A stretch of 64,000 bases of DNA, from contig NC_037592.1 of NCBI RefSeq assembly GCF_003073045.1, positions 40,667,760 to 40,731,759 on the forward strand, read 5' to 3'. The notes beneath the pieces are model-generated. The model ran no database searches, was not told the origin of the DNA, and saw only the letters and a list, made by a program, of their open reading frames with translations. Numbering within the stretch: the stretch's first letter is position 1; the number at the start of each line of letters is the position of its first letter. Source of the DNA: Pomacea canaliculata. Its lineage: Eukaryota; Mollusca; Gastropoda; Architaenioglossa; Ampullariidae. Shown here piece after piece: positions 1 through 64,000 of this stretch. A program made the translations under genes and the position numbers.

Positions 1-699
1 AGATGTAAGCTCAACGATTTTAAATATTTTAAAAGAACGTGAAACTGTTGTAGAAATATTCTTACCCATTCTTACCCAATATTTGCACACCTTGCCTACC
101 TTTTCGTTCCTCACATTAGATATACAAACATCACAATAGAAAGAAAGAGAAAGTATGGAAGTGCAAGTTGTTCCAGCGACAGAGGTCACGGTAGCATATT
201 CTACAATTTCTTTCAGACGACGTAAAATTCTAGAAAACTATGAACTAAGAAATCATACTGCAACAGTTTTCACAGCAAAAGAAACTGATTAAGATACTTA
301 CATTTAGATATATTTAAATAATAATTTACAATATGATAGAAAAGTCTTTTGCAGTTGCTGTTTCTCTCTTTTGCATTTAATGTTGACTTTCTGGTCTGTT
401 TTTGGGTGTGTTTGTTTTGTAGTGTCTCAATGATCAGTCTTATTTTTCTTCCCACTGCTTTACTGCAGGATTGATGATATTTTCTTTCCACGAGATATAT
501 TTATGTTTTCTAAGTCGAAAAGATAATCTTTACAAAATTCGAATTAGTGCAAATAATGTATCTAAGATATGCAAGCAGAAAGAAAGAGAAAATGAACAGA
601 AGAGATTACACTCAAAGTTAACAGGCAAAACAGTTGCAATGAACAGTAACAACTAAGATATTCGCTATGGTTTCAGCCTGTCAGTTTCGTTGTCACACT

Positions 700-1145
700 T
701 TCCTCTTTGTAATCAAAATTATCCGTTTCACAAAGGAAGAAGAAGATACCTGCAAATGACTGATTGCACTTTTTAACGAGGATGTTACTAAATAAATGAT
801 CATTGTGTTCACTGAAGGAGACAAGCTCAAATCAGCCTGTCAAACTATTGAGGAAGCTCTCGATAAGGCACCTGATGGACTGAAACAGATTTTGAATGCT
901 TGTGAGTATAGATACGTTGTCTTTGATAACATGGCAGCTTACAATCAACATCAGGTTAATCGCTTTCTTGATATTGGACAGAAAATGACAAAGGCAAATT
1001 GCAATAAACCATACACTTGCCCAGACTACATGTTAGTTGGAGACAGTCTGAACGAAGAAGATTTAGAGAATGATGAGGGACGAAGAAAAGAAAGAGAGCG
1101 ATTACAATACCTACATGAAGCAAGTCAAGGAAGGTACATCACGAG
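700..1145 (+). pseudogene. Gene A: relic of a GIMAP (AIG1) GTPase last exon
   Basis: The translation from about 700 reads like the middle of a GIMAP G domain: FLFVIKIIRFTKEEED, then an ALFNEDVTK stretch, then MIIVFTEGDKL (the G4 region, usually VVFTGGDxL), [10 protein letters not shown] (G5) and KPYTCPDY. Two in-frame stops lie in the part that matches [22 protein letters not shown] in gene F: a TGA after DTCK and a TAA where Tyr is expected. The coiled coil ends after about 30 residues in an (AAAAC)-rich tract. No P-loop or SAM-like exon is visible upstream. It most resembles genes D and F. A start at ATG 796 would give an open frame of 141 codons, but that ATG sits in the middle of a conserved strand, so I read this as a dead fragment. 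Confidence 0.7.
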
Positions 1146-1206
1146 ACGAACAAAAAACAAAAACAAAACAAAACAAAAAAACAAAAACAAAACAAAACAA
1201 AAAACC
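1146..1206. repeat. (AAAAC)n-rich simple repeat
   Basis: About 60 bases made almost only of A with regularly spaced C (AAAAC/AAAAAC units). It directly abuts the broken 3' end of relic A, so it probably marks the break point of that fragment. Confidence 0.8.
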
Positions 1207-1209
1207 CCA

Positions 1210-3038
1210 CAAAAGCTTTAATGGTGCGGGCATATATCTCATTGTCGTAAGAAGTCGCAAAGACCTGCATTGACTCAATGAAGGCAAGAAGAAGAGATAA
1301 ACAATAAGAAATGGGCAGATAAACCTCAGCGGTGATGCTCGTTCAGCATATCGAAGAAAGTGAGGAAGTTCACTACACAGACCTTTCACCTATGATCCAT
1401 GAATGATCGCTGTACTGTATTCACTCAGTAACAATTAGGTTATCAAAGAGCAAAAGTGCCAGCACAAAGTTTTTGGAATCTCTGAACACTGAAATTCCTG
1501 AAGCATTTTGAGCATTGAAAAGACGACTAGCACATAACTTGTATGTGAGTTTGAGTTCCATGAAAAAAACCTAATCTTGTAATTTTGAAACATATAAATA
1601 GACGAACAGTATCGAATAGAATAAAGAGAACAAAGAAGATAATTTTTAATATTATTTATATTGACTTAAGGCGAAAAAATGACGAAAGCCTCAGTCAATA
1701 AAAACGTATTTCTCATGGGCGAGTTTTTCTTTTCTTTGTCTATTTCTGTGCCCGTCGTCCATGTTTAACTTGTGTCATTTAAACTTCTGTTATTTAAAAT
1801 CGCCTTTATTTACAATTTACATACAGTAGAATGACAGGTTAAACAACTAATAAGCCGATTCCATTCGTTTTTCTCATCAACCAATTAAGTTTCAGTACAT
1901 TTCGAGGTTACATATGTTTCTTTCTACTTCTATATAATAAACTGCTAAGAAAAGACAGAAACCTTTATAAATAGTAAAGCATTCTGCACTTTTAGACAAA
2001 GTGGAAAATAAATTTACAGAAGGTAGACAACAAGTAAGCGTCTTGTGAAACAAAGTGTAAAGCCTACATTATTAGCAGCAGCATCGCCATCGCCGTCGTC
2101 GTTGTTGTGACAGATTCTCAGAAAGTTAGTTTTGAGTTATACATTGCATTTGCACTGCTGCTTTGTTTTACTGATGTTAACTGATCTTGATGGTATTTAT
2201 TTATGTAGCCAAAGCTTAACCTTAGCATAATTCAAGGAGAAGATGTCACAGGTAGTAAACACAAGTTTCATTCAGTATATTTGGAACTGAGAGTGAAACA
2301 GTGGCATTATTGAGATCAGAGGCAAACTCTTCTCTTCCTTCCTCTTCCTCTCTCTGTGTCACTATGTAGGCAGAACATGACATGGATGATGATTTTGCTA
2401 ACGAAAGACTAGAGAAACGTTCAATAAAGGTTTACTTAAGCAAAAACTAGTTTTACAAATAAGGAAGAGTGTTGTGACAGGAGAAATAAGGTTCTGACAG
2501 TAAATGTGATATCATGATTAGTAATCTACTTTCCTAGTCGTTTCTCACGCCAGAATAACAACTTGTAATGACACAATACTAATAGACAGCACAGCCGTGT
2601 GTTGAGGAATTAACTCCAGGAAGCAGGTTCAAGACCAATACGTGATATCATAAAGCTCGCAAATATTTATCTTTGTCTCTAATAATTTTAGCGGATTCTA
2701 CTTCGTGTTGTTTTTATTTTTTATTTATTTTTTTTTTTTTTTTTGTTGTTGATGGAATACAAAGTCGGTCTCAAAACATTTATTTCTATATAAGGAAATC
2801 GTTTTATATTTCCTTTACCAGCTGTAAACATCCGTCCAAGTTTTGGTTTCTTCGCAAAATGTTCCTGATAACTATACTCTTACTAATTACCAACACAAAC
2901 TGATTTGATTTGATGGCACTGGTTTCCTTTCCCCAACTTATTTCAGGCTCTGTACTCTCCCATTATCACACGCTTGAGGGACAGAGATAAACTCAGATGC
3001 ACTCCGCCTGTCAAAGAACTGTTTGATATTCCTTCACA
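1210..3038. other. Gene-poor sequence, partly duplicated at 7.8-9.1 kb
   Basis: No convincing coding sequence. A short trinucleotide-rich patch lies at 2081-2112 (GCATCGCC/GTCGTC), and a poly-T tract at about 2716-2745. Stretches around 2080-2300 and 2770-3038 closely match 7830-8060 and 8880-9159 upstream of gene C, including the 5' leader just before the first exon (GGACAGAGATAAACTCAGAT). The similarity shows that genes B and C arose with their upstream DNA by tandem duplication. Confidence 0.6.
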
Positions 3039-6000
3039 ATGGGTGACAACAAAGTAACACAATAACACACGTTGTTCTAAGGGATTTAATTTTTGTTACA
3101 TTTTAAGTCTAAATGGAGCCAGTAGTATGCTAGCTTTTGAAAAATCTACAATGAATTTTTACTAAGAAGTTTTTTATTTCGATTTGCTCTCATATGTCAG
3201 CGTGTGCCGCAATGGATGTAATAAGTCCCAAGTAAAAATGTTTAGCAGAGCTTATGAGTATCTTGTAATTGTTTTCATTACAAATTCTGTGTTGTGACAG
3301 ACTTGGAGGGGGCGACAAGTGTCGACCTGGACTCAGCCACAGTTGTCGTTCTCAAGGAGGAGGGATTCACCAACCTGAACTGCTGCGCCACCTGACGGCA
3401 GATCACGTGACTGACAATCTGCAGAAAAGCAAGCGACTTCCTCTGGCTCAGTGTCTGGCTTTGAAATCAGCGATTAAAATGTTTGCAAATGAGTCGTCTG
3501 CACTGAAAGCAGCGGAGCCCAGTGAATGTCATGACAGTGGACACCAAGACACTGCCAAGTGCCTGACTAAGCACACGACAGTAGCAGCTCATGATGAAGG
3601 TACACCACCTGCTTCTAGTTTAATAATTTTAAATAACTGGGACAAACGGATTTTGTTTTCTAGAGAAATTCTTCTCTTGGCTTTATTGCCAAAAGGAAAA
3701 TATCATGGCTGTAAAAAGCTTTGTTTATGAAATAATATGCACAATAGCGAATCACCTGTAATCTACAGTGGAGGACGACCGGTAGATGACAGTTGGTCTT
3801 TACGAGACATCACTCCAAACAAAGTCCAGTGATGTGGTAATACATTAAATCAACATTTGTATCACAGCTTGACACCTTCATGTCTTACTTTAAAAAAAAA
3901 TTATTATTGAACGGACAGCTTCCGCTAAAGGTCCAGGTTTGAAAATTGTCTTAGTTCTAATTTAGAAAAATTTCTGTCTTGGGTCTCCTCAACAGATAAT
4001 AAAGTCTGATTTGATTTGATTGTCATATTTATAATTACAACACAATCTTATGACACGATTAAGAATAATGTAAACTTGAAGCTGGTGTCTGTCATGCACT
4101 ATATATATAGTATAACATTAAAGAAGTGATAAATAGAAGTCTAGTATTCCTCCATAACATGAACATTCTCATCTGTATATTACTGTTACACAGTATTGTC
4201 TTTGTGTATGTACAGATACATTTTTTTCAAATGCACCCGCAATATATTTCCTTGTTTTGTACGATTTGTCATCAAAGTTTCTGTTTCTATTCAAAAGCCT
4301 CAGTCTTTGGGGGGCTGTGTTGCCTCTGAATAAGAAGCTGATTCAGCTACTTTTTTAACCGACACTGATGAAACAAGAACTTATTTTGCAACAGAAACCT
4401 AATCCCAGGCCTTATTTCCTCATTTAATTTTATAAAACTCTTTATTGTTAAAATACATTTTAGAGTCTTATAAAATACATACTGTGATACTTTTGCAAAT
4501 TTGTCATTTTATATACATATATTTACTCGTCCTTGTCTCAAACTCACCTGTACAAGGTGAGGCAAGGAAGGAGAGAGAAAGAGGAGAAAGAAGGAAAGCA
4601 AGGAATAATGGGATGTGAACCGGCTTGAATGATACACACCACTAGGCCATCATCAATGATGCATAGCAGGTCATCTGGAATGCTGTATAGAGTAGGTCAT
4701 GATGGAGGATACAAGCTGACTAGTGTGTATATATAAACAAAACAGAGCACACCGAGCAAGTCAAAGTCCGTCTTTATCATGAGTGGAACTGGTCACCTGA
4801 CCATGAAAGAGTTTCTCTTCATTTTCTCATGCTAATCCTATTTAGAGCTAGTCTTTATGATTCAGTCCAGCACACATGTCAGTCTCTTACAAATCTTGAT
4901 GTTTTACAAAGGTTTGCTTACTTTATTTCCTAAGGTGAAACTTTCCGCCTGCTGCTGGTGGGCAAAACAGGGGCCGGGAAGAGTACAACAGGAAACACGA
5001 TTCTTGGCGAAGATTTTTTCGACTCTGAAGCCAGCTTTGACTCGGTGACAGACTTGTGCCAGTTGAAGAGAAGTCAACGCAGTGGGGAGAACATTGAGGT
5101 AAGCTATACTATCGAGGGTCTAGCTAGGTACACAGACGGTTGGACAGAAATTGAGGGTTGGATGGATTTTGTAGTCTGTCTATAATATTCATAGTACTTG
5201 TGACACTTTTTGTTCAGGATATTTTTGTTTTTGTGTCCTTTCAGATCCTTGATTCGCCAGGTCTGTTTGATACTCGCAAAGGTCACGAGGCAGTAGCCAC
5301 CGCCATTGCCAAGTCTGTGGCCGGCATGAATCCGGGTCCTCACGCTATTCTCTACGTCATCAAGATCGGCCGTTACACGGAAGAGGAGGAGGGCGTGTAC
5401 AATCGTCTACTGGAGCTTTTTGACAAGGACCTGGCGAGCTACACCATCGTCGTCTTCACTGGGGGAGACAGCATTAAAAGCGGAAGAAACATGGACGACA
5501 TGCTAGCAAATGCACCTGAGAGCCTGAAAAGGATCTTTAGAGCCTGTCAGAACAGGTATGTCGTCTTCAACAACATGGTGTCTGACAAACAGCCCCAGGT
5601 AGATCTTCTTCTGCAGAAGGTGCGAGAACTAGTGGCTGCTAATGGCGGAAAGCCTTACACTTGTCCCAAGTACTTCCACATCGGGGAAGCCATGGAGGAG
5701 GAGGTCAGGAAAAAGATGGCGAAGGTTGAGAAGCAGCACCTTCAGAGCAAGCAGTATGTCCAGGAACTTGAAGCCAAGGCGAAGCAAGCCGAGGAAGCCG
5801 TGGTAAGAGAGAAGGAAGAGTTTGAAAAGAAAGAACAAGCCCGACAGAAGGAAATGAGGGAACTGGAAGCGAAGAGGACAGCACAGCTGGAGAGTCTCAA
5901 ACAGCAGCTGGAGCAGCAACAGATGAGTGAGGAGAGGAGACGGCAGGAAACAGAAGCCTTCTTGAAGAAACTCGAGGAAGACAGGCGGCAACAGATGAGA

Positions 6001-6138
6001 GAGATGGAAGAAGAAAGGAAATTAGAGCAAGAGAACCTTAACAGGAAGGAAGAAGAAATGAACACAATGATAGAAAGCAGGATGAAGAGGAGAGGAAACT
6101 TCGAGAAGAAATGGCGCGAGCTCACGACGAGGAGATGA
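3039..6138 (+). pseudogene. Gene B: SAM-like/GIMAP GTPase, broken copy of gene C subfamily
   Basis: Four exons are visible: 3039-3053 (MGDNK, start), 3301-3599 (SAM-like domain), 4935-5098 (P-loop) and 5245-6138 (rest of the G domain plus coiled coil). The P-loop GKTGAGKSTTGN, G3 DSPGLFD, the GIMAP box with GPHAILYVIKIGRYT, G4 TGGD and G5 RYVVFNN are all intact. The frame is broken at the first donor (one base short against gene C), inside the SAM-like exon (one base lost in AACCTGAACTGC) and near 6090, where a lost base gives an early stop at 6138. The ancestral stop matching gene C is at 6270-6272. A GTPase domain could be made only from a different start, which I do not see. If expressed it would bind GTP like other GIMAPs. 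Most likely a recent pseudogene; sequencing indels are a less likely cause because several are not in homopolymers. Confidence 0.75.
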
Positions 6139-9100
6139 CTGCACTGAGGGAAAGAATCGTCGAAGGACAAGAACCTTCTTTCTTGAACTATGTGATGACA
6201 CCTTTTGTACAGCTTATTGAAGGCGTGTGTAATTTGATCACAAGATTGGCTTCTGACTTTGATGATGACTAATTCATTTGGTTTCTGCCTCTTCCATGTT
6301 TCTTTTTTGTTTATATTTTTGCTATTATTTACAGTAGTATTTTAATCAAAAAAGTGAGTGTGCATGTGGGTGTGACTACTCACTACAGTCTTTCAGCTCA
6401 GCCTGTAAAAGCTCCATGTGACGAAAGTATTCGTGTGTGTTTCTTGAAATGAATCGCAAATTATCGACATATAGTTCTTACCTACTAAAATATTTTTTAT
6501 ATATTTTGGAGACCTGTAACACATTCATAGATGGACTGCCAGATCGGTCTGCCGAAATGGTTTTGCATTTAATGACTACTTCGACTACTTGTTTACCTAC
6601 ATCCAAGCCTGCAACAAGTTTATTTCTCGCTGTACGAAAGCTTATTGCCTTCGTTCGTTGATTCGCAAGAACCTTATCCATTGACCTCCGCCATCACAAG
6701 CACCACCTCAGTTCATGGTTGAGTTCTCTCGTCTAAACTCATCGGTCATCCATCTTCCAATGTCAGTGTTTATTCTACCAATATTAAAGGTTTGGCTACA
6801 TGTGTATGCAGGACAATTAGACATATATATATATATATATTATTAAGCTTTTTTGTATGGCTGTAGATATTATTGATATAAACAACATGCAATGAAGAAT
6901 ATTTGTCAATTTAAATGAATAATGTACAGGAGAACTAGCTTTTACATTTTATTCGACGTCAATTTGTTAATTACTTGCTCTCGACTTTAATAACATTTAA
7001 GTGGCTTTACAATCTGGTAGAAAAATGTAATTATAAGAGAAATAAATCAATTCGACTTTTGTTGTGTAATATAGTTTCTGCATGGGATGTAACTGATTAT
7101 CCTGAATGTCAGCTAACAGTAGATATAGTAGAGATGTAATAAAGGTTTGAAGGTTATTTCCTGAAACAAAAATCTTTTTTTTTTTTAATCTTGTTAAAGC
7201 AAGTTTAAACTCTCAGTCTAATTTTTCAGTTCACTTAGAGCAGTTTTCCTTGACAAATGTCTTCAAAAATAAAGAAGTTGTAGTATTTTGTATAATACAA
7301 CGTGTGAAGATAAAGAACATTTGACACATGAGCTCGCTGTCACGGATTCCGTCTGTCTGTTCTCTATGAAAGCAGTTCTACAGTATTTTACCTCATTCAT
7401 TTACAGTGGTAGAAAGGAATTATTTAGAGGTTTCCTAAAATTAAGCAGAAATGATAGAAGTGTAAGAATGAGTGTGTCGTCCGGCCATCCACCGAGTCTT
7501 TAGTAAAGCCAGTCTGCTTTGGTCAGTGCCAGGGTCGAAAGGGAATCCATGGAAAACCATGTCACTGTGCCCTAGATACACAGTATGTTAGAGACACTAA
7601 GGAATAGTCTTGTCTTTCATGCGTTTATAAATGAACAAAGAGGATGTTGTGTTCTTAATGAACAGACAATCAACTGTTGTACTTCCATGACGGAAGAAAG
7701 ATGAACAGATGTTAACAGACCGACACATGATGAATCACACCAACCCGCCATTTTATTGAAAACATAGACAGAACTGGAGATAAAACTCGTGAGCTGTCTG
7801 TTGTTATTTTACATCCTCTGTATCATTATCATTATCAGCAACAGCATCGCCATCGTCATCGTCATCGTCATCGTCATCTCAGTTGGTGTCACACTTTCCA
7901 AGAAAATTTATTTCGAGTTATTAACTTGAATTTGCACAGCCTCTTCATTTACTGGTTTTACTGATGAGTAATTAAAGGACGAGATGTCTGAACAGTAAAC
8001 AGATGTTTCACTCAGTCACCAGGATATTTAGAACTGAAAGTGAAACATTTGTACTGAAATCTTCCTCCCTCTGTCTCTCAGTGTCACGATCCAAGCGACA
8101 AAATATTACAACGATGAAGCAGTTGGTCATGATTCGTGGTCTATTATATCTTTACAAAGACTGACTTTGTCCTGATGTTTTGTAGTGCCTCCATCATCAC
8201 TGTTATTTTTTTCTTCCCACTTTTGCTTTACTGAAGGCTTGATGATTATTTTCCTTAGATGAGATACATTTATGTTTCTAAGACTTTAAAGTGGAGAAGA
8301 TAATCTTCACAAAATTTTTAAAGTGCAATGTGTCTACGTTTATACAAGCAGAAAGAAAGGAAGCAATAAAAAATGAAAGAAAGAATTACACTGAAAGTAA
8401 ACGAACAAAACAGCAGTAAATAAGGAAAAGTAATTGCGAAACACACTTGAGCAGTTTGCTATAGTTTCAGCTAATCAGTTCTCAAAGGAATCCAATGATC
8501 TAGATAACTACAGAAGAGAAAAGTGAAATAACAATTAATTGGCAGTTATTTTATACCAAATTATTAATAAAAAGACCCGATAAACCACAGCTCATCACAT
8601 CAAAAAGCCACTCAAGCTTGAATCAATTGGGTGGTGAATCCTTACCGAATAAATGAAGTATTAATAACAAACAATTTCACAATGAGGACTAAGGCGTACC
8701 CCAACAGAAAAATTATATATATATATTGGAGTTATTTATGTATGCATGTTGTATGTTCCTATGTGAATGTGTTTTTGTGTGTCTGTCTTTCAGTGTATTA
8801 TCGTGTGTTTCTAGGATGCATTTGAGTTCTAACAAGGCGGGTACTCACACGCCTTCATGAGTATCTTGGATGGGGACACAGTCGCTTTCAAGAAAAACTA
8901 TTTTTATGCAAGGAAATCACTTTATACTTCCTTTACCAGCTATAAACATCCGCCAAGGTTTTAGTTTCTTCACAAAATGTTCCTAACAACTAGACTCCTA
9001 TGGATTACGACCACAAATTAATTTGATTTTATTGGCACTGTTTCCCCAAGTTATGTCAGGCTCTGTACACATCCATCCATCACACGACTGAGGGACAGAG

Positions 9101-9159
9101 ATAAACTCAGATGCACTCCGCCTGTCAAAGAACTGCTTGATCTTTTTTCACAAAGTACA
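6139..9159. other. Intergenic sequence between genes B and C
   Basis: No gene seen. The first 130 bases are the former C-terminal codons and 3' end of gene B. An (AT)n run lies at about 6822-6841 and a poly-T at 7170-7184. A (CATCGT)-type simple repeat lies at 7846-7880. From 8170 to 8490 the sequence repeats 410-690 and stops just where relic A begins. From 8880 it repeats the leader of gene B. The block is therefore a mosaic of duplicated flanks. Confidence 0.55.
7846..7880. repeat. (CATCGT)n simple repeat
   Basis: Five to six near-perfect CATCGT/CATCGC units. The paralogous position upstream of gene B (2085-2110) holds a diverged version. Confidence 0.75.
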
Positions 9160-12100
9160 ATGGGTGACAACCAAGGTAACAGAATAATTTAAGTTCAAAA
9201 TGGAGTAAGTAGCATGTGAGCTTTTGAAACATTTACAAGGAATTGTTACTAAGCAGTTCCTTTTTCTCGATGCTCGTACATTCGTCCTTTTACCTTCCAG
9301 TTATGTGACGTCCCTCATTCTCTTCTTTCTTCCTTGAAGATAAAATTTGTAAATAATTCTCAAATTTTTATTGTTTTCATTACAAATTCTGTGATGTGAC
9401 AGACTTAGAGGAGTGGGCGACAAGTGTCGACCTGGACTCAGCCACAGTTGTCGTTCTCAAGGAGGAGGGGTTCACCAACCTGGAACTGCTGCGCCACCTG
9501 ACGGCAGATCACGTGACTGAGAATCTGCAGAAAAGCAAGCGACTTCCTCTGGCTCAGTGTCTGGCTTTGAAATCAGCGATTAAAATGTTTGCAAATGAGT
9601 CGTCTGCAGGGTTAGAAACAGCGAAGAGTAGTGAAGTTGCTGACAGTAGACACGAACCGACTACAGACCACCTCACGGCATCAGCAGCCCTTGGTGAAGA
9701 AGGTACAATAACTGTTTACAATTTAAATTCTTCTAATCAGGTTAAAGTAGTTCTAGTTTTTTTTTCTAGTGATAATTATTTCATTTGTTGACCGCAAAAG
9801 AAAAAGTGAGACGATGTAAGGCTGTGTAATGATGGCTACGATATTGCCTGTGATCGTCAGGCGATGAGGAGCGATGATGGTGGAGAGGAGAGACTGGTCT
9901 TCAAACGAGCCAGCTACTGAGGCTGTAGTGGTGACAGATGAAAGCAAAAGGACTTCATGGAAACATACAAAGCACTTTATTTGCCTTATTTGCCTTAATG
10001 TTTCTCTTTTCTTGCCTTCCTGCACCTCTGTACAGCCTTCACTGGAAGTCAAGTGTTTATTCATGACACCAACATTTTCAAATGTCTGTTGCCGTTACAC
10101 AGTATTGTCTATCTCTGTAACTCGCTCCTGTGTCTGTACAAACAGAAGCTGATTTTTTTTCTTTTACCGCATTATGTTCCTTGTTTCAAAGGAGATTTGT
10201 TGAAAGTTTCTGTTTCGATTGAAAAGCTTCAGATCTTTATATTATTTCCTCCGACTAATAAGCAGATTCAGTTACTTGTTTAACCGATCTCCACCAAACA
10301 AACATTTTAGGCAAGAGAAACATAAAGGCAGGTTTGTCTCCTCATATAATTTTAAGAAGCTGTCATAGCGGATGTATTTTATTAAGAAATTTATTTTATA
10401 TTATTATAATAATAATAACACTGCAATGCATTTACAAATATATTACTTTCCATTCGTTCATATATTCTCTCGTTCCTGTCACACACTTTGGAATGAAAGA
10501 GCAGGACGATGAAGAAGGGGAGGTAGAAAAAAAGAGAGCAATGAAGGTCATATAGAATGATACACAGCAAGAGGTCATGATGACAGATGCAATCTGAGTT
10601 TACAACATTAAGAACATATTGTAACCAGGACAGATGGGAATTGTCTATGAGGGTGATCGAACTTAACAGGGTTGACAGTCGGTGTTTTTTTTTTTCTTCT
10701 TTTGTTTTTTGTTTTTGTTTTTTTTGGTCCTGGTACTCCGGTTTCCTCCCTTTGTGTATCTGTGTAGGATATTGCAAGTAATGCTCCATGTTTATTGTGA
10801 ATCAAACTAGTCGCCTGACACTGGTGCATAAAGAGTTGCTTTCTGATGTTCATATTTGAGAGCTATATATATATTATGATACTTCAAGCATACGATGTCA
10901 GTACCTTAATGTAAAACTACAAAACTCTATAATGTTTTACTACTAATACAAAAATTCCAATTATTTTATTTTCTAAGGTAACCCGTTCCGTATTCTTAAG
11001 GTGGGCAGTGACTCGGATCCAGACCTGATCCAGTTGAAAAGCGCCGAGCGCAATGGTGTGACCGTTGAGGTAAATTATGTTAGCGAGAGTTAAGCTAGGT
11101 CCACAGACGGTTGGACAGAGATAAAGGGATGGATATATTTTACAGCCTCTCTACAGTATTTATAACACTTGTACCACCTTCTGCTTTAGATAATCATTCT
11201 TTCTTCTTGCGTCCTTGCAGTACCTGGACTCGCCCGGTCTGTTTGATACTCGCAAAGGTCCCGAGGCAGTAGCCACCGCCATTGCCAAGTCTGTGGCCGG
11301 CATGTATCCGGGTCTTCACGCTCTTATCTACATCATCGAGATCGGCCAATACACCGAGGAGGACGAGGGCAAGTACAACCGACTGCTGGAGCTTTTCGAC
11401 AAAAATCTGGCGAGGTACACCATCGTCCTCTTCACTTCAGGAGGTAGATTCAGCAGAGTAAAAAAAGTGGAAGACATGCTAGCAAATGCACCTGAGAGCC
11501 TGAAAAGGGTCCTAAGTGCCTGTCAGAACAGGTATGTAGATTTTAGTGACGGGGTAGTGACTGAGGTCTTTGTCCTAATGCAGAAGGTGCGAGAACTAGT
11601 GGCTGCTAATGGAGGAAAGCCTTACACTTGCCCCAAGTACTTCCACATCGGGGAAGCCATGGAGGAGGAGGTCAGGAAAAAGATGGCGAAGGTTGAGAAG
11701 CAGCATCTTCAGAGCAAGCAGTATGTCCAACAACTTGAAGCCAAGGCGAAACAAGCCGAAGAAGCCGTGGCAAGAGAGAAGGAAGAGTTTGAAAAGAAAG
11801 AACAAGCCCGACAGAAAGAAATGAAGGAACTGGAAGCGAAGAAGACAGCACAGCTGGAGAGTCTGAAACAGCAGCTGGAGCAGCAACAGATGAGTGAGGA
11901 CAAGAGACGGCGAAAAACAGAAGCCTTCTTGAAGAAACTTGAGGAAGACTGGCGGCAACAGGTGAGAGAGATGGAAGAAGATAGAAAATGGGAGCAAGAG
12001 AACCTTAACAGGAAGGAAGAAGAAATGAACACAATGATAGAAAGCAGGATTGAAGAGGAGAGGAAACTTCGAGAAGAAATGGCGCGAGCTCACGACGAGG

Positions 12101-12240
12101 AGATGACTGCACTGAGGGAAAGAATCGTAGACGGACAAGAACCTTCTTTCTTGAACTATGTGATGACACCTTTTGTACAGCTTATTGAAGATGTGTGTAA
12201 TTTAATGACAAAATTGGCTTCTGATTTCGGTGGTGACTAA
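9160..12240 (+). CDS. Gene C: SAM-like/GIMAP-family protein without a P-loop
   Basis: Exons 9160-9175, 9403-9702, 10978-11069 and 11221-12240 join to one open frame of about 475 residues with phases 1, 1, 0. Residues about 6-80 form the SAM-like domain (DLEEWATSV..LLRHLTADHV..LPLAQCLALKSAIK). The third exon is 92 nt against 164 in gene B, an in-frame loss of 24 codons that removes the whole GKTGAGKST P-loop: FRILKVG runs straight into SDSDPDLIQLK. G3 (DSPGLFD) is kept. G4 has changed from TGGD to TSGG, and G5 NNM is lost. The tail is a long Glu/Lys/Gln coiled coil ending in PSFLNYVMTPFVQLIEDV, a likely amphipathic helix. Frame conservation around a lost catalytic loop suggests a pseudo-GTPase that may still pair with active paralogues through the G domain or coiled coil. 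Start choice: the ATG in the 16-nt exon matches its paralogues. A poly(A) signal lies at 12541. Confidence 0.75.
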
Positions 12241-12440
12241 TGCGCTTCTATTTTGTTTTTTGTTTTTTGTTTGTTTGTTTTTGTTTATTTTTCTTTTGGG
12301 GGGGCGGGGGTTTGTTGTTGGTTTTTTTTTTTTTTTTGCTTTGTTTTGTTTTGGGCGTTTTTTCCTTTTTTTGTTTGTTTGGTTTTGTTGTTTTTTTGTT
12401 TAATATATTTGCTGTATTGACACTGGAACCAGTGTTTCAG
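12241..12440. repeat. T/G-rich low-complexity 3' UTR of gene C
   Basis: About 180 bases of T and G with a run of G at 12299-12311, right after the stop codon of gene C. A shorter related tract follows gene G at 37862-37960, so it belongs to the subfamily's 3' untranslated region and has expanded here. Confidence 0.7.
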
Positions 12441-12540
12441 TGTGATTTACTTTTTCATTTTTTTCTTTGGTAATTGACACAGTTTGTTTGCATATGTATA
12501 TGCTACACACTTTTCCATATTTAAATTGCCGATTGGAACT

Positions 12541-12546
12541 AATAAA
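12541..12546 (+). terminator. Poly(A) signal of gene C
   Basis: AATAAA about 300 bases after the stop, in GGAACTAATAAAGTTGG. The same words occur after gene G at 38086-38091, which supports a conserved 3' end. Confidence 0.6.
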
Positions 12547-12599
12547 GTTGGTTATTATCATTGTTGCACATACATGTATATGCAAGACAATTTGCTACA

Positions 12600-13733
12600 G
12601 ATGTAGATAATGAGGATTTAGTTTATAGCTGCAGACGTAATTAATGTAAAGAAGATGAACTTTTTAACTAAAATGAATAGTGAACAAGAAACTTAACTTT
12701 TAAATTTTATTCGACATTATTTTGCTTATTATTTTCTCTTGCCTTGGTAAAATTCATATGGTTATAATCTAATAGAAAATAAATCGTTTCTTCTTTTGCT
12801 GAGTTATAGTTCTTGTATGAGATTGTAATGAGCACCTGATATGTCAAATAACAGTACAAGAAGTATGGAAGTAGTACGGCTGAACTGAGCTTCTTTTCGG
12901 ACTCAGAATCACTCTCGGTTTTGAATAACTTGTTAAGGCAAGTTTTTAACTCTCAGTCACATTCTAAATTCAACTCTCATAAAGGGAGATAGCCTGTCTC
13001 CTGACATCAAGTGCGGGTCATCTCCCCTCGCTTCATTTATGCATTTTTTTCTGGTATGGACAAGCTATCGTCCTGAAAATAAAAATTTGTCACGACTTAT
13101 TTGTTACAGAAAAGTACTGGATATCAGTCCGAAAAAATTAAGTAGCAAAGGAAGTGAGGACATTTAATAGGACTTGAACAAACACTATTGTTATCCATGT
13201 CTAGGTACGTGTTGAGAGCAGATACACTGTATCGAGTAATAGTATTACTCTGAAAGAATGAAGTATGTGATTTAGCTCCCCTCGAAGCTACAAGCTGTTT
13301 TTAGACTGATCTCTTACACTGAAAAGTTTACTCCAAGGCGAAGAATTTCAGCACAAAGTCAGTCTTTTGCCCAACTTTACAGAAGGATGTAAAAGTCAAC
13401 TGTCTGGACTTGTTTAACTGTATATGTAAATCTAATTTTTAGCATTATTAGCTGTTTCTGTCCCACCATTGTGACCATTTGCGTCGTGAGCATCTAAAGA
13501 TTACATTTCAAAATCAACAATCGATTTAAATTTCAAATAATATTGTAATAAAGCAAAGAGAGATCAAGGAAATCTTAAAAAAAAACCGGTAAAAACAGAG
13601 ACATGCTCTCCCCTCACACTCGGGTTCATCGACTTTCACATTCTAAGTCCTCTGCAGTGTCATCTTTGCCGAAATGGAGTTGGCTTTCACTGGTTGAATA
13701 GCTAACTGACGATTGAACAACAGTATCTAATTA
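12600..13733. other. Intergenic flank, duplicated after gene G and before E1
   Basis: No gene seen. About 12965-13400 closely matches 38875-39290 (for example CACGACTTATTTGTTACAG and TGGATATCAGTCCGAAAAAA). About 13385-13580 matches 27865-28050 (CTGTTTCTGTCCCACCATTG). It is the common downstream flank of the gene C/G subfamily. Confidence 0.6.
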
Positions 13734-14460
13734 CAGTCGAACTTCTATAAGATGAAGCTTCAAGGTACAAATGAAAAAAAAATCAAGCTACGGAAGGTTC
13801 GACTTAAAGAAGTTTGTCGATCAAACTAACCATCAGTGAAAAATGAAAAGTAATTATCCAGATTTCTATGAGTGATTGCAAAACAAAGGAGAGAAGGGTT
13901 GGGGGCCAGTGGGTTCACTATAAACGTTTAATTTTAACTAAATGTTTTCTTATCATTTTTCTAAGGACACCCCGACACCCTGAGGAGACGGAGTCGCGCT
14001 TATCGCACACGTATTTCTATACAGACAGAATATGTGAGCGCAGGGAGGAGGACACGATCTTACACTCTCCGACTTATTTTCAAATGGTTTCAACATGCTG
14101 ACCGCATTACCATTATTTGAATTGTATAAGTCTTTGGTTAGGCCAAGGACGTGTGTAGGTGCATTGCTGTCTGTGCCAAGACCAACGCTGAGCTCTTGTG
14201 AAGTAAACCGCTGTTACTCGGTGACCCATAACAAAGAATGTAAATAAACCGGAAGCTTTCTTGTCTCATGCCTCGTTTTAGTAGTTAACTGGAAAAAATC
14301 GTCTGCCAGCAGTCCAGGGATTTTAGTTCACGATTAGGCCGATTCGAGCTATGGAAGTTGAATACGCGTTGCTTTAATGGGAAACCAACCAACTGATGTT
14401 TACAATTTTATTTAGGGGCTATTTCGACTAAGGGAAGGTCGACTTACAGAAGTTCAACTG
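13734..14460. mobile_element. MITE of Tc1/mariner (pogo-like) type with TA target site
   Basis: The ends are inverted repeats: CAGTCGAACTTCTATAAG at the left, and at the right the complement of CAGTTGAACTTCTGTAAG. A TA lies on each side (13732-13733 and 14461-14462). Length is 727 bases. No transposase is recognisable inside, so it is non-autonomous. The superfamily call rests on the TA duplication and the CAGTYGAAC-type end; it is inference. Confidence 0.65.
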
Positions 14461-14462
14461 TA

Positions 14463-15272
14463 CAATGACCCTAAACTTCTGGCTTTGGTTGAGTGCCAAA
14501 GGTGTTGCTTGCTGAGCAATGTAAGGGTCCCGCAATAAGAAGGGCGTATCAGCACACCACAAAGAACCTTTCAGCAGGTGTAAATAAGGTACAGCCAAAG
14601 TAACTCGATCATTTACAAGAAACATCACGCAGGGTTTTCTAAGGTAAAGAATATAACTGCGCAGTAGACTTAAAGCCACACTAGAACCTTGAAATATCGA
14701 ATCCTCTAGAGATTTCGTTCCTTTCGTTTGAGAGATGATCCGGAAAATTTGACTTTTTGACTAACGGTTATCTAAAAGCAAAAGATTGCTTTGCATCTTA
14801 AAAACAGGGAGTGATGTTAAACGCAAATTAAGGAAATGTTCTCCCTTTACTCTAAGACAAAGACAAACAAGGAGAAGACTGTGCAAAGAGATATATAAAG
14901 TTACGCAAGTTTTATCCGAAAACTGTGTAAAGATAAATGAGGATTGTGTTTAGCCTCTAGCCACACCCCGATCGCATTATAAATGATCCCATTATTTTTA
15001 TTAGGCAGCAAAGTGGGAGGAATCTGACGGAAGTTGACTTCTGGTTGGCAATGCCAACTTTAAAGACTAACATACGCGATCGTACGTAGTGGACTAAAAC
15101 TTTGCAGCTCACATTATTATAAGCAATATCAAAAATTGTTGCCTAAAACTCCTCCGAAATAAGCTCCAGGTGATCTTTAAACATAACCCTGTGATCAAAC
15201 ATGAACATTTTGTCTTGTACCTGCAGGCACAGCGGCCATACATTGGCTTGAGGAGGTTTGTTTCTGTAAAAC
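14463..15272. other. Upstream region of gene D
   Basis: No coding sequence seen. It should hold the promoter and 5' leader of gene D, but I cannot point to a TATA box or other clear element. Confidence 0.4.
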
Positions 15273-18200
15273 ATGGAGAGCGAAGGTAAGAACTTTATAC
15301 TTGGTTAATATTATCCTATAGTTATATACCTAACATTGTCGTCTTCTGTATATTTATACAGTATCTATTTATCATGGTCGTACAACTTCTTACTTAAGCT
15401 GTGTGTCAAAGGTGCTGCTTTATTAACAGTGTCAGAGTTGACAATAGAACGAGCCTTGTCGCAGAGCCTAAAACACACTTCAACACCTGTCTGAGCAAAG
15501 AAATCGTTTAGACTTAAATGTTCCACCTTCACTTTAAGAAAGGAAACCATGTAAAGATCCTTTCATGAGGCATCAGGGCTCCGGTGCATAGGCGGTCTTA
15601 ACTCGAGTTAAGACCGCAGTTAAGCCAAGCACGCTGTCTTAACCTAAGACGCCTGCTAAGCGCGGTGCATGGGCGGTCTCAACTCGCTAAGCAAGCGGTC
15701 TTAGTCTTAAAATTTAAGACTGGTCCCCCCCAGGCTTAACTCCTTGCTTAGCCGCGACACGCTGCTTACGCATGACCGCACGACGGCTTTCATAGTGACA
15801 GTGGCGCTTGATCGTGTTGTTTACTGAGTTGCCCTGCGTATACCATTGACAGATACAGATTTTTCACTACTTCAGCGATCCATCAAATCCATTTGAAATG
15901 CATGACGTCGATTTGTTTCATCGTTTTCGATTCCGTCGAGCGAACATAACAGTGGAAAATGATTTCGACCATCATTTTCAACGAAAAGACTCTATTCCGC
16001 CTTTGCTGCAGGTAAGACCATAGTCACCACCACTATATAAATATATAATTAATAAGTGTAATTGACAGCATTACGTTAAAAATATTTAATAATGTTAGAA
16101 TGACATCAAAATATAGCTACACAATAAAACAATGGCGTATAACTTAAGACGGTGTTGACGACAGTGGGTAATGTTTGTTGTTATTATTGATGCTCTCAGG
16201 TAAACATGAGACCACAAAACCAATATATTTTTGGAAAGGATAAAACTTGAACTTTGCAATAAAAGTAATGAAAATTTTCTACTTTCACTCTGGTGACAGC
16301 AATAATCCAAGAAAATTCACAGTTTGCTATACTTGGCTCATATGAGCAGAGGCACAATTCTGGCCCATCCACTGTGCTCCAAGTATTGTTTTAGAGTATT
16401 ATTAACCTTAACATTATTTAAAAATTGATGTCATTGTATTTAAGTAAAACAACACAGAATAAAGTAGCAGAGCACCCAGAATCTCTTATATAGTTTGATT
16501 TAATACATGTTTATCAATTTGACAGGCAGTTCCTTGCAGTATGTCTCAAGTTGTAAGCATGTGGCTCAAGAGGTAAATAATCATAATAGGTTAATGTTCA
16601 CATCGTCCTTTTTAACTAAAAATGGACAGTTTCGTTGAGATGTGAGTACTAAAATATATAAATCATTGAGGTCAATAATATTTCCTATGTCTTTTGCAGG
16701 TGATGGTGGCATTACAGTTTTATGCAACAAGGCATAATGCAAGTTGTAGTGGCTGACACTTTTGGCATTGACATGGGATGAATACGGGAGACAGTGGCTA
16801 CCCGCTGACTGATTGGCTTAGTATCCCCTTTTTTAAAATGCAGACACTAGAGCCAAGGAAAAGTTCAACTGTGCCCACAGCTCAACAAGTGACACCATTG
16901 AGAGAACCAATGATGTCTCAAAAATTAGTTCCATTTTCTTCAGGAACAACTATGATAAAATACTGTCTTTGCTTTGTCAGGTTTAAAATGCACAAGTTTT
17001 GCTTGTGGCTGGTTAGTATGTGTCTTTACTCCATGTTATAATATATTGCACCCTTTTGTTTGCATCATGGTTTAGAAATACATAAACTCCTCCCCTTTAA
17101 TATCCAGTGCTCCAGAATATATTGTGTGACATCAGATACATCCCTGCCAAAGCAGCAAAAATCATCAGGTGTTCCATTGTGCTGTCATAATTTCTAACTG
17201 AATGGTCACAACATTTATTATTCAATTTGACTTTGGCTGAATAGCAGCATCCACCTCAACCAGTTGGTCAACACTTTGAGCAGCCGCATTACCAATTCAT
17301 TTTCCATCTGTTTTTCCATGTAGTTTTGTTACCTCAGCCTGCGCCAGATTTATTTTGATTTCCATCAATTGTGATTCTTTTTACATGATCAAGTTCACTG
17401 TCCAGGAGATACAAAGTTTTTCTTTCTTTAATCTTTGTTGTGGATTCTTTTGTATCATCAGGTATTTTGTTTTCTTCAGATGACTCAGTTGACAGATGGA
17501 ATACTGGCTGCTTGTACATCACCTTGGTGTGTTTTATCTGACAGTCAAAAAGATTTTTTTCAGAAATGTGCAACTGTCTATGCATAAGCCACTTTGACAG
17601 CTTTGAATATTGCTCTCTGGCTCTCAGTGGTGTTGATGCCTGCATGAAAGAAATAGTTTTTTAGAAATTGATTCATGACAATTTGACAAGGAGCACTGAG
17701 TACTTATCATTGCATTAGCCATTAGGTTATGTAAAGGTATTGCTTGAATTACTCTTCTGTGTAAGGTTTCTATATAAAATAGATTATTATCTTGCTTGTT
17801 ATTCTTTGTGATGCCAAGTAACTATAAAAAGCAGTAATGTTGATATTTACTACATGCTGCTGGTGGGATTGTGAAGGACATGTTTTTCTCTTTAGAGTTA
17901 ATATTTAGCACTTTTCACTGGACCCAGGTATAGCTATTCAGAACTTGATAACATGCAACTGGTAAAGAATGTAGACACTGCACATCCATGTCACTCAGAA
18001 GCTGAGTGTCTACTGGAATCTAAACTGTAGAACACTGGTATTGTAACATGTATTAGACTTGTAGTTAAAACTGGTTAAATGTCCAAATTGACTGTGGATG
18101 TAAAGACAAACCTGCTGTGTACATCTTCCAAATTATGTCATAGTCTGTGTTTGGCACTTGAATTAAACAATTTATAATTTTAAGCCAGCTTTGGAAGTAA

Positions 18201-21200
18201 AGTATAAAACATTGGCGCTTTTCCTTAATATTTTATGTTTTGTTCAAACTTACCATCAGGAATATCTATGTGATATAAAGTACATTTTTAAAATTTCCCA
18301 TTTTGAAAAACATTGTCTGAAATGTAAATTCCTTCTTGCTTGTTATGCAAGAAAATAATACATATGCATATACTTCTAACAAAAGCATTTCCATTATTGA
18401 ATTAGAAGATGGAACTGGGGTGTTCTACATAAGTACATATATTGCACCTCCTACATATGTCAATATTATTTATTACTCTCCCCTATCATAAAAGACTTCT
18501 CGAGGAACCAGTGTAAATGATTCACCACCTGTCACAAAAACTAAATGAGAAATGTACCTAGTCATTTTAAATAAATGTATTTCGGATGGAAATATTTATT
18601 TTCTAAACCGGCTGTTGTGTGCTGACTATATCGGCTTTGCATTTGCATTCTCTCGGTATCTAGAGCTTTTTCTGCGGATGACACAGACGTGTAAAAAATA
18701 AGTCTACACAGGTAAACAAAATGACTAACCTTCGATGTTTATGCCGTCCATCAGTTGTCTGCAATCATCTAAAATATTTATCACTTTCTCTGTTTATCAC
18801 TTGTACTGTTTCTGGTGGTTGCCCCCGCCCGTTGGTGGATGTTTTTGACGACTGCGAGATGAAATTGTGGAAGATTTTAAATTGCTTCATTTCTTTCTTA
18901 TTTCATTTTTTCTTTTTCTGGTAAAGCCTCTTCTTCTCCTTGGTAACCTCCTCGATTAAGACTAATATTTCGCTGTCGCATATCCCTACTTCGTTTCAGC
19001 CATGGTGCGCAGACGAATTTCGCGGCTCGGCACCATCGCTGTAGCGCAGTTTTCATTGGTGGAATATACGGTTGGCAAGGCCGCTCCCGGACGAATTTAT
19101 TTTTATCGCTGACCTCGACCGCCGCGCTGACCTGACCCGTTTCTCAGCTAAGCAAGGGGCTGAGATCGCTCATGCAACAGGCTTGAGACCGCGAACTTAG
19201 CCAAGACGAAAAGCGAGTTAAGCAAGGCATCTTAAGACGAAAAGTTAAGACCGCCTATGCACCGGAGCCCAGGACAACAATCGTATTATGAGACTGACCT
19301 TAAGACTATCCGCGAGCCCCGCGTACAGGTGTAGGCTGACATGTCGTCTGTCCTGTCTGTTCATGTTAAGAAAGATAAAGTTTGCTTGACTTTATCTACT
19401 AACAACGGTCACAGTTGCTTGGTTCTCACGATGCTTTCCGAGAAAAATATTACATACTGCTGTATTGAGACTACAGTTTGTAATTTGTCGCTACTGTGTT
19501 AACTCCAAACATAGACTTTTAAACATCTTCGAAAATAACTTAAAGAACAACCTTTTTTTCTGAAAATACAATGATTTTCTTACTTGTCTTTTGTGTGTGT
19601 GTGTGTGTGTGTACACATTATATATCTGAGCAGATATGGACCAATGGGCAGAGAGAGAAAAACTGACTCCGGAGACTCTAAGAGTACTGAAGGGGGAGGG
19701 CTTTGACTCCTTGGAAAAACTGAGTCAACTGACTTCAGCAGACATCGACACTTTGTTTATAAACACAAATCTTCTGACAAAGCAGCAATGCCTGTGCTTA
19801 AAGAAAGCTGTGGAGAGGATGAACACTGAAAGTTCACAAGGACAGGCTGACTCTGGACATGTCGTCAGCTCTGCAGGTCAGCAAAGTCGGTCCGGGGAAT
19901 TAGAAGGTAGGATAAATACATTTCTAAATGGGTTTGTCCCTCTTTCCATATGCACATTCACAAACTAATAAAAATAATACAAATGTCATAGTTTGTAAAA
20001 CAACTCAGTGTTGTTCCAAACTATATTGCTGTTCTCATACAATTAAAAAATACATTTGATGTTTCTTTGTTATAATAACAAATGGTGGAAAGGTCTTGTC
20101 AATTTGATGTTGTCGATGGTGAATGAGACCCTCACTTTTCTTGGGGCCAGTCTTTTCTGTGAGGGTGGTTTCCCTCCTAACCTTTACTGCCGTAATTTTT
20201 CAAATCTGATTAAAAGTGAAATACCCACTCCACAGGTGGGTTAGTTAGGGTACAGAACCGGCAAATGTTTGGCTACGGGTGTGGCCTTGCTTTTGCCACA
20301 GCCACCCGCTTCCTTCACCTCCAATACTCAACCACAAAGCTCCAGGAATCATCTTACAAGCTGCTAGATACACTAGAGCTGGAATATTCTAGCTCGTACT
20401 CAGTCAACTGTCAGCGTGGAGTCCTTGGCTCCGGTGCATAGGCGGTCTTAACTTTTCGTCTTATAGATGCCTTGCTTGTAACTCGTTTTCGTCTTGGCTA
20501 AGTTCGCGGTCTCAAGCCTGTTGCATGAGCGATCTCAGCCCTTGCTTAGCTGAGAAACGGTCAGTCAGCGCGGCGTCGAGGTCAGCGATATAAATAAATT
20601 TGTCCGGGAGCGGCCTTGCCAACCGTATATTCCACCAATGAAAACTGCGCTACAGCGATGGTGCTGAGCCGCGAAATTCGTCTGCGCACCATGGCTGAAA
20701 CGAAGTAGAGTGTGCGACAGCGAAAAATTAGTCTTAATCGAGGAGGTTACCAGGGAGAAGAAGAGGCTTAACCAGAAAAAAAGAAAAAGATGAATAAGAA
20801 AGAAATGAGCGGATTTAAGATCTTCCATAATTTCATTTCTCAGTCGTCAAAAACATCCACCCACGGACAGGGGGGCCACCAGAAACACCCGTGATAAATG
20901 GAGAAAGTGATAATATTTTGGTAGATGATTTCAGAGAACTGATGGAGGCACAAACATCGAAGGTTAGTCATTTTGTTTACCTGTGTAGATTTTTTTTTAC
21001 GTCTGTGTCATCCGCAGAAAAAGCTCTAATACCGAGAGAATGCAAATGCAAAGCCTATAGTCACACACAACAGCCAGTTTGAAAATAAATATTTCCATCC
21101 GAAATACATTTATTTAAAATAACTAGATACATTTCTGATTTAGTTTTTGTTACAGGTGGTGAATCATTTACGCTGGTTCCTCCAGAAGTCTTTCATGATA

Positions 21201-24200
21201 GGGAGAGTAATAAAATAATAATATTGACATATATAGAGGTGCAATATAGAACACTCCAGTTCAATCTTCTAATTCAACAATGGAAATGCTTTTGTTAGAA
21301 GTATATGCAGATTATCATTTCATGCAAACAAACAACAATGAATTGAACATTTCAGATGATGATGTTTTTCAAATGGGAATTTAAAAATGTACTTTATAGC
21401 ACAGATATTCCTGATGTATTTTTGAACAAAACAATGAAATATTAAGGAAAAGCCACCAAGGTTTTTGTCCTTAGAGAGGGCAGCTACACATATAATTTTT
21501 CCACAGCTGGCTTAAAATTATAAATTGTTTAATTCAAGTGCAACACAGACTATGACATAATTTGGGAGATGTACACAGCAGGTTTGTCTTTACATCCACA
21601 GTCAGTTTGGACATTTAACAAGTTTTAACTACAAGTCTAATACATGTTACAGTACCATGTTCTACAGTTTAGATTCCAGTAGACACTCAGCTTCTGAATG
21701 ACACAGATTTGCAGTGTCTACATTCTTAAAACAGTTGCAAATAAGACTGTTATGAAGTTCTGAAATGGCTACACCTGAGTCCAGTGAAAAGTGCTAAATA
21801 TTAACTCTAAAGAGAGAAACATGTCCTTCACAATCCTACTAGCAGCATGTAGTAAATATCAACATAACTGCTTTTACTAGTTACTTGGCATCACAAAGAA
21901 TAACAAGCAACACAATAATCTATTTATATAGAAACCTTACACAGAAGAGTAATTCAAGCAATACCTTTACATATTCTAATGCAATGGTAATACTCAGTGC
22001 TCCCAAGTAGAAGTGTCATGAATCAATTGTTCTAAAAACATTTTCTTTCGTGCAGCATCAAGACCACACAGAGTTCCACACAGCAATATTCAAAGCCATC
22101 AAAGCGGCTTAGACCTAGACAGCTGCACATTTTCTGAAAAAAATCTTTTTGACTGTCAGATAAAACACACCAGGTGATGTACCAAGCAGCCAGAATTCCA
22201 TCCGTCAACTGGGTCACCCGAAGAAAGCAAAATACCTGATGATACAAAAGAATGCACAACAAAGATAAGAGAACAAAAACTTTGTAGCTCTGGACAGTGA
22301 ACTTGAATCTTGTTTAAAAAGAATTGCAATTCATGGAAATCAAAATAAATCTGGCACAGGCTGAGGTAACAAATACTAGACAGAAAAACAGATGGAAAAT
22401 GAATTGGTAATGCCAGCTGCTGAAAGTGTTCACCAACTGATTGTGGTGGATGTTGCTATTCAGCCAAAGTCAAATTGAATAATAATGTGACTATTCAGTT
22501 AGAAATTATGACAGCACAATGGAACACATGATGATTTTTGCTGCTTTGGCAGGGATGTATCTGAAGTCACACAATATATTCTGAAGCATATGATATTAAA
22601 GGGGAGGAGTTCTTTTCCTTGTCTGCATTTAAAAAAAAGGAAACTAAGCCAGTCCCTCAGCGGGTAGCCACTGTCTCCCGTATTCATCCCATGTCAATGC
22701 CGTCAGCCACTACAACTTGCATTGTGCTTGTAGCGTAAAATTGTAATGCCACCATCACCTGCAAAAGACATAGGAAATATTATTGACCTCAATGAATTTA
22801 TATATTTTAGTATTCACATCTAAACAAAACTGTCCATTTTTAGTTAAAAAGGACGATGTGAACATTAACCTATTATGATTATCTATCTCTTGAGCCACAT
22901 GTTTACAACTTGAGACATACTGCAATGAACTGCCTGTCAAATTGATAAACATGTATTAAATCAAACTATATAAGAGATTCTGGGTGCTCTGCTACTTTAT
23001 TCTGTGTTGTTTTACTTAAATACAATGCCATCAATTTTTTAATAATGTTTACATACTCTAAAACAACACTTGGAGCACAGTGGATGGGCCAGAATTGTGC
23101 GTCTGCTCATATGACCCAAGTATAGCAAACTGAATTTTTTTGGATTATTGCTGTCACCAGAGTGAAAGTAGAAGATTTTCATTACTTTTATTGCAAAATT
23201 CAAGTTTTTTCCTTTCCAAATATATATAAGTTTTGTGGTCTCGTGTTTACCTGAGAGCAGCAATAATAACAACAAACACCCACTGTCGTCAACACCGTCT
23301 TAAGTTATACGCCATTGTTTTGTTATGTGATTATATTTTGAAGTCATGCTAACATTATTAAATATTTTTAACGTAATGCTGTCAATTACACTTATTAATT
23401 ATATATTTATATAGTGGTGGTGACTATAGTCTTACCTGCAACAAAGGCGGAGTAGAGCCTTTTCGTTGAAAATGATGGTCGAAATCATTTTCCACTGTTA
23501 TGTTCGCTCGACGAAAGCGAAAACAATGAAACAAATCGACGTCATACATATCAAATGGATTTGATGGATCGCTGAAGTAGTGAAAAATCTGTATTTATCA
23601 ATGGTATACGCAGGGCAACTCAGTAAACAACACGATCAAGCGCCACTGTTACTACGAAAGCCGCCGTGCGGTCATGCGTAAGCAGCGTGTCGCGGTTAAG
23701 CAAGGAGTTAAGCCTGGGGGAGACCAGTCTCAAATTTTAAGACTAAGACCGCTTGCTTAGCGAGTTGAGATCGCCCATGCACCGCGCTTAGCAGGCGTCT
23801 TAGGTTAAGACAGCGTGCTTGGCTTAACTGCGGTCTTAACTCGAGTTAAGACCGCCTATGCACCGGAGCCCTTGGTAAAGGGACAAGACATTTTAACACG
23901 TGGCCATAACTTGTACCAAGAGTCATGTCTGCAGTGACAATGAATCCCACATTTCGGACGAATGGCATAAAGGTGGTGTTAGTTTAGCCCTAATACGGGC
24001 TTCTATAGTTCTAGTAGCAGAATGAAACAGGTAAAGTGAGACTGAATGCAAGATGCAAGAATAGAAGCATGGTAGAGAAGGATAGAAAACTTCATTAGAC
24101 TTAAGGAAAAACCAAGTATTTTGTTGTTTTGAGATTGAAAATAGTTGCTACTGATACTAGTTCCGTTACTTTTCAAACAAACCTCCTATTCATTAAAGTA

Positions 24201-25508
24201 CTATAACCAATAAAATTGTATCCACTATATTTTTTCAGCAATTATCCGATTCGTCTTGGTGGGTAATGGCGGCACAGGAAAAAGTACAACAGGGAACACC
24301 ATCCTGGGTGCTAAGAAGTTCGTCGTGTCGAGAGGGCTCAGCATGGAAACATCCAAGTGTGAAATGCATCGTGGAACTGTTTTGGGAGAAACTGTCGAGG
24401 TACCAACAAAAGCTCATGCAAGCGCACACACATTGGTTGTATAGATAGTTGTTCTCAAACACAAAAACAAAGACAGTTGTGGTGTATGTCTCCACATTCT
24501 TACCCATGACCAATCAGATACTTGCAAACTGATAAAGTGATTTACATACGCACTCGAGGAGCGCACTAACAAAAACTGTAAACATCTACAGGCCGCTGTA
24601 AGTGCTGATAATATTACAAAGAAAGCACTAAGATTAGTAACCTGACAAAAGTGAAGAAGGCATTCAGAACGGGGGAAAATAAAAAGCGAAAAACAAATTA
24701 TATTTTTTGAAAGGACTAAAAGAAAATGTTAAAAATTTCTAACTCATCTTATATTTATGATTTCTGTTCATTTATCTATTTTCTTTTGTAACAGGTTGTA
24801 GACACACCAGACCTGTCTAGCACCAGCGAGAAACAAATTGGTGAAGCTTTAGCTCAGGCAGCTGCCTGTATGCCATCAGGTCCTCATGCTTTCCTGTTCT
24901 TGCTGAGCCTCAGCAGACGATTCACTAAAGGAGAAGTAGCAGCTTACCAGCGACTAATAGCTTTATTTGATGAGTTTGTAACCAAGTACATGATCGTTGT
25001 ATTTACCGGAGGAGATGACCTGGGTCCTGAATGTACTATCAATGACATTCTCGTCAAAGCACCTCCAGATCTTCGAAGCATTTTAGAAACTTGCGATAAC
25101 AGATATGTTGTCTTTAACAACGAGTCTGAAGACAGGGGACAGGTTAGGTGTCTTCTGGATGTTGCTCGTGACTTGATGCAACACAATGGCAATCAATGCT
25201 ATAGTTGGCCGAGGTATTTCTCTTTTCATGACAAAACGCAGGAAGAAATCAGTAAGAGAATAGCTATAGTGACAAACCTGGAAAGCAAAAGTATGAAGCA
25301 TTTCAAACAGCTACAAGATGAGATCAAAATACTGGAAGAAAAGGAACGATCGGTGTCTGAAAAGCGAGAAGAAGAACGTGAAAATAAGGTAAAGGGATTT
25401 CAGTTCTGTTTACAAGGGACATTTCAAAAGCGAAAACAAAAAGATGAAAAGCTCAAACTATCTGATTTATCTTTAGGACTGAGTTCTATGTTCAAGTTAT
25501 ATGACTGA
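15273..25508 (+). CDS. Gene D: SAM-like/GIMAP GTPase with altered G3 motif
   Basis: Exons 15273-15285 (MESE), 19634-19906, 24239-24399 and 24795-25508 join in frame (phases 1, 1, 0) to about 386 residues. Residues 5-80 are the SAM-like domain (DMDQWAEREKLTPETLRVLK..). The P-loop GNGGTGKS is at about 104-111. G3 reads DTPD where paralogues have DSPG, so the invariant glycine is replaced and hydrolysis may be impaired. The GIMAP box (SGPHAFLFLLSLSRRFT), G4 TGGDDL and G5 RYVVFNN follow. The coiled coil is short, and the C-terminus (..LSLGLSSMFKLYD) lacks the long charged tail of other members; a possible donor AATAAG|GTAAAG at about 25388 may mean the true last part differs. Introns 1 and 2 are long because each holds a PIF/Harbinger element. 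Relative to B and C this gene is more diverged and closer to gene F. Confidence 0.75.
15850..17200 (+). pseudogene. Harbinger transposase remnant, copy 1
   Basis: The first exon (about 15850-16011) reads IFHYFSDPSNPFEMHDVDLF, then HRFRFRRANIT and ends PPLLQ before a GTAAGA donor. After an acceptor at 16699 comes VMVALQFYATRH, the usual continuation of the Harbinger N-terminal part (LQVLVALRFYATG). The middle, including the first catalytic region, is missing. GDSGYPLTDWL follows at about 16785, then AKEKFNCAHSSTSDTIERT at about 16851 (the AxxxxNxxHxxTRxxIERxxG block) and PAKAAKIIRCSIVL at about 17140. Stops and internal deletions make it non-functional. The matching minus-strand pieces in copy 2 confirm the reading. 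Confidence 0.8.
17250..19015 (-). pseudogene. Harbinger Myb/SANT-like protein remnant, copy 1
   Basis: On the minus strand from about 19015: CDSEILVLIEEVTKEKKRLY (the SANT-like start, similar to FTDAEIEVLIEEV), then KIFHNFISRSRQKHPPTGGG and a donor after NIEG at about 18738. A second coding stretch (17645-17334) gives REQYSKLSKWLMHRQLHISE and a Lys-rich tail. Stops interrupt it. In active PIF/Harbinger elements this protein assists the transposase in binding DNA and entering the nucleus. Confidence 0.65.
19270..20426. other. Host DNA between the two Harbinger copies, holding gene D's SAM-like exon
   Basis: About 1.16 kb of unduplicated host sequence. It contains a (TG)n run at 19595-19612 right before the acceptor of gene D's SAM-like exon (19634-19906). 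No other feature is seen apart from the exon. Confidence 0.7.
20690..22370 (+). pseudogene. Harbinger Myb/SANT-like protein remnant, copy 2
   Basis: CDSEKLVLIEEVTREKKRLN starts the SANT-like region at about 20717. A later open piece reads PPETPVINGESDNILVDDF, then RELMEAQTSK up to a GTTAGT donor at 20962. A further piece similar to the second exon of copy 1 lies at about 22060-22370. Stops interrupt the frame. Confidence 0.6.
22480..23605 (-). pseudogene. Harbinger transposase remnant, copy 2
   Basis: On the minus strand, IFHYFSDPSNPFDMYDVDLF and FRFRRANITVENDFDHHF end at PPLLQ with a donor at 23434-23435. GDSGYPLRDWLS lies at about 22676-22641, and the PAKAAKIIMCSIVL-like block at about 22545-22505. 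The reading NPFDMYD is closer to the family consensus than NPFEMHD in copy 1. It has the same large middle gap as copy 1, so the family was probably already defective when these two copies spread, mobilised by an intact relative. Confidence 0.75.
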
Positions 25509-26579
25509 GTTCAAATGACATGCGAGCTACGAGAGACTAGAAACACCAATACTAAAGTACGACTGTCCAGTCCAGATGGACAGGTTATTGTGTGTTAGTT
25601 TTTACTGCTGTCTTAATAGTGGATTGTCGTAAATGTTGTAATATGTTCTAACTATTTTAAATTTGAATTGGTAAATAGAAAGGCATCAAGTTTTCCATAA
25701 TAAGACTGCAACCAGGACCATGAAGTGTTATGTTACACTTCAAGTTTAGTTTATTCCTTGCTGCTCCCTTGAGGTACACAGGGCCGAGTGATGTTACAGT
25801 AGTGTTATAATTTAGAAGAGATCATTTGCAAGACCTTTTACTTTTTTTTTATTTACATAAACACATTAACTCTTGATACAATTTTATGACTATAGTTATT
25901 GTGAGCTTCTTTTACAACTCTAAAAATGTTTACTACCACTTTAAATTTTTTTTAATGTCATAAAACCAAAAGGTAGCATTGAAGGTTGTGGCACGCGATA
26001 ATCTGTCTCACACAACCTTGCCTCCACTCAGGAAAAGGTTCTCTGTAACTGGTAATTTTTACTCGGGCAGCATTGGAAGACATCATGGAGTAGTTTAATT
26101 TGTAGCTAAAAGTATTATGTAGACTTTTTAAGTAAAATTAGCACCTACCTTAATCTGTGATATTTCTACTTTTATACTCATGAATAATCTCTCTCTCTCT
26201 CTCACACACACACAGGAAACCAGTCATCTCTGTAGACAGGTGCCACATTCAGTAAGAAGTATGACATAGCCACGACAGCGTGTTGTCACTGTTGTGATGA
26301 CAATCATTTAGCCACTGAGATAAAAACCACTTGTAAGGATTGCTACCTAAGTAGTTCTTATAAAACAATTTGTTTATTGGAGCATAGACTATTTCCACTA
26401 TTCTTTTGAATACTAATCCTTTTACTTTTCAGTTGTAAAATAACTACAGACTTTTCTGTTATAGTATGTTATCACCGTTTATATACATATACATATACTT
26501 TTACTATACTGTATATAGAATACCCGTTTACATAGGTGGCTAATGTACAGCCTCGGTTCTGACTATAAGGCCAACTTGG
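25509..26579. other. 3' flank of gene D
   Basis: No coding sequence seen. A CT/AC simple repeat lies at 26189-26214. Confidence 0.5.
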
Positions 26580-26760
26580 CAGATTTGGTTTTTTCTTTGG
26601 TAATGGACATTGTTTTGGCTTTTTTTTTTTTTTTGTTTGTTTGTTTGTTTTGTTTTTTTTTTTTTTTTTTTTGGTTTTTTTTTGCATACGTATATGCTAT
26701 ACACTTTCCCATATTTAAATTGTATGATGACCAAGCAGAATCAAGCTCATTATATTAAAG
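26580..26760 (+). other. Relic of a gene C/G-type 3' UTR
   Basis: TTTTCTTTGGTAAT, a long T/G-rich tract (26618-26684), then GCATACGTATATGCTATACA and CCATATTTAAATTG match the 3' untranslated region of gene C (12455-12535). The coding part is gone. It is followed at 27865-28050 by the matching downstream flank, so a B/C/G-type gene once stood here, tail to tail with E1. Confidence 0.6.
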
Positions 26761-28089
26761 TCATAAGATATTAGAAAGTGTTTTAATACTGTATTGGATT
26801 CTACATAACGAATGTGAGATAGAAGAGAGTTTCATTACTTAGTACAAAACTCCTTCTTACCTGGTCGGAGCCACTGACAATCTCTTGTTTCTATTTTTAT
26901 GTCCGTGAACATCCATGCAGCAGTTATGAAAGGTCACACGTATAAAAATATATTGAATGTTATATTTATTAGTCTCTACAACCACTTCAAATTCAATATT
27001 TTCCATTTCCTCACAAACATCCAAGGATGAAGAAAGTACACAAATATAAATCTTAAGTTATGCATCTAAGCTACTTCTACAGAAATTGTATAACTTAGTA
27101 GAGTAAGTATGCAGATATATAATAACTACACATTCATATAGTTCACAATCCGTGTTGTAAGATTTAAGTGAAAAGCAAACTTGTGTCGCAAAGCCTAATA
27201 AGTACAAGGTATTAAACGCCTTTAAAAACATCACAAACAGGCGCACAAACAACAATACATGTTGACTGAAGCAAAGTGATTATTAAGACACAAAGTCCAA
27301 TGGCCTGATGGCCGTGCAGGCAGTGAATGTAAGTAGTTGATGGTGTGTCGGGCACGGCGCCTGCAATGAGAGGCTTTACCTTCTCAACCACCCGCTTTTA
27401 ACTTTCCAGATATAACCAGATATCATTAGATATAATCAGATATAATCAGGTATATACAGATACCTGTTCTTGACAATCAGCTGATGGTAGGCAGAATGAT
27501 ATGTCAAGTCACTGGCCAGAGCAGGCTTCGATCCTTTCACCTTCAGTTCAGCAGTTGAGCGCAAATAAACTAAAAGCTAAGAAAGCTCTCATATGTACAT
27601 ATATAAACATTTAAATCCTCTTAATTTGTCATCTCTGCAACTTACTTTTCTATTTTACACAATGTTCTTGCGCTTTTGTAACTTCTATCGCAAATTTTCA
27701 TAAATCGCCGATCTTCTCAGCATCAATGACACAGATATGTTTTTTTTTTACAAAATTTCTACGATCTCACCACCATCTCACAGGTCACGTATCAAAACAC
27801 TCAGATGGAAACTTCAAAGCAAACGAAAGAGAATATGGTAAATATGATAAAGAGTATTACAATGATGTACAAGGATGTAAGTTTCTGGACTTGTTTAATT
27901 GTATATTGAAATCTAACCTTTTAAGCATTTTTAGCTGTTTCTGTCCCACCATTGTGACCATTTGCGTTGCAAGCATCTGAAGATTACATTTGAAAATCAA
28001 CAAATGATTAATTTTAAAATAATCTTGTAACGAAACAAACAGAGATCAAGGAAATCTTTAAAAAAAGGAAAGGTAGAAACATAAAAAAT
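26761..28089. other. Gene-poor flank with small repeats
   Basis: 27300-27420 is a possible tRNA-derived SINE-like piece on - (GCGGGTGGTTGAGAAGG, then GCCCGACACACC); similar words occur at 48225-48285. A short tandem repeat of CAGATATAAT-type units lies at 27412-27462. 27865-28050 is a copy of 13385-13580. No gene seen. Confidence 0.4.
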
Positions 28090-31000
28090 TCAACGTCGAA
28101 AAAATGGAATAAAGGTGGCGGCAGCATCAATCACTGTGTTTACCACAGTATTAGCAAAAGATTTGAATTTATCCAGGAAAGTTGTTTCCTTCTTGTTGGC
28201 GATTCCGTCCTTCAATCTTCGCATCTCTTCTTCGTGGAGTCGCATCCTTTCTTTGTGCTGTTCTTTGTGCTGTTTCCTTTGCTCTTCAATCATCTTCTTC
28301 ATCTCCATTCGCATTTCATTCTCTTTCTTTCGGAGTCTCTTTTGCTCCCGTTTTCTCTCTTCTTTCGTCTTTTTGATCTGTTTTCGCTTGTCTTCTTCAA
28401 GTTTCCTCAGGAATGCTTCTGTCTCCTGCCGTCTCTTCTCCTCACTCATCTGTTGTTGCTCCAGCTGCTGTTTCAGACTCTCAAACTGCGCCCTCCTCAT
28501 CTCCTCCTCTTCCTTCATCTCCTGCTTTCGGGCTTCTTCTCTCTTCTTAAGGTCTTCCTTCTCTCTCGCCACAGCCTCTTTCGCCTGTTCTGTTTTGATC
28601 TCAAGCTCCTGGACAAACCGCTTCTTCTTGAGGTCCTGCTTCTCCACTTCCTCCACTCTTCGAGCCACTTCCTCCTCCATTCCTTCGCCAACCTGCATGT
28701 ACTTGGGACAGCTATAAGGTGCACCGCCGTTTTCAGCAACCATTTCTCGAACTTTCTGTAGGAACACGTCTACCTGAGGCTGCTTGTTGAAGACAACGTA
28801 CCTGTTCTTGAAGGCCTTAAGAAGATTTCTGAAGTTTTCCGGTGCCTTCGCGATCTTCTCCTCGATGGACGCACCTGAGCGCTTGAGGTCATCTCCTCCA
28901 GTGAAGACCACCATGGTGTAGTTCTGTAACTGGTGGTCGAAGAGTGCAATCAGCCGGTTGTATACACGCTCGTCTTCCATCGTAATCCGTCCGATATTGA
29001 TGACGTACAGGAAAGCGTGAGGACCCGGATGCATGCAGGCCACAGCCTGGACAATGGCGGTGGAGATCACCTCGTGGGTGTTGCGGGTGTCGAACACACC
29101 TGGCGAGTCCATGATCTGTCATGAATAATAAAGAGACCTTACATTTAATTTAAGGCTCATTTCAATCTGAGTAATCATCATGGGTCGTGTGCGTGTGTGT
29201 GTTTTAGAGAGAGAGACACACACACACATCTTTATCTTTATTCATAAAAGAAAGAAAATAAGCCAAGTTGTGCATTTTAATTAATTTCTAGCTCTTGATC
29301 TAAGGAAAGGAAACTGGAACACTAGGTAACTATAAAAACATATGCATTAGAGAAAGAAAATTAAAATATATATATATAAAGATTGGGATTGTTGTCCAAT
29401 TTGACCGGGATGTTTGACAGGCAAATAAGTAACATATTATTCACGTACATCTTTCATTGTTAGTAATGGGCGTTACATTGGATAAAAGGTCTCTGCAACG
29501 AATCAAAGGTGTTGAAACAAGTTTTAGAAGTCCTCATCTGAAGTGGTATAGACAAGAGTCCAATTGTTGGAGGTGTGAGAGAAGTCTGCTCCATACGATG
29601 CTACCTGAATATTTCAGGCTCGTCTTAAGTAAGTCTATTTTTGGTATGGGAGTATTCAGTTTGAGGCGACATCTTATTATTTTGGTATAAAATAGTATAG
29701 AATGTCTAGGGAACATTTTATAGATGAGGAGGACTCCTAGAGACGACATATCATGAGGATGTAGTTTTGACAAAGTGGTACTGATTTGATATTTGTCCTT
29801 TTGACCGCCTTTATAGCCTCATAGAAGCACCACTAGTCCCACAGAGTGGAGGGGGATGTGTTGGGACCAAGATAGTCACAATCGTCACAAGACATTGTTT
29901 TTAATAGTCACACCTAGATGTTTATGACTCTTGATTTTTGAAAATAAGGGAGTAAAGTTTTGCCTCTTAAGCCTTGTAATTAGTATCACAACTTCTGTTT
30001 TTTGAGGGTTGAGTGCTATATGATTTATTTCAGATAGAGAGAGCACTAGTAAGACAGAGCAGCAGTGCATGTGTGCTGTGTGATATATCAATGATCCTTT
30101 GAGGTAATTACTAACAGTCTGAGTGGTCATTCCCTGTCTAATTACCTCAATCATCACTCCATTGCGAGTGCTGCGCTTGAGCTGACAGTCTCCGGTGACG
30201 GTGTCGAACCTGATGCTGGAGGTGAAATGGTTGTCCCCGAGGATGGTGTTGCCCGTGGTACTTTTACCTGCTCCAGTTTTGCCCACCAGCAGGAAGCGAA
30301 AAGTCTCACCTGCACATACAGGTAGTGCACCTACACACTGTATGTGATGTTTGTCATTTCAACACAGAATTACACGCAAAAAGTGAATATTATTTGTGTG
30401 GAATGTTGTCAACAGATTATTTGTCGCATTATTCAAACTATATCCATGGTCTTTTGCACTAGCTAGAATGTTTGCAAGTCGAAGCAGATATGTTTAACCT
30501 AACAAACCGATTCTGTAAAATCTTTTTAACCTAAGACGCAGACCAATGCTTGAAATCTGTATATTTTCTCTTAATAGCTTATGTTTAATGTGTAATTTAT
30601 ATATGAGGAAAGCATTCGACCGTCTGCATCAGGTCGGTTAGCTCATTGGCATTGTTCAATGAAAAAGTCTTTTCATAAAATATTTGCAAAACAACTGAAG
30701 TACTGATTGGCCTCACCTCCAAACCCTTGTTTGTCCCATGGCGATGCGGTGTAAAACTGTTGTCTGTAGTCTGCTTGAGGTGCCGAAGTCTTCACCCCAG
30801 CCTGTGGTTCAGGGTACGGGTACCTGTCACTACCTGCATGTAGTTCTTTCTGTGGTCTCATGTAGGTATGGGCAGGCGCTGATGCCCCTTGGTACTGTTC
30901 TCGCTGCACAGCTTGGTAACCATGGTAACCTTGCGTCACGTGTTGTTCACTGGGGAACTGTGGTTGAGGATGCCAGTCATCGACTGTCTGGGATGGCCTC

Positions 31001-33719
31001 TCTGCTGCCATCTCTGCTAGTCTCCATGGAAATGACTCTCTTTGTTGTCTTTGTGGACTGACAGTGGGTACATTTCCCTCCAGGACTCCGTCATTTCCTG
31101 TCTGCCGGCCGGGACCAGCATCTGAATCATTACAAATGTTTCACTAAACTTACAGTGAAATTAATTTTTAAATTATAGTAATGAACTAAAGCAGCTGTCT
31201 CAAACTACATTGACCAAGTTAATTCTAAACTTCAGAAATGTTATGTACTTCTTAAAACAATGTGTCTGCACATAACAGTGTTAGGTACAGAGAGTGTCTG
31301 TAAAGAGTTGCTCTGCTTTAAATTATCATTATCAAGTTACTACCCTTTGCTCTCCACCATACCTCGCGTGGTAAACACCTGGAATTCTGCAGGACGCCAA
31401 CCAACCAGATTTCGTCGCCGCCGGACGTTTTGGAGTCGGACGTTTTGCCGACCGTCTATTCGCCGCATTATGTCAGAGAGAGAGAGAGAGCTTACTTACT
31501 TCACAAAGAATGAAAGTAACTACTAGATTACACAATAATTCTTTATTTCAAACAAATTTTACACACAGACTTCACAGACAGTTCACTTTGATTGTCACAG
31601 ATTATGCGCAACAGCTTTAAGAAAAAACATTGATACAATGGCGAGAGAAATGTGTGAGCTAACGGTTCACATGAGGAGGGATAGTGAGAGAGAGTTCACT
31701 GATACATTGATACAATGGCGAGAGAAATGTGTGAGCTAAGGGGCGTCACACACTTGACTTCGGCTAAAGGTCCGTGTGAAATGCCGAAATGAAGTGCCCC
31801 GCGCCGAAACGTCCGTCGGCGAAACGTCCGTGTACCGTCAGGTACATAGTCTGTAAAGGGTTGTTCTACTTTAAGTTATCATTATCAAGTTACTGTTGTC
31901 TCCCCTCAACCATACCTCGCGTAAACACCTGAAATTTTACCTTTTGTGCAGGACAGCAACCAACCAGATTTTCTTGTTCACGTCTGTCAGTTGCTTGAAG
32001 TGCAAGTGCAGGTGCAGGTACAGGTGCAGGGGCAGGTGAGGGGGCAGGAGCTGTGGCAGCAGTCTCCCCTGTCAGTTTTTTCACAGCATCTTTCAGTGCC
32101 AGACATTGGTCCAGTGGCAACAGCCGGGGTCCCTGGAAGGCTTTGTCAATCTCCTCCGGTGTCAGACGACTCAACATCCGCATGGAAGTGAAGCCCTCGT
32201 CCTTGAGGAACCTGAGGGTCTGTGGCGTGACGTCAGAGCTCTCCGCCCACGCCTCCAGAACCTTGTCTGTCAGACACATCACGTGATTATCAGGGGAAAC
32301 TTGTCTTTCGTTAGTGTAACTTTTTGTAAGTACAATTGTGATAGAAAGAAGTTTAACATAATAGGAAACGAGAAAAATAAAATAATACACCAAAATGAAA
32401 AACAAGATGTAACAGGATTTAAACCCCTGAGTACTGTGTACAGGAGTGCAATACAAATCTTCAGCCTGATTTCTCATCCTCATTACAGCTCCCATCAATA
32501 CTTCTTCTAGTGTTGAGTATTGTAAATAAATAAATGATAATAAATATTTCCGTTGTTTGACTGGACTCTCTAAGTTATGTGTAATCACCAAACAGATTTA
32601 ATAAGCAAACTGCACGTGCACACAATGTCTGGTCTGTCACACCTACAGGTAATGATAATAACATGGACTGTGGACTCCTTAAACATCCTGACATCAGATG
32701 TTTCATGTCAGTGGTGTTATAGGCGGGCATTTCCCTTGACAGAATATTCTACATGACTAACATGAGCCACTCACAATTGCATCGTCTGAGGTTTTTTTAA
32801 ACGGCTTTTTCTTCAAATAACGTATACGATGAAACAGGTCATGTCATGTCTAATCACCTCATACATCGACGTGTGGAAACGTATTCATATCGATATATGT
32901 TTAAAGATTAGTGTTTAATATTTCATAAATAAAGTAAAAAAGTTACTAGAAATTGAAACACAATGAACTCAGAAATTGCATATTTATTGGTTAGAGATAG
33001 GTTGTACGGTATTTGTAATGGAGCATTCAAACAAGACATACTGTGATTTAATTTTTGTGAAACCTGGTTATAAGATTATCGATGAATTCTTCGTGCTCCT
33101 TACGCATTTTAACACGGCGAAGGTATTCACACACACACACAAACACGAAAGCACGCAGCACGCGTGCCCACGTGTGCATATAAATATATCGATTATATGT
33201 CTGAATGTAAAATAAAATGCGCTTTACAAGTAAAGCTGTATTATTAGAAGTGGTAATCAGAAAATAATAAATATTTTAGTAATAAATTTAGTAACAAAAT
33301 ATTTCGTTAGTAAATTTCATTTTGATTTTCGCCTCCTCAGTATTTGATAATTTAATGTTTTCTGAAAACGTAGAAGATGATATGATGTCAGCGATCTAAG
33401 TCCTTCTGCCAACTGTGGTGGTTGTTGGCAGACTTCCATTATCTACGTCACACGACCCAACAGTTTCCACAATCGTCTGTGGTTTCACCGTCATCATTGT
33501 GTGGCAGGTGGGTCAACTGTCGTCCAGATAACGACAACGATATCTTTAGTCCCGTATCATCAGCCAAATGTTTGAACATAGACACTTGTATCTACACTGA
33601 CAGTCTCGCTTGTTACTGACGATTTATCATTGTAGAAAAAAGTCACAAATAAATAAACAACTCCTATACAACTTATTCTGAGGCTACAGTACAACTGACT
33701 TACCGTCCTTGTCTTGCAT
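28090..33719 (-). CDS. Gene E1: SAM-like/GIMAP GTPase with Pro/Gln/Tyr-rich linker exon
   Basis: Five exons on -: 33719-33704 (MQDKD), 32266-31916 (SAM-like plus a Pro-Ala linker), 31121-30717 (135-residue linker), 30310-30146 (P-loop) and 29115-28090 (G3 onward). The design is about 653 residues. SAM-like: KVLEAWAESSDVTPQTLRFL and LPLDQCLALKDAVKKL. The linker is rich in Pro, Gln, Tyr and Gly (YHGYQ, YPYPEPQ). G1 is GKTGAGKSTTGN, G3 DSPGVFD, G4 TGGDDL, G5 RYVVFN; five residues (NMAAN) present in E2 are absent after G5. The C-terminus after the coiled coil is FANTVVNTVIDAAATFIPFF, a candidate membrane-seeking helix. One problem: the P-loop exon has five A/T in a run where E2 has four (near 30299-30303), which shifts the frame. 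This may be a sequencing slip or true loss. Otherwise all phases fit. Confidence 0.65.
29500..30085 (-). mobile_element. LINE reverse-transcriptase relic in an E1 intron
   Basis: On -, SLSEINHIALNPQKTEVVIL and HKHLGVTIKNNV match the thumb-proximal part of non-LTR reverse transcriptases (LNPxKTE...YLGVxID). Further on, PIPKIDLLKTSLKYSGSIVW resembles the usual C-terminal end (..SLKYxGxxLWNSLP). It is a 5'-truncated, broken fragment of the CR1/Jockey/RTE kind; the clade is not resolved. Confidence 0.6.
31398..31832. mobile_element. Small non-autonomous element inserted at E1's SAM-like exon end
   Basis: Present in E1 but not at the matching place in E2 (43640-43690). The ends carry inverted GGACGTTTTG/CGAAACGTCC words, twice on each side. 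Inside, a unit ACATTGATACAATGGCGAGA occurs twice about 70 bases apart, and there is a (GA)n run at 31472-31484. On both sides lies a copy of the last part of the SAM-like exon with its donor region. No coding capacity. The family is unknown. Confidence 0.55.
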
Positions 33720-34075
33720 GACTTCGACCAAGCAGCGACTTGCCAACAGTCTGTGATGTCTTCGTCTTGGTGATCAGGTCATCTGCCACACTACTAGGAG
33801 TAGTCTGCTGTAACGGAAGCATTCTACTCATGGTGTACAAAACTCTTTCTCCGGAAACGCTACTAGAAGCTAAATATAGACATCGGCAATTCCCGTTTGT
33901 CGCAACCTGCGCTATTTTTAAGTTGAAGTCACAAAGCAAGTTTACAAGCTGCCATGGCTCTGTCACAAGGTGTGTATAGTGTTTGATGTCACTATCTTTT
34001 ATGTATTAACTATGGTGAGAATATAGTGCATAATTATTCTTAAACATCTAATCCTCAAGCAAACACTTCAGCTTG
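33720..34075 (-). promoter_or_regulatory. Putative promoter and 5' leader of E1
   Basis: About 350 bases upstream of the E1 start are nearly the same as 45099-45430 upstream of E2, and the similarity ends abruptly at about 34075. It includes a TGATGTCA word (a CRE/AP-1-like site) near 33984. Conservation through duplication makes it the likely promoter, but no TATA box is clear. A third, inverted copy lies at 58180-58500. Confidence 0.5.
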
Positions 34076-34079
34076 TCAC

Positions 34080-35190
34080 GAAAGAGTGGGGGTAGGGCTG
34101 TAGTGTGTGTTTGCACATCTGTTTTTGATCTAGAAATGACGTAACTTCTCTCTAGAAATTACGTCATTTACGCGGGTGCGGATGGGAGCTTAGGCTTGTG
34201 TTGGCTGTGAGGCGTGATTGGTTGTGGTGTGTCATGTGGTGTGACTGGCCAATAGAACGTATGTAGCCACAGAAAGATCTGGACGACAAACTGCGGCTTT
34301 TACGCTAAAACTTCTAGGGAGAAGACATCAGTGATTCTCAAGTCTTCGCTAGAACATGTCCTTCCATCAAGCTTCAGGCAAAAAAAAAACACTGAGAAAA
34401 AAGGACATCACCCTAGAAAGTGAATTAAGCCACACAGTCGTACCGGTGCGTGTGGAAGAGCAACTTCGTCCGACCTGATAACCACGTAATGGGCAAGTCG
34501 CTCTGGACACCGGGATCGGTGCTGTGTTCCATGCGAAGTTCGTCAGGCCTACTGGCGACCGTTCGAGGTGCACCTTCCTCGTGCTCCTCTCGTCGCATAC
34601 CGGTCAACAGAACACCGAAGTCTCAGAACAATATTTCTTCTGCGGCGCGACGAGAGACTTCTCCATACGGCGCTAGCCATTGGGCAGTACAAGTGACAGT
34701 TGTGTGTGTGTCCTGCAGGGACTAGAACTCCACACAGCAAAAGCTTGAACTGAGCTAAGTGGCGTGTGCATGAGAATAGTACGAGAAGAGTGTTTGTGCA
34801 GTGTGTGAGCGTGACAGTTAATTTTAATGATAGATGTGACTCACTAGCTATCTAGATTAGGATTAGGGAGTGTAGATTATGTAAACGGGATAACCTAAGG
34901 AACTAGCTGAGTAGGGAAACAACTCAATTGCAAATTTACCTGTTCATGTATATTCCCTTTTTGTCATTTGGTAATAATAATAAACGTTCTTTTTAATACA
35001 CTAAATTGCCTCGTGTTGTCATTGCGGTTATGTGTGCTTGGAGGCTCGAACTAATTAAAATTGTTAATTAATAAGCAATTTAGTATGATAGCACGCGATA
35101 AATGTCGACGTGATTTGGTGGGGGTCTTGACGGTGTGTTGAACCGGTGACAGAAATCATACCCCCTACCAAATCTATGGACTCCTGCCCC
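34080..35190. mobile_element. LTR-like block, probably a solo LTR fossil
   Basis: This block separates two duplicated regions: the E1 promoter homology ends at about 34075, and gene B-intron homology begins at about 35195. It contains a TGACGTAA...TTACGTCA inverted pair near 34137-34172, a poly(A) signal-like AATAATAATAAA near 34972-34983, and no open coding frame. Length and layout suit a long terminal repeat with some adjoining sequence, but I could not fix TG/CA ends or a target duplication. It carries no recognisable genes. Confidence 0.35.
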
Positions 35191-35194
35191 AGAG

Positions 35195-36543
35195 TTTACG
35201 ATAGTGAAGGTTTGAATATTGTCTTAGTTCTGTATTATTTATAATTGCAACACAATCTTATGACACGATTAAGAATAAGGTAAACCTGTAGCTGGTGTCT
35301 GTCATGCACTATATATATATAGTATAACATTAAAGAAGCGATAAATAGAAGTCTAGTATTCCTCAATAACATGAACATTCTCAAATGTATGTTACTATTA
35401 CACAGTATTGTCTTTGTATCTGTACAGATAGATTTTTTCAAAGGCACCCGCAATATATTTCCTTGTTTTTTAAGATTTGTCATCAAAGTTTCTGTTTCTA
35501 TTTAAAGGTTCAGTTTTCGGGGGCTTTGTTGCCTCCGAATAAGAAGCAGATTCAGCTACTTTTTTAACCGACACTTATTTTGAAGAACTTATTTTGCAAC
35601 AGAAACCTAATCCCATATTTTATTTCCTCATTTCATTTTATAAAACTTTTTATCGTTAAAATGCATTTTAACGTTTTACAAAATGCATACTGCGATACCT
35701 TTGCAAATATGTCATTTTATATGCATATATTTTCTCGTCCTTGTCTCAAACTCACCTGTACAATGTGAGGCAAGGAAGGAGAGAGAAAAAGGAGAAAGGA
35801 GGAAGAGGAGGAAGAAAAGTGAGAAAGAAGGAAAGCAAGGATAATGGGATGTGATCCTGCTTGAGTGATACACAGCAGTTAGTTATCATTAACGATACAC
35901 AACATTAGGTCATCTAGAATGATACACACCACTAGGTCATCATGAATGATATGATGATGATGAAGGAGACTTATAACGCGCAAAATCCGAATCCTTGGGA
36001 AACGCTCAATGCGCCGAAATGTTACAGAAAAGTACACCAATAAAACATTAGCAGCTGCAGAAAACCAAAAGGAAAGTTAAAATCAAACGATCGGACGGCT
36101 AAAAAAGGACCACAGTTGTGAGCGAACGATCTGCTGCTGCAAAGCGCATGACCACTACTCACAACACAGGACCACAAATCAGAAAAAGGAAAAAAATGTG
36201 TTTGCATGGGCAAAAATGAAGGGTTAGATCATCAGGTATATACATATATGTATGATACATAGCAGGTCATCTGGAATGGTGTAAAGCACTAGGTCATGAT
36301 GGAGGATACAAGTTGATGAGTGTGTGTATATATATATACAAAACAGAGCACACCGGACAAGTCAAAGTCCCTCTTTATTATGAGCGGAACTGGTCACCGG
36401 ACACTGGTCCAAGAAAGAGTTTCTCTTCAATTTCTTGTGCTAATCCTATTTAGAGCTAGTCTTTATGATTCAGTCCAGCGCACGATGTCAGTCTCTTACA
36501 AATCTTAGTGTTTTACAAAGGTCTGCTTACTTTATTTCCAAAG
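35195..36543. other. Copy of gene B intron sequence upstream of gene G
   Basis: About 35205-35900 and 36240-36540 repeat 3945-4620 and 4660-4934 (for example GCACCCGCAATATATTTCCT and AGCACACCG). About 35900-36240 is additional, unmatched sequence with ATGATGATG. No SAM-like exon or first exon is present, so gene G was copied without its 5' part. Confidence 0.6.
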
Positions 36544-37856
36544 GTGAATCTTTCCGCTTTCTGCTGGTGGGCAAAACAGGGGCCGGCAAGAGTACAACAG
36601 GAAACACGATTCCGAAACCAGCTTTGACTTGGTGACAGACTTGTGCCAGTTGCAGAGAAGTCAACGCAGTGGGGCGAACATTGAGGTAAGCTATAGTGGC
36701 GAGAGTCAAGCGAGGTCCACAGACGGCTGGACAAAATTGAGGGTTGGATGGATTTCATAGTCTGTCTATAATATTCATAGTACTTGTGCCACTTTTTGTT
36801 CAGGATAATTTTGATTTTGTTTTCAGATCCTTGATTTTCCCGGTCTGTTTGATACTCGCAAAGGTCACGAGGCAGTAGCCACCGCCATTGTCAAGTCTGT
36901 GGCCGGCATGAATCCGGGTCCTCACGCTATTCTCTACGTCATCAGGATCGGCCGTTACACGGAAGAGGAGGAGGGCGTGTACAATCGTCTGCTGGAGCTT
37001 TTCGACAAGGACCTGGCAAGATACACCATCGTCGTCTTCACCGGAGGAGACAGCATTAAAAGCGGAAAAAAACATGGAAGACATGCTAGCAAATGCACCC
37101 GAAAGCCTGAAAAGGATGTTAAGAGCCTGCCAGAACAGGTATGTCGTCTTCAACAACATGGTGTCTGACAAACAGCCCCAGGTAGATCTTCTACTGCAGA
37201 AGGTGCGAGAACTAGTGGCTGCTAATGGCGGAAAGCCTTACACTTGCCCCAAGTACTTCCACATCGGGGAAGCCATGGAGGAAGAGGTCAGGAAAAAGAT
37301 GGCGAAGGTTGAGAAGCAGCACCTTCAGAGCAAGCAGTATGTCCAAGAACTTGAAGCCAATGCGAAACAAGCCGAAGAAGCCGTGGCGAGAGAGAAGGAA
37401 GAGTTTGAAAAGAAAGAACAAGCCCGACAGAAAGAAATGAAGGAACTGGAAGCACAGAGGACAGCACAGCTGGAGAGTCTCAAACATCAGCTGGAGCAGC
37501 AACAGATGAGTGAGGAGAGGAGACGGCAAAAAACAGAAGCATTCTTGAAGAAACTTGAGGAAGACAGGCGGCAACAGATGAGAGAGATGGAAGAAGAAAG
37601 AAAATGGGAGCAAGAGAACCTTAACGGGAAGGAAGAAGAAATGAACACAATGATAGAAAGCAGGATGGAAGAGGAGAGGAAACTTCGAGAAGAAATGGCG
37701 CGAGCTCACGACGAGGAGATGACTGCGCTGAGGGAAAGGATCGTAGACGGACAAGAACCTTCTTTCTTGGACTATGTGATGACACCTTTTGTACAGCTTA
37801 TCGAAGGCGTGTGTACTTTGATGACAGAACTGGCTTCTGATTTCGGTGGTGACTAA
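36544..37856 (+). pseudogene. Gene G: 5'-truncated, frameshifted gene B/C-type GIMAP
   Basis: Two exons remain: 36544-36685 (P-loop) and 36827-37856. GKTGAGKSTTGN is present, but a 22-base loss right after GNTI, relative to gene B, shifts the frame. G3 reads DFPGLFD (Ser to Phe). The second exon has one extra A in a run of seven near 37067-37073, which breaks the frame between G4 (TGGDSIK) and the following helix. From 37074 the frame is open to 37856 (260 codons), with G5 RYVVFNN, the coiled coil and the PSFLDYVMTPFVQLIEGV tail intact. No SAM-like exon or start exon exists upstream. This is a duplicated pseudogene. Its preserved C-terminal half is close to genes B and C and could be a donor for gene conversion. 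Confidence 0.8.
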
Positions 37857-38085
37857 TGCGATTCTATTTTTCTTTGTTTTGTTTTTTGTTTTGTTGTGTT
37901 TTTTGTCTTTTCTTTTTCATTTTTGTTTGTTTTGTTTGGTTGTTGTTTTAAATATATTTCTATATTGACACTGGAACCAGAATTTCAGTGTGATTTACTT
38001 TTTCATTTTTTTTTGGTAATTGACATAGTTTTTTTGCATATGAATGTGCTACATACTTTTCCATGTTTAAATTGCGATTGGAACT

Positions 38086-38091
38086 AATAAA
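38086..38091 (+). terminator. Poly(A) signal after gene G
   Basis: AATAAA in the same word context as after gene C (GGAACTAATAAAGTTGG). Confidence 0.5.
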
Positions 38092-38099
38092 GTTGGTTA

Positions 38100-41006
38100 T
38101 AATCATTGTTGCACATACATTTATATGCAGGACAATTTGCTGCAGATGTAGATGAGGATTTAGTGTATAGCTGCAGATGTAATTAATGTAGAGAACATGA
38201 ACGTCTTTTCGGACTCAGAATCACTCTCGTTTTTGAATAACTTGTTAAGGCAAGTTTTTAACTCTCAGTCACATTCTAAATTCAACTGGAGCTAACTCAG
38301 GAGCATCTTTCCAAGACTTATGTCTTGAAAATTACAGATTTATGGAAAAGAAATTATAATAGATATTTTGTATAATATACCATGTACAGATTGAAAAATA
38401 TTAAGACGCAAATCTCATGATGCTAAGAAGAATGGATGCTGTAAGATTCCACGTACAAAGAGTTATTTCTAAATATACCCGTTACACTAATAAACTTTAT
38501 GTGAAGCTTGTTTTCACCTACTTATCTCTATGATCATTATTTAATCTTAGTTCTATTTTATTGTTCTCAGTTTTCTAATTTCATTATCACTGAAATGCGT
38601 TTAAAAATACGAAAAATAAATAAATAATCTAATATTAAATAAAAGTCAGTTTCCTTGACGGTTTTCGTTATTTTCCCTCAGATTATTGATTTAAAAATTA
38701 AATTTGAGTTAAATCATTTTAGTTATTTGCTTTACGAACAGTAACAAACTGTGCAATGGCACGTCAAGATTGCCACAAGACTGTTAAGGTCATGCAGTAG
38801 CTAATGTTTTTTTTTCAATGAACATGAAATTAGCCACTGATAATAGAAGGCGTCGTTCACTTTGTCACTCTCATAAAGGGACATAAGCTGTCTCTTAGCT
38901 TCAAGCGCGGGTCATCTCCCTTCACTTCACTTACAAATTTTTTTTCTGGTATGGACAAGCTATTCTCCTAAAAATAAAAATTTGTCACGACTTATTTGTT
39001 ACAGAAAAGTACTGGATATCAGTCCGAAAAAAATAAAGTAGCAAGGGAAGTGAGGACATTTAATAGGACTTGAACCAACACTATTGTTATCCATGTCTAG
39101 GTATGTGTTGAGAGCAGATACACTATATCTAGTAATATTATTACTCTGAAAGAATAAAGTGATTTAGTTCCCCTCGAAGATACAAGCTGTTTTCAGACTT
39201 GATCTCCTACACTGTAAAGTTAAACTTATCCCCAAGACGAAGAATTTCAGCACAAAGTCAGTCGTTTGCATGACTTTACAGAAATTTACTCTAAAAAGAA
39301 TTTAGAACTGACAAAGGAGATCTTCACAAAATAACAAAAGAAAGAGATGAAGAAGAGAGGGGAAAAAAATAGAGAAAATAAAAAAGAGAGAATATAACAG
39401 CATCCTTTACAGGTGTGCAGCAGGCGGTGTGTCAAAGGTTATCATTATTCTAGGAGTACGCAGATCGTCGTCGTTTCTAAAAATAGCTGAGTTCTCGAGA
39501 AACTCTTATTTCCTGCTCCGCTGAATTCTTGAGAAGTCAAAAGAGCCTGAAGTGTGTTTGGTCCTATTTAAATCGGCTCAGACCTTACGATAAAAACAGA
39601 TCACCAACAGTGCACACTGCCGTTAGGTTAGTACCTACACTAAAATATAAACAACGGTACAAATTAGATACTCGTTGTAGTATGGATAGACGGACGGATG
39701 GGGATAGATTGATGGATGGTAGATGCAGTTCAAACAATGATAGAAAGGGGTGAGCTGATTTCTTGTCAAACTGGACATAGGTGTCTAAATCTAAGCTATA
39801 AGCTGACAGTTCCGTAGAGACATTTTAAAGCCAACTTTAAAACAGAAATATGTAGGCCTTTTGAAGTCAGAGTTTTAAAGATGAGTCACAAGGCCTTTCG
39901 AGTAACCAGTTACTCAACTCATTACACAAAATCACTAAAGGCGCCCTGACAAGTCTGCAAGAAAACTTTAAATAATTAAACATAATAAAGTAAAAGGCAT
40001 AAATTCTCACCATCTCTTAGCCAAAGGTGTACTGAACAAAACTTGTTCACTGTTTGTAGGACACAATTTGGGAGATGGAGCCAAACCTCATCTTATCTTC
40101 CTCAATATCACCATGCTGTTGATGAGCAGCAGCTGGTGTTCTTATGCCTAACCTTCTGTAGTCGGGTATATCTACCACCAGGTTAAGCTTTCGGAGGTCA
40201 ACACATCGAACATTTTTAAATCCGAATTTATTTCATTATCTTCATAGTTTCTTTTATTTTGTCTTGTGTAAACCTTTTCCAAACCAGAAGTTCCCGTATG
40301 TAAGCGACCTTACTGATGTCATTTGAACAAGTTCTTCCAAATTCATGCACAGTTCTTCCCCTTTACGATTTAATGTAATCTTTATCACAGCTTTTTAAGT
40401 ACAACGCTGCCCTCTGTATAACTAAATTAAATTAAATTTAAATTAAATGTTAAATGAAAATTACTTGATTTTTCGTATTTTGTTTACTCTGTCAGACTCT
40501 GTTAGGGTCACTGTCACAGTAGTATTGCAATGTTGTGTAGCGATTCAAAATAAAACACCGTTAATGATATATTTAAATCTAAAAACTTCTGTCAAAATAG
40601 TATTAATGTATATTCTGTCATGCAGCCGTGGTTCTATGCGTTGAAAGTATTCACTTATTAAATGTAAAAATCAACCAAGAAAATATAACATAAGTATATT
40701 ACAGTAATGTATCATAAAAAGCTTAAGGAAATCTTAAAAGGGACATAATCTAACAGTCCCAAACATCTTTTCAACGACGACAGAAATGAATAAAAGTAGA
40801 GACTTCATCAGTTACCATATTAATAAACATATTTCTGGCACATTTCATTTATCCAGAAAAAGCATCGTATCATCTTTCTATAGTCATATTATATTTGTAA
40901 TCAACCAGTGCGGTGAGCAAACTAAAGTGCTGCAGAATTAGCCAAACGTTTAAGCAAATCCTGATTAAAAAAAACTAAGAAAGAAACAAAAAACTGCAAC
41001 ACTACT
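38100..41006. other. Intergenic region between convergent G and E2
   Basis: 38875-39290 copies the gene C flank at 12965-13400. The rest holds no recognisable gene; the short open frames have no family features. Confidence 0.5.
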
Positions 41007-44000
41007 TCAAAAAAATGAAGCGATTCCGTCAATCACCATGTTCACGAAGTTGTTCACGCCGCTTTTAATTTTGTCTACGAAACTTGGTTCTTTATTGTCT
41101 GCGATTCTGTCCTTTAGTCTTCTCATCTCCATTTCGTGGGCTCTCATCCTTTCTTCTTGCTGTTTCCTCTGCTCCTCAATCATCTTTGACATCGCCTCTT
41201 GCATTTCTTTCTCTTTCTTTTGGAGCCTCTTTTGCTCCCGTTTTCTGTCTTCTTCCATCTGTCTCATCTGTTCTCGTTTTTCTTCTTCAAGTTTCCTCAG
41301 GAATGCTTCTGTCTCCTGCCTTCTCTTCTCCTCACTCATCTGTTGTTGCTCCAGCTGCTGTTTCAGACTCTCAAACTGCGCCCTCCTCATCTCCTCCTCT
41401 TCCTTCATCTCCTGCTTTCGGGCTTCTTCTCTCTTCTTAAGGTCTTCCTTCTCTCTCGCCACAGCCTCTTTCGCCTGTTCTGTTTTGATCTCAAGCTCCT
41501 GGACAAACCGCTTCTTCTTGAGGTCCTGCTTCTCCACCTCCGCCACTCTTCGAGCCACTTCCTCCTCCATTCCTTCGCCGACCTGCATGTACTTGGGACA
41601 GCTATAAGGTGCACCGCCGTTTTCAGCAACCATTTCTCGAACTTTCTGTAGAAACAAGTCCACCTGAGGCTGCTTGTTGGCCGCCATGTTGTTGAATACA
41701 ACGTACCTGTTCCTGAAGGCCTTAAGAAGCTTTCTCAAGTTTTCCGGTGCCTTCGCGATCTTCTCCTCGATGGACGCACCTGTGCGCAGAAGGTCATCTC
41801 CTCCAGTGAAGACCACCATGGAGTAGTTCTGTAACTGTTGGTCAAACAGTGCAGTGAGTCGGTTGTACACACCCTCGTCTTCCTTCGTAAACCGTCCGAT
41901 CTTGATGACGTACAGGAAAGCGTGAGGACCCGGATGCATGCAGGCCACAGCCTGGACAATGGCGGTGGAGATCACCTCGTGGGTGTTACGGGTGTCGAAC
42001 AGACCTGGCGAGTCCATGATCTGTCATGAATAATAATGACACCTTACATTTAATTTAAGGCTCATTTCAATCCGAGTAATCACCGAAGGTCGTGTGTGCG
42101 TGTGTTTGAGAGAGACACACACAAATCTTTATCTTTATTTATAAGAAAAAATAGAATAAGCAAAGTTATACATTTTAACTGCTAGCTCTTGGTCTGAAAG
42201 AAGACTCATAGAAGCACCACTAGTCCCACAGAGTGGAGGGGACTCTTAAGCTCTGTAATTAGGATCACAACTTCTGTTTTCTGACGACTGGGTGCTATAT
42301 GATTTATTTCAGAGAGGACACTAGTAACAGCAGCAGCAGCTGTGATGTATCAATGATTATTTGTGGTAATTACTAACAGTCTGAGTGGTCATTCCCTGTC
42401 TAATTACCTCAATCATCACTCCATTGCGAGTGCTGCGCTTGAGCTGACAGTCTCCGGTGACGGAGTCAAACCTGATGTCGGAGGTGAAATGGTTGTCCCC
42501 GAGGATGGTGTTGCCCGTGGTACTTTTACCTGCTCCAGTTTTGCCCACCAGCAGGAAGCGAAAAGTCTCACCTGCACATATAGGTAGTGCACCTATATTT
42601 AAACAATATGTGATGTGAACACTGTATGTGATGTTTGTCATTTCAACACAGAACACATGCAAAAACAATATTATTTTGACAATATTATTGTCAACACAGA
42701 TTATTTGTCGCATTAAGCAAACTATTTTCATGATCTTTTGCACTAGCTTAAATATTTGCAAGTCGAAGCAGATATGTTTAACCTAATGAACCGATTGTAA
42801 AATATGTTTATCCTAAGACGCAGACCAATACTTAAAATCTGTATATTTTCTCCCAATAACTTATGTTTAATATTTAATTTATCTATGGGGAAAGCTTTAC
42901 ACCATCTGCATCAGATCGGTTAGCTCACTTGTTCAAAGTAAAAGTCTCTTCATAAAATATTTGCAAACCATCTGAAGTACTGATTGGCCTCACCTCCAAA
43001 CCCTTGTCTGTCCCATGGCGATGCGGTGTGAACCTGTTGTCTGTAGTCTGCTTGAGGTGCCGAGGTCTTCACTCCAGCCTGTGGCTCAGGGTACGGGTAC
43101 CTGTCGCTACCTGCATGTAGTTCTTTCTGTGGTCTAATGTAGGTGTGGGCAGGCGCTGATGCCCCTTGGTACTGTTCTCGCTGCACCACTTGGTAACCAT
43201 GGTAACCTTGCGTCACGTGCTGTTCACTGGGGAACTGTGGTTGAGGATGCCAGTCATCGACTGTCTGGGATGGCCTCTCTGCTGCCATCTCTTCTGGTCT
43301 CCATGGAAATGACTCTCTTTGTTGCCTTTGTGGACTTACAGTGGGTACATTTCCCTCCAGGGATCCGTCATTTCCTGTCTGCCGGCCGGGACCAGCATCT
43401 GAATCATTACAAATGTTTCACTAAACTTACAGTGAAATTAATTTTTAAATTGTAATAATGAACTAAAGCAGCTGTCTCAAACTACATTGACCAATTTAAT
43501 TCTAAACTTTAGAAATGTTATGTCCTTCTTAAAACAATGTGTCTGCACATAACAGTGTTAGGTACAGGGAGTGTCTGTAAAGGGTTGCTCTACTTAAATT
43601 ATCATTATCAAGTTACTGCCCTTTGCCCTCCACCATACCTCGCGTGGTAAACACCTGGAATTCTTCAGGACGGCAACCAACCAGATTTTCTTGTTCACGT
43701 CTGCCAGGTGCTACAGGTGCAAAGGCAGGTGCAAAGGCAGGTGCGGGGGCAGGTGAGGGGGCAGGAGCTGGGCAGGTGAGGGGGCAGGAGCTGGGGCAGC
43801 AGTCTCCCCTGTCAGTTTTTTCACAGCTTCTTTCAGTGCCAGACATTGGGCCAGTGGCAACAGCCGGGGTCCCTGGAAGGCTTTGTCAATCTCATCCGGT
43901 GTCAGACGACTCAACATCCGCATGGAGGTGAAGCCCTCGTCCTTGAGGAACCTGAGGGTCTGTGGCGTGACGTCAGAGCTCTCCGCCCACGCCTCCAGCA

Positions 44001-45098
44001 CCTTGTCTGTCAGACATATCACGTGATTATCAGGGGAAACTTGTCTTTCGTTCGTGTAACCTTTTGTAAGTACTAATGTGATAGAAAGAAGTTTAAAAGG
44101 AACGATAGAAATGAGATAATACACCAGAATGAACAACAATATGTAAGAGGATGGAGCTCCTGAGTACTGTGTAATATAAATCTTCAGCCTCATTTCTTAT
44201 CCTTATTACAGCTCTCACTAATACTTCTTCTAATGTTGAGTATTGTAAATAAATTTATGTGTAATCACCAAACAGATTTCACAAGCAAACTGCACGTGCA
44301 CACAATGTCTGTCTGTCACACCTACAGGTCATGATAATGACATAGACTGTGGACTCTTTAAATATCTCGTCCCGACATCAGATGTTTCATCTGTCAGTAG
44401 AGCTAAATATGGGAATTCCCTTGACGTAGAATATTCTACACAATCCACTCACACACCTGGTTATAAGATTATCGATGAATTCTTCGTGCTTCTTTAAGAT
44501 ATTCACACACACACACGAAAGCACAGAACACGCGTACACACGTGTGTATATATAAATACCATTTGTATGTATAAATGTAAAAAAGCGCTTTACAAGTAAA
44601 GCTGAATTATTAGAAATGGAAATCCAAAATTGATAAACATTATTCTAATAAATTTAATAACAAAATATTTAGTTGCTAAAGGTTATTTTGATCTTCGCCT
44701 CCTCAGTAATTGATATTTTCATGACTTTTCTGAAAACATAGAACACGATATGATGTCAGCGGTCTAAGTCCTTCTACCAACTGTAGTAGTTGTTGGCAGA
44801 CTTCCATTATCCACGTCACACGACCCAACAGTTTCCAGAATCGTGTGTGGTTCACCTTCATCATTGTGTGGCAGGCGGTCAACGGTGTCATCCAGATAAC
44901 GACAACGATAACGATAACGAGATCTTTAGTCCTGTATCACCAGCCAAATGTTTGAACATACACACTTGTATCTACAATGACAGTCTCGCTTGTTACTGAC
45001 GAGTCTCACTGTAGAAAAAGTCACAAAATAAACAAACAACTTCTGTATAACTTAGCCTGAGGCTACAGTACAACTGACTTACCGTCCTTGTCTTCCAT
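41007..45098 (-). CDS. Gene E2: SAM-like/GIMAP GTPase, twin of E1
   Basis: Exons on -: 45098-45083 (MEDKD), 44006-43639 (SAM-like plus Pro-Ala linker), 43398-42994 (Pro/Gln/Tyr-rich linker), 42571-42408 (P-loop) and 42020-41007. The design is about 647 residues. G1 is GKTGAGKSTTGN, G3 DSPGLFD, the box GPHAFLYVIKIGRFT, G4 TGGDDL and G5 RYVVFNNMAAN; a Glu/Lys-rich coiled coil and FVDKIKSGVNNFVNMVIDGI close it. Unlike E1, its P-loop exon has the expected length. Its SAM-like exon carries a 23-base tandem copy inside the Pro-Ala linker (near 43755-43800), which moves the frame by two and would stop translation early in the next exon. So E1 and E2 are each broken at a different place; variable repeat alleles or assembly slips could also explain this. 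Expression level and splicing are unknown. Confidence 0.65.
42205..42330 (-). mobile_element. Remnant of the same LINE fragment in E2
   Basis: CACTAGTCCCACAGAGTGGA and CTGGGTGCTATATGATTTAT match the two ends of the E1 intron LINE relic (about 29828 and 30010), with the middle deleted. The insertion is therefore older than the E1/E2 duplication. Confidence 0.55.
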
Positions 45099-45430
45099 GA
45101 CTTCGACCAAGCAGCGACTTGCCAACAGTCTGCGATGTCTTCGTCTTGGTGATCAGGTCATCTGCCACACTACTGGGAGTAGTCTGCTGTAACAGAAGGA
45201 TTCTACTCATGGTATACAAAACTCTTTCTCCGGAAACGCTACTAGAAGCTAAATATAGACATCGGCAATTCCCGTTTCTCCAAAACTGCGCTATTTTTAA
45301 GTTGAAGTCACAAAGCAAGTTTACAAGCTGCCATGGCTCTGTCACAAGGTGTGTATAGTGTTTGATGTCACTATCTTTTATGTATTAACTATGGTGAGAA
45401 TATAGTGCATAATTATTCTTAATCATATAT
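45099..45430 (-). promoter_or_regulatory. Putative promoter and 5' leader of E2
   Basis: Nearly the same as the region upstream of E1 up to about 45430. The block further upstream (45640-45750) also recurs, inverted, at 57960-58070, so the original promoter region may have been longer than what E1 keeps. Confidence 0.5.
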
Positions 45431-46557
45431 AATTATTCTAATTTTTAAGCAATCACTTTTGCGGTTTGCTAATTTCTTTCATTGATTCATGTGGCTGTGG
45501 TTAGAAAACAAGGTTGATGAACTCGCTGATGTATGAGTACCTGTACATATCTACAGGTGAAAACTGTTTTATTCATTTTATCAGAAATGAAACTGATCAG
45601 ATAGAGTCGGTACAACAAACACACACAAAAAAATGTAGATATGTATCCTCTCCAGAGTGATTTTTATACCTCGACGGTAGATTAGTGTGGACCTTGCGAT
45701 TTAGTGATAATCTAATTCATTTACCTCGATATAGTGTAGACCTCGCTGTTTTATGTGACCTGCTATCTCTCTAGTTCTCTCTCTCGCTCTCTCCCATAAA
45801 CACACACAAACACACACGCACACAAATAAACACATCCTAGAGAGTGAGTACGCGCACACATACACTTATACGCATAGAGATGCACAACAACACGATTCCT
45901 TTATGAATATTTTCATGCATTTTCAGGAAACTCATAGACACACCGCCAAATAAATAAAAAGTACGGAAAGTAACAGTAAACACTAACATAGATAGCGGTA
46001 AAGTGCAGTGGATTGAAGCAGACGGAATACCAATGCGCAGTTTGAACTACAGGTGAAAATACAGCTCGGGTGTAGATATTTTCTGGTATTTTCACTAAGA
46101 TACAGACCCTGGTCGATGCTTCTTTAGCTTTACTAGGGAAAATTAACATGAATATTACCTGTACTGCTGCATGGATAGGAGGCAGACCAGCATCGAGCAG
46201 CAGAAAAATCGTTTTTGTTGACGTACTTTCCTAATGTTACAAGCGACAACAATGTCTGACCTGAAATTCTCTTCTTATCAGAAAAGAGAGCGACTTCTTG
46301 AAAAATTGTGTATCGTGTCCAAAAGTTTGTGTTCTATTACTCCCATCTAGGTCAGTTCATCATCATTCTTTAATTAAAGGATGAAAAGTAAATGAAAGTT
46401 CAGGAACAGTTGTAGAAGTCTACTAAACAAAATGAAAATAACAAATGTATTCAAAAATATTACTTTTCTAAGAAAGCCAACACTGAGTGTCTAACATTTA
46501 CTTGCCACTGATGTCCTGAAAGACAATATAACTTTGCTGAATGTTGGTCTTCATCAG
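45431..46557. other. Divergent intergenic region between E2 and gene H
   Basis: E2 (-) and gene H (+) point away from each other, so this stretch should hold both promoters. A CT/CA-rich simple repeat lies at 45776-45830. A possible 7-nt first exon for gene H (ATGAAAA, donor GTAAAT) is at 46381-46387; phase 1 fits, but the evidence is weak. Confidence 0.4.
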
Positions 46558-49239
46558 ACGATGAGCTGCGGGAGTGGGCCCGTGTCAAGGGAATTACGAC
46601 TCGGACACTAAAGGTGCTCGCCGTGCAGGGCGTGAGCTCTGTTCAGGATTTGATCCACCTGGACATCGGCATCCTGGAGCTGTCCGAGCTGCTACCCCGG
46701 GGACAGTGCCGGCTCCTGCGGCAATCTGTGGACGAATTAACAACGGAAAGTGAAGAACATCTTTTCCCGTCCAACTCTCCAAATCACTCTTACCGTCCAG
46801 ACACCTCACCTTCCTCACGTCTTTCATATCCCGATGGTAAGAAGACATCAAGATTAAGCAAACAAAAGGTTCAGCTCTCATTCCACAGCAATCATAACTT
46901 TAGTGTACAAGCCACTCAAATATTCTCACACCCCTTTCTTGTTTTGCACACGTCACTAAGAAAACTTCTAAACTCTGATTGGATGTCGCCATAGGACACC
47001 GATTTAAACGAAAGACCCTCGTTTAAGACAGATTCGATTCATGGAACTGTAAACTTAGTACATATTATTTTGTTTATTTAGTAGTTAATGAGATACAAAT
47101 TTCATTTCTTGTTATGACCGAGTTCATATCAAGAAAGGTTTTTCTATTTTTAGTCTTAGTTACTCCACTGAGACATAAGTTTAGTTTATTCCATTTTACT
47201 CCTCGGGGAGCATAGAACCGCAACAACAAAGACTTAAAGATAGGCAATACATCAAATTCCAGATATAATAAGCGCGATTCACAACCGCCAATCTTTGGAA
47301 CTAAGTGTGTTTTCCTTCCAGATCGTTCAATCGACACGTGGGGTTCATCGAACAGTCTGTCCCCCAGAACACTCCGTCTCTTGAGGCTGCAGGGAATAGA
47401 CAATGTCGACGAGCTGTATTCTCTCAGCCCCGATGATGTCAATCTGCTGGCTGTGGGCGCAGGCTTCTGGGAGGATGAACAGATGGGGAAACTGCAGCGA
47501 GCGATCCGACAGCTGCAAGTGGGCGAGGAAGGACCGAGAGATCGGTTCCAGAGTATTCCATTTGGGGACAGAGGTATGTCAGAACACGCACCATTATTAT
47601 TATTTTTTGTATAGGTCAATTTCTTACAACGAGTAACAGCAGTTGTAAAAAATGAATAACGTAAAATATCTTTCCTACCAGTTCTTTATAAGATAAAAGA
47701 AAGGACACAGGTTTCAAAAATAAATTATTCATATTAGTTCACAGAGTAGACAGAGTGCCACTGCCTCACAATATTAATTTACTTGTATTTGACTGTGAAC
47801 ATTAATACTTTACAGACCATCATGGATGGCAGAATCCCTGTCTCAATGACAGTCTGCGAGGCTCGGCAAGTAACAGTCTGCGATTCTTCCTGGTGGGCAA
47901 GACTGGCTGTGGCAAGAGCACAACCGGAAACACTATTCTGGGACAGGAACTCTTTCATAATGAAGTCTGCTTTAGCTCGGTGACCAGCAGGTGCGCACAT
48001 CAGAGGATCGAACGCAATGGTGTTGTCATCGAGGTAATCAACGTATGGCAGACACTGACTTGGACTGCTTTGCTTTCACTGATAACAATGATTGAAACAC
48101 CATCATCCACTTTATCGGCTCTATAGTCATTTATCTGTCTTACTTTACTGTGCATTCTACAGTCGTGCCATATTATCATAATTAGAGCAATCAGGTTTAG
48201 CAATCATGGTTGACAGAGAAGTCATGTGTCGGGTATAGACGCTCTAACCACCCGACTGTCGGCTGCCCCCATCGTCTTTCAGACTTTTTGTTTATTGAAC
48301 AACCAGTTTCATTATGATCGTGTTGTCTTACAGATCACCGACTCCCCAGGACTCTGTGACACAAAGAGATCACCAGAAGATGTCGCTGCGGAAGTTGTTC
48401 AGGCTGTGGCATGCATGCATCCGGGTCCCACGGCCATTTTATACGTCATTGCGATTGGTCGCTACACGGAGGAAGACCAGGGTGTGTACGAAAGGGTCAA
48501 AAGTCTGTTGGACGACAGGGTCACTCAGTACATCATCATCATTTTCACGCGAGGTGACGACTTGGCTCGACAGGGGAAGACCATCCAGGCGGTCCTCGAC
48601 ACTGCACCGGACAACCTGCGGACTGCACTGAATGAGTGCGGCCAGCGCTACCTGGTGTTCGACAACACCACTGAGGACAAACAACCTCAGGTGGACCGTC
48701 TGCTGCAGATGGTGAGCAGACTGAGGGAGGCGCATGGCGGCAAACCCTACACATGCCCCAAGTACGGAGAGGTCGGCGAGAAGATCGAGAAGGAACTTGA
48801 GAGAAGACTGCAGAAGGTGGAGGAAGCGGAGCTTAAGAAGAAGAAATATGTGAAAGAACTGGAGGACAAAACGAGCAGAGCGAGAGAAGAAGCGGAAAAA
48901 GAAAAGAAAAAGTTCGAGAAAATGGAGGCTGAAAGAGAAAAAATGATGAAAAAAGCAGAAAAAGAAAGAGAAAGAAAAATGGCCGAGTTGCAAAAAATAA
49001 TTAACGAGCAGAAACTCGGAGCAGAGAGACAGAGGGAGGAAGAGAGAAAACTGCGGGATAGGATGAAACAGGAGCGGGAAGAGTTCCGGAGACAAATGGA
49101 GGAAGACAGGAGAAGAGAATTAGAGTTGATTGAGAAACGAAACGAAGAAACACAAAGGCTGCTCAACCAAAAGGAGTCAGCTTTGACTCCGAGCGGGATG
49201 CGAACCGCAGACTTCTGGAGATGCAAGAGAAGGAGCTGA
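46558..49239 (+). CDS. Gene H: GIMAP GTPase with two tandem SAM-like domains
   Basis: Exons 46558-46836 and 47322-47573 each code for a SAM-like domain: DDELREWARVKGITTRTLKV with LPRGQCRLLRQSVDEL, and SLSPRTLRLLRLQGIDNVDE with LQRAIRQL. 47816-48033 is the P-loop exon (GKTGCGKSTTGN after a 23-residue lead), and 48334-49239 carries G3 DSPGLCD, the box GPTAILYVIAIGRYT, FTRGDDL at G4 (TGGD changed to TRGD), G5 RYLVFDN and a very charged coiled coil. Phases are 1, 1, 1, 0 throughout. The start exon is not certain. The frame ends at 49239, but the alternative frame continues as RRLLEMQEKELRSLKDKV and ends GCSIL at 49301, so the present end may be a one-base shift near 49175. A poly(A) signal lies at 49757. 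Confidence 0.75.
48195..48290 (-). repeat. Possible tRNA-derived SINE 5' piece in a gene H intron
   Basis: On -, GGGGGCAGCCGACAGTCGGG followed by TGGTTAGAGCG looks like the A-box part of a tRNA-related SINE. No B-box is clear. Words in common with 27300-27420 hint at a dispersed family. Confidence 0.3.
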
Positions 49240-49756
49240 GGAGCCTGAAGGACAAGGTGGCCAGTGTGTCTGCCAAAGACACAGGTGGTTGTAGTATTCT
49301 GTAAGTCTTCTGTGTAGAGGGAAAAATATCTACACACCACCTTCATCAACTAGCGAGTGTTATCTTTGACAGTGGTTACCTTTGCGTCTGATACTTCTCA
49401 GATAATCACTTAGTTTTTGTGTTTAAAAAATTCTGACAGACACAACTACAGATGTCGACAACAAAAAAGAAAAAAGAATGAATAACAGTAGGCTTAGCTG
49501 ATCAGATGAAAATTAAACCAGACTGAAAGAAAGGTAGAGTAAAACCCAAGGTGTACCGAGCTTTAATACCTTACTTGCAGTAGTCTCCCCTGAGCAACAA
49601 AAGTAATTCATGAGTTCACTAATACAAGAGCACATAAGAGGACGACTTTCAAACTATCGTTTACTTCTTTCCGGAAAAAATTGTAAGACTTAACCCACTC
49701 AAACGTGTATGTGTGAATTAGTAGTTTTTAAGAATTGGGGAATTGGGATTTGAGAA

Positions 49757-49762
49757 AATAAA
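49757..49762 (+). terminator. Poly(A) signal downstream of gene H
   Basis: AATAAA in GAGAAAATAAAGTCTT, about 450-500 bases after either possible stop. Confidence 0.4.
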
Positions 49763-49769
49763 GTCTTAT

Positions 49770-51577
49770 TGGCTTATATTTGTATCTCGTGATTGTTTTT
49801 TTTTGTTTTTTAACCTACAGGAAAGGTTTACTAACGAAGTGTTTAACTTTTTATCTATGCTTTAAATTAATATAATTACGCTTCTACTGAAAGAGATTCA
49901 AAAGTCTGAAAATCTTTGAAACAACTCCGGAATGATTCAGAATCACCTTTGACCTGGTCTTTATGGTCGTTGACGCTGTCGGTGGCTTTATTTTTACCTG
50001 CTGTGTGTACCTGCGCAATGAAAGGTGGGACGAGAATTTAACTCTCTGCCTCTCTCTCTCACACACACACACATCAGTGGCATAGGAACCACTCAGTAAA
50101 GATACCTAGAGGCAAGAATGTGAACGTCGTTCGCTGTAAGATCACATGTCAGATACAAATGTTAGTCGAGTTACAACCAGTGTCGATGTCTGAGCTTAGT
50201 CACCCTCCACTCAATCTTATTCACGTGGCTATGACAGAGCTTCTGAGGTTTTGTACCTTGGTTACAAAAACTAACATGTTTTATAATGTTTTATAACTTT
50301 TGTTGCTGTCTCCGCGTCAACCACGGATTCTCTCCCCTCTCTCTCCTTCGGACTGCATGAGTCATTGTCGTCGGTCTTGTTTGGAAGCCAGTTGTGATAA
50401 ACAATAAGTGTTTTCCGAAAGTACTTACAGGGACCCTTTAGACATCAGTCAGTCGGAAGCTGGGTTACATTCATTAGAAACATTAAAACTTATCTGGCGA
50501 CATGTTGTGAGCTGACCTTTCATCGAGTTCTTCCTGTTACAGTTCACCTTCCTCGTAGTCTGCTTCATGTCCAACACAACACAAAGGTCTTGTCAGACCC
50601 ACTGCAAACACAGTAAGAAACAGAAAGTAAGAGTTGAATTTGGGGGCATTGAAGGTTAGCTTGAACTGTAGACTGTGTGTGTATCTGAACTGTGAAAAGA
50701 AGACAAGAGACTGGCAATAAGAGAGAGAAAGAAGGGTGGATATTAAGGAGAGAGAGAAAAAACATTATCATACATATCCTAGTATAAGGGTTGGTCAGCG
50801 GGATCTGTTACATAAGAAAAATGGAAAGACGAGAACTTATGGGACAAATGTGGGAGAGAAAGAGACGCTACACCCTAATTCCACTCCTCCAGTTTCATTT
50901 ACCCAGCATGGCGGTGACAAAGGTTATAAAAACAAGAAATCTAACAATGCATTCAACAATAGCGACAATAACATCCATCAAGTAAAAAAGTAATAACTTG
51001 AGAGTTGCAGGACCTTCCCTCTGTTTCTACTCCTCTCCTTTTCATCTACCCCTGTACTATAGTTTGTTTTTGCTTTTTTAATACCTCACGTGCTGCAAAT
51101 GAATCACGTGACAACTCTAAACATTTAGACGAGTGCTGCGTAGCCCTGACATCCCCAACCATCATGCATCCTATGGAGCCGGGTAATTAAATGCGACCTA
51201 CTTCCCCTTCCAACAGCGAGACTTGCTGACTAAATGTATAAATGTACAGCTGATGTTTGTATCCCTGCTGACATCTCCTGCCACACCTGTCATCTACTCT
51301 CTTCTTGTTTATGTCTACTGACAAGCGTATGCGAGTGAGGCAGCCCGTTCCAGTCCCATTAACATCTCTGGACATTTCCTCACGAGGTGAAAAAAACCCA
51401 GCAGCAATGATCAGTTCTAAAAATAACTCAAATTTTCGAGAAACGGTTTTGCCCTTTTTTCCCCACTGAGTCACCAGCGGCTGGTCCGTTGGTCTGTTCC
51501 CAGCATCCCGCACTTGGGCTTGAGGACCACACCACAGAGGGAGCAGACTGCTGGCAGGTGACTGTCTCCACTGAAAT
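49770..51577. other. Intergenic region upstream of gene F
   Basis: No gene seen. An (AC)n run lies at 50060-50074. The promoter of gene F should be in the last part. Confidence 0.45.
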
Positions 51578-54500
51578 ATGGACAACACTGCAGGTGAGGA
51601 ACACACACCATCTTTACATTAATAACCATTGAAAAGACAGTGACGATTACGTTTGATTATGATGATGTCAGCATCATGATGACGACGACGACGATGATGA
51701 TTGCGATGTTCGTAGTTGTTGTCGAATGATTTTCTCTTCTACGCTGGCTTTTACGTATTACCGATTAAGACAAGTTAAATGATAGAATTTGACATAAAAG
51801 AAACATACAGCCATTAAACTCTAACTTGGGTAAATACTTAGAAGTGATGCTTCACAGCAACAGTCATAAAACACCTGTGAACATTTAGACAATTAATGCT
51901 TAATATACAGGTATAGTGACAATCAACTTCTCATGTTAATCATGTTTTACCCTAACTTAATTGTAAAATACTTATACTAATCATTGTGATGGTAAGCCTC
52001 AAACCATTTACTTGTATTTTGAAGGGAATAAAGATTAGATGATTGTCATTAGAAGTTTGCTTATTCAAGATACAAGATTTCATCAAGTAAGGTGTATTTA
52101 ATAAAAGTTTATAAACACATGTGCTCAGAATCTGGGACAGGATAAGATTTTATGTTGGTCACTAATTTTTGTTGACACTAAAGAAAGAGGGAACTCTCTA
52201 TTCTCTTCTTAAATCAGTCATTTAATAATGATACATACATAATTCTGATTTTTACTTAGTCCATTTAGACCACGATTTGTATTCACTGAGATAAATTGCG
52301 AACACCAGAGATAAGTGGTCTCCTTGCTTGACACCAATTTCAATTTCAATAAGCTGTAACTTGTTTCCGTGAGCCTCGACATTCCTCAGAACATTTCATG
52401 TCTTTCCAGAAATTGAACGATGGGCAGAGAAAGAAAAGCTCACTCTGGAGACCCTCAAAACACTCAAGGAAGATGGCTTTGCTTCCTTTGAGACATTGAG
52501 TCTACTAACACCACAAGATGTGGATGGTTACTACGCTGCTACAAATCGTCTTCTGAAGGAGCAATGTCTGCGCTTGAAGAAAGCTGTGGACAAACTGAAT
52601 GAGCAGAGTTCACCAGAGCAGGTCAAGGACACTGGGGGTATCGCCAGCAAGGAATGTCAGAAGGACCGGTCAGAAGGTCTGATACCCAGTCTTTGAGTAA
52701 ATGTGTGTGTGTGTGTGAATATTTTTAAACGCTTTCAGGGAGGAAGGATATATTAGAGAGCAACATCATGTGAAGTTGAATTCAGTATTCTCACAATTTC
52801 CCTGATCTTCTCATAAGGTGGAACGTTTGTGCCCAAAAATAGTTGTAATTTATTTCATGTCAGTATTATTACATCTAATATTTATAACTGGCAATGGCAG
52901 AATGACAAATTTCTTATTCCATAATTTCATATCTTAAAATGTCTTTATTCCAAAAGAGAATTCCTGCCTCCTTTCAGCCAGAAGGAAGTAGAACGGATTT
53001 TAAAATATTTTATCCAAAACAGAAATAAGGGTTGTTCCAGTCTTGAATTCTAATATCGTTTTACTTGTCTTTACTTGGATCTTTCCTGTATATTGTTTCC
53101 TGTATATATGGACAGATGTCAGAAATCACACAGAAGACTTGTCACCTGGGAAAGCGGTTGCAGGAAGAGGGGATCGCGACACTCTGTCATTTCATGAAGC
53201 TAGAATGCGTTTTGAACCTGAACAAGGTTGGCTGCTGTTCTCAATACTTTTAAATTAATATTTAGGGTTAATTCTTAATCAGACAAATTATTTAAAAAAC
53301 TAACTTCAACGCAGTGTGCTGTCAATAGCACTCAGGACGGAAAACATTTAGATGTAGTGTGGAACTGTCGTTCAAAATAGCTATCAATGTAAATGAATAA
53401 CATAAATTAAGAAAATATTCATTTCTTGAAAGGACATTGCACATGAAGCTATAAGACATTCAACTCTAGAATAAGATATTTATTCCGAGAGAGAGAAAAA
53501 GAATACAAAGTTCTCTTCGCTATTTATATTGTGTCGATGCCAATAAGCTGCCTAAATTTAAACGATCTAACAAAGCCACCAAATAGTATCCCAAGGATGT
53601 TAAAGAATGTTTGTCGTGTTTTTTTAAAATATATTTACAAGACTGAGAAACTCAACCATATGTTTCTGTAAACCCAGGAGACACCAAAGTACTGGACAGA
53701 GGGCGATGGAAACATGAAATATCCAGAGGTAAGTATGCTTATCTTGGAATGAAATAGGCGAAGTCTCAGAAAAAAACAATTTTTTTCCTGCAATGTAACA
53801 ACAAACACTCCATGTGGTGCTCACACTGTGAGTTTATACATCCGAGAGAGGAACGCAAGGATGAGAGCGAGGATTATTATTTCATTCTCTGTAAAATAGT
53901 AACAAATGATAAGTTTCAAAAACTGTACATGCACGTGCGTGCAGTTTCTTTTTCAGAGGAGTTGCGGTTCCTGCTGGTGGGTAAGACCGGGGTGGGAAAA
54001 AGTGCAACGGGCAACACGATCTTCGGCGAAAACAAGTTTCGAACATCAGTCGGCTTCAGCTCAGAGACATCACAATGTGAAATAAATCGTGGTGTCGTCA
54101 GCGGCCTGAAAGTTGAGGTAAACACAACACACAAACAAACAAGCACGATCATAGATTAACACTCACACCACCACCACCAACACCACACGCACCGACGCCA
54201 CCACCACCATCAACAACAACAGCAACCACTTTTCACCGGAAATGTGTACATGATTTTCGAGGGACGGCGAAGTCTTTTGACCAGACCTTTACCTTCCACA
54301 TGACTCTCCCTAGAAACAGCCAAGAAGTTACGTTTCCCACCCTTGTGGCCACTAGGCTATGCATGCGTATACGTTTTGTTTTTCAAAATTACCTGTTTTT
54401 TTATCCAATATTAATTGACAGCTAAGCTAATTATTGCCTAAGACTATTTCAAAGGTGTTACACAGTTGTACCTATGTGCCCCTATTTTATCTTTTATCAT

Positions 54501-55844
54501 TAAGATGAAGACCTGCTTATTTTGGTTGATATTATCATGAAACTAAGCTTGCATACCTATTGTGTTTTAAATTTGCTGCTTACAACAAGAGGTTTCAAGA
54601 CCGAAGTCGTATCTCTGAGGTTTAAATTATCCCTTTCGAGTGAAAATATCGATGTAGTTGTGTTGTCTAGTACAGGAAACTTGATTCAGGTCAACGATTC
54701 TGACAGAGTTTCATACCTGGATCATCTCCATAACACTTTAAGAAGGTTTTGAAAAAATAGATTTTTGCGAAATAAAATTTTATTTTTAGCTAAAGAAAGT
54801 TTATAACTGCTATGCCATAAATTTTAATTCTATTTACAGATCACCGACTCGCCAGGCCTGTTTGACACAAATGTTACAGAAGAGAACATCGCTGCAAGGA
54901 TTGTGCAGGCAGTGGCCCTCTTACATCCGGGTCCTCACGCTTTCCTCTTCGTGGTGAAAATAGGGCGATTCACACGGGAAGAGGAGGGCACCTACAAACG
55001 ACTCGTTGCAATCTTTGATAAGGAGGTCACTAAGTACATGGTCGTCGTCTTCACCGGGGGAGACAACTTGAGGTCTGCCGGTCAAACTATCGATGACATC
55101 ATCAGTTCAGCTCCTGCTGGACTCAAAGACATTCTGAAAGATTGTGGAGGAAGATATGTGGTCTTTGACAACATGACAGCTGACAAAAAGCCTCAAGTTA
55201 ATCGACTGTTAAACATTGTGGTCCAAATGGTCAAGGACAATAACAATGAACGATACACTTGCCCGAAGTACATTTCGGTTGGAGAGAAAATGGAAGAAGA
55301 AATTCAGAAAAGGATGATGGAAGTAGAAAAGAGAGAGCACGAACACAAGCAGTACATCAGGCAACTTGAGATGAATGTCAGACAACTAGAAGAAAATGCC
55401 AAAAAAGAAAGAAAGGAATATGAAGAGAGAGAAAAAGCGCGTAAGGAGAAGATAAAGAAAAAAGAAGAAAAAATGGAAAGAAAAATACAGAAGATGTACG
55501 AGAAACTGGAGCTGAAGTCTCTTACCGATGCGGAGATGGAAAAACAAATGAACAATCTTTTAAGAGAAAACCAAGATCTGGTGAATCAAATAGAGAAGAA
55601 ACAAGAAGAAGATCGAAAGCAAACGGAAGAAAAACAAAGAAAACTAAAGGAAGAGGCAGACAAAGTAATGGAAGACATGAAAAAAGCACAAGAAGAAAGC
55701 CAGGAAGCTTATGATAATGAAATAAATCAACTCAAAGATGGTATTGCACGAAATGAAGAAAAGGGTTTACTTGGCAGAATGGCTGAGGGCATTGTAGAAA
55801 CAGCGGCGATGGTCTGGAGGGTCATCCGCGTGTTCTTCTCATGA
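51578..55844 (+). CDS. Gene F: complete SAM-like/GIMAP GTPase
   Basis: Exons 51578-51593 (MDNTA), 52410-52676, 53678-53728, 53957-54117 and 54840-55844 join in frame (phases 1, 1, 1, 0) to about 499 residues. Residues 6-80 are SAM-like ([36 protein letters not shown]). A 17-residue linker exon ([16 protein letters not shown]) follows. G1 GKTGVGKS is at 120-127, G3 DSPG at about 168-171, the box [15 protein letters not shown] at about 196-210, G4 TGGD at 237-240 and G5 RYVVFDN after it. The rest is a Lys/Glu coiled coil ending in the hydrophobic [20 protein letters not shown] tail, a likely membrane anchor as in some vertebrate GIMAPs. All GTP-binding motifs are present, so this is the best candidate for an active enzyme. 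The donor after the SAM-like exon (GTCTGA) is weak; the next better GTAAAT lies past a stop. Confidence 0.8.
53117..53250 (+). pseudogene. Decayed SAM-like exon in a gene F intron
   Basis: After an acceptor-like GGACAG at 53111-53116, one frame reads [20 protein letters not shown] and TLCHFMKLE, which resembles the tPxTLRxLKxEGFxSLxxLxxL core of the SAM-like exons. The second half is missing, no donor follows in frame, and the phase does not fit. It probably marks a former second SAM-like exon, as in gene H. Confidence 0.4.
54165..54236. repeat. (CAC/CCA)n-rich simple repeat
   Basis: CACCACCACCACC, CACCACCACCATC and CAACAACAACAGC patches in a gene F intron. Confidence 0.7.
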
Positions 55845-57955
55845 AGAATCTCGTCTGCAAGGACAAGGCATTCAGTGAGACTTCCATCATCAGATCGACA
55901 AGATTAATCATGCCAAAACAAATTATATTTTCATTTTCTTGCCAAGGGGAAACAATCTCGTTTTGCTAAAGAAATTATTTTTATCATCCACTCATGAATG
56001 ATTGACAAGAAATTGTTGACATTTTAGGTTTAGCAGCCAAGGTTTTAGTTTGGATTTTATTGCTTAGAAATTCTCGTGGCTACTTTTATTTCTTCCGTTG
56101 AAGACTCGAGAAACCGGAACTGACGAGATAAAGTAAGCCTCCTGACCAACTGAACATTATGCTCAATTTCATTTCAAATGTTTATTTGAGGACTCACAGA
56201 CAATGAAGGACACACTCATCGCAACGCAATTTTAACTTTTTAGTTTTGTTCTTTAAAAATTAGAATATATTGTCTAAACTTTTACCGTTTATCTTTCAAT
56301 TGTGTCAGAAAAATATTGTAATTGAAATCTTAATTTGCAAGCAGATCAACTAAACACGAGGGTCTGCACTGATGCATTTTGGAATAATTGTATTTTAACA
56401 TGATGTTTACCATTTTTGCAGAATACTTTCATCTTATACAGTGGATTTTTTTATTCTAATCACTTGACCTGAGTGCGACTGTTATACTCATGGGACCTTT
56501 GGTCACTCCACTCCACTGCAGTGGCAGTCAGGTCTAAATTAGTTGATTAGTAAAGTCGTTAATTAAGCTTTAACCGATGGTGTTCACGTGATAAGACTCG
56601 GCTAGCAGACGTATTCATGAACTAAAACTATTTTATCTTACCGATGTCCCTTGGTATCCACTTGCGCTAAGTTCTCAAGCATGTGGCCTTCAATATGTAA
56701 CATACATGTTCTTATGACCAGTACCCTGTAGTTTCATATTTTGTAATAGATAGAATCCCTTTTAAAATGCAAATAGCGTGTGAAAACGAAAATCATCATG
56801 AAAAACTGATATAAAATACGGATATAAAGAAAAGAGAACTCCGTGTAAATAAATCTTCTTGTAAAGGGAAGTAACCGCACAAAAGTTCTTTTCTATTTGA
56901 CAGAAAACAAAGTGGAGTGTAAAGAAGATGTAGGTAGGAAAGGTGGATGTTTCAATATTTGGATCTTGTTAATATTTTTTTTTATTTCCACTTAAGATAA
57001 ACTATATTAACTATTTATTATGATTTTTTTTTTAATTGTGTGCGCACCAGTTCAGAATACGACTGACAAAGAGCAACAGAGAGTGTGTTTTGAGGAGAGA
57101 GGTTTGGGCGACTGGATTGATAAATATGACGATGCTGAACTGTATACTTATCTGATTTTTGTTTTCTGAAGTATGTTATCAACTCTTTGGTGTCTTTATT
57201 TAGGATATATTGTGCAGTATATTGTTTTTCCTGTAACATATACTGTATACAAATATTGTTTCTTTCTACATTTTATACATATATAACCCTCATAAACCCC
57301 ATCATCATCGTTATTCGTGCTACGTCAGATTCTGCTCTTCACGACCTCAGCAAGTGCACACTTGATACAAGCTCCACAAGCTCCACAAGCTAAAGATGTT
57401 GTTTAAGATGTTCGAGGCTACATGCCACCACCTAATCTCTGAGGCATTTGAGATGTGGTTGTTAAATTTTCCTCACCATTATTATCTTTTTCGTAAGCTA
57501 GCTAATTTTTTTATGACATTGTAAGCATGAAGACTATACCTTGAAGTAGCTTGTGATTGTAGCAATTTTTCAAATAAAAACTCAAATTTTCATTTGTTTT
57601 GACTGAAACTTATGTTAGTTCTGCTGTATAAAATCCTCTTTTACTATATTGTTTGAACGTTGTACAAGCGAATACGTTATCACTGCAGTGTTGTCATGTG
57701 GTACCTTAAGGGACTTTAACTCCACCTGCCCCCTATAGTCGGGTCCGAGGGTCAACAGGAGGTGGTCTTCCCCTTGTCCGTGCTGACTACTTGTTGACTA
57801 GATGAAGAATTCTGGGTGAGTGGCTGACCAATAGCATCCCTTGTTGAATGCGACTGTGCCAATGTTCCCCATGAGACCAGTTCCCCGGGGCTGTGTTTTG
57901 ACGATAGGTGCTGGAACATTGTAAGAGACAGATATAGCACTTGATATACAATTCT
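55845..57955. other. 3' flank of gene F
   Basis: No gene or recognisable repeat seen. Short AT-rich open frames have no family features. Confidence 0.5.
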
Positions 57956-57959
57956 TGGT

Positions 57960-58560
57960 TCTACACTATATCGATGTATTGGAGTATAAAGTAAATCGCG
58001 AGGTGGACACTAATCTACAATTAAGACATGAAACTCACTCTGGAGGGGAAGATACTTGTATAAAGTTCTCCACGTTTCTTATGTCGACTCTACCTGATCA
58101 GTTTATTTTCTGAACAAATGAATAAAACTGCATTCACCTGGAAATGATTGCACATATATATTTAATGTAGTATAAAAGATCTTGACATCAAACACTATAC
58201 ACACCTTGTGACAGAGCCATAGCAGCTTGTAAACTTGCTTTGTGACTTTAAAATAGCGCAGCTCTAGAGAAATGGGAATTTCCGGTCTATATTTAGCTTC
58301 TACCAATGTTTACACATGAGTAGAATTCCTCCCTCGCACCAGACTGCTCGTGTGGTGTACCAGGTGAACTGACAACAAAGACGAAGACACTGAGGACTGT
58401 TTGCAAGTCGCTGCTTAGTCGAACTCATGGAATTACGACATGTTTTACGACAGACGACTCTGGAAACTGTCGTGACGTGGGATGTAGATAACGGAAGTCT
58501 GCCAACAACCACCACAGTTGGTAGAAGGACAGACGGCTGACTTCATATCGTATTCTATTT
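57960..58560 (+). pseudogene. Orphan, inverted copy of the E-type promoter and first exon
   Basis: 57960-58070 is the complement of 45640-45750, and 58180-58560 is the complement of E2's 5' region in the same order (ACACCTTGTGACAGAGCCAT, then GCAAGTCGCTGCTTAGTCGA). At the first-exon position it reads GTCGAACTCATGGAATTACG where E2 has GTCGAAGTCATGGAAGACAA, and the GTAAGT donor is gone. Nothing of the SAM-like, linker or G-domain exons follows. It is a 5'-end relic of a third E-type gene. Confidence 0.65.
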
Positions 58561-61500
58561 GCGCGCTGACTAACATGTAGACATATAGCATTTTCCTGCA
58601 ATATTGTGTTAAATAATGGTCATCCAAGGGCAGTTTTCCAGGTTATTACATTGTACTTGCAGATAAAATTCCGAAATATTGTAACACAAAGTAGACGTAC
58701 CTTGTGTGTGTGTGACCGCGCTTCTGATATGATAATCATTGGTTGCAGGGGGGTAAAGTGTCAGTGTTAATATACTCTCCTTTGACACTTGATGACAATG
58801 CCTTATTGAACGGAGAAGTTTCATCTAGAGGAGTAAATCACATGCATCTACATGCATTTCTAGAGCAAAGGGCATGACAAGTAATTGTCCATTGGTTGAG
58901 GCACTTTGCTTTCCCAATCCCTTTGATAAAGTGTTGAGGGACTTTACTGTTTACTGCTTTTTTCCTGGCCATTTATAGATGGAATCGTCAGTTGTTTGTT
59001 TACATGGATGTGTGATGTAAGATTAGTTTGCATGTTGTGAAGTGTTCTATGATGCACAACCTTTTAGTCCTTATGTTTTTTCCCGCAACTAACACTTGTC
59101 TATTTTTGTAACAGAACATAAGAATATAATTGCCTTCTGGGATTCATAAAGTTGTTTATTATTTTTATTTTGCTTGTTTTCTCCTCTGCCATATCCTGTC
59201 ATCAACTATTGTCGTCTGAAATGTCTGTGAAGACTCTAACGCAGATTGTGAAAAATTTTGAAAGTTCGTGTGTGTGAGAGAGAGAGAGAAGTATGTTTGT
59301 GTATATAATTGTTTGTTTGTGTGAGTAAACATACATACAGATGCACATACTGTTCCCAAGACAAAAACAGAATTAAACACACAAAAAGCCAAAAAAATAT
59401 AAAGAAAATAAACGTAGTTTCTTTTGCGTTAAAGTTCTTAGGTGTTTCTACTTGAAAGTTGTAGAAATTTCAGATGGTCATCTCTCGCTGAGGTTGTCAC
59501 GATCCAACGCAGAATTAATACTGCAATAAAATATTCACGAAATGCATCTCAGTTTCAAAGTCTAAACTGAACGCGAAATGAGAAGATGAAGCCACCTTTA
59601 TGTAACAGTTTTATAAAAAGTTTCCCATCAACACGAAAAGTGAACTTACAATAGCTTTTTCTCCCCCAACCCCTTATCAGTAAACACACAAAAGAATATG
59701 TGTATACGGATTTTAATGTGTTACAGATGAATGTGACATTGGACACGATTAGAAAACAAAGCGCAAAATAATTCCCAAAAGTAATTTAAAAGTTTAAACT
59801 TTTCACGACATCAACTTACCTTTTCCTCTCTTAAAGAATTAATTGCTCACTGCTTTAGATGTCATGGGGCTTCCCTCTTGGTGAATGTCCCGGTTGTTGA
59901 GCTTGGCTGAGATAATCAGTCTAGGTATGCTCCAGGGGAAAACAGTCATCAAACCTGTAGGAGACAAACACCGCTACCTGTTGTGTCATTTGTAACTCTA
60001 AGAAGCACAAATACTCCTCTCTTTTACAGCTAGAAAACTTCTAGTGTTTACACCTGGCTAAGCACTGTCTGCCATCATAGCAATAGGAAATAACGACCAC
60101 TACTACTCTTCCTTTGCAATATACACATTTTAAACATGATTTTTAACGTTTGCTTAAATATTTTAAAGTCACTTTTGATACTTTCTTTTTATTTATACTT
60201 TACTTGTTGAAATAGGAGTTGATAAGATGGACTGCTAAAACTTTTTAAAAAAACATGATTTTAAAAGTTTTCTTTAAACATTTTAATGACTGCTTTTTTA
60301 ATGAATTACACTTCGTGTCGGCCAACCATTGAAATATACCCACAAGTGCTACTAGTTTCTTTTACTTTAAAAAAAACCAGCTGCTTTAGTACTCAGTGTG
60401 ATTTAAGGGATGTCTTGAATCTTATTGGTCCATGCTACTACAAATAGTGTAGTCATTAGCCAAAGTGATATAGACCAATCCATAATTAAGAACGCAGATA
60501 AAATCGTCAGGAGATTGCTGGTATCGACATGGTTACCAAGCAGAGAGGAACTGAAAAAAATGTTGGAACCCCACCTCATTCAAGCATGTTGGACGAAGGG
60601 AAACCACTCAATATAAAGCAGTGAATGGAAGACACACAAACCTGTCAGCTTTGTGATTAACATTACAAGTAAAACAGATGGCGGTATTTGTCGTTCTGGG
60701 TTGGCTCCTCATTCAAATCCCAACAACATCTAGCAGGAACATTCTTTTGGTCTGTGGAAAGGTCGGAGGCTGTTCGGCTTGTGTAGGTGGCTGTGGAGGT
60801 TCATTTCCTTCTAATATGTTCCCAATGGATTCTGATAAAAATGGAAATGATGTTACGCAGGGCAAACTGGGACTATGTCAAAGTTCGACGGTTAACTAAT
60901 GTGATAGAGAGAAAAAAGGAAAAACATGTGATGGCAGTTTTTATCTTTCTCTCTTTATTACAAGCGCTGCTCCCCATCCCTACCACACCTACAGAGGTTT
61001 GCTCTGCTCCACAGTCAGGTGACGGGGTCATTCATTTCTTTTGACTCGAAACGTCGACCCTCTTCTCCTCTCTCCATCCTCGATCAACAAGCTGAAAACA
61101 TAAGCAATTATGAAGGGGCATCAATAATGTATCAACTGCAAGACATTTGCTTTACTATTTCGCTACTTTGAGGCCGCATATATAAATTACTCATTTAGCT
61201 TGACTCAGCTGACGTGGGAAATACAAACTTGACAATAAAATCACAAGAAAAAAATTACCCAAACAACACAAGGTATTCCCGGCTAGTTTATCATACGAAG
61301 TAGGATTTATCGTACTCTCTTTTAGTAAAAGTTTTATTGCAAGACATGTAAATTCCTCCATATCACCATAAGAACTGAGTTAAATTCTAGAGTGTCGTTT
61401 GCATGAATATCTGTAATTTCCAAATTTACTGGTGGAATATGCCTGAGAAAATGAGCGAGACTGATGAACTCCACCTCCTTGCAATACATGCACATAATTA

Positions 61501-62116
61501 ATATGTTCTGTAATTCTTCGTACAATTCATAACGAATAAGAAATTAAAATAATATCCTGTTATGAAAAGGTAGTAGCATAGGAGGGCAAAGATAATGGAA
61601 ATTCAGGCAAGTTATTTACAGTCTAGTGATTGTCTCCCTTGTAAAGGCAATCATGTTGCTACAAGGGGAATAATATTACGCATGAATCTAGTGGAAGATA
61701 TCTTTTGGTTGTGAGCTCTTCGGTAAAAATACACGAAATTTATTCACCGAAGTATGAAGCTGTAGAGTCTTGTACATTTCTTTCTTCCTTCCTTTAGCGC
61801 CCCCTGACTTTACAGGGGTTAGGGTTACTGTATTGCACTACAGGGTGAGCCACTGATAAGTACCCCGCTTCGTCTGAGGGTATTATAGGGGGCACCCTCG
61901 CCCTGTATAATACTAGCAAAGAGAGACCACAGCTTGTTAAGTACTACATAAAACAGGGTTTTCTTGTTTTCTTAGAGTACATGGCTAAAGTGTGAATAAA
62001 TAAGTAACATAAGTTGTCTCTCACGTCAAGAGTAAGCTACTCATTGAGCTGAGAAAAACGTTTCCAAAGTAATATAAAGAAAATACAAATTATGCTGTCA
62101 CTTACAGTTTCTTACC
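58561..62116. other. Gene-poor region
   Basis: No supported gene. A (GA)n patch lies at 59275-59288. A G/C-richer stretch at 61797-61910 (CGCCCCCTGAC ... TAGGGGGCACCC) may be part of an unknown small repeat. Short open frames (for example 60678-60899) lack recognisable domains. Confidence 0.45.
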
Positions 62117-62302
62117 GTCAAACGTTGTTTACTGCTTTGCATACCATGGTGGTTTCTCACTTCACTGTCGGACTGGAATCCTCCCCAAGTCATTTGTCTA
62201 GGTTCACAAATCTGCAAAAAATACATTCAGCTATCTGTTATTTTTCCTGTGTGAAATCTTAACATGCAGCATTCCCAACTAAACATTTTTTAAAACCCTG
62301 AT
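62117..62302. repeat. Direct repeat, left copy
   Basis: CAAACGTTGTTTACTGCTTT starts a block of about 185 bases that recurs at 62905-63086 with substitutions and small indels. The two copies flank the minisatellite. Confidence 0.8.
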
Positions 62303-62344
62303 TCACAGTTCCGACTTTAAGATTTATTCGATTCACAAGTGAGA

Positions 62345-62904
62345 TTTTCCATTTTGGAATTCACAGTTGCGATTTTGCAATTTTCAATTCCGAGTTGCGA
62401 TTTGATGTGTGCGTTTCGGAGTTGCGATTTGGGATTTTTGATTTGCCGTTTTGCGAAGCACAGTTGAGATTTGCCGTTTTCCTTGTTACAGTTGTGATTT
62501 GCGATTTTGCGATTTTTTTCAATTCACAGTTGCACTTTTCAATTTTGCGATTTCTGATTTTGCAGTTTCTGATTTTGCACTTTCTGATTTTTGCACTTTC
62601 TTATCTTGCACTTTCTGATTTTTCGATTTTTCGATTGTTCGATTTTTTCCATTCACAGTTGCGATTTTCCATTTTGCGATTTCTGATTTTGCAATTTCTG
62701 ATTTTGCACTTTCTGATTTTTGCACTTTCTTATCTTGCACTTTCTGATCTTGCACTTTCTGATCTTGCACTTTCTTATCTTGCACTTTCTTATCTTGCAC
62801 TTTCTGATCTTGCACTTTCTTATCTTGCACTTTCTGATCTTGCACTTTCTGATTTTTCGATTTTTCGATTGTTCGATTTTTTTTTCCATTCACAGTTGCA
62901 CTTT
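62345..62904. repeat. Minisatellite with nested order
   Basis: The core array at about 62703-62850 has about ten 15-base units of TTGCACTTTCTGATC/TTGCACTTTCTTATC. Around it lie degenerate GCGATTTT/CTGATTTT words. A larger unit (about 62515-62650) recurs at 62640-62895, each ending in TTTTTCGATTTTTCGATTGT. Long open frames on both strands here are products of the 15-base period, not genes. Confidence 0.85.
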
Positions 62905-63086
62905 TGCAAACGTTGTTTACTGCTTTGCATACCATGGTGTTTTCTTATTTCACTGTTGGACTGGAATCATTACCAAGTCCTTTGTCGAGGTCCACAAATG
63001 TACAAAAAAATATATTCAACTATCAGTTATTTTTCCTTTGTGAAAATTTAACATGCACCATTCCCCAAATAAACTTTTTTTAAAGC
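62905..63086. repeat. Direct repeat, right copy
   Basis: Matches 62117-62302 from CAAACGTTGTTTACTGCTTT to the AACATGCACCATTCCC end. Confidence 0.8.
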
Positions 63087-63576
63087 ATTAGACCTAGGCA
63101 TTAACGTATATATATATATACACACACACAACGTTATTTCGTTTCTTATGCAAGAGATGAATAGTTAGACTGAGAAATTTACACTTCCTGTAAAATTTGG
63201 GCACAAATAATTTGATGAATGGGATTTGTTGTGGTCCTCGGGACAGGTCACAACAGAATAAGGCACCATCTTTACCGTCAGCTTGACCTGTTGCCATCCC
63301 AATGTACTCAATTGGAGACACAGAACAAACCACGGAATGTAGGCTCCTCCAGGTACCGAGGGACTGGCCGACATCGATGTCCCTCAACACCAAACTCAGT
63401 GTGACAATAGATAGGAAAACAAGAATACAACATGTCATGTGGTAGGAAAAGATAAGAAATTAATTGTAAACATAACAAATTTTCTCACAAAGCTTCCTGA
63501 TGTCTTATAACCTGCAACATCATCCACTCGTGATTGGGTTACTTAAGCATAACTGCGCGTTCTTTCAACAAATAAC
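63087..63576. other. Gene-poor sequence before the hAT-like end
   Basis: A short (TA)n(CA)n run at 63105-63130. Nothing else recognised. Confidence 0.45.
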
Positions 63577-64000
63577 CAGGGATGGGCAAGCTACTTTTAA
63601 TTTGTAGCCGGCTAGGCTACAGCTACTTTTTTTCAAAATGTAGCCGGCTACACTACAGCTACAATTTTGCAAAAAGTAGCCAGCTACTTTGGGCTACTTT
63701 TAAAATGTAGCCAGCTTCTTTTGGCTTCTTTTGGCTACTTTTAAAAGCGTGATGTTATAACAAGTTAGCTGTAGCCAGCTGGCTGTAGCAACATACACAA
63801 ACATCAAACATACACACAAAACACTATTACTTGCTTTACAAAGTTTTTATTATAATAATGAAACGGAGAACTGCGATATACCGACAATTTTATTTAGTGA
63901 ATCCATAAATGCTTTCATTCATTCCTTGCACCCTTCCTCCCCCGGCCTTTTTCACACAATAAGTACACGTATTTTACGATTATATTAAACATTTCTGGAT
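63577..64000. mobile_element. Left end of a hAT-like DNA transposon (runs off the window)
   Basis: CAGGGATGGGCAAGCTACTT is the typical first part of many hAT termini (CAGGGxTGGGCAA). It is followed by repeated TGTAGCCGGCTA/TAGCCAGCTACTTT subterminal words to about 63790. The other end and any transposase lie outside the window, so completeness and the 8-base target duplication cannot be judged. Confidence 0.6.

Follow-up and report, generated by a model that had tools for sequence, protein, structure and literature searches.

A region of the Pomacea canaliculata genome appears to encode GIMAP-type GTPases in which one to four helical domains with the predicted fold of a SAM domain precede the AIG1 G domain. 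The stretch analyzed (the window, 64,000 nucleotides) lies within an array of AIG1 (GIMAP-type) GTPase genes that spans 0.29 Mb. A preliminary description of the window had proposed a local SAM-like/AIG1 array with an N-terminal part placed before the GTPase, and both proposals are largely upheld. AIG1 exons are present in genes C, D, E1, E2, F and H and in an extra gene, G, with same-strand helical exons upstream in all seven, and in 14 gene units of a single region a domain of predicted SAM fold is followed by an AIG1 G domain. The elements of the window genes are as follows.

Gene C, 3039..3053, + strand: leader-like ATG (MGDNK), which abuts GTAACA in phase 0
Gene C, 3297..3502, + strand: remnant of a SAM-like domain, split by a frameshift
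Gene C, 4935..5098, + strand: P-loop exon (G1), phase 1 in and phase 0 out
Gene C, 5245..6269, + strand: AIG1 G exon and coiled coil, with a frameshift near 6042
Gene D, 9160..9175, + strand: predicted micro leader exon (MGDNQ), phase-1 donor
Gene D, 9403..9702, + strand: SAM-like exon (domain 9402-9602), phase-1 acceptor, weak donor
Gene D, 10978..11069, + strand: remnant of a P-loop exon without GxxxxGKS, open frame
Gene D, 11221..12240, + strand: AIG1 G exon and coiled coil, frame open to the stop
Gene G, 19634..19906, + strand: SAM-like exon, phase 1-1
Gene G, 24239..24399, + strand: P-loop exon, phase 1-0
Gene G, 24795..25508, + strand: AIG1 G exon, G3 = DTPD, short C-terminus
Gene E1, 33704..33719, - strand: predicted micro leader exon (MQDKD), phase-1 donor
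Gene E1, 31916..32266, - strand: SAM-like exon with Pro/Ala tail, phase 1-1
Gene E1, 30717..31121, - strand: 405-nt Gln/Pro/Tyr-rich linker exon, phase 1-1
Gene E1, 30146..30309, - strand: P-loop exon, phase 1-0
Gene E1, 28093..29118, - strand: AIG1 G exon and coiled coil
Gene E2, 45083..45098, - strand: predicted micro leader exon (MEDKD), phase-1 donor
Gene E2, 43711..44006, - strand: SAM-like exon to an in-frame stop, tail insertion of 23 nt
Gene E2, 42994..43398, - strand: 405-nt linker exon, phase 1-1
Gene E2, 42408..42571, - strand: P-loop exon, phase 1-0
Gene E2, 41010..42023, - strand: AIG1 G exon and coiled coil
Gene F, 46558..46836, + strand: first SAM-like exon, phase 1-1, structure predicted
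Gene F, 47322..47573, + strand: second SAM-like exon, phase 1-1
Gene F, 47816..48033, + strand: P-loop exon extended N-terminally by 18 residues (the earlier "51-nt linker")
Gene F, 48334..49236, + strand: AIG1 G exon and coiled coil
Gene H, 51578..51593, + strand: predicted micro leader exon (MDNTA), phase-1 donor
Gene H, 52410..52676, + strand: SAM-like exon, phase-1 acceptor, weak donor, structure predicted
Gene H, 53957..54117, + strand: P-loop exon, phase 1-0
Gene H, 54840..55841, + strand: AIG1 G exon and coiled coil

The GTPase part was examined with the Pfam AIG1 model (PF04548). All five window G exons submitted (E1, E2, F, H and G) matched, with E values from 1.6e-29 to 1.5e-37 and scores of 103-130 bits against a cut-off of 27, the model also matching bacterial controls. 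Genes C, E1, E2, F and H have the P-loop GxxxxGKS together with the G3 motif DxPG. Gene D has lost its GxxxxGKS loop through an in-frame deletion in the P-loop exon, gene G has DTPD at G3, and gene C carries two frameshifts, one inside the SAM exon and the other in the coiled coil. The C-terminal segments, read from the sequence by eye and listed above as putative coiled coils, are long, charged and heptad-like, and are common to the genes by similarity. Gene G (19634-25508) had not been listed in the preliminary description.

The helical domain comprises about 67 residues and was found in 22 copies, 20 of them in the array and the other two together in a stretch at a distance of 0.4 Mb. Whole-genome searches (440 Mb) with three single domains gave 20, 17 and 4 matches in overlapping sets, and every one (20/20, 17/17 and 4/4) fell in the AIG1 array and its neighborhood, at 40.45-41.16 Mb of C3. 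This clustering in one region of C3 exceeds chance. In all 14 gene units (10 on the plus strand and 4 on the minus strand) the next element downstream of a SAM-like exon is an AIG1 exon on the same strand.

What is the fold of this domain? The preliminary description had suggested that searches against SAM, death-fold and CARD profiles, together with structure prediction, would check its SAM-like assignment. The two approaches gave different outcomes. Twenty of the 22 helical domains were aligned (alignment A2), omitting the frameshifted domain of C and the copy at 40650176, which is identical over 65 codons to that at 40645176. None of these 20 copies matched a Pfam SAM model at E 0.1 (the best were SAM_2 with E 0.17 and SAM_EPH with 0.18), and at E <= 1 the Pfam matches included no death-fold family. 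AlphaFold models of two of the domains (pLDDT 84 and 83) are five-helix bundles with a long last helix, and their best solved matches are SAM domains, with E values that are not significant (no Foldseek match at E <= 0.001 for either model). The gene H model (m4e37ba1c0dcd, pLDDT 84) matched the EphA2:SHIP2 and EphB2 SAM domains best, followed by that of SLy1, with TM scores of 0.64-0.71. The model of the first gene F domain (m3f8994b5e47f, pLDDT 83) matched the SAM domains of ASK3, p63, EphB2, Caskin1 and tankyrase, with TM scores up to 0.77. The SAM matches are interspersed with domains of RadA/Rad51, NusA, LEAFY and the RNA polymerase alpha CTD; other SAM-like/HhH domains occur among them.

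Comparison with domains of the same genome points in the same direction. Using hhalign, the helical domain aligned end to end with ten SAM domains over 56 columns (P 0.0052, though with an hhalign probability of only 6.9%), whereas with eight death domains only 8 columns were aligned (P 0.091). The charge distribution is asymmetric on average, the middle being acidic and the final part more basic; the end minus the middle is 3.65 compared with 0.14 for shuffled sequences (69/5000), the pattern being missing in 9 of the 20 copies. Such an acidic middle with a more basic end is a trait of many polymerizing SAM domains. Taken with the models, these data support the label SAM-like. A search of PDB sequence profiles returned RNA polymerase alpha CTD (E 0.00037), NusA and, weakly, RIBEYE (9wbj), and not SAM; the RIBEYE lead was dropped, a literature search giving no supporting paper.

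Since AIG1 proteins carrying a CARD or DD have been published (PMC7053062, PMC12373286), and both death-fold and SAM domains are small helical bundles, the domain might instead be a divergent death-fold like those in Biomphalaria and lancelets. We regard this as very improbable. The five helices with a long last one, the 8-column alignment and the fold matches all speak against it: death-fold entries are absent from all 50 matches of the H model and from those listed for the F model (the best 50 of 164). Moreover, none of the genome matches to Pfam Death (27) or CARD (22) at E <= 0.01 lies inside the array. The death-fold identity was accordingly rejected. Pfam SAM_1 and SAM_2 have 54 and 40 matches in the genome at E <= 0.1 (overlapping sets), none listed inside the array.

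The preliminary description had held that every junction before the P-loop exon is in phase 1. For the acceptors of the helical exons this stands. Among exon-initial helical domains of the array and L032 (n = 21, not counting the latter half of C's frameshifted domain or a second domain inside one L032 exon), an acceptor at the domain edge is available in phase 1 in 21/21, compared with 6/21 in phase 0 and 1/21 in phase 2. The donors are less uniform. Counting those that match at least 4 of 6 consensus places ahead of the next stop, 13/21 copies have one in phase 1, 4/21 in phase 0 and none of the 21 in phase 2, so that 8/21 lack a strong phase-1 donor. The donors of the D and H exons are weak (4/7 places), the leader of C is in phase 0, and E2 has no phase-1 donor; here the tail carries a 23-nt insertion relative to E1, after which there is no phase-1 GT ahead of the stop at 43713, and the 1-1 class claimed for this exon fails in the sequence as assembled. 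The 1-0 class of the P-loop exon is confirmed, with phase-1 entry near the usual place in 23/28 and phase-0 exit in 24/25, and the G exon is entered in phase 0 in 27/27. The P-loop exon is entered in phase 1 in most genes lacking SAM exons too, and thus 1-1 exons can be gained or lost at this point.

The linker exons of E1 and E2 are exactly 405 nt and class 1-1, symmetrical as had been described. When sought in the other array genes, this linker was present in E1 and E2 only, and that of E1 has no Pfam match at E 0.1. By contrast, the 51-nt linker of F is not a separate exon in our gene model, where the start of the P-loop exon, 47816, is displaced upstream by 54 nt from its usual place. Micro leader exons with phase-1 donors are predicted for D, E1, E2 and H, and among 13 SAM-less genes inspected, 4 have candidates. 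Several genes offer alternative candidates, and for F and G none was chosen that resembles the other leaders; the leader exons are putative. A search for long first exons common to several genes gave nothing convincing and one match at chance level; the short five-residue leaders emerged instead.

Order and strand suggest that the SAM exons are spliced to the GTPase exons. A reading as separate small genes or unspliced relics would fit three copies (40613056, 40645176 and 40650176 on C3) that are separated by 8-16 kb from the nearest P-loop exon downstream and could be remnants, and also the lack of a strong phase-1 donor in the eight copies noted above. We consider this improbable for the set as a whole, given the agreement of strand and order in every unit, the uniform phase-1 acceptors, the confinement of the domain to this part of the genome and the clustering of SAM-bearing genes on the GTPase tree.

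The latter was seen in a tree of 27 G domains of at least 130 residues, omitting broken copies. SAM-bearing genes cluster, requiring 5 changes compared with a shuffled mean of 9.1 (2/500 as low). Distances between SAM domains correlate with those between G domains in 11 of the 14 SAM-bearing units, omitting C and two units with far-off SAM exons (r 0.55, 58/20,000 permutations); the correlation is not robust to removal of the near-copy E1 (1184/20,000), and on removing both E1 and the 41158 kb gene the figure is 71 or 2362/20,000 according to the treatment of tandem copies. It is likely that the SAM and GTPase parts share descent.

The N-terminus had been called an exchangeable sensor or adaptor, and exchangeability holds only in part. 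It is variable in number, the array genes having 0, 1, 2, 3 or 4 SAM domains, and one tandem combines different subtypes, but free swapping finds no support in these comparisons. No test run lends support to a sensor, and a role as adaptor or oligomerizer is likelier. All-against-all comparison of open frames in the SAM-less genes revealed no convincing second class of N-terminal exon among the listed groups of at least four frames; these groups were mostly repeats, duplicates and antisense frames. The SAM copies fall into two supported subtypes and a weakly grouped rest. The median dN/dS is 0.56 for SAM copies (15/210 pairs with pS under 0.6) and 0.30 for the G domain (57/351 pairs), and by this estimate the SAM copies evolve faster. 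The E1/E2 pair is too close for an informative dN/dS.

An adaptor on an AIG1 GTPase has precedents. In Biomphalaria glabrata some AIG genes have N-terminal DD-CARD or DD-Fas (PMC7053062); as in Pomacea, there are tandem arrays, coiled coils (putative in Pomacea) and an N-terminal helical interaction domain in some genes. There the N-termini are called death-fold, kinase or ARM, in contrast to the one to four predicted SAM folds here, and the terms "SAM domain" and "sterile" are absent from the main text. Lancelets have CARD+AIG1(+HINT) proteins (PMC12373286), where an adaptor likewise precedes the GTPase in an expanded and variable family, with CARD in place of SAM and HINT at the C-terminus. 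Vertebrate GIMAPs share the AIG1 G domain, while SAM exons are not described in the parts of PMC8201404 retrieved. SARM1, Caskin1 and tankyrase have the same predicted SAM fold, the tandem SAMs of Caskin1 and the SAM of tankyrase being among the fold matches; they differ in having no AIG1 GTPase, and the Pomacea domain lacks membership at the sequence level. SARM1 has tandem SAM domains. The preliminary description knew of no described family with this plan, and the combination of SAM, AIG1 and coiled coil was not found in the retrieved literature. CARD/DD-AIG1 proteins were already known; the predicted SAM-type front end in one to four copies is the new element.

The account we favor, as a working model held with somewhat better than even confidence, is of GIMAP-type genes in which a short start exon and the P-loop exon are separated by a phase-1 intron that houses one to four SAM-fold exons, and whose products would combine GTP-driven assembly with SAM clustering. 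The predicted product would consist of a short leader, the SAM domain(s), a linker, the AIG1 G domain and a C-terminal coiled coil. GIMAPs form GTP-dependent dimers that are proposed to build scaffolds (PMC8201404), and carry helical or coiled-coil extensions (PMC7053062). By analogy with these relatives, the G domain would bind GTP and dimerize, the coiled coil might aid assembly or membrane reach, and the SAM domains would associate with one another or with a different SAM protein. Loading with GTP would thereby build up a larger cluster, with a probable role in signaling for immunity or cell survival.

Tandem SAM domains can bind other partners as well. It is possible, though in our view doubtful, that the SAM-fold exons are docking adaptors for other SAM domains or for an unrelated partner, the subtypes directing the GTPase to different partners. 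Their faster evolution, the two subtypes with a weak rest, and the many SAM_1 and SAM_2 matches of the genome as possible partners would fit this. Against it, the average charge asymmetry is of the kind expected of a SAM domain that self-associates. A bolder form of the clustering model can be offered tentatively. A SAM-fold family, for which the rest of this genome yielded no relative by sequence, may have arisen in one AIG1 array and multiplied as 1-1 exons, and SAM heads (0-4 per gene, of mixed subtypes) on GTP-switched proteins might polymerize into immune signaling assemblies, a SAM-based counterpart of CARD-AIG1 and NLR-type platforms.

Invertebrate GIMAPs are expanded and poorly understood, and a SAM front end suggests wiring by clustering. 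Its predicted fold is a known one but its sequence is unrecognized, and surveys of mollusc AIG genes that rely on sequence could overlook such proteins. Symmetrical exons in a single phase-1 intron let the number of adaptors vary between neighboring immunity-associated genes, and the single-domain SAM proteins are directly testable for filaments.

How many of the copies work? The plan might be real in an array that is mostly decaying, with few functional members. Damage in genes C, D and E2 and in a further copy at 36546-37853 of the window, the altered G3 of gene G, and the recent birth indicated by near-identical duplicates such as 40645176 and 40650176 lean that way, yet we think it rather unlikely. 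Within the window, open frames and P-loops are intact in H, F and E1, and outside it the genes at 40508-40518 kb, 40554-40558 kb and 40636-40638 kb have SAM, P-loop and G domains that are all unbroken.

We have searched the genome of Pomacea canaliculata (440,159,624 bases in 24 contigs) for the domains that make up the AIG1 (GIMAP-type) GTPase genes C, D, E1, E2, F, G and H of the window. Matches to AIG1 (PF04548) are concentrated on contigs C3 (NC_037592.1), C2 and C10, and among the matches listed a smaller number falls on C7, C11 and C13. The window (C3:40667760-40731759) lies at the right-hand limit of the array on C3. With single SAM-like domains of the window as queries, three whole-genome searches (E ≤ 0.1) yielded 20, 17 and 4 matches, in overlapping sets from this one genome, and every match falls within 40.45-41.16 Mb of C3. 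In the array sequence analyzed (40,440,001-40,731,759 without gaps, plus 41,150,001-41,160,000, termed L032), an iterated profile search identified 22 SAM-like domains in 23 stretches, one domain being split by a frameshift. Going downstream from each SAM-like exon or series of exons, the first element met is a same-strand AIG1 exon; there are 10 plus-strand and 4 minus-strand units of this kind. SAM-like exons number four in one unit (40508064-40514237), three in another (40554344-40556121) and two in gene F. A single exon at L032:6690-7106 holds two SAM-like domains, whereas every other copy examined has an exon to itself.

The preliminary description labeled this domain SAM-like, and called for its comparison with SAM, death-fold and CARD profiles and for structure prediction. 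The label is supported by the predicted fold, and not by the Pfam profiles. None of the six copies scanned first as single sequences reached the Pfam cut-off, and for 20 aligned members the best family gave E = 0.014, with neither SAM nor a death-fold family among the better matches. None of at least 54 SAM_1 and at least 40 SAM_2 matches in the genome (E ≤ 0.1) falls inside the array; by these profiles the domain does not belong to a Pfam SAM family.

AlphaFold was run with seven window copies. The resulting models of the domain of H (pLDDT 84.1) and of the first SAM of F (F1; 83.4) consist of five helices, the last of which is long. The solved structures best matching the H model are SAM domains (EphA2:SHIP2, with TM 0.71/0.77, EphB2 and SLy1), and those for F1 are ASK3, p63 and EphB2 (up to 0.77), the Caskin1 tandem (0.76) and the tankyrase filament; no match of either model reached E ≤ 0.001. 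Interspersed among them are the RNA polymerase alpha CTD, RadA/Rad51 and NusA, which share the broad SAM-like/HhH fold, and the LEAFY oligomerisation domain. The RNA polymerase alpha CTD was also the best PDB profile match (E = 0.00037). Profile comparison with ten of this genome's own SAM domains gave an end-to-end alignment of 56 columns (P = 0.0052, probability 6.9%). The helical domain probably adopts a SAM fold. A death fold is unlikely: the alignment with eight death domains of the same genome spans only 8 columns (P = 0.091), and among the matches listed none of at least 27 Death and at least 22 CARD (E ≤ 0.01) lies inside the array.

Self-association between an acidic middle and a basic last helix is common among SAM domains. 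In the SAM-like domains the mean charge of the last part minus that of the middle is +3.65. Shuffling of the columns gave 0.14 (sd 1.59), with a value as high in 69 of 5000 shuffles, and both signs (acidic middle, basic end) are found in 11 of 20 copies. GIMAP G domains are considered to be regulated through dimerization and to form scaffolds with GTP (as outlined in PMC8201404). The simplest reading is that the SAM domains would cluster a GTP-switched GTPase; the main alternative is that the SAM-like domain docks to another protein. A putative immune role of the SAM-AIG1 genes is suggested solely by their family membership.

N-terminal death-fold domains on AIG1 have been published for Biomphalaria (outlined in PMC7053062) and for lancelets (outlined in PMC12373286), whereas the domain of the Pomacea genes is predicted to have a SAM fold. 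A pairing of SAM with AIG1 was not found in the titles and abstract openings listed for the GIMAP/AIG1 literature on SAM, mollusc, Pomacea, oyster and invertebrate death-domain topics, a body from which subscription papers are mostly absent. We rate the N-terminal adaptor on AIG1 as already known, and the SAM-type front end as a new variation.

In a tree of the G domains (27 rows), a branch with support 99/96 separates 16 rows from the remainder. One side holds nine SAM-bearing rows, the ambiguous 40621 kb row and one long-branched SAM-less row (41152802); the other holds 13 SAM-less rows, gene F with its 40557 kb relative, and the long-branched SAM-bearing 41158 kb copy. The SAM label requires five changes on this tree, compared with 9.1 when shuffled, and a value as low occurred in 2 of 500 shuffles. 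In the tree of the SAM-like domains (21 rows), a clade (96/97) unites D, E1 and E2 with their relatives, including the 40508 kb gene's first two SAMs, and the first SAM of F groups with the three SAMs of the 40554 kb gene (96/95). A weak remainder (49/15) takes in G, H, the second SAM of F and the 40508 kb gene's last two SAMs. The N-terminus had been proposed to be exchangeable. This is supported only in part: SAM-bearing genes are clustered on the G tree. Modularity is seen in copy number (0-4 SAM-like domains per gene) and in the 40508 kb gene, whose first two and last two SAMs fall in different groups and which therefore mixes SAM subtypes. SAM and G-domain distances are correlated (r = 0.55 over 11 of 14 units; 58 of 20,000 permutations, or 54 using the last SAM per gene). 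The correlation is not robust to removal of E1 (1184 and 1409 of 20,000); on removal of both E1 and the 41158 kb copy the values are 71 and 2362 of 20,000. In-place duplication and loss may be likelier than swapping of SAM exons. The median dN/dS, for pairs limited to pS under 0.6, is 0.56 for the SAM (15 pairs), 0.39 for the P-loop (33) and 0.30 for the G domain (57).

A phase 1 acceptor is present at the domain edge in 21 of 21 exon-initial SAM-like domains, phase 0 in 6 and phase 2 in 1. A strong donor ahead of the next stop is available in phase 1 in 13 of 21 SAM-like exons, in phase 0 in 4 of 21 and in phase 2 in 0 of 21. The earlier statement that every junction ahead of the P-loop exon is phase 1 holds for the acceptors and for most donors. 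It fails for E2, where 23 nt are inserted in the Pro/Ala tail and no phase 1 donor follows, and for C, where the predicted leader is out of phase. Entry to the P-loop exon is in phase 1 in 23 of 28 cases and exit in phase 0 in 24 of 25; entry to the G exon is in phase 0 in 27 of 27. Because phase 1 entry to the P-loop exon is also true of most SAM-less genes, the SAM exons occupy a phase 1 intron that the family has anyway. Predicted short leaders with a phase 1 donor, chosen among several candidates by mutual likeness, precede the first SAM exon by 0.2-1.5 kb in D (MGDNQ), E1 (MQDKD), E2 (MEDKD) and H (MDNTA). The candidates for G are all unlike the others (e.g., MESE), and that for F (MALSQ) is doubtful. 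Of the SAM-less genes, 13 were inspected and 4 have a candidate leader (MTQ, MSQ, MSQ and MER), situated ∼450-490 bases ahead of the P-loop exon.

Genes H, F and E1 look intact in sequence, save for a 5-residue gap in the G domain of E1 relative to E2. Gene C has a frameshift in its SAM exon and another in the coiled coil. The P-loop exon of D (window 10978-11069) has lost the GxxxxGKS loop in frame, with splice sites and open frame kept; this gene could encode a SAM-AIG1 protein that lacks a nucleotide-binding loop, or it may be a relic. In G, DTPD replaces DxPG (DxxG) in the G3 motif at 24795-24830, and the C-terminus is short. An additional C/D-like AIG1 copy at 36546-37853 is broken, and the iterated profile search of the array found no SAM exon for it. 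There is also an AIG1 fragment at 646-1032. The Gln/Pro/Tyr-rich linker exon of E1/E2 (30717-31121; 42994-43398) matches no Pfam family, nor is a relative seen elsewhere in the array, and it is possibly disordered. In the window AIG1 exons the last ∼25 residues past the coiled coil are hydrophobic or amphipathic (e.g., 41010-41100 and 55750-55841), and might provide a membrane anchor, as in some GIMAPs. A long simple-repeat stretch at 62400-63000 contains open frames of repeated LHFLI/KVQDK type.
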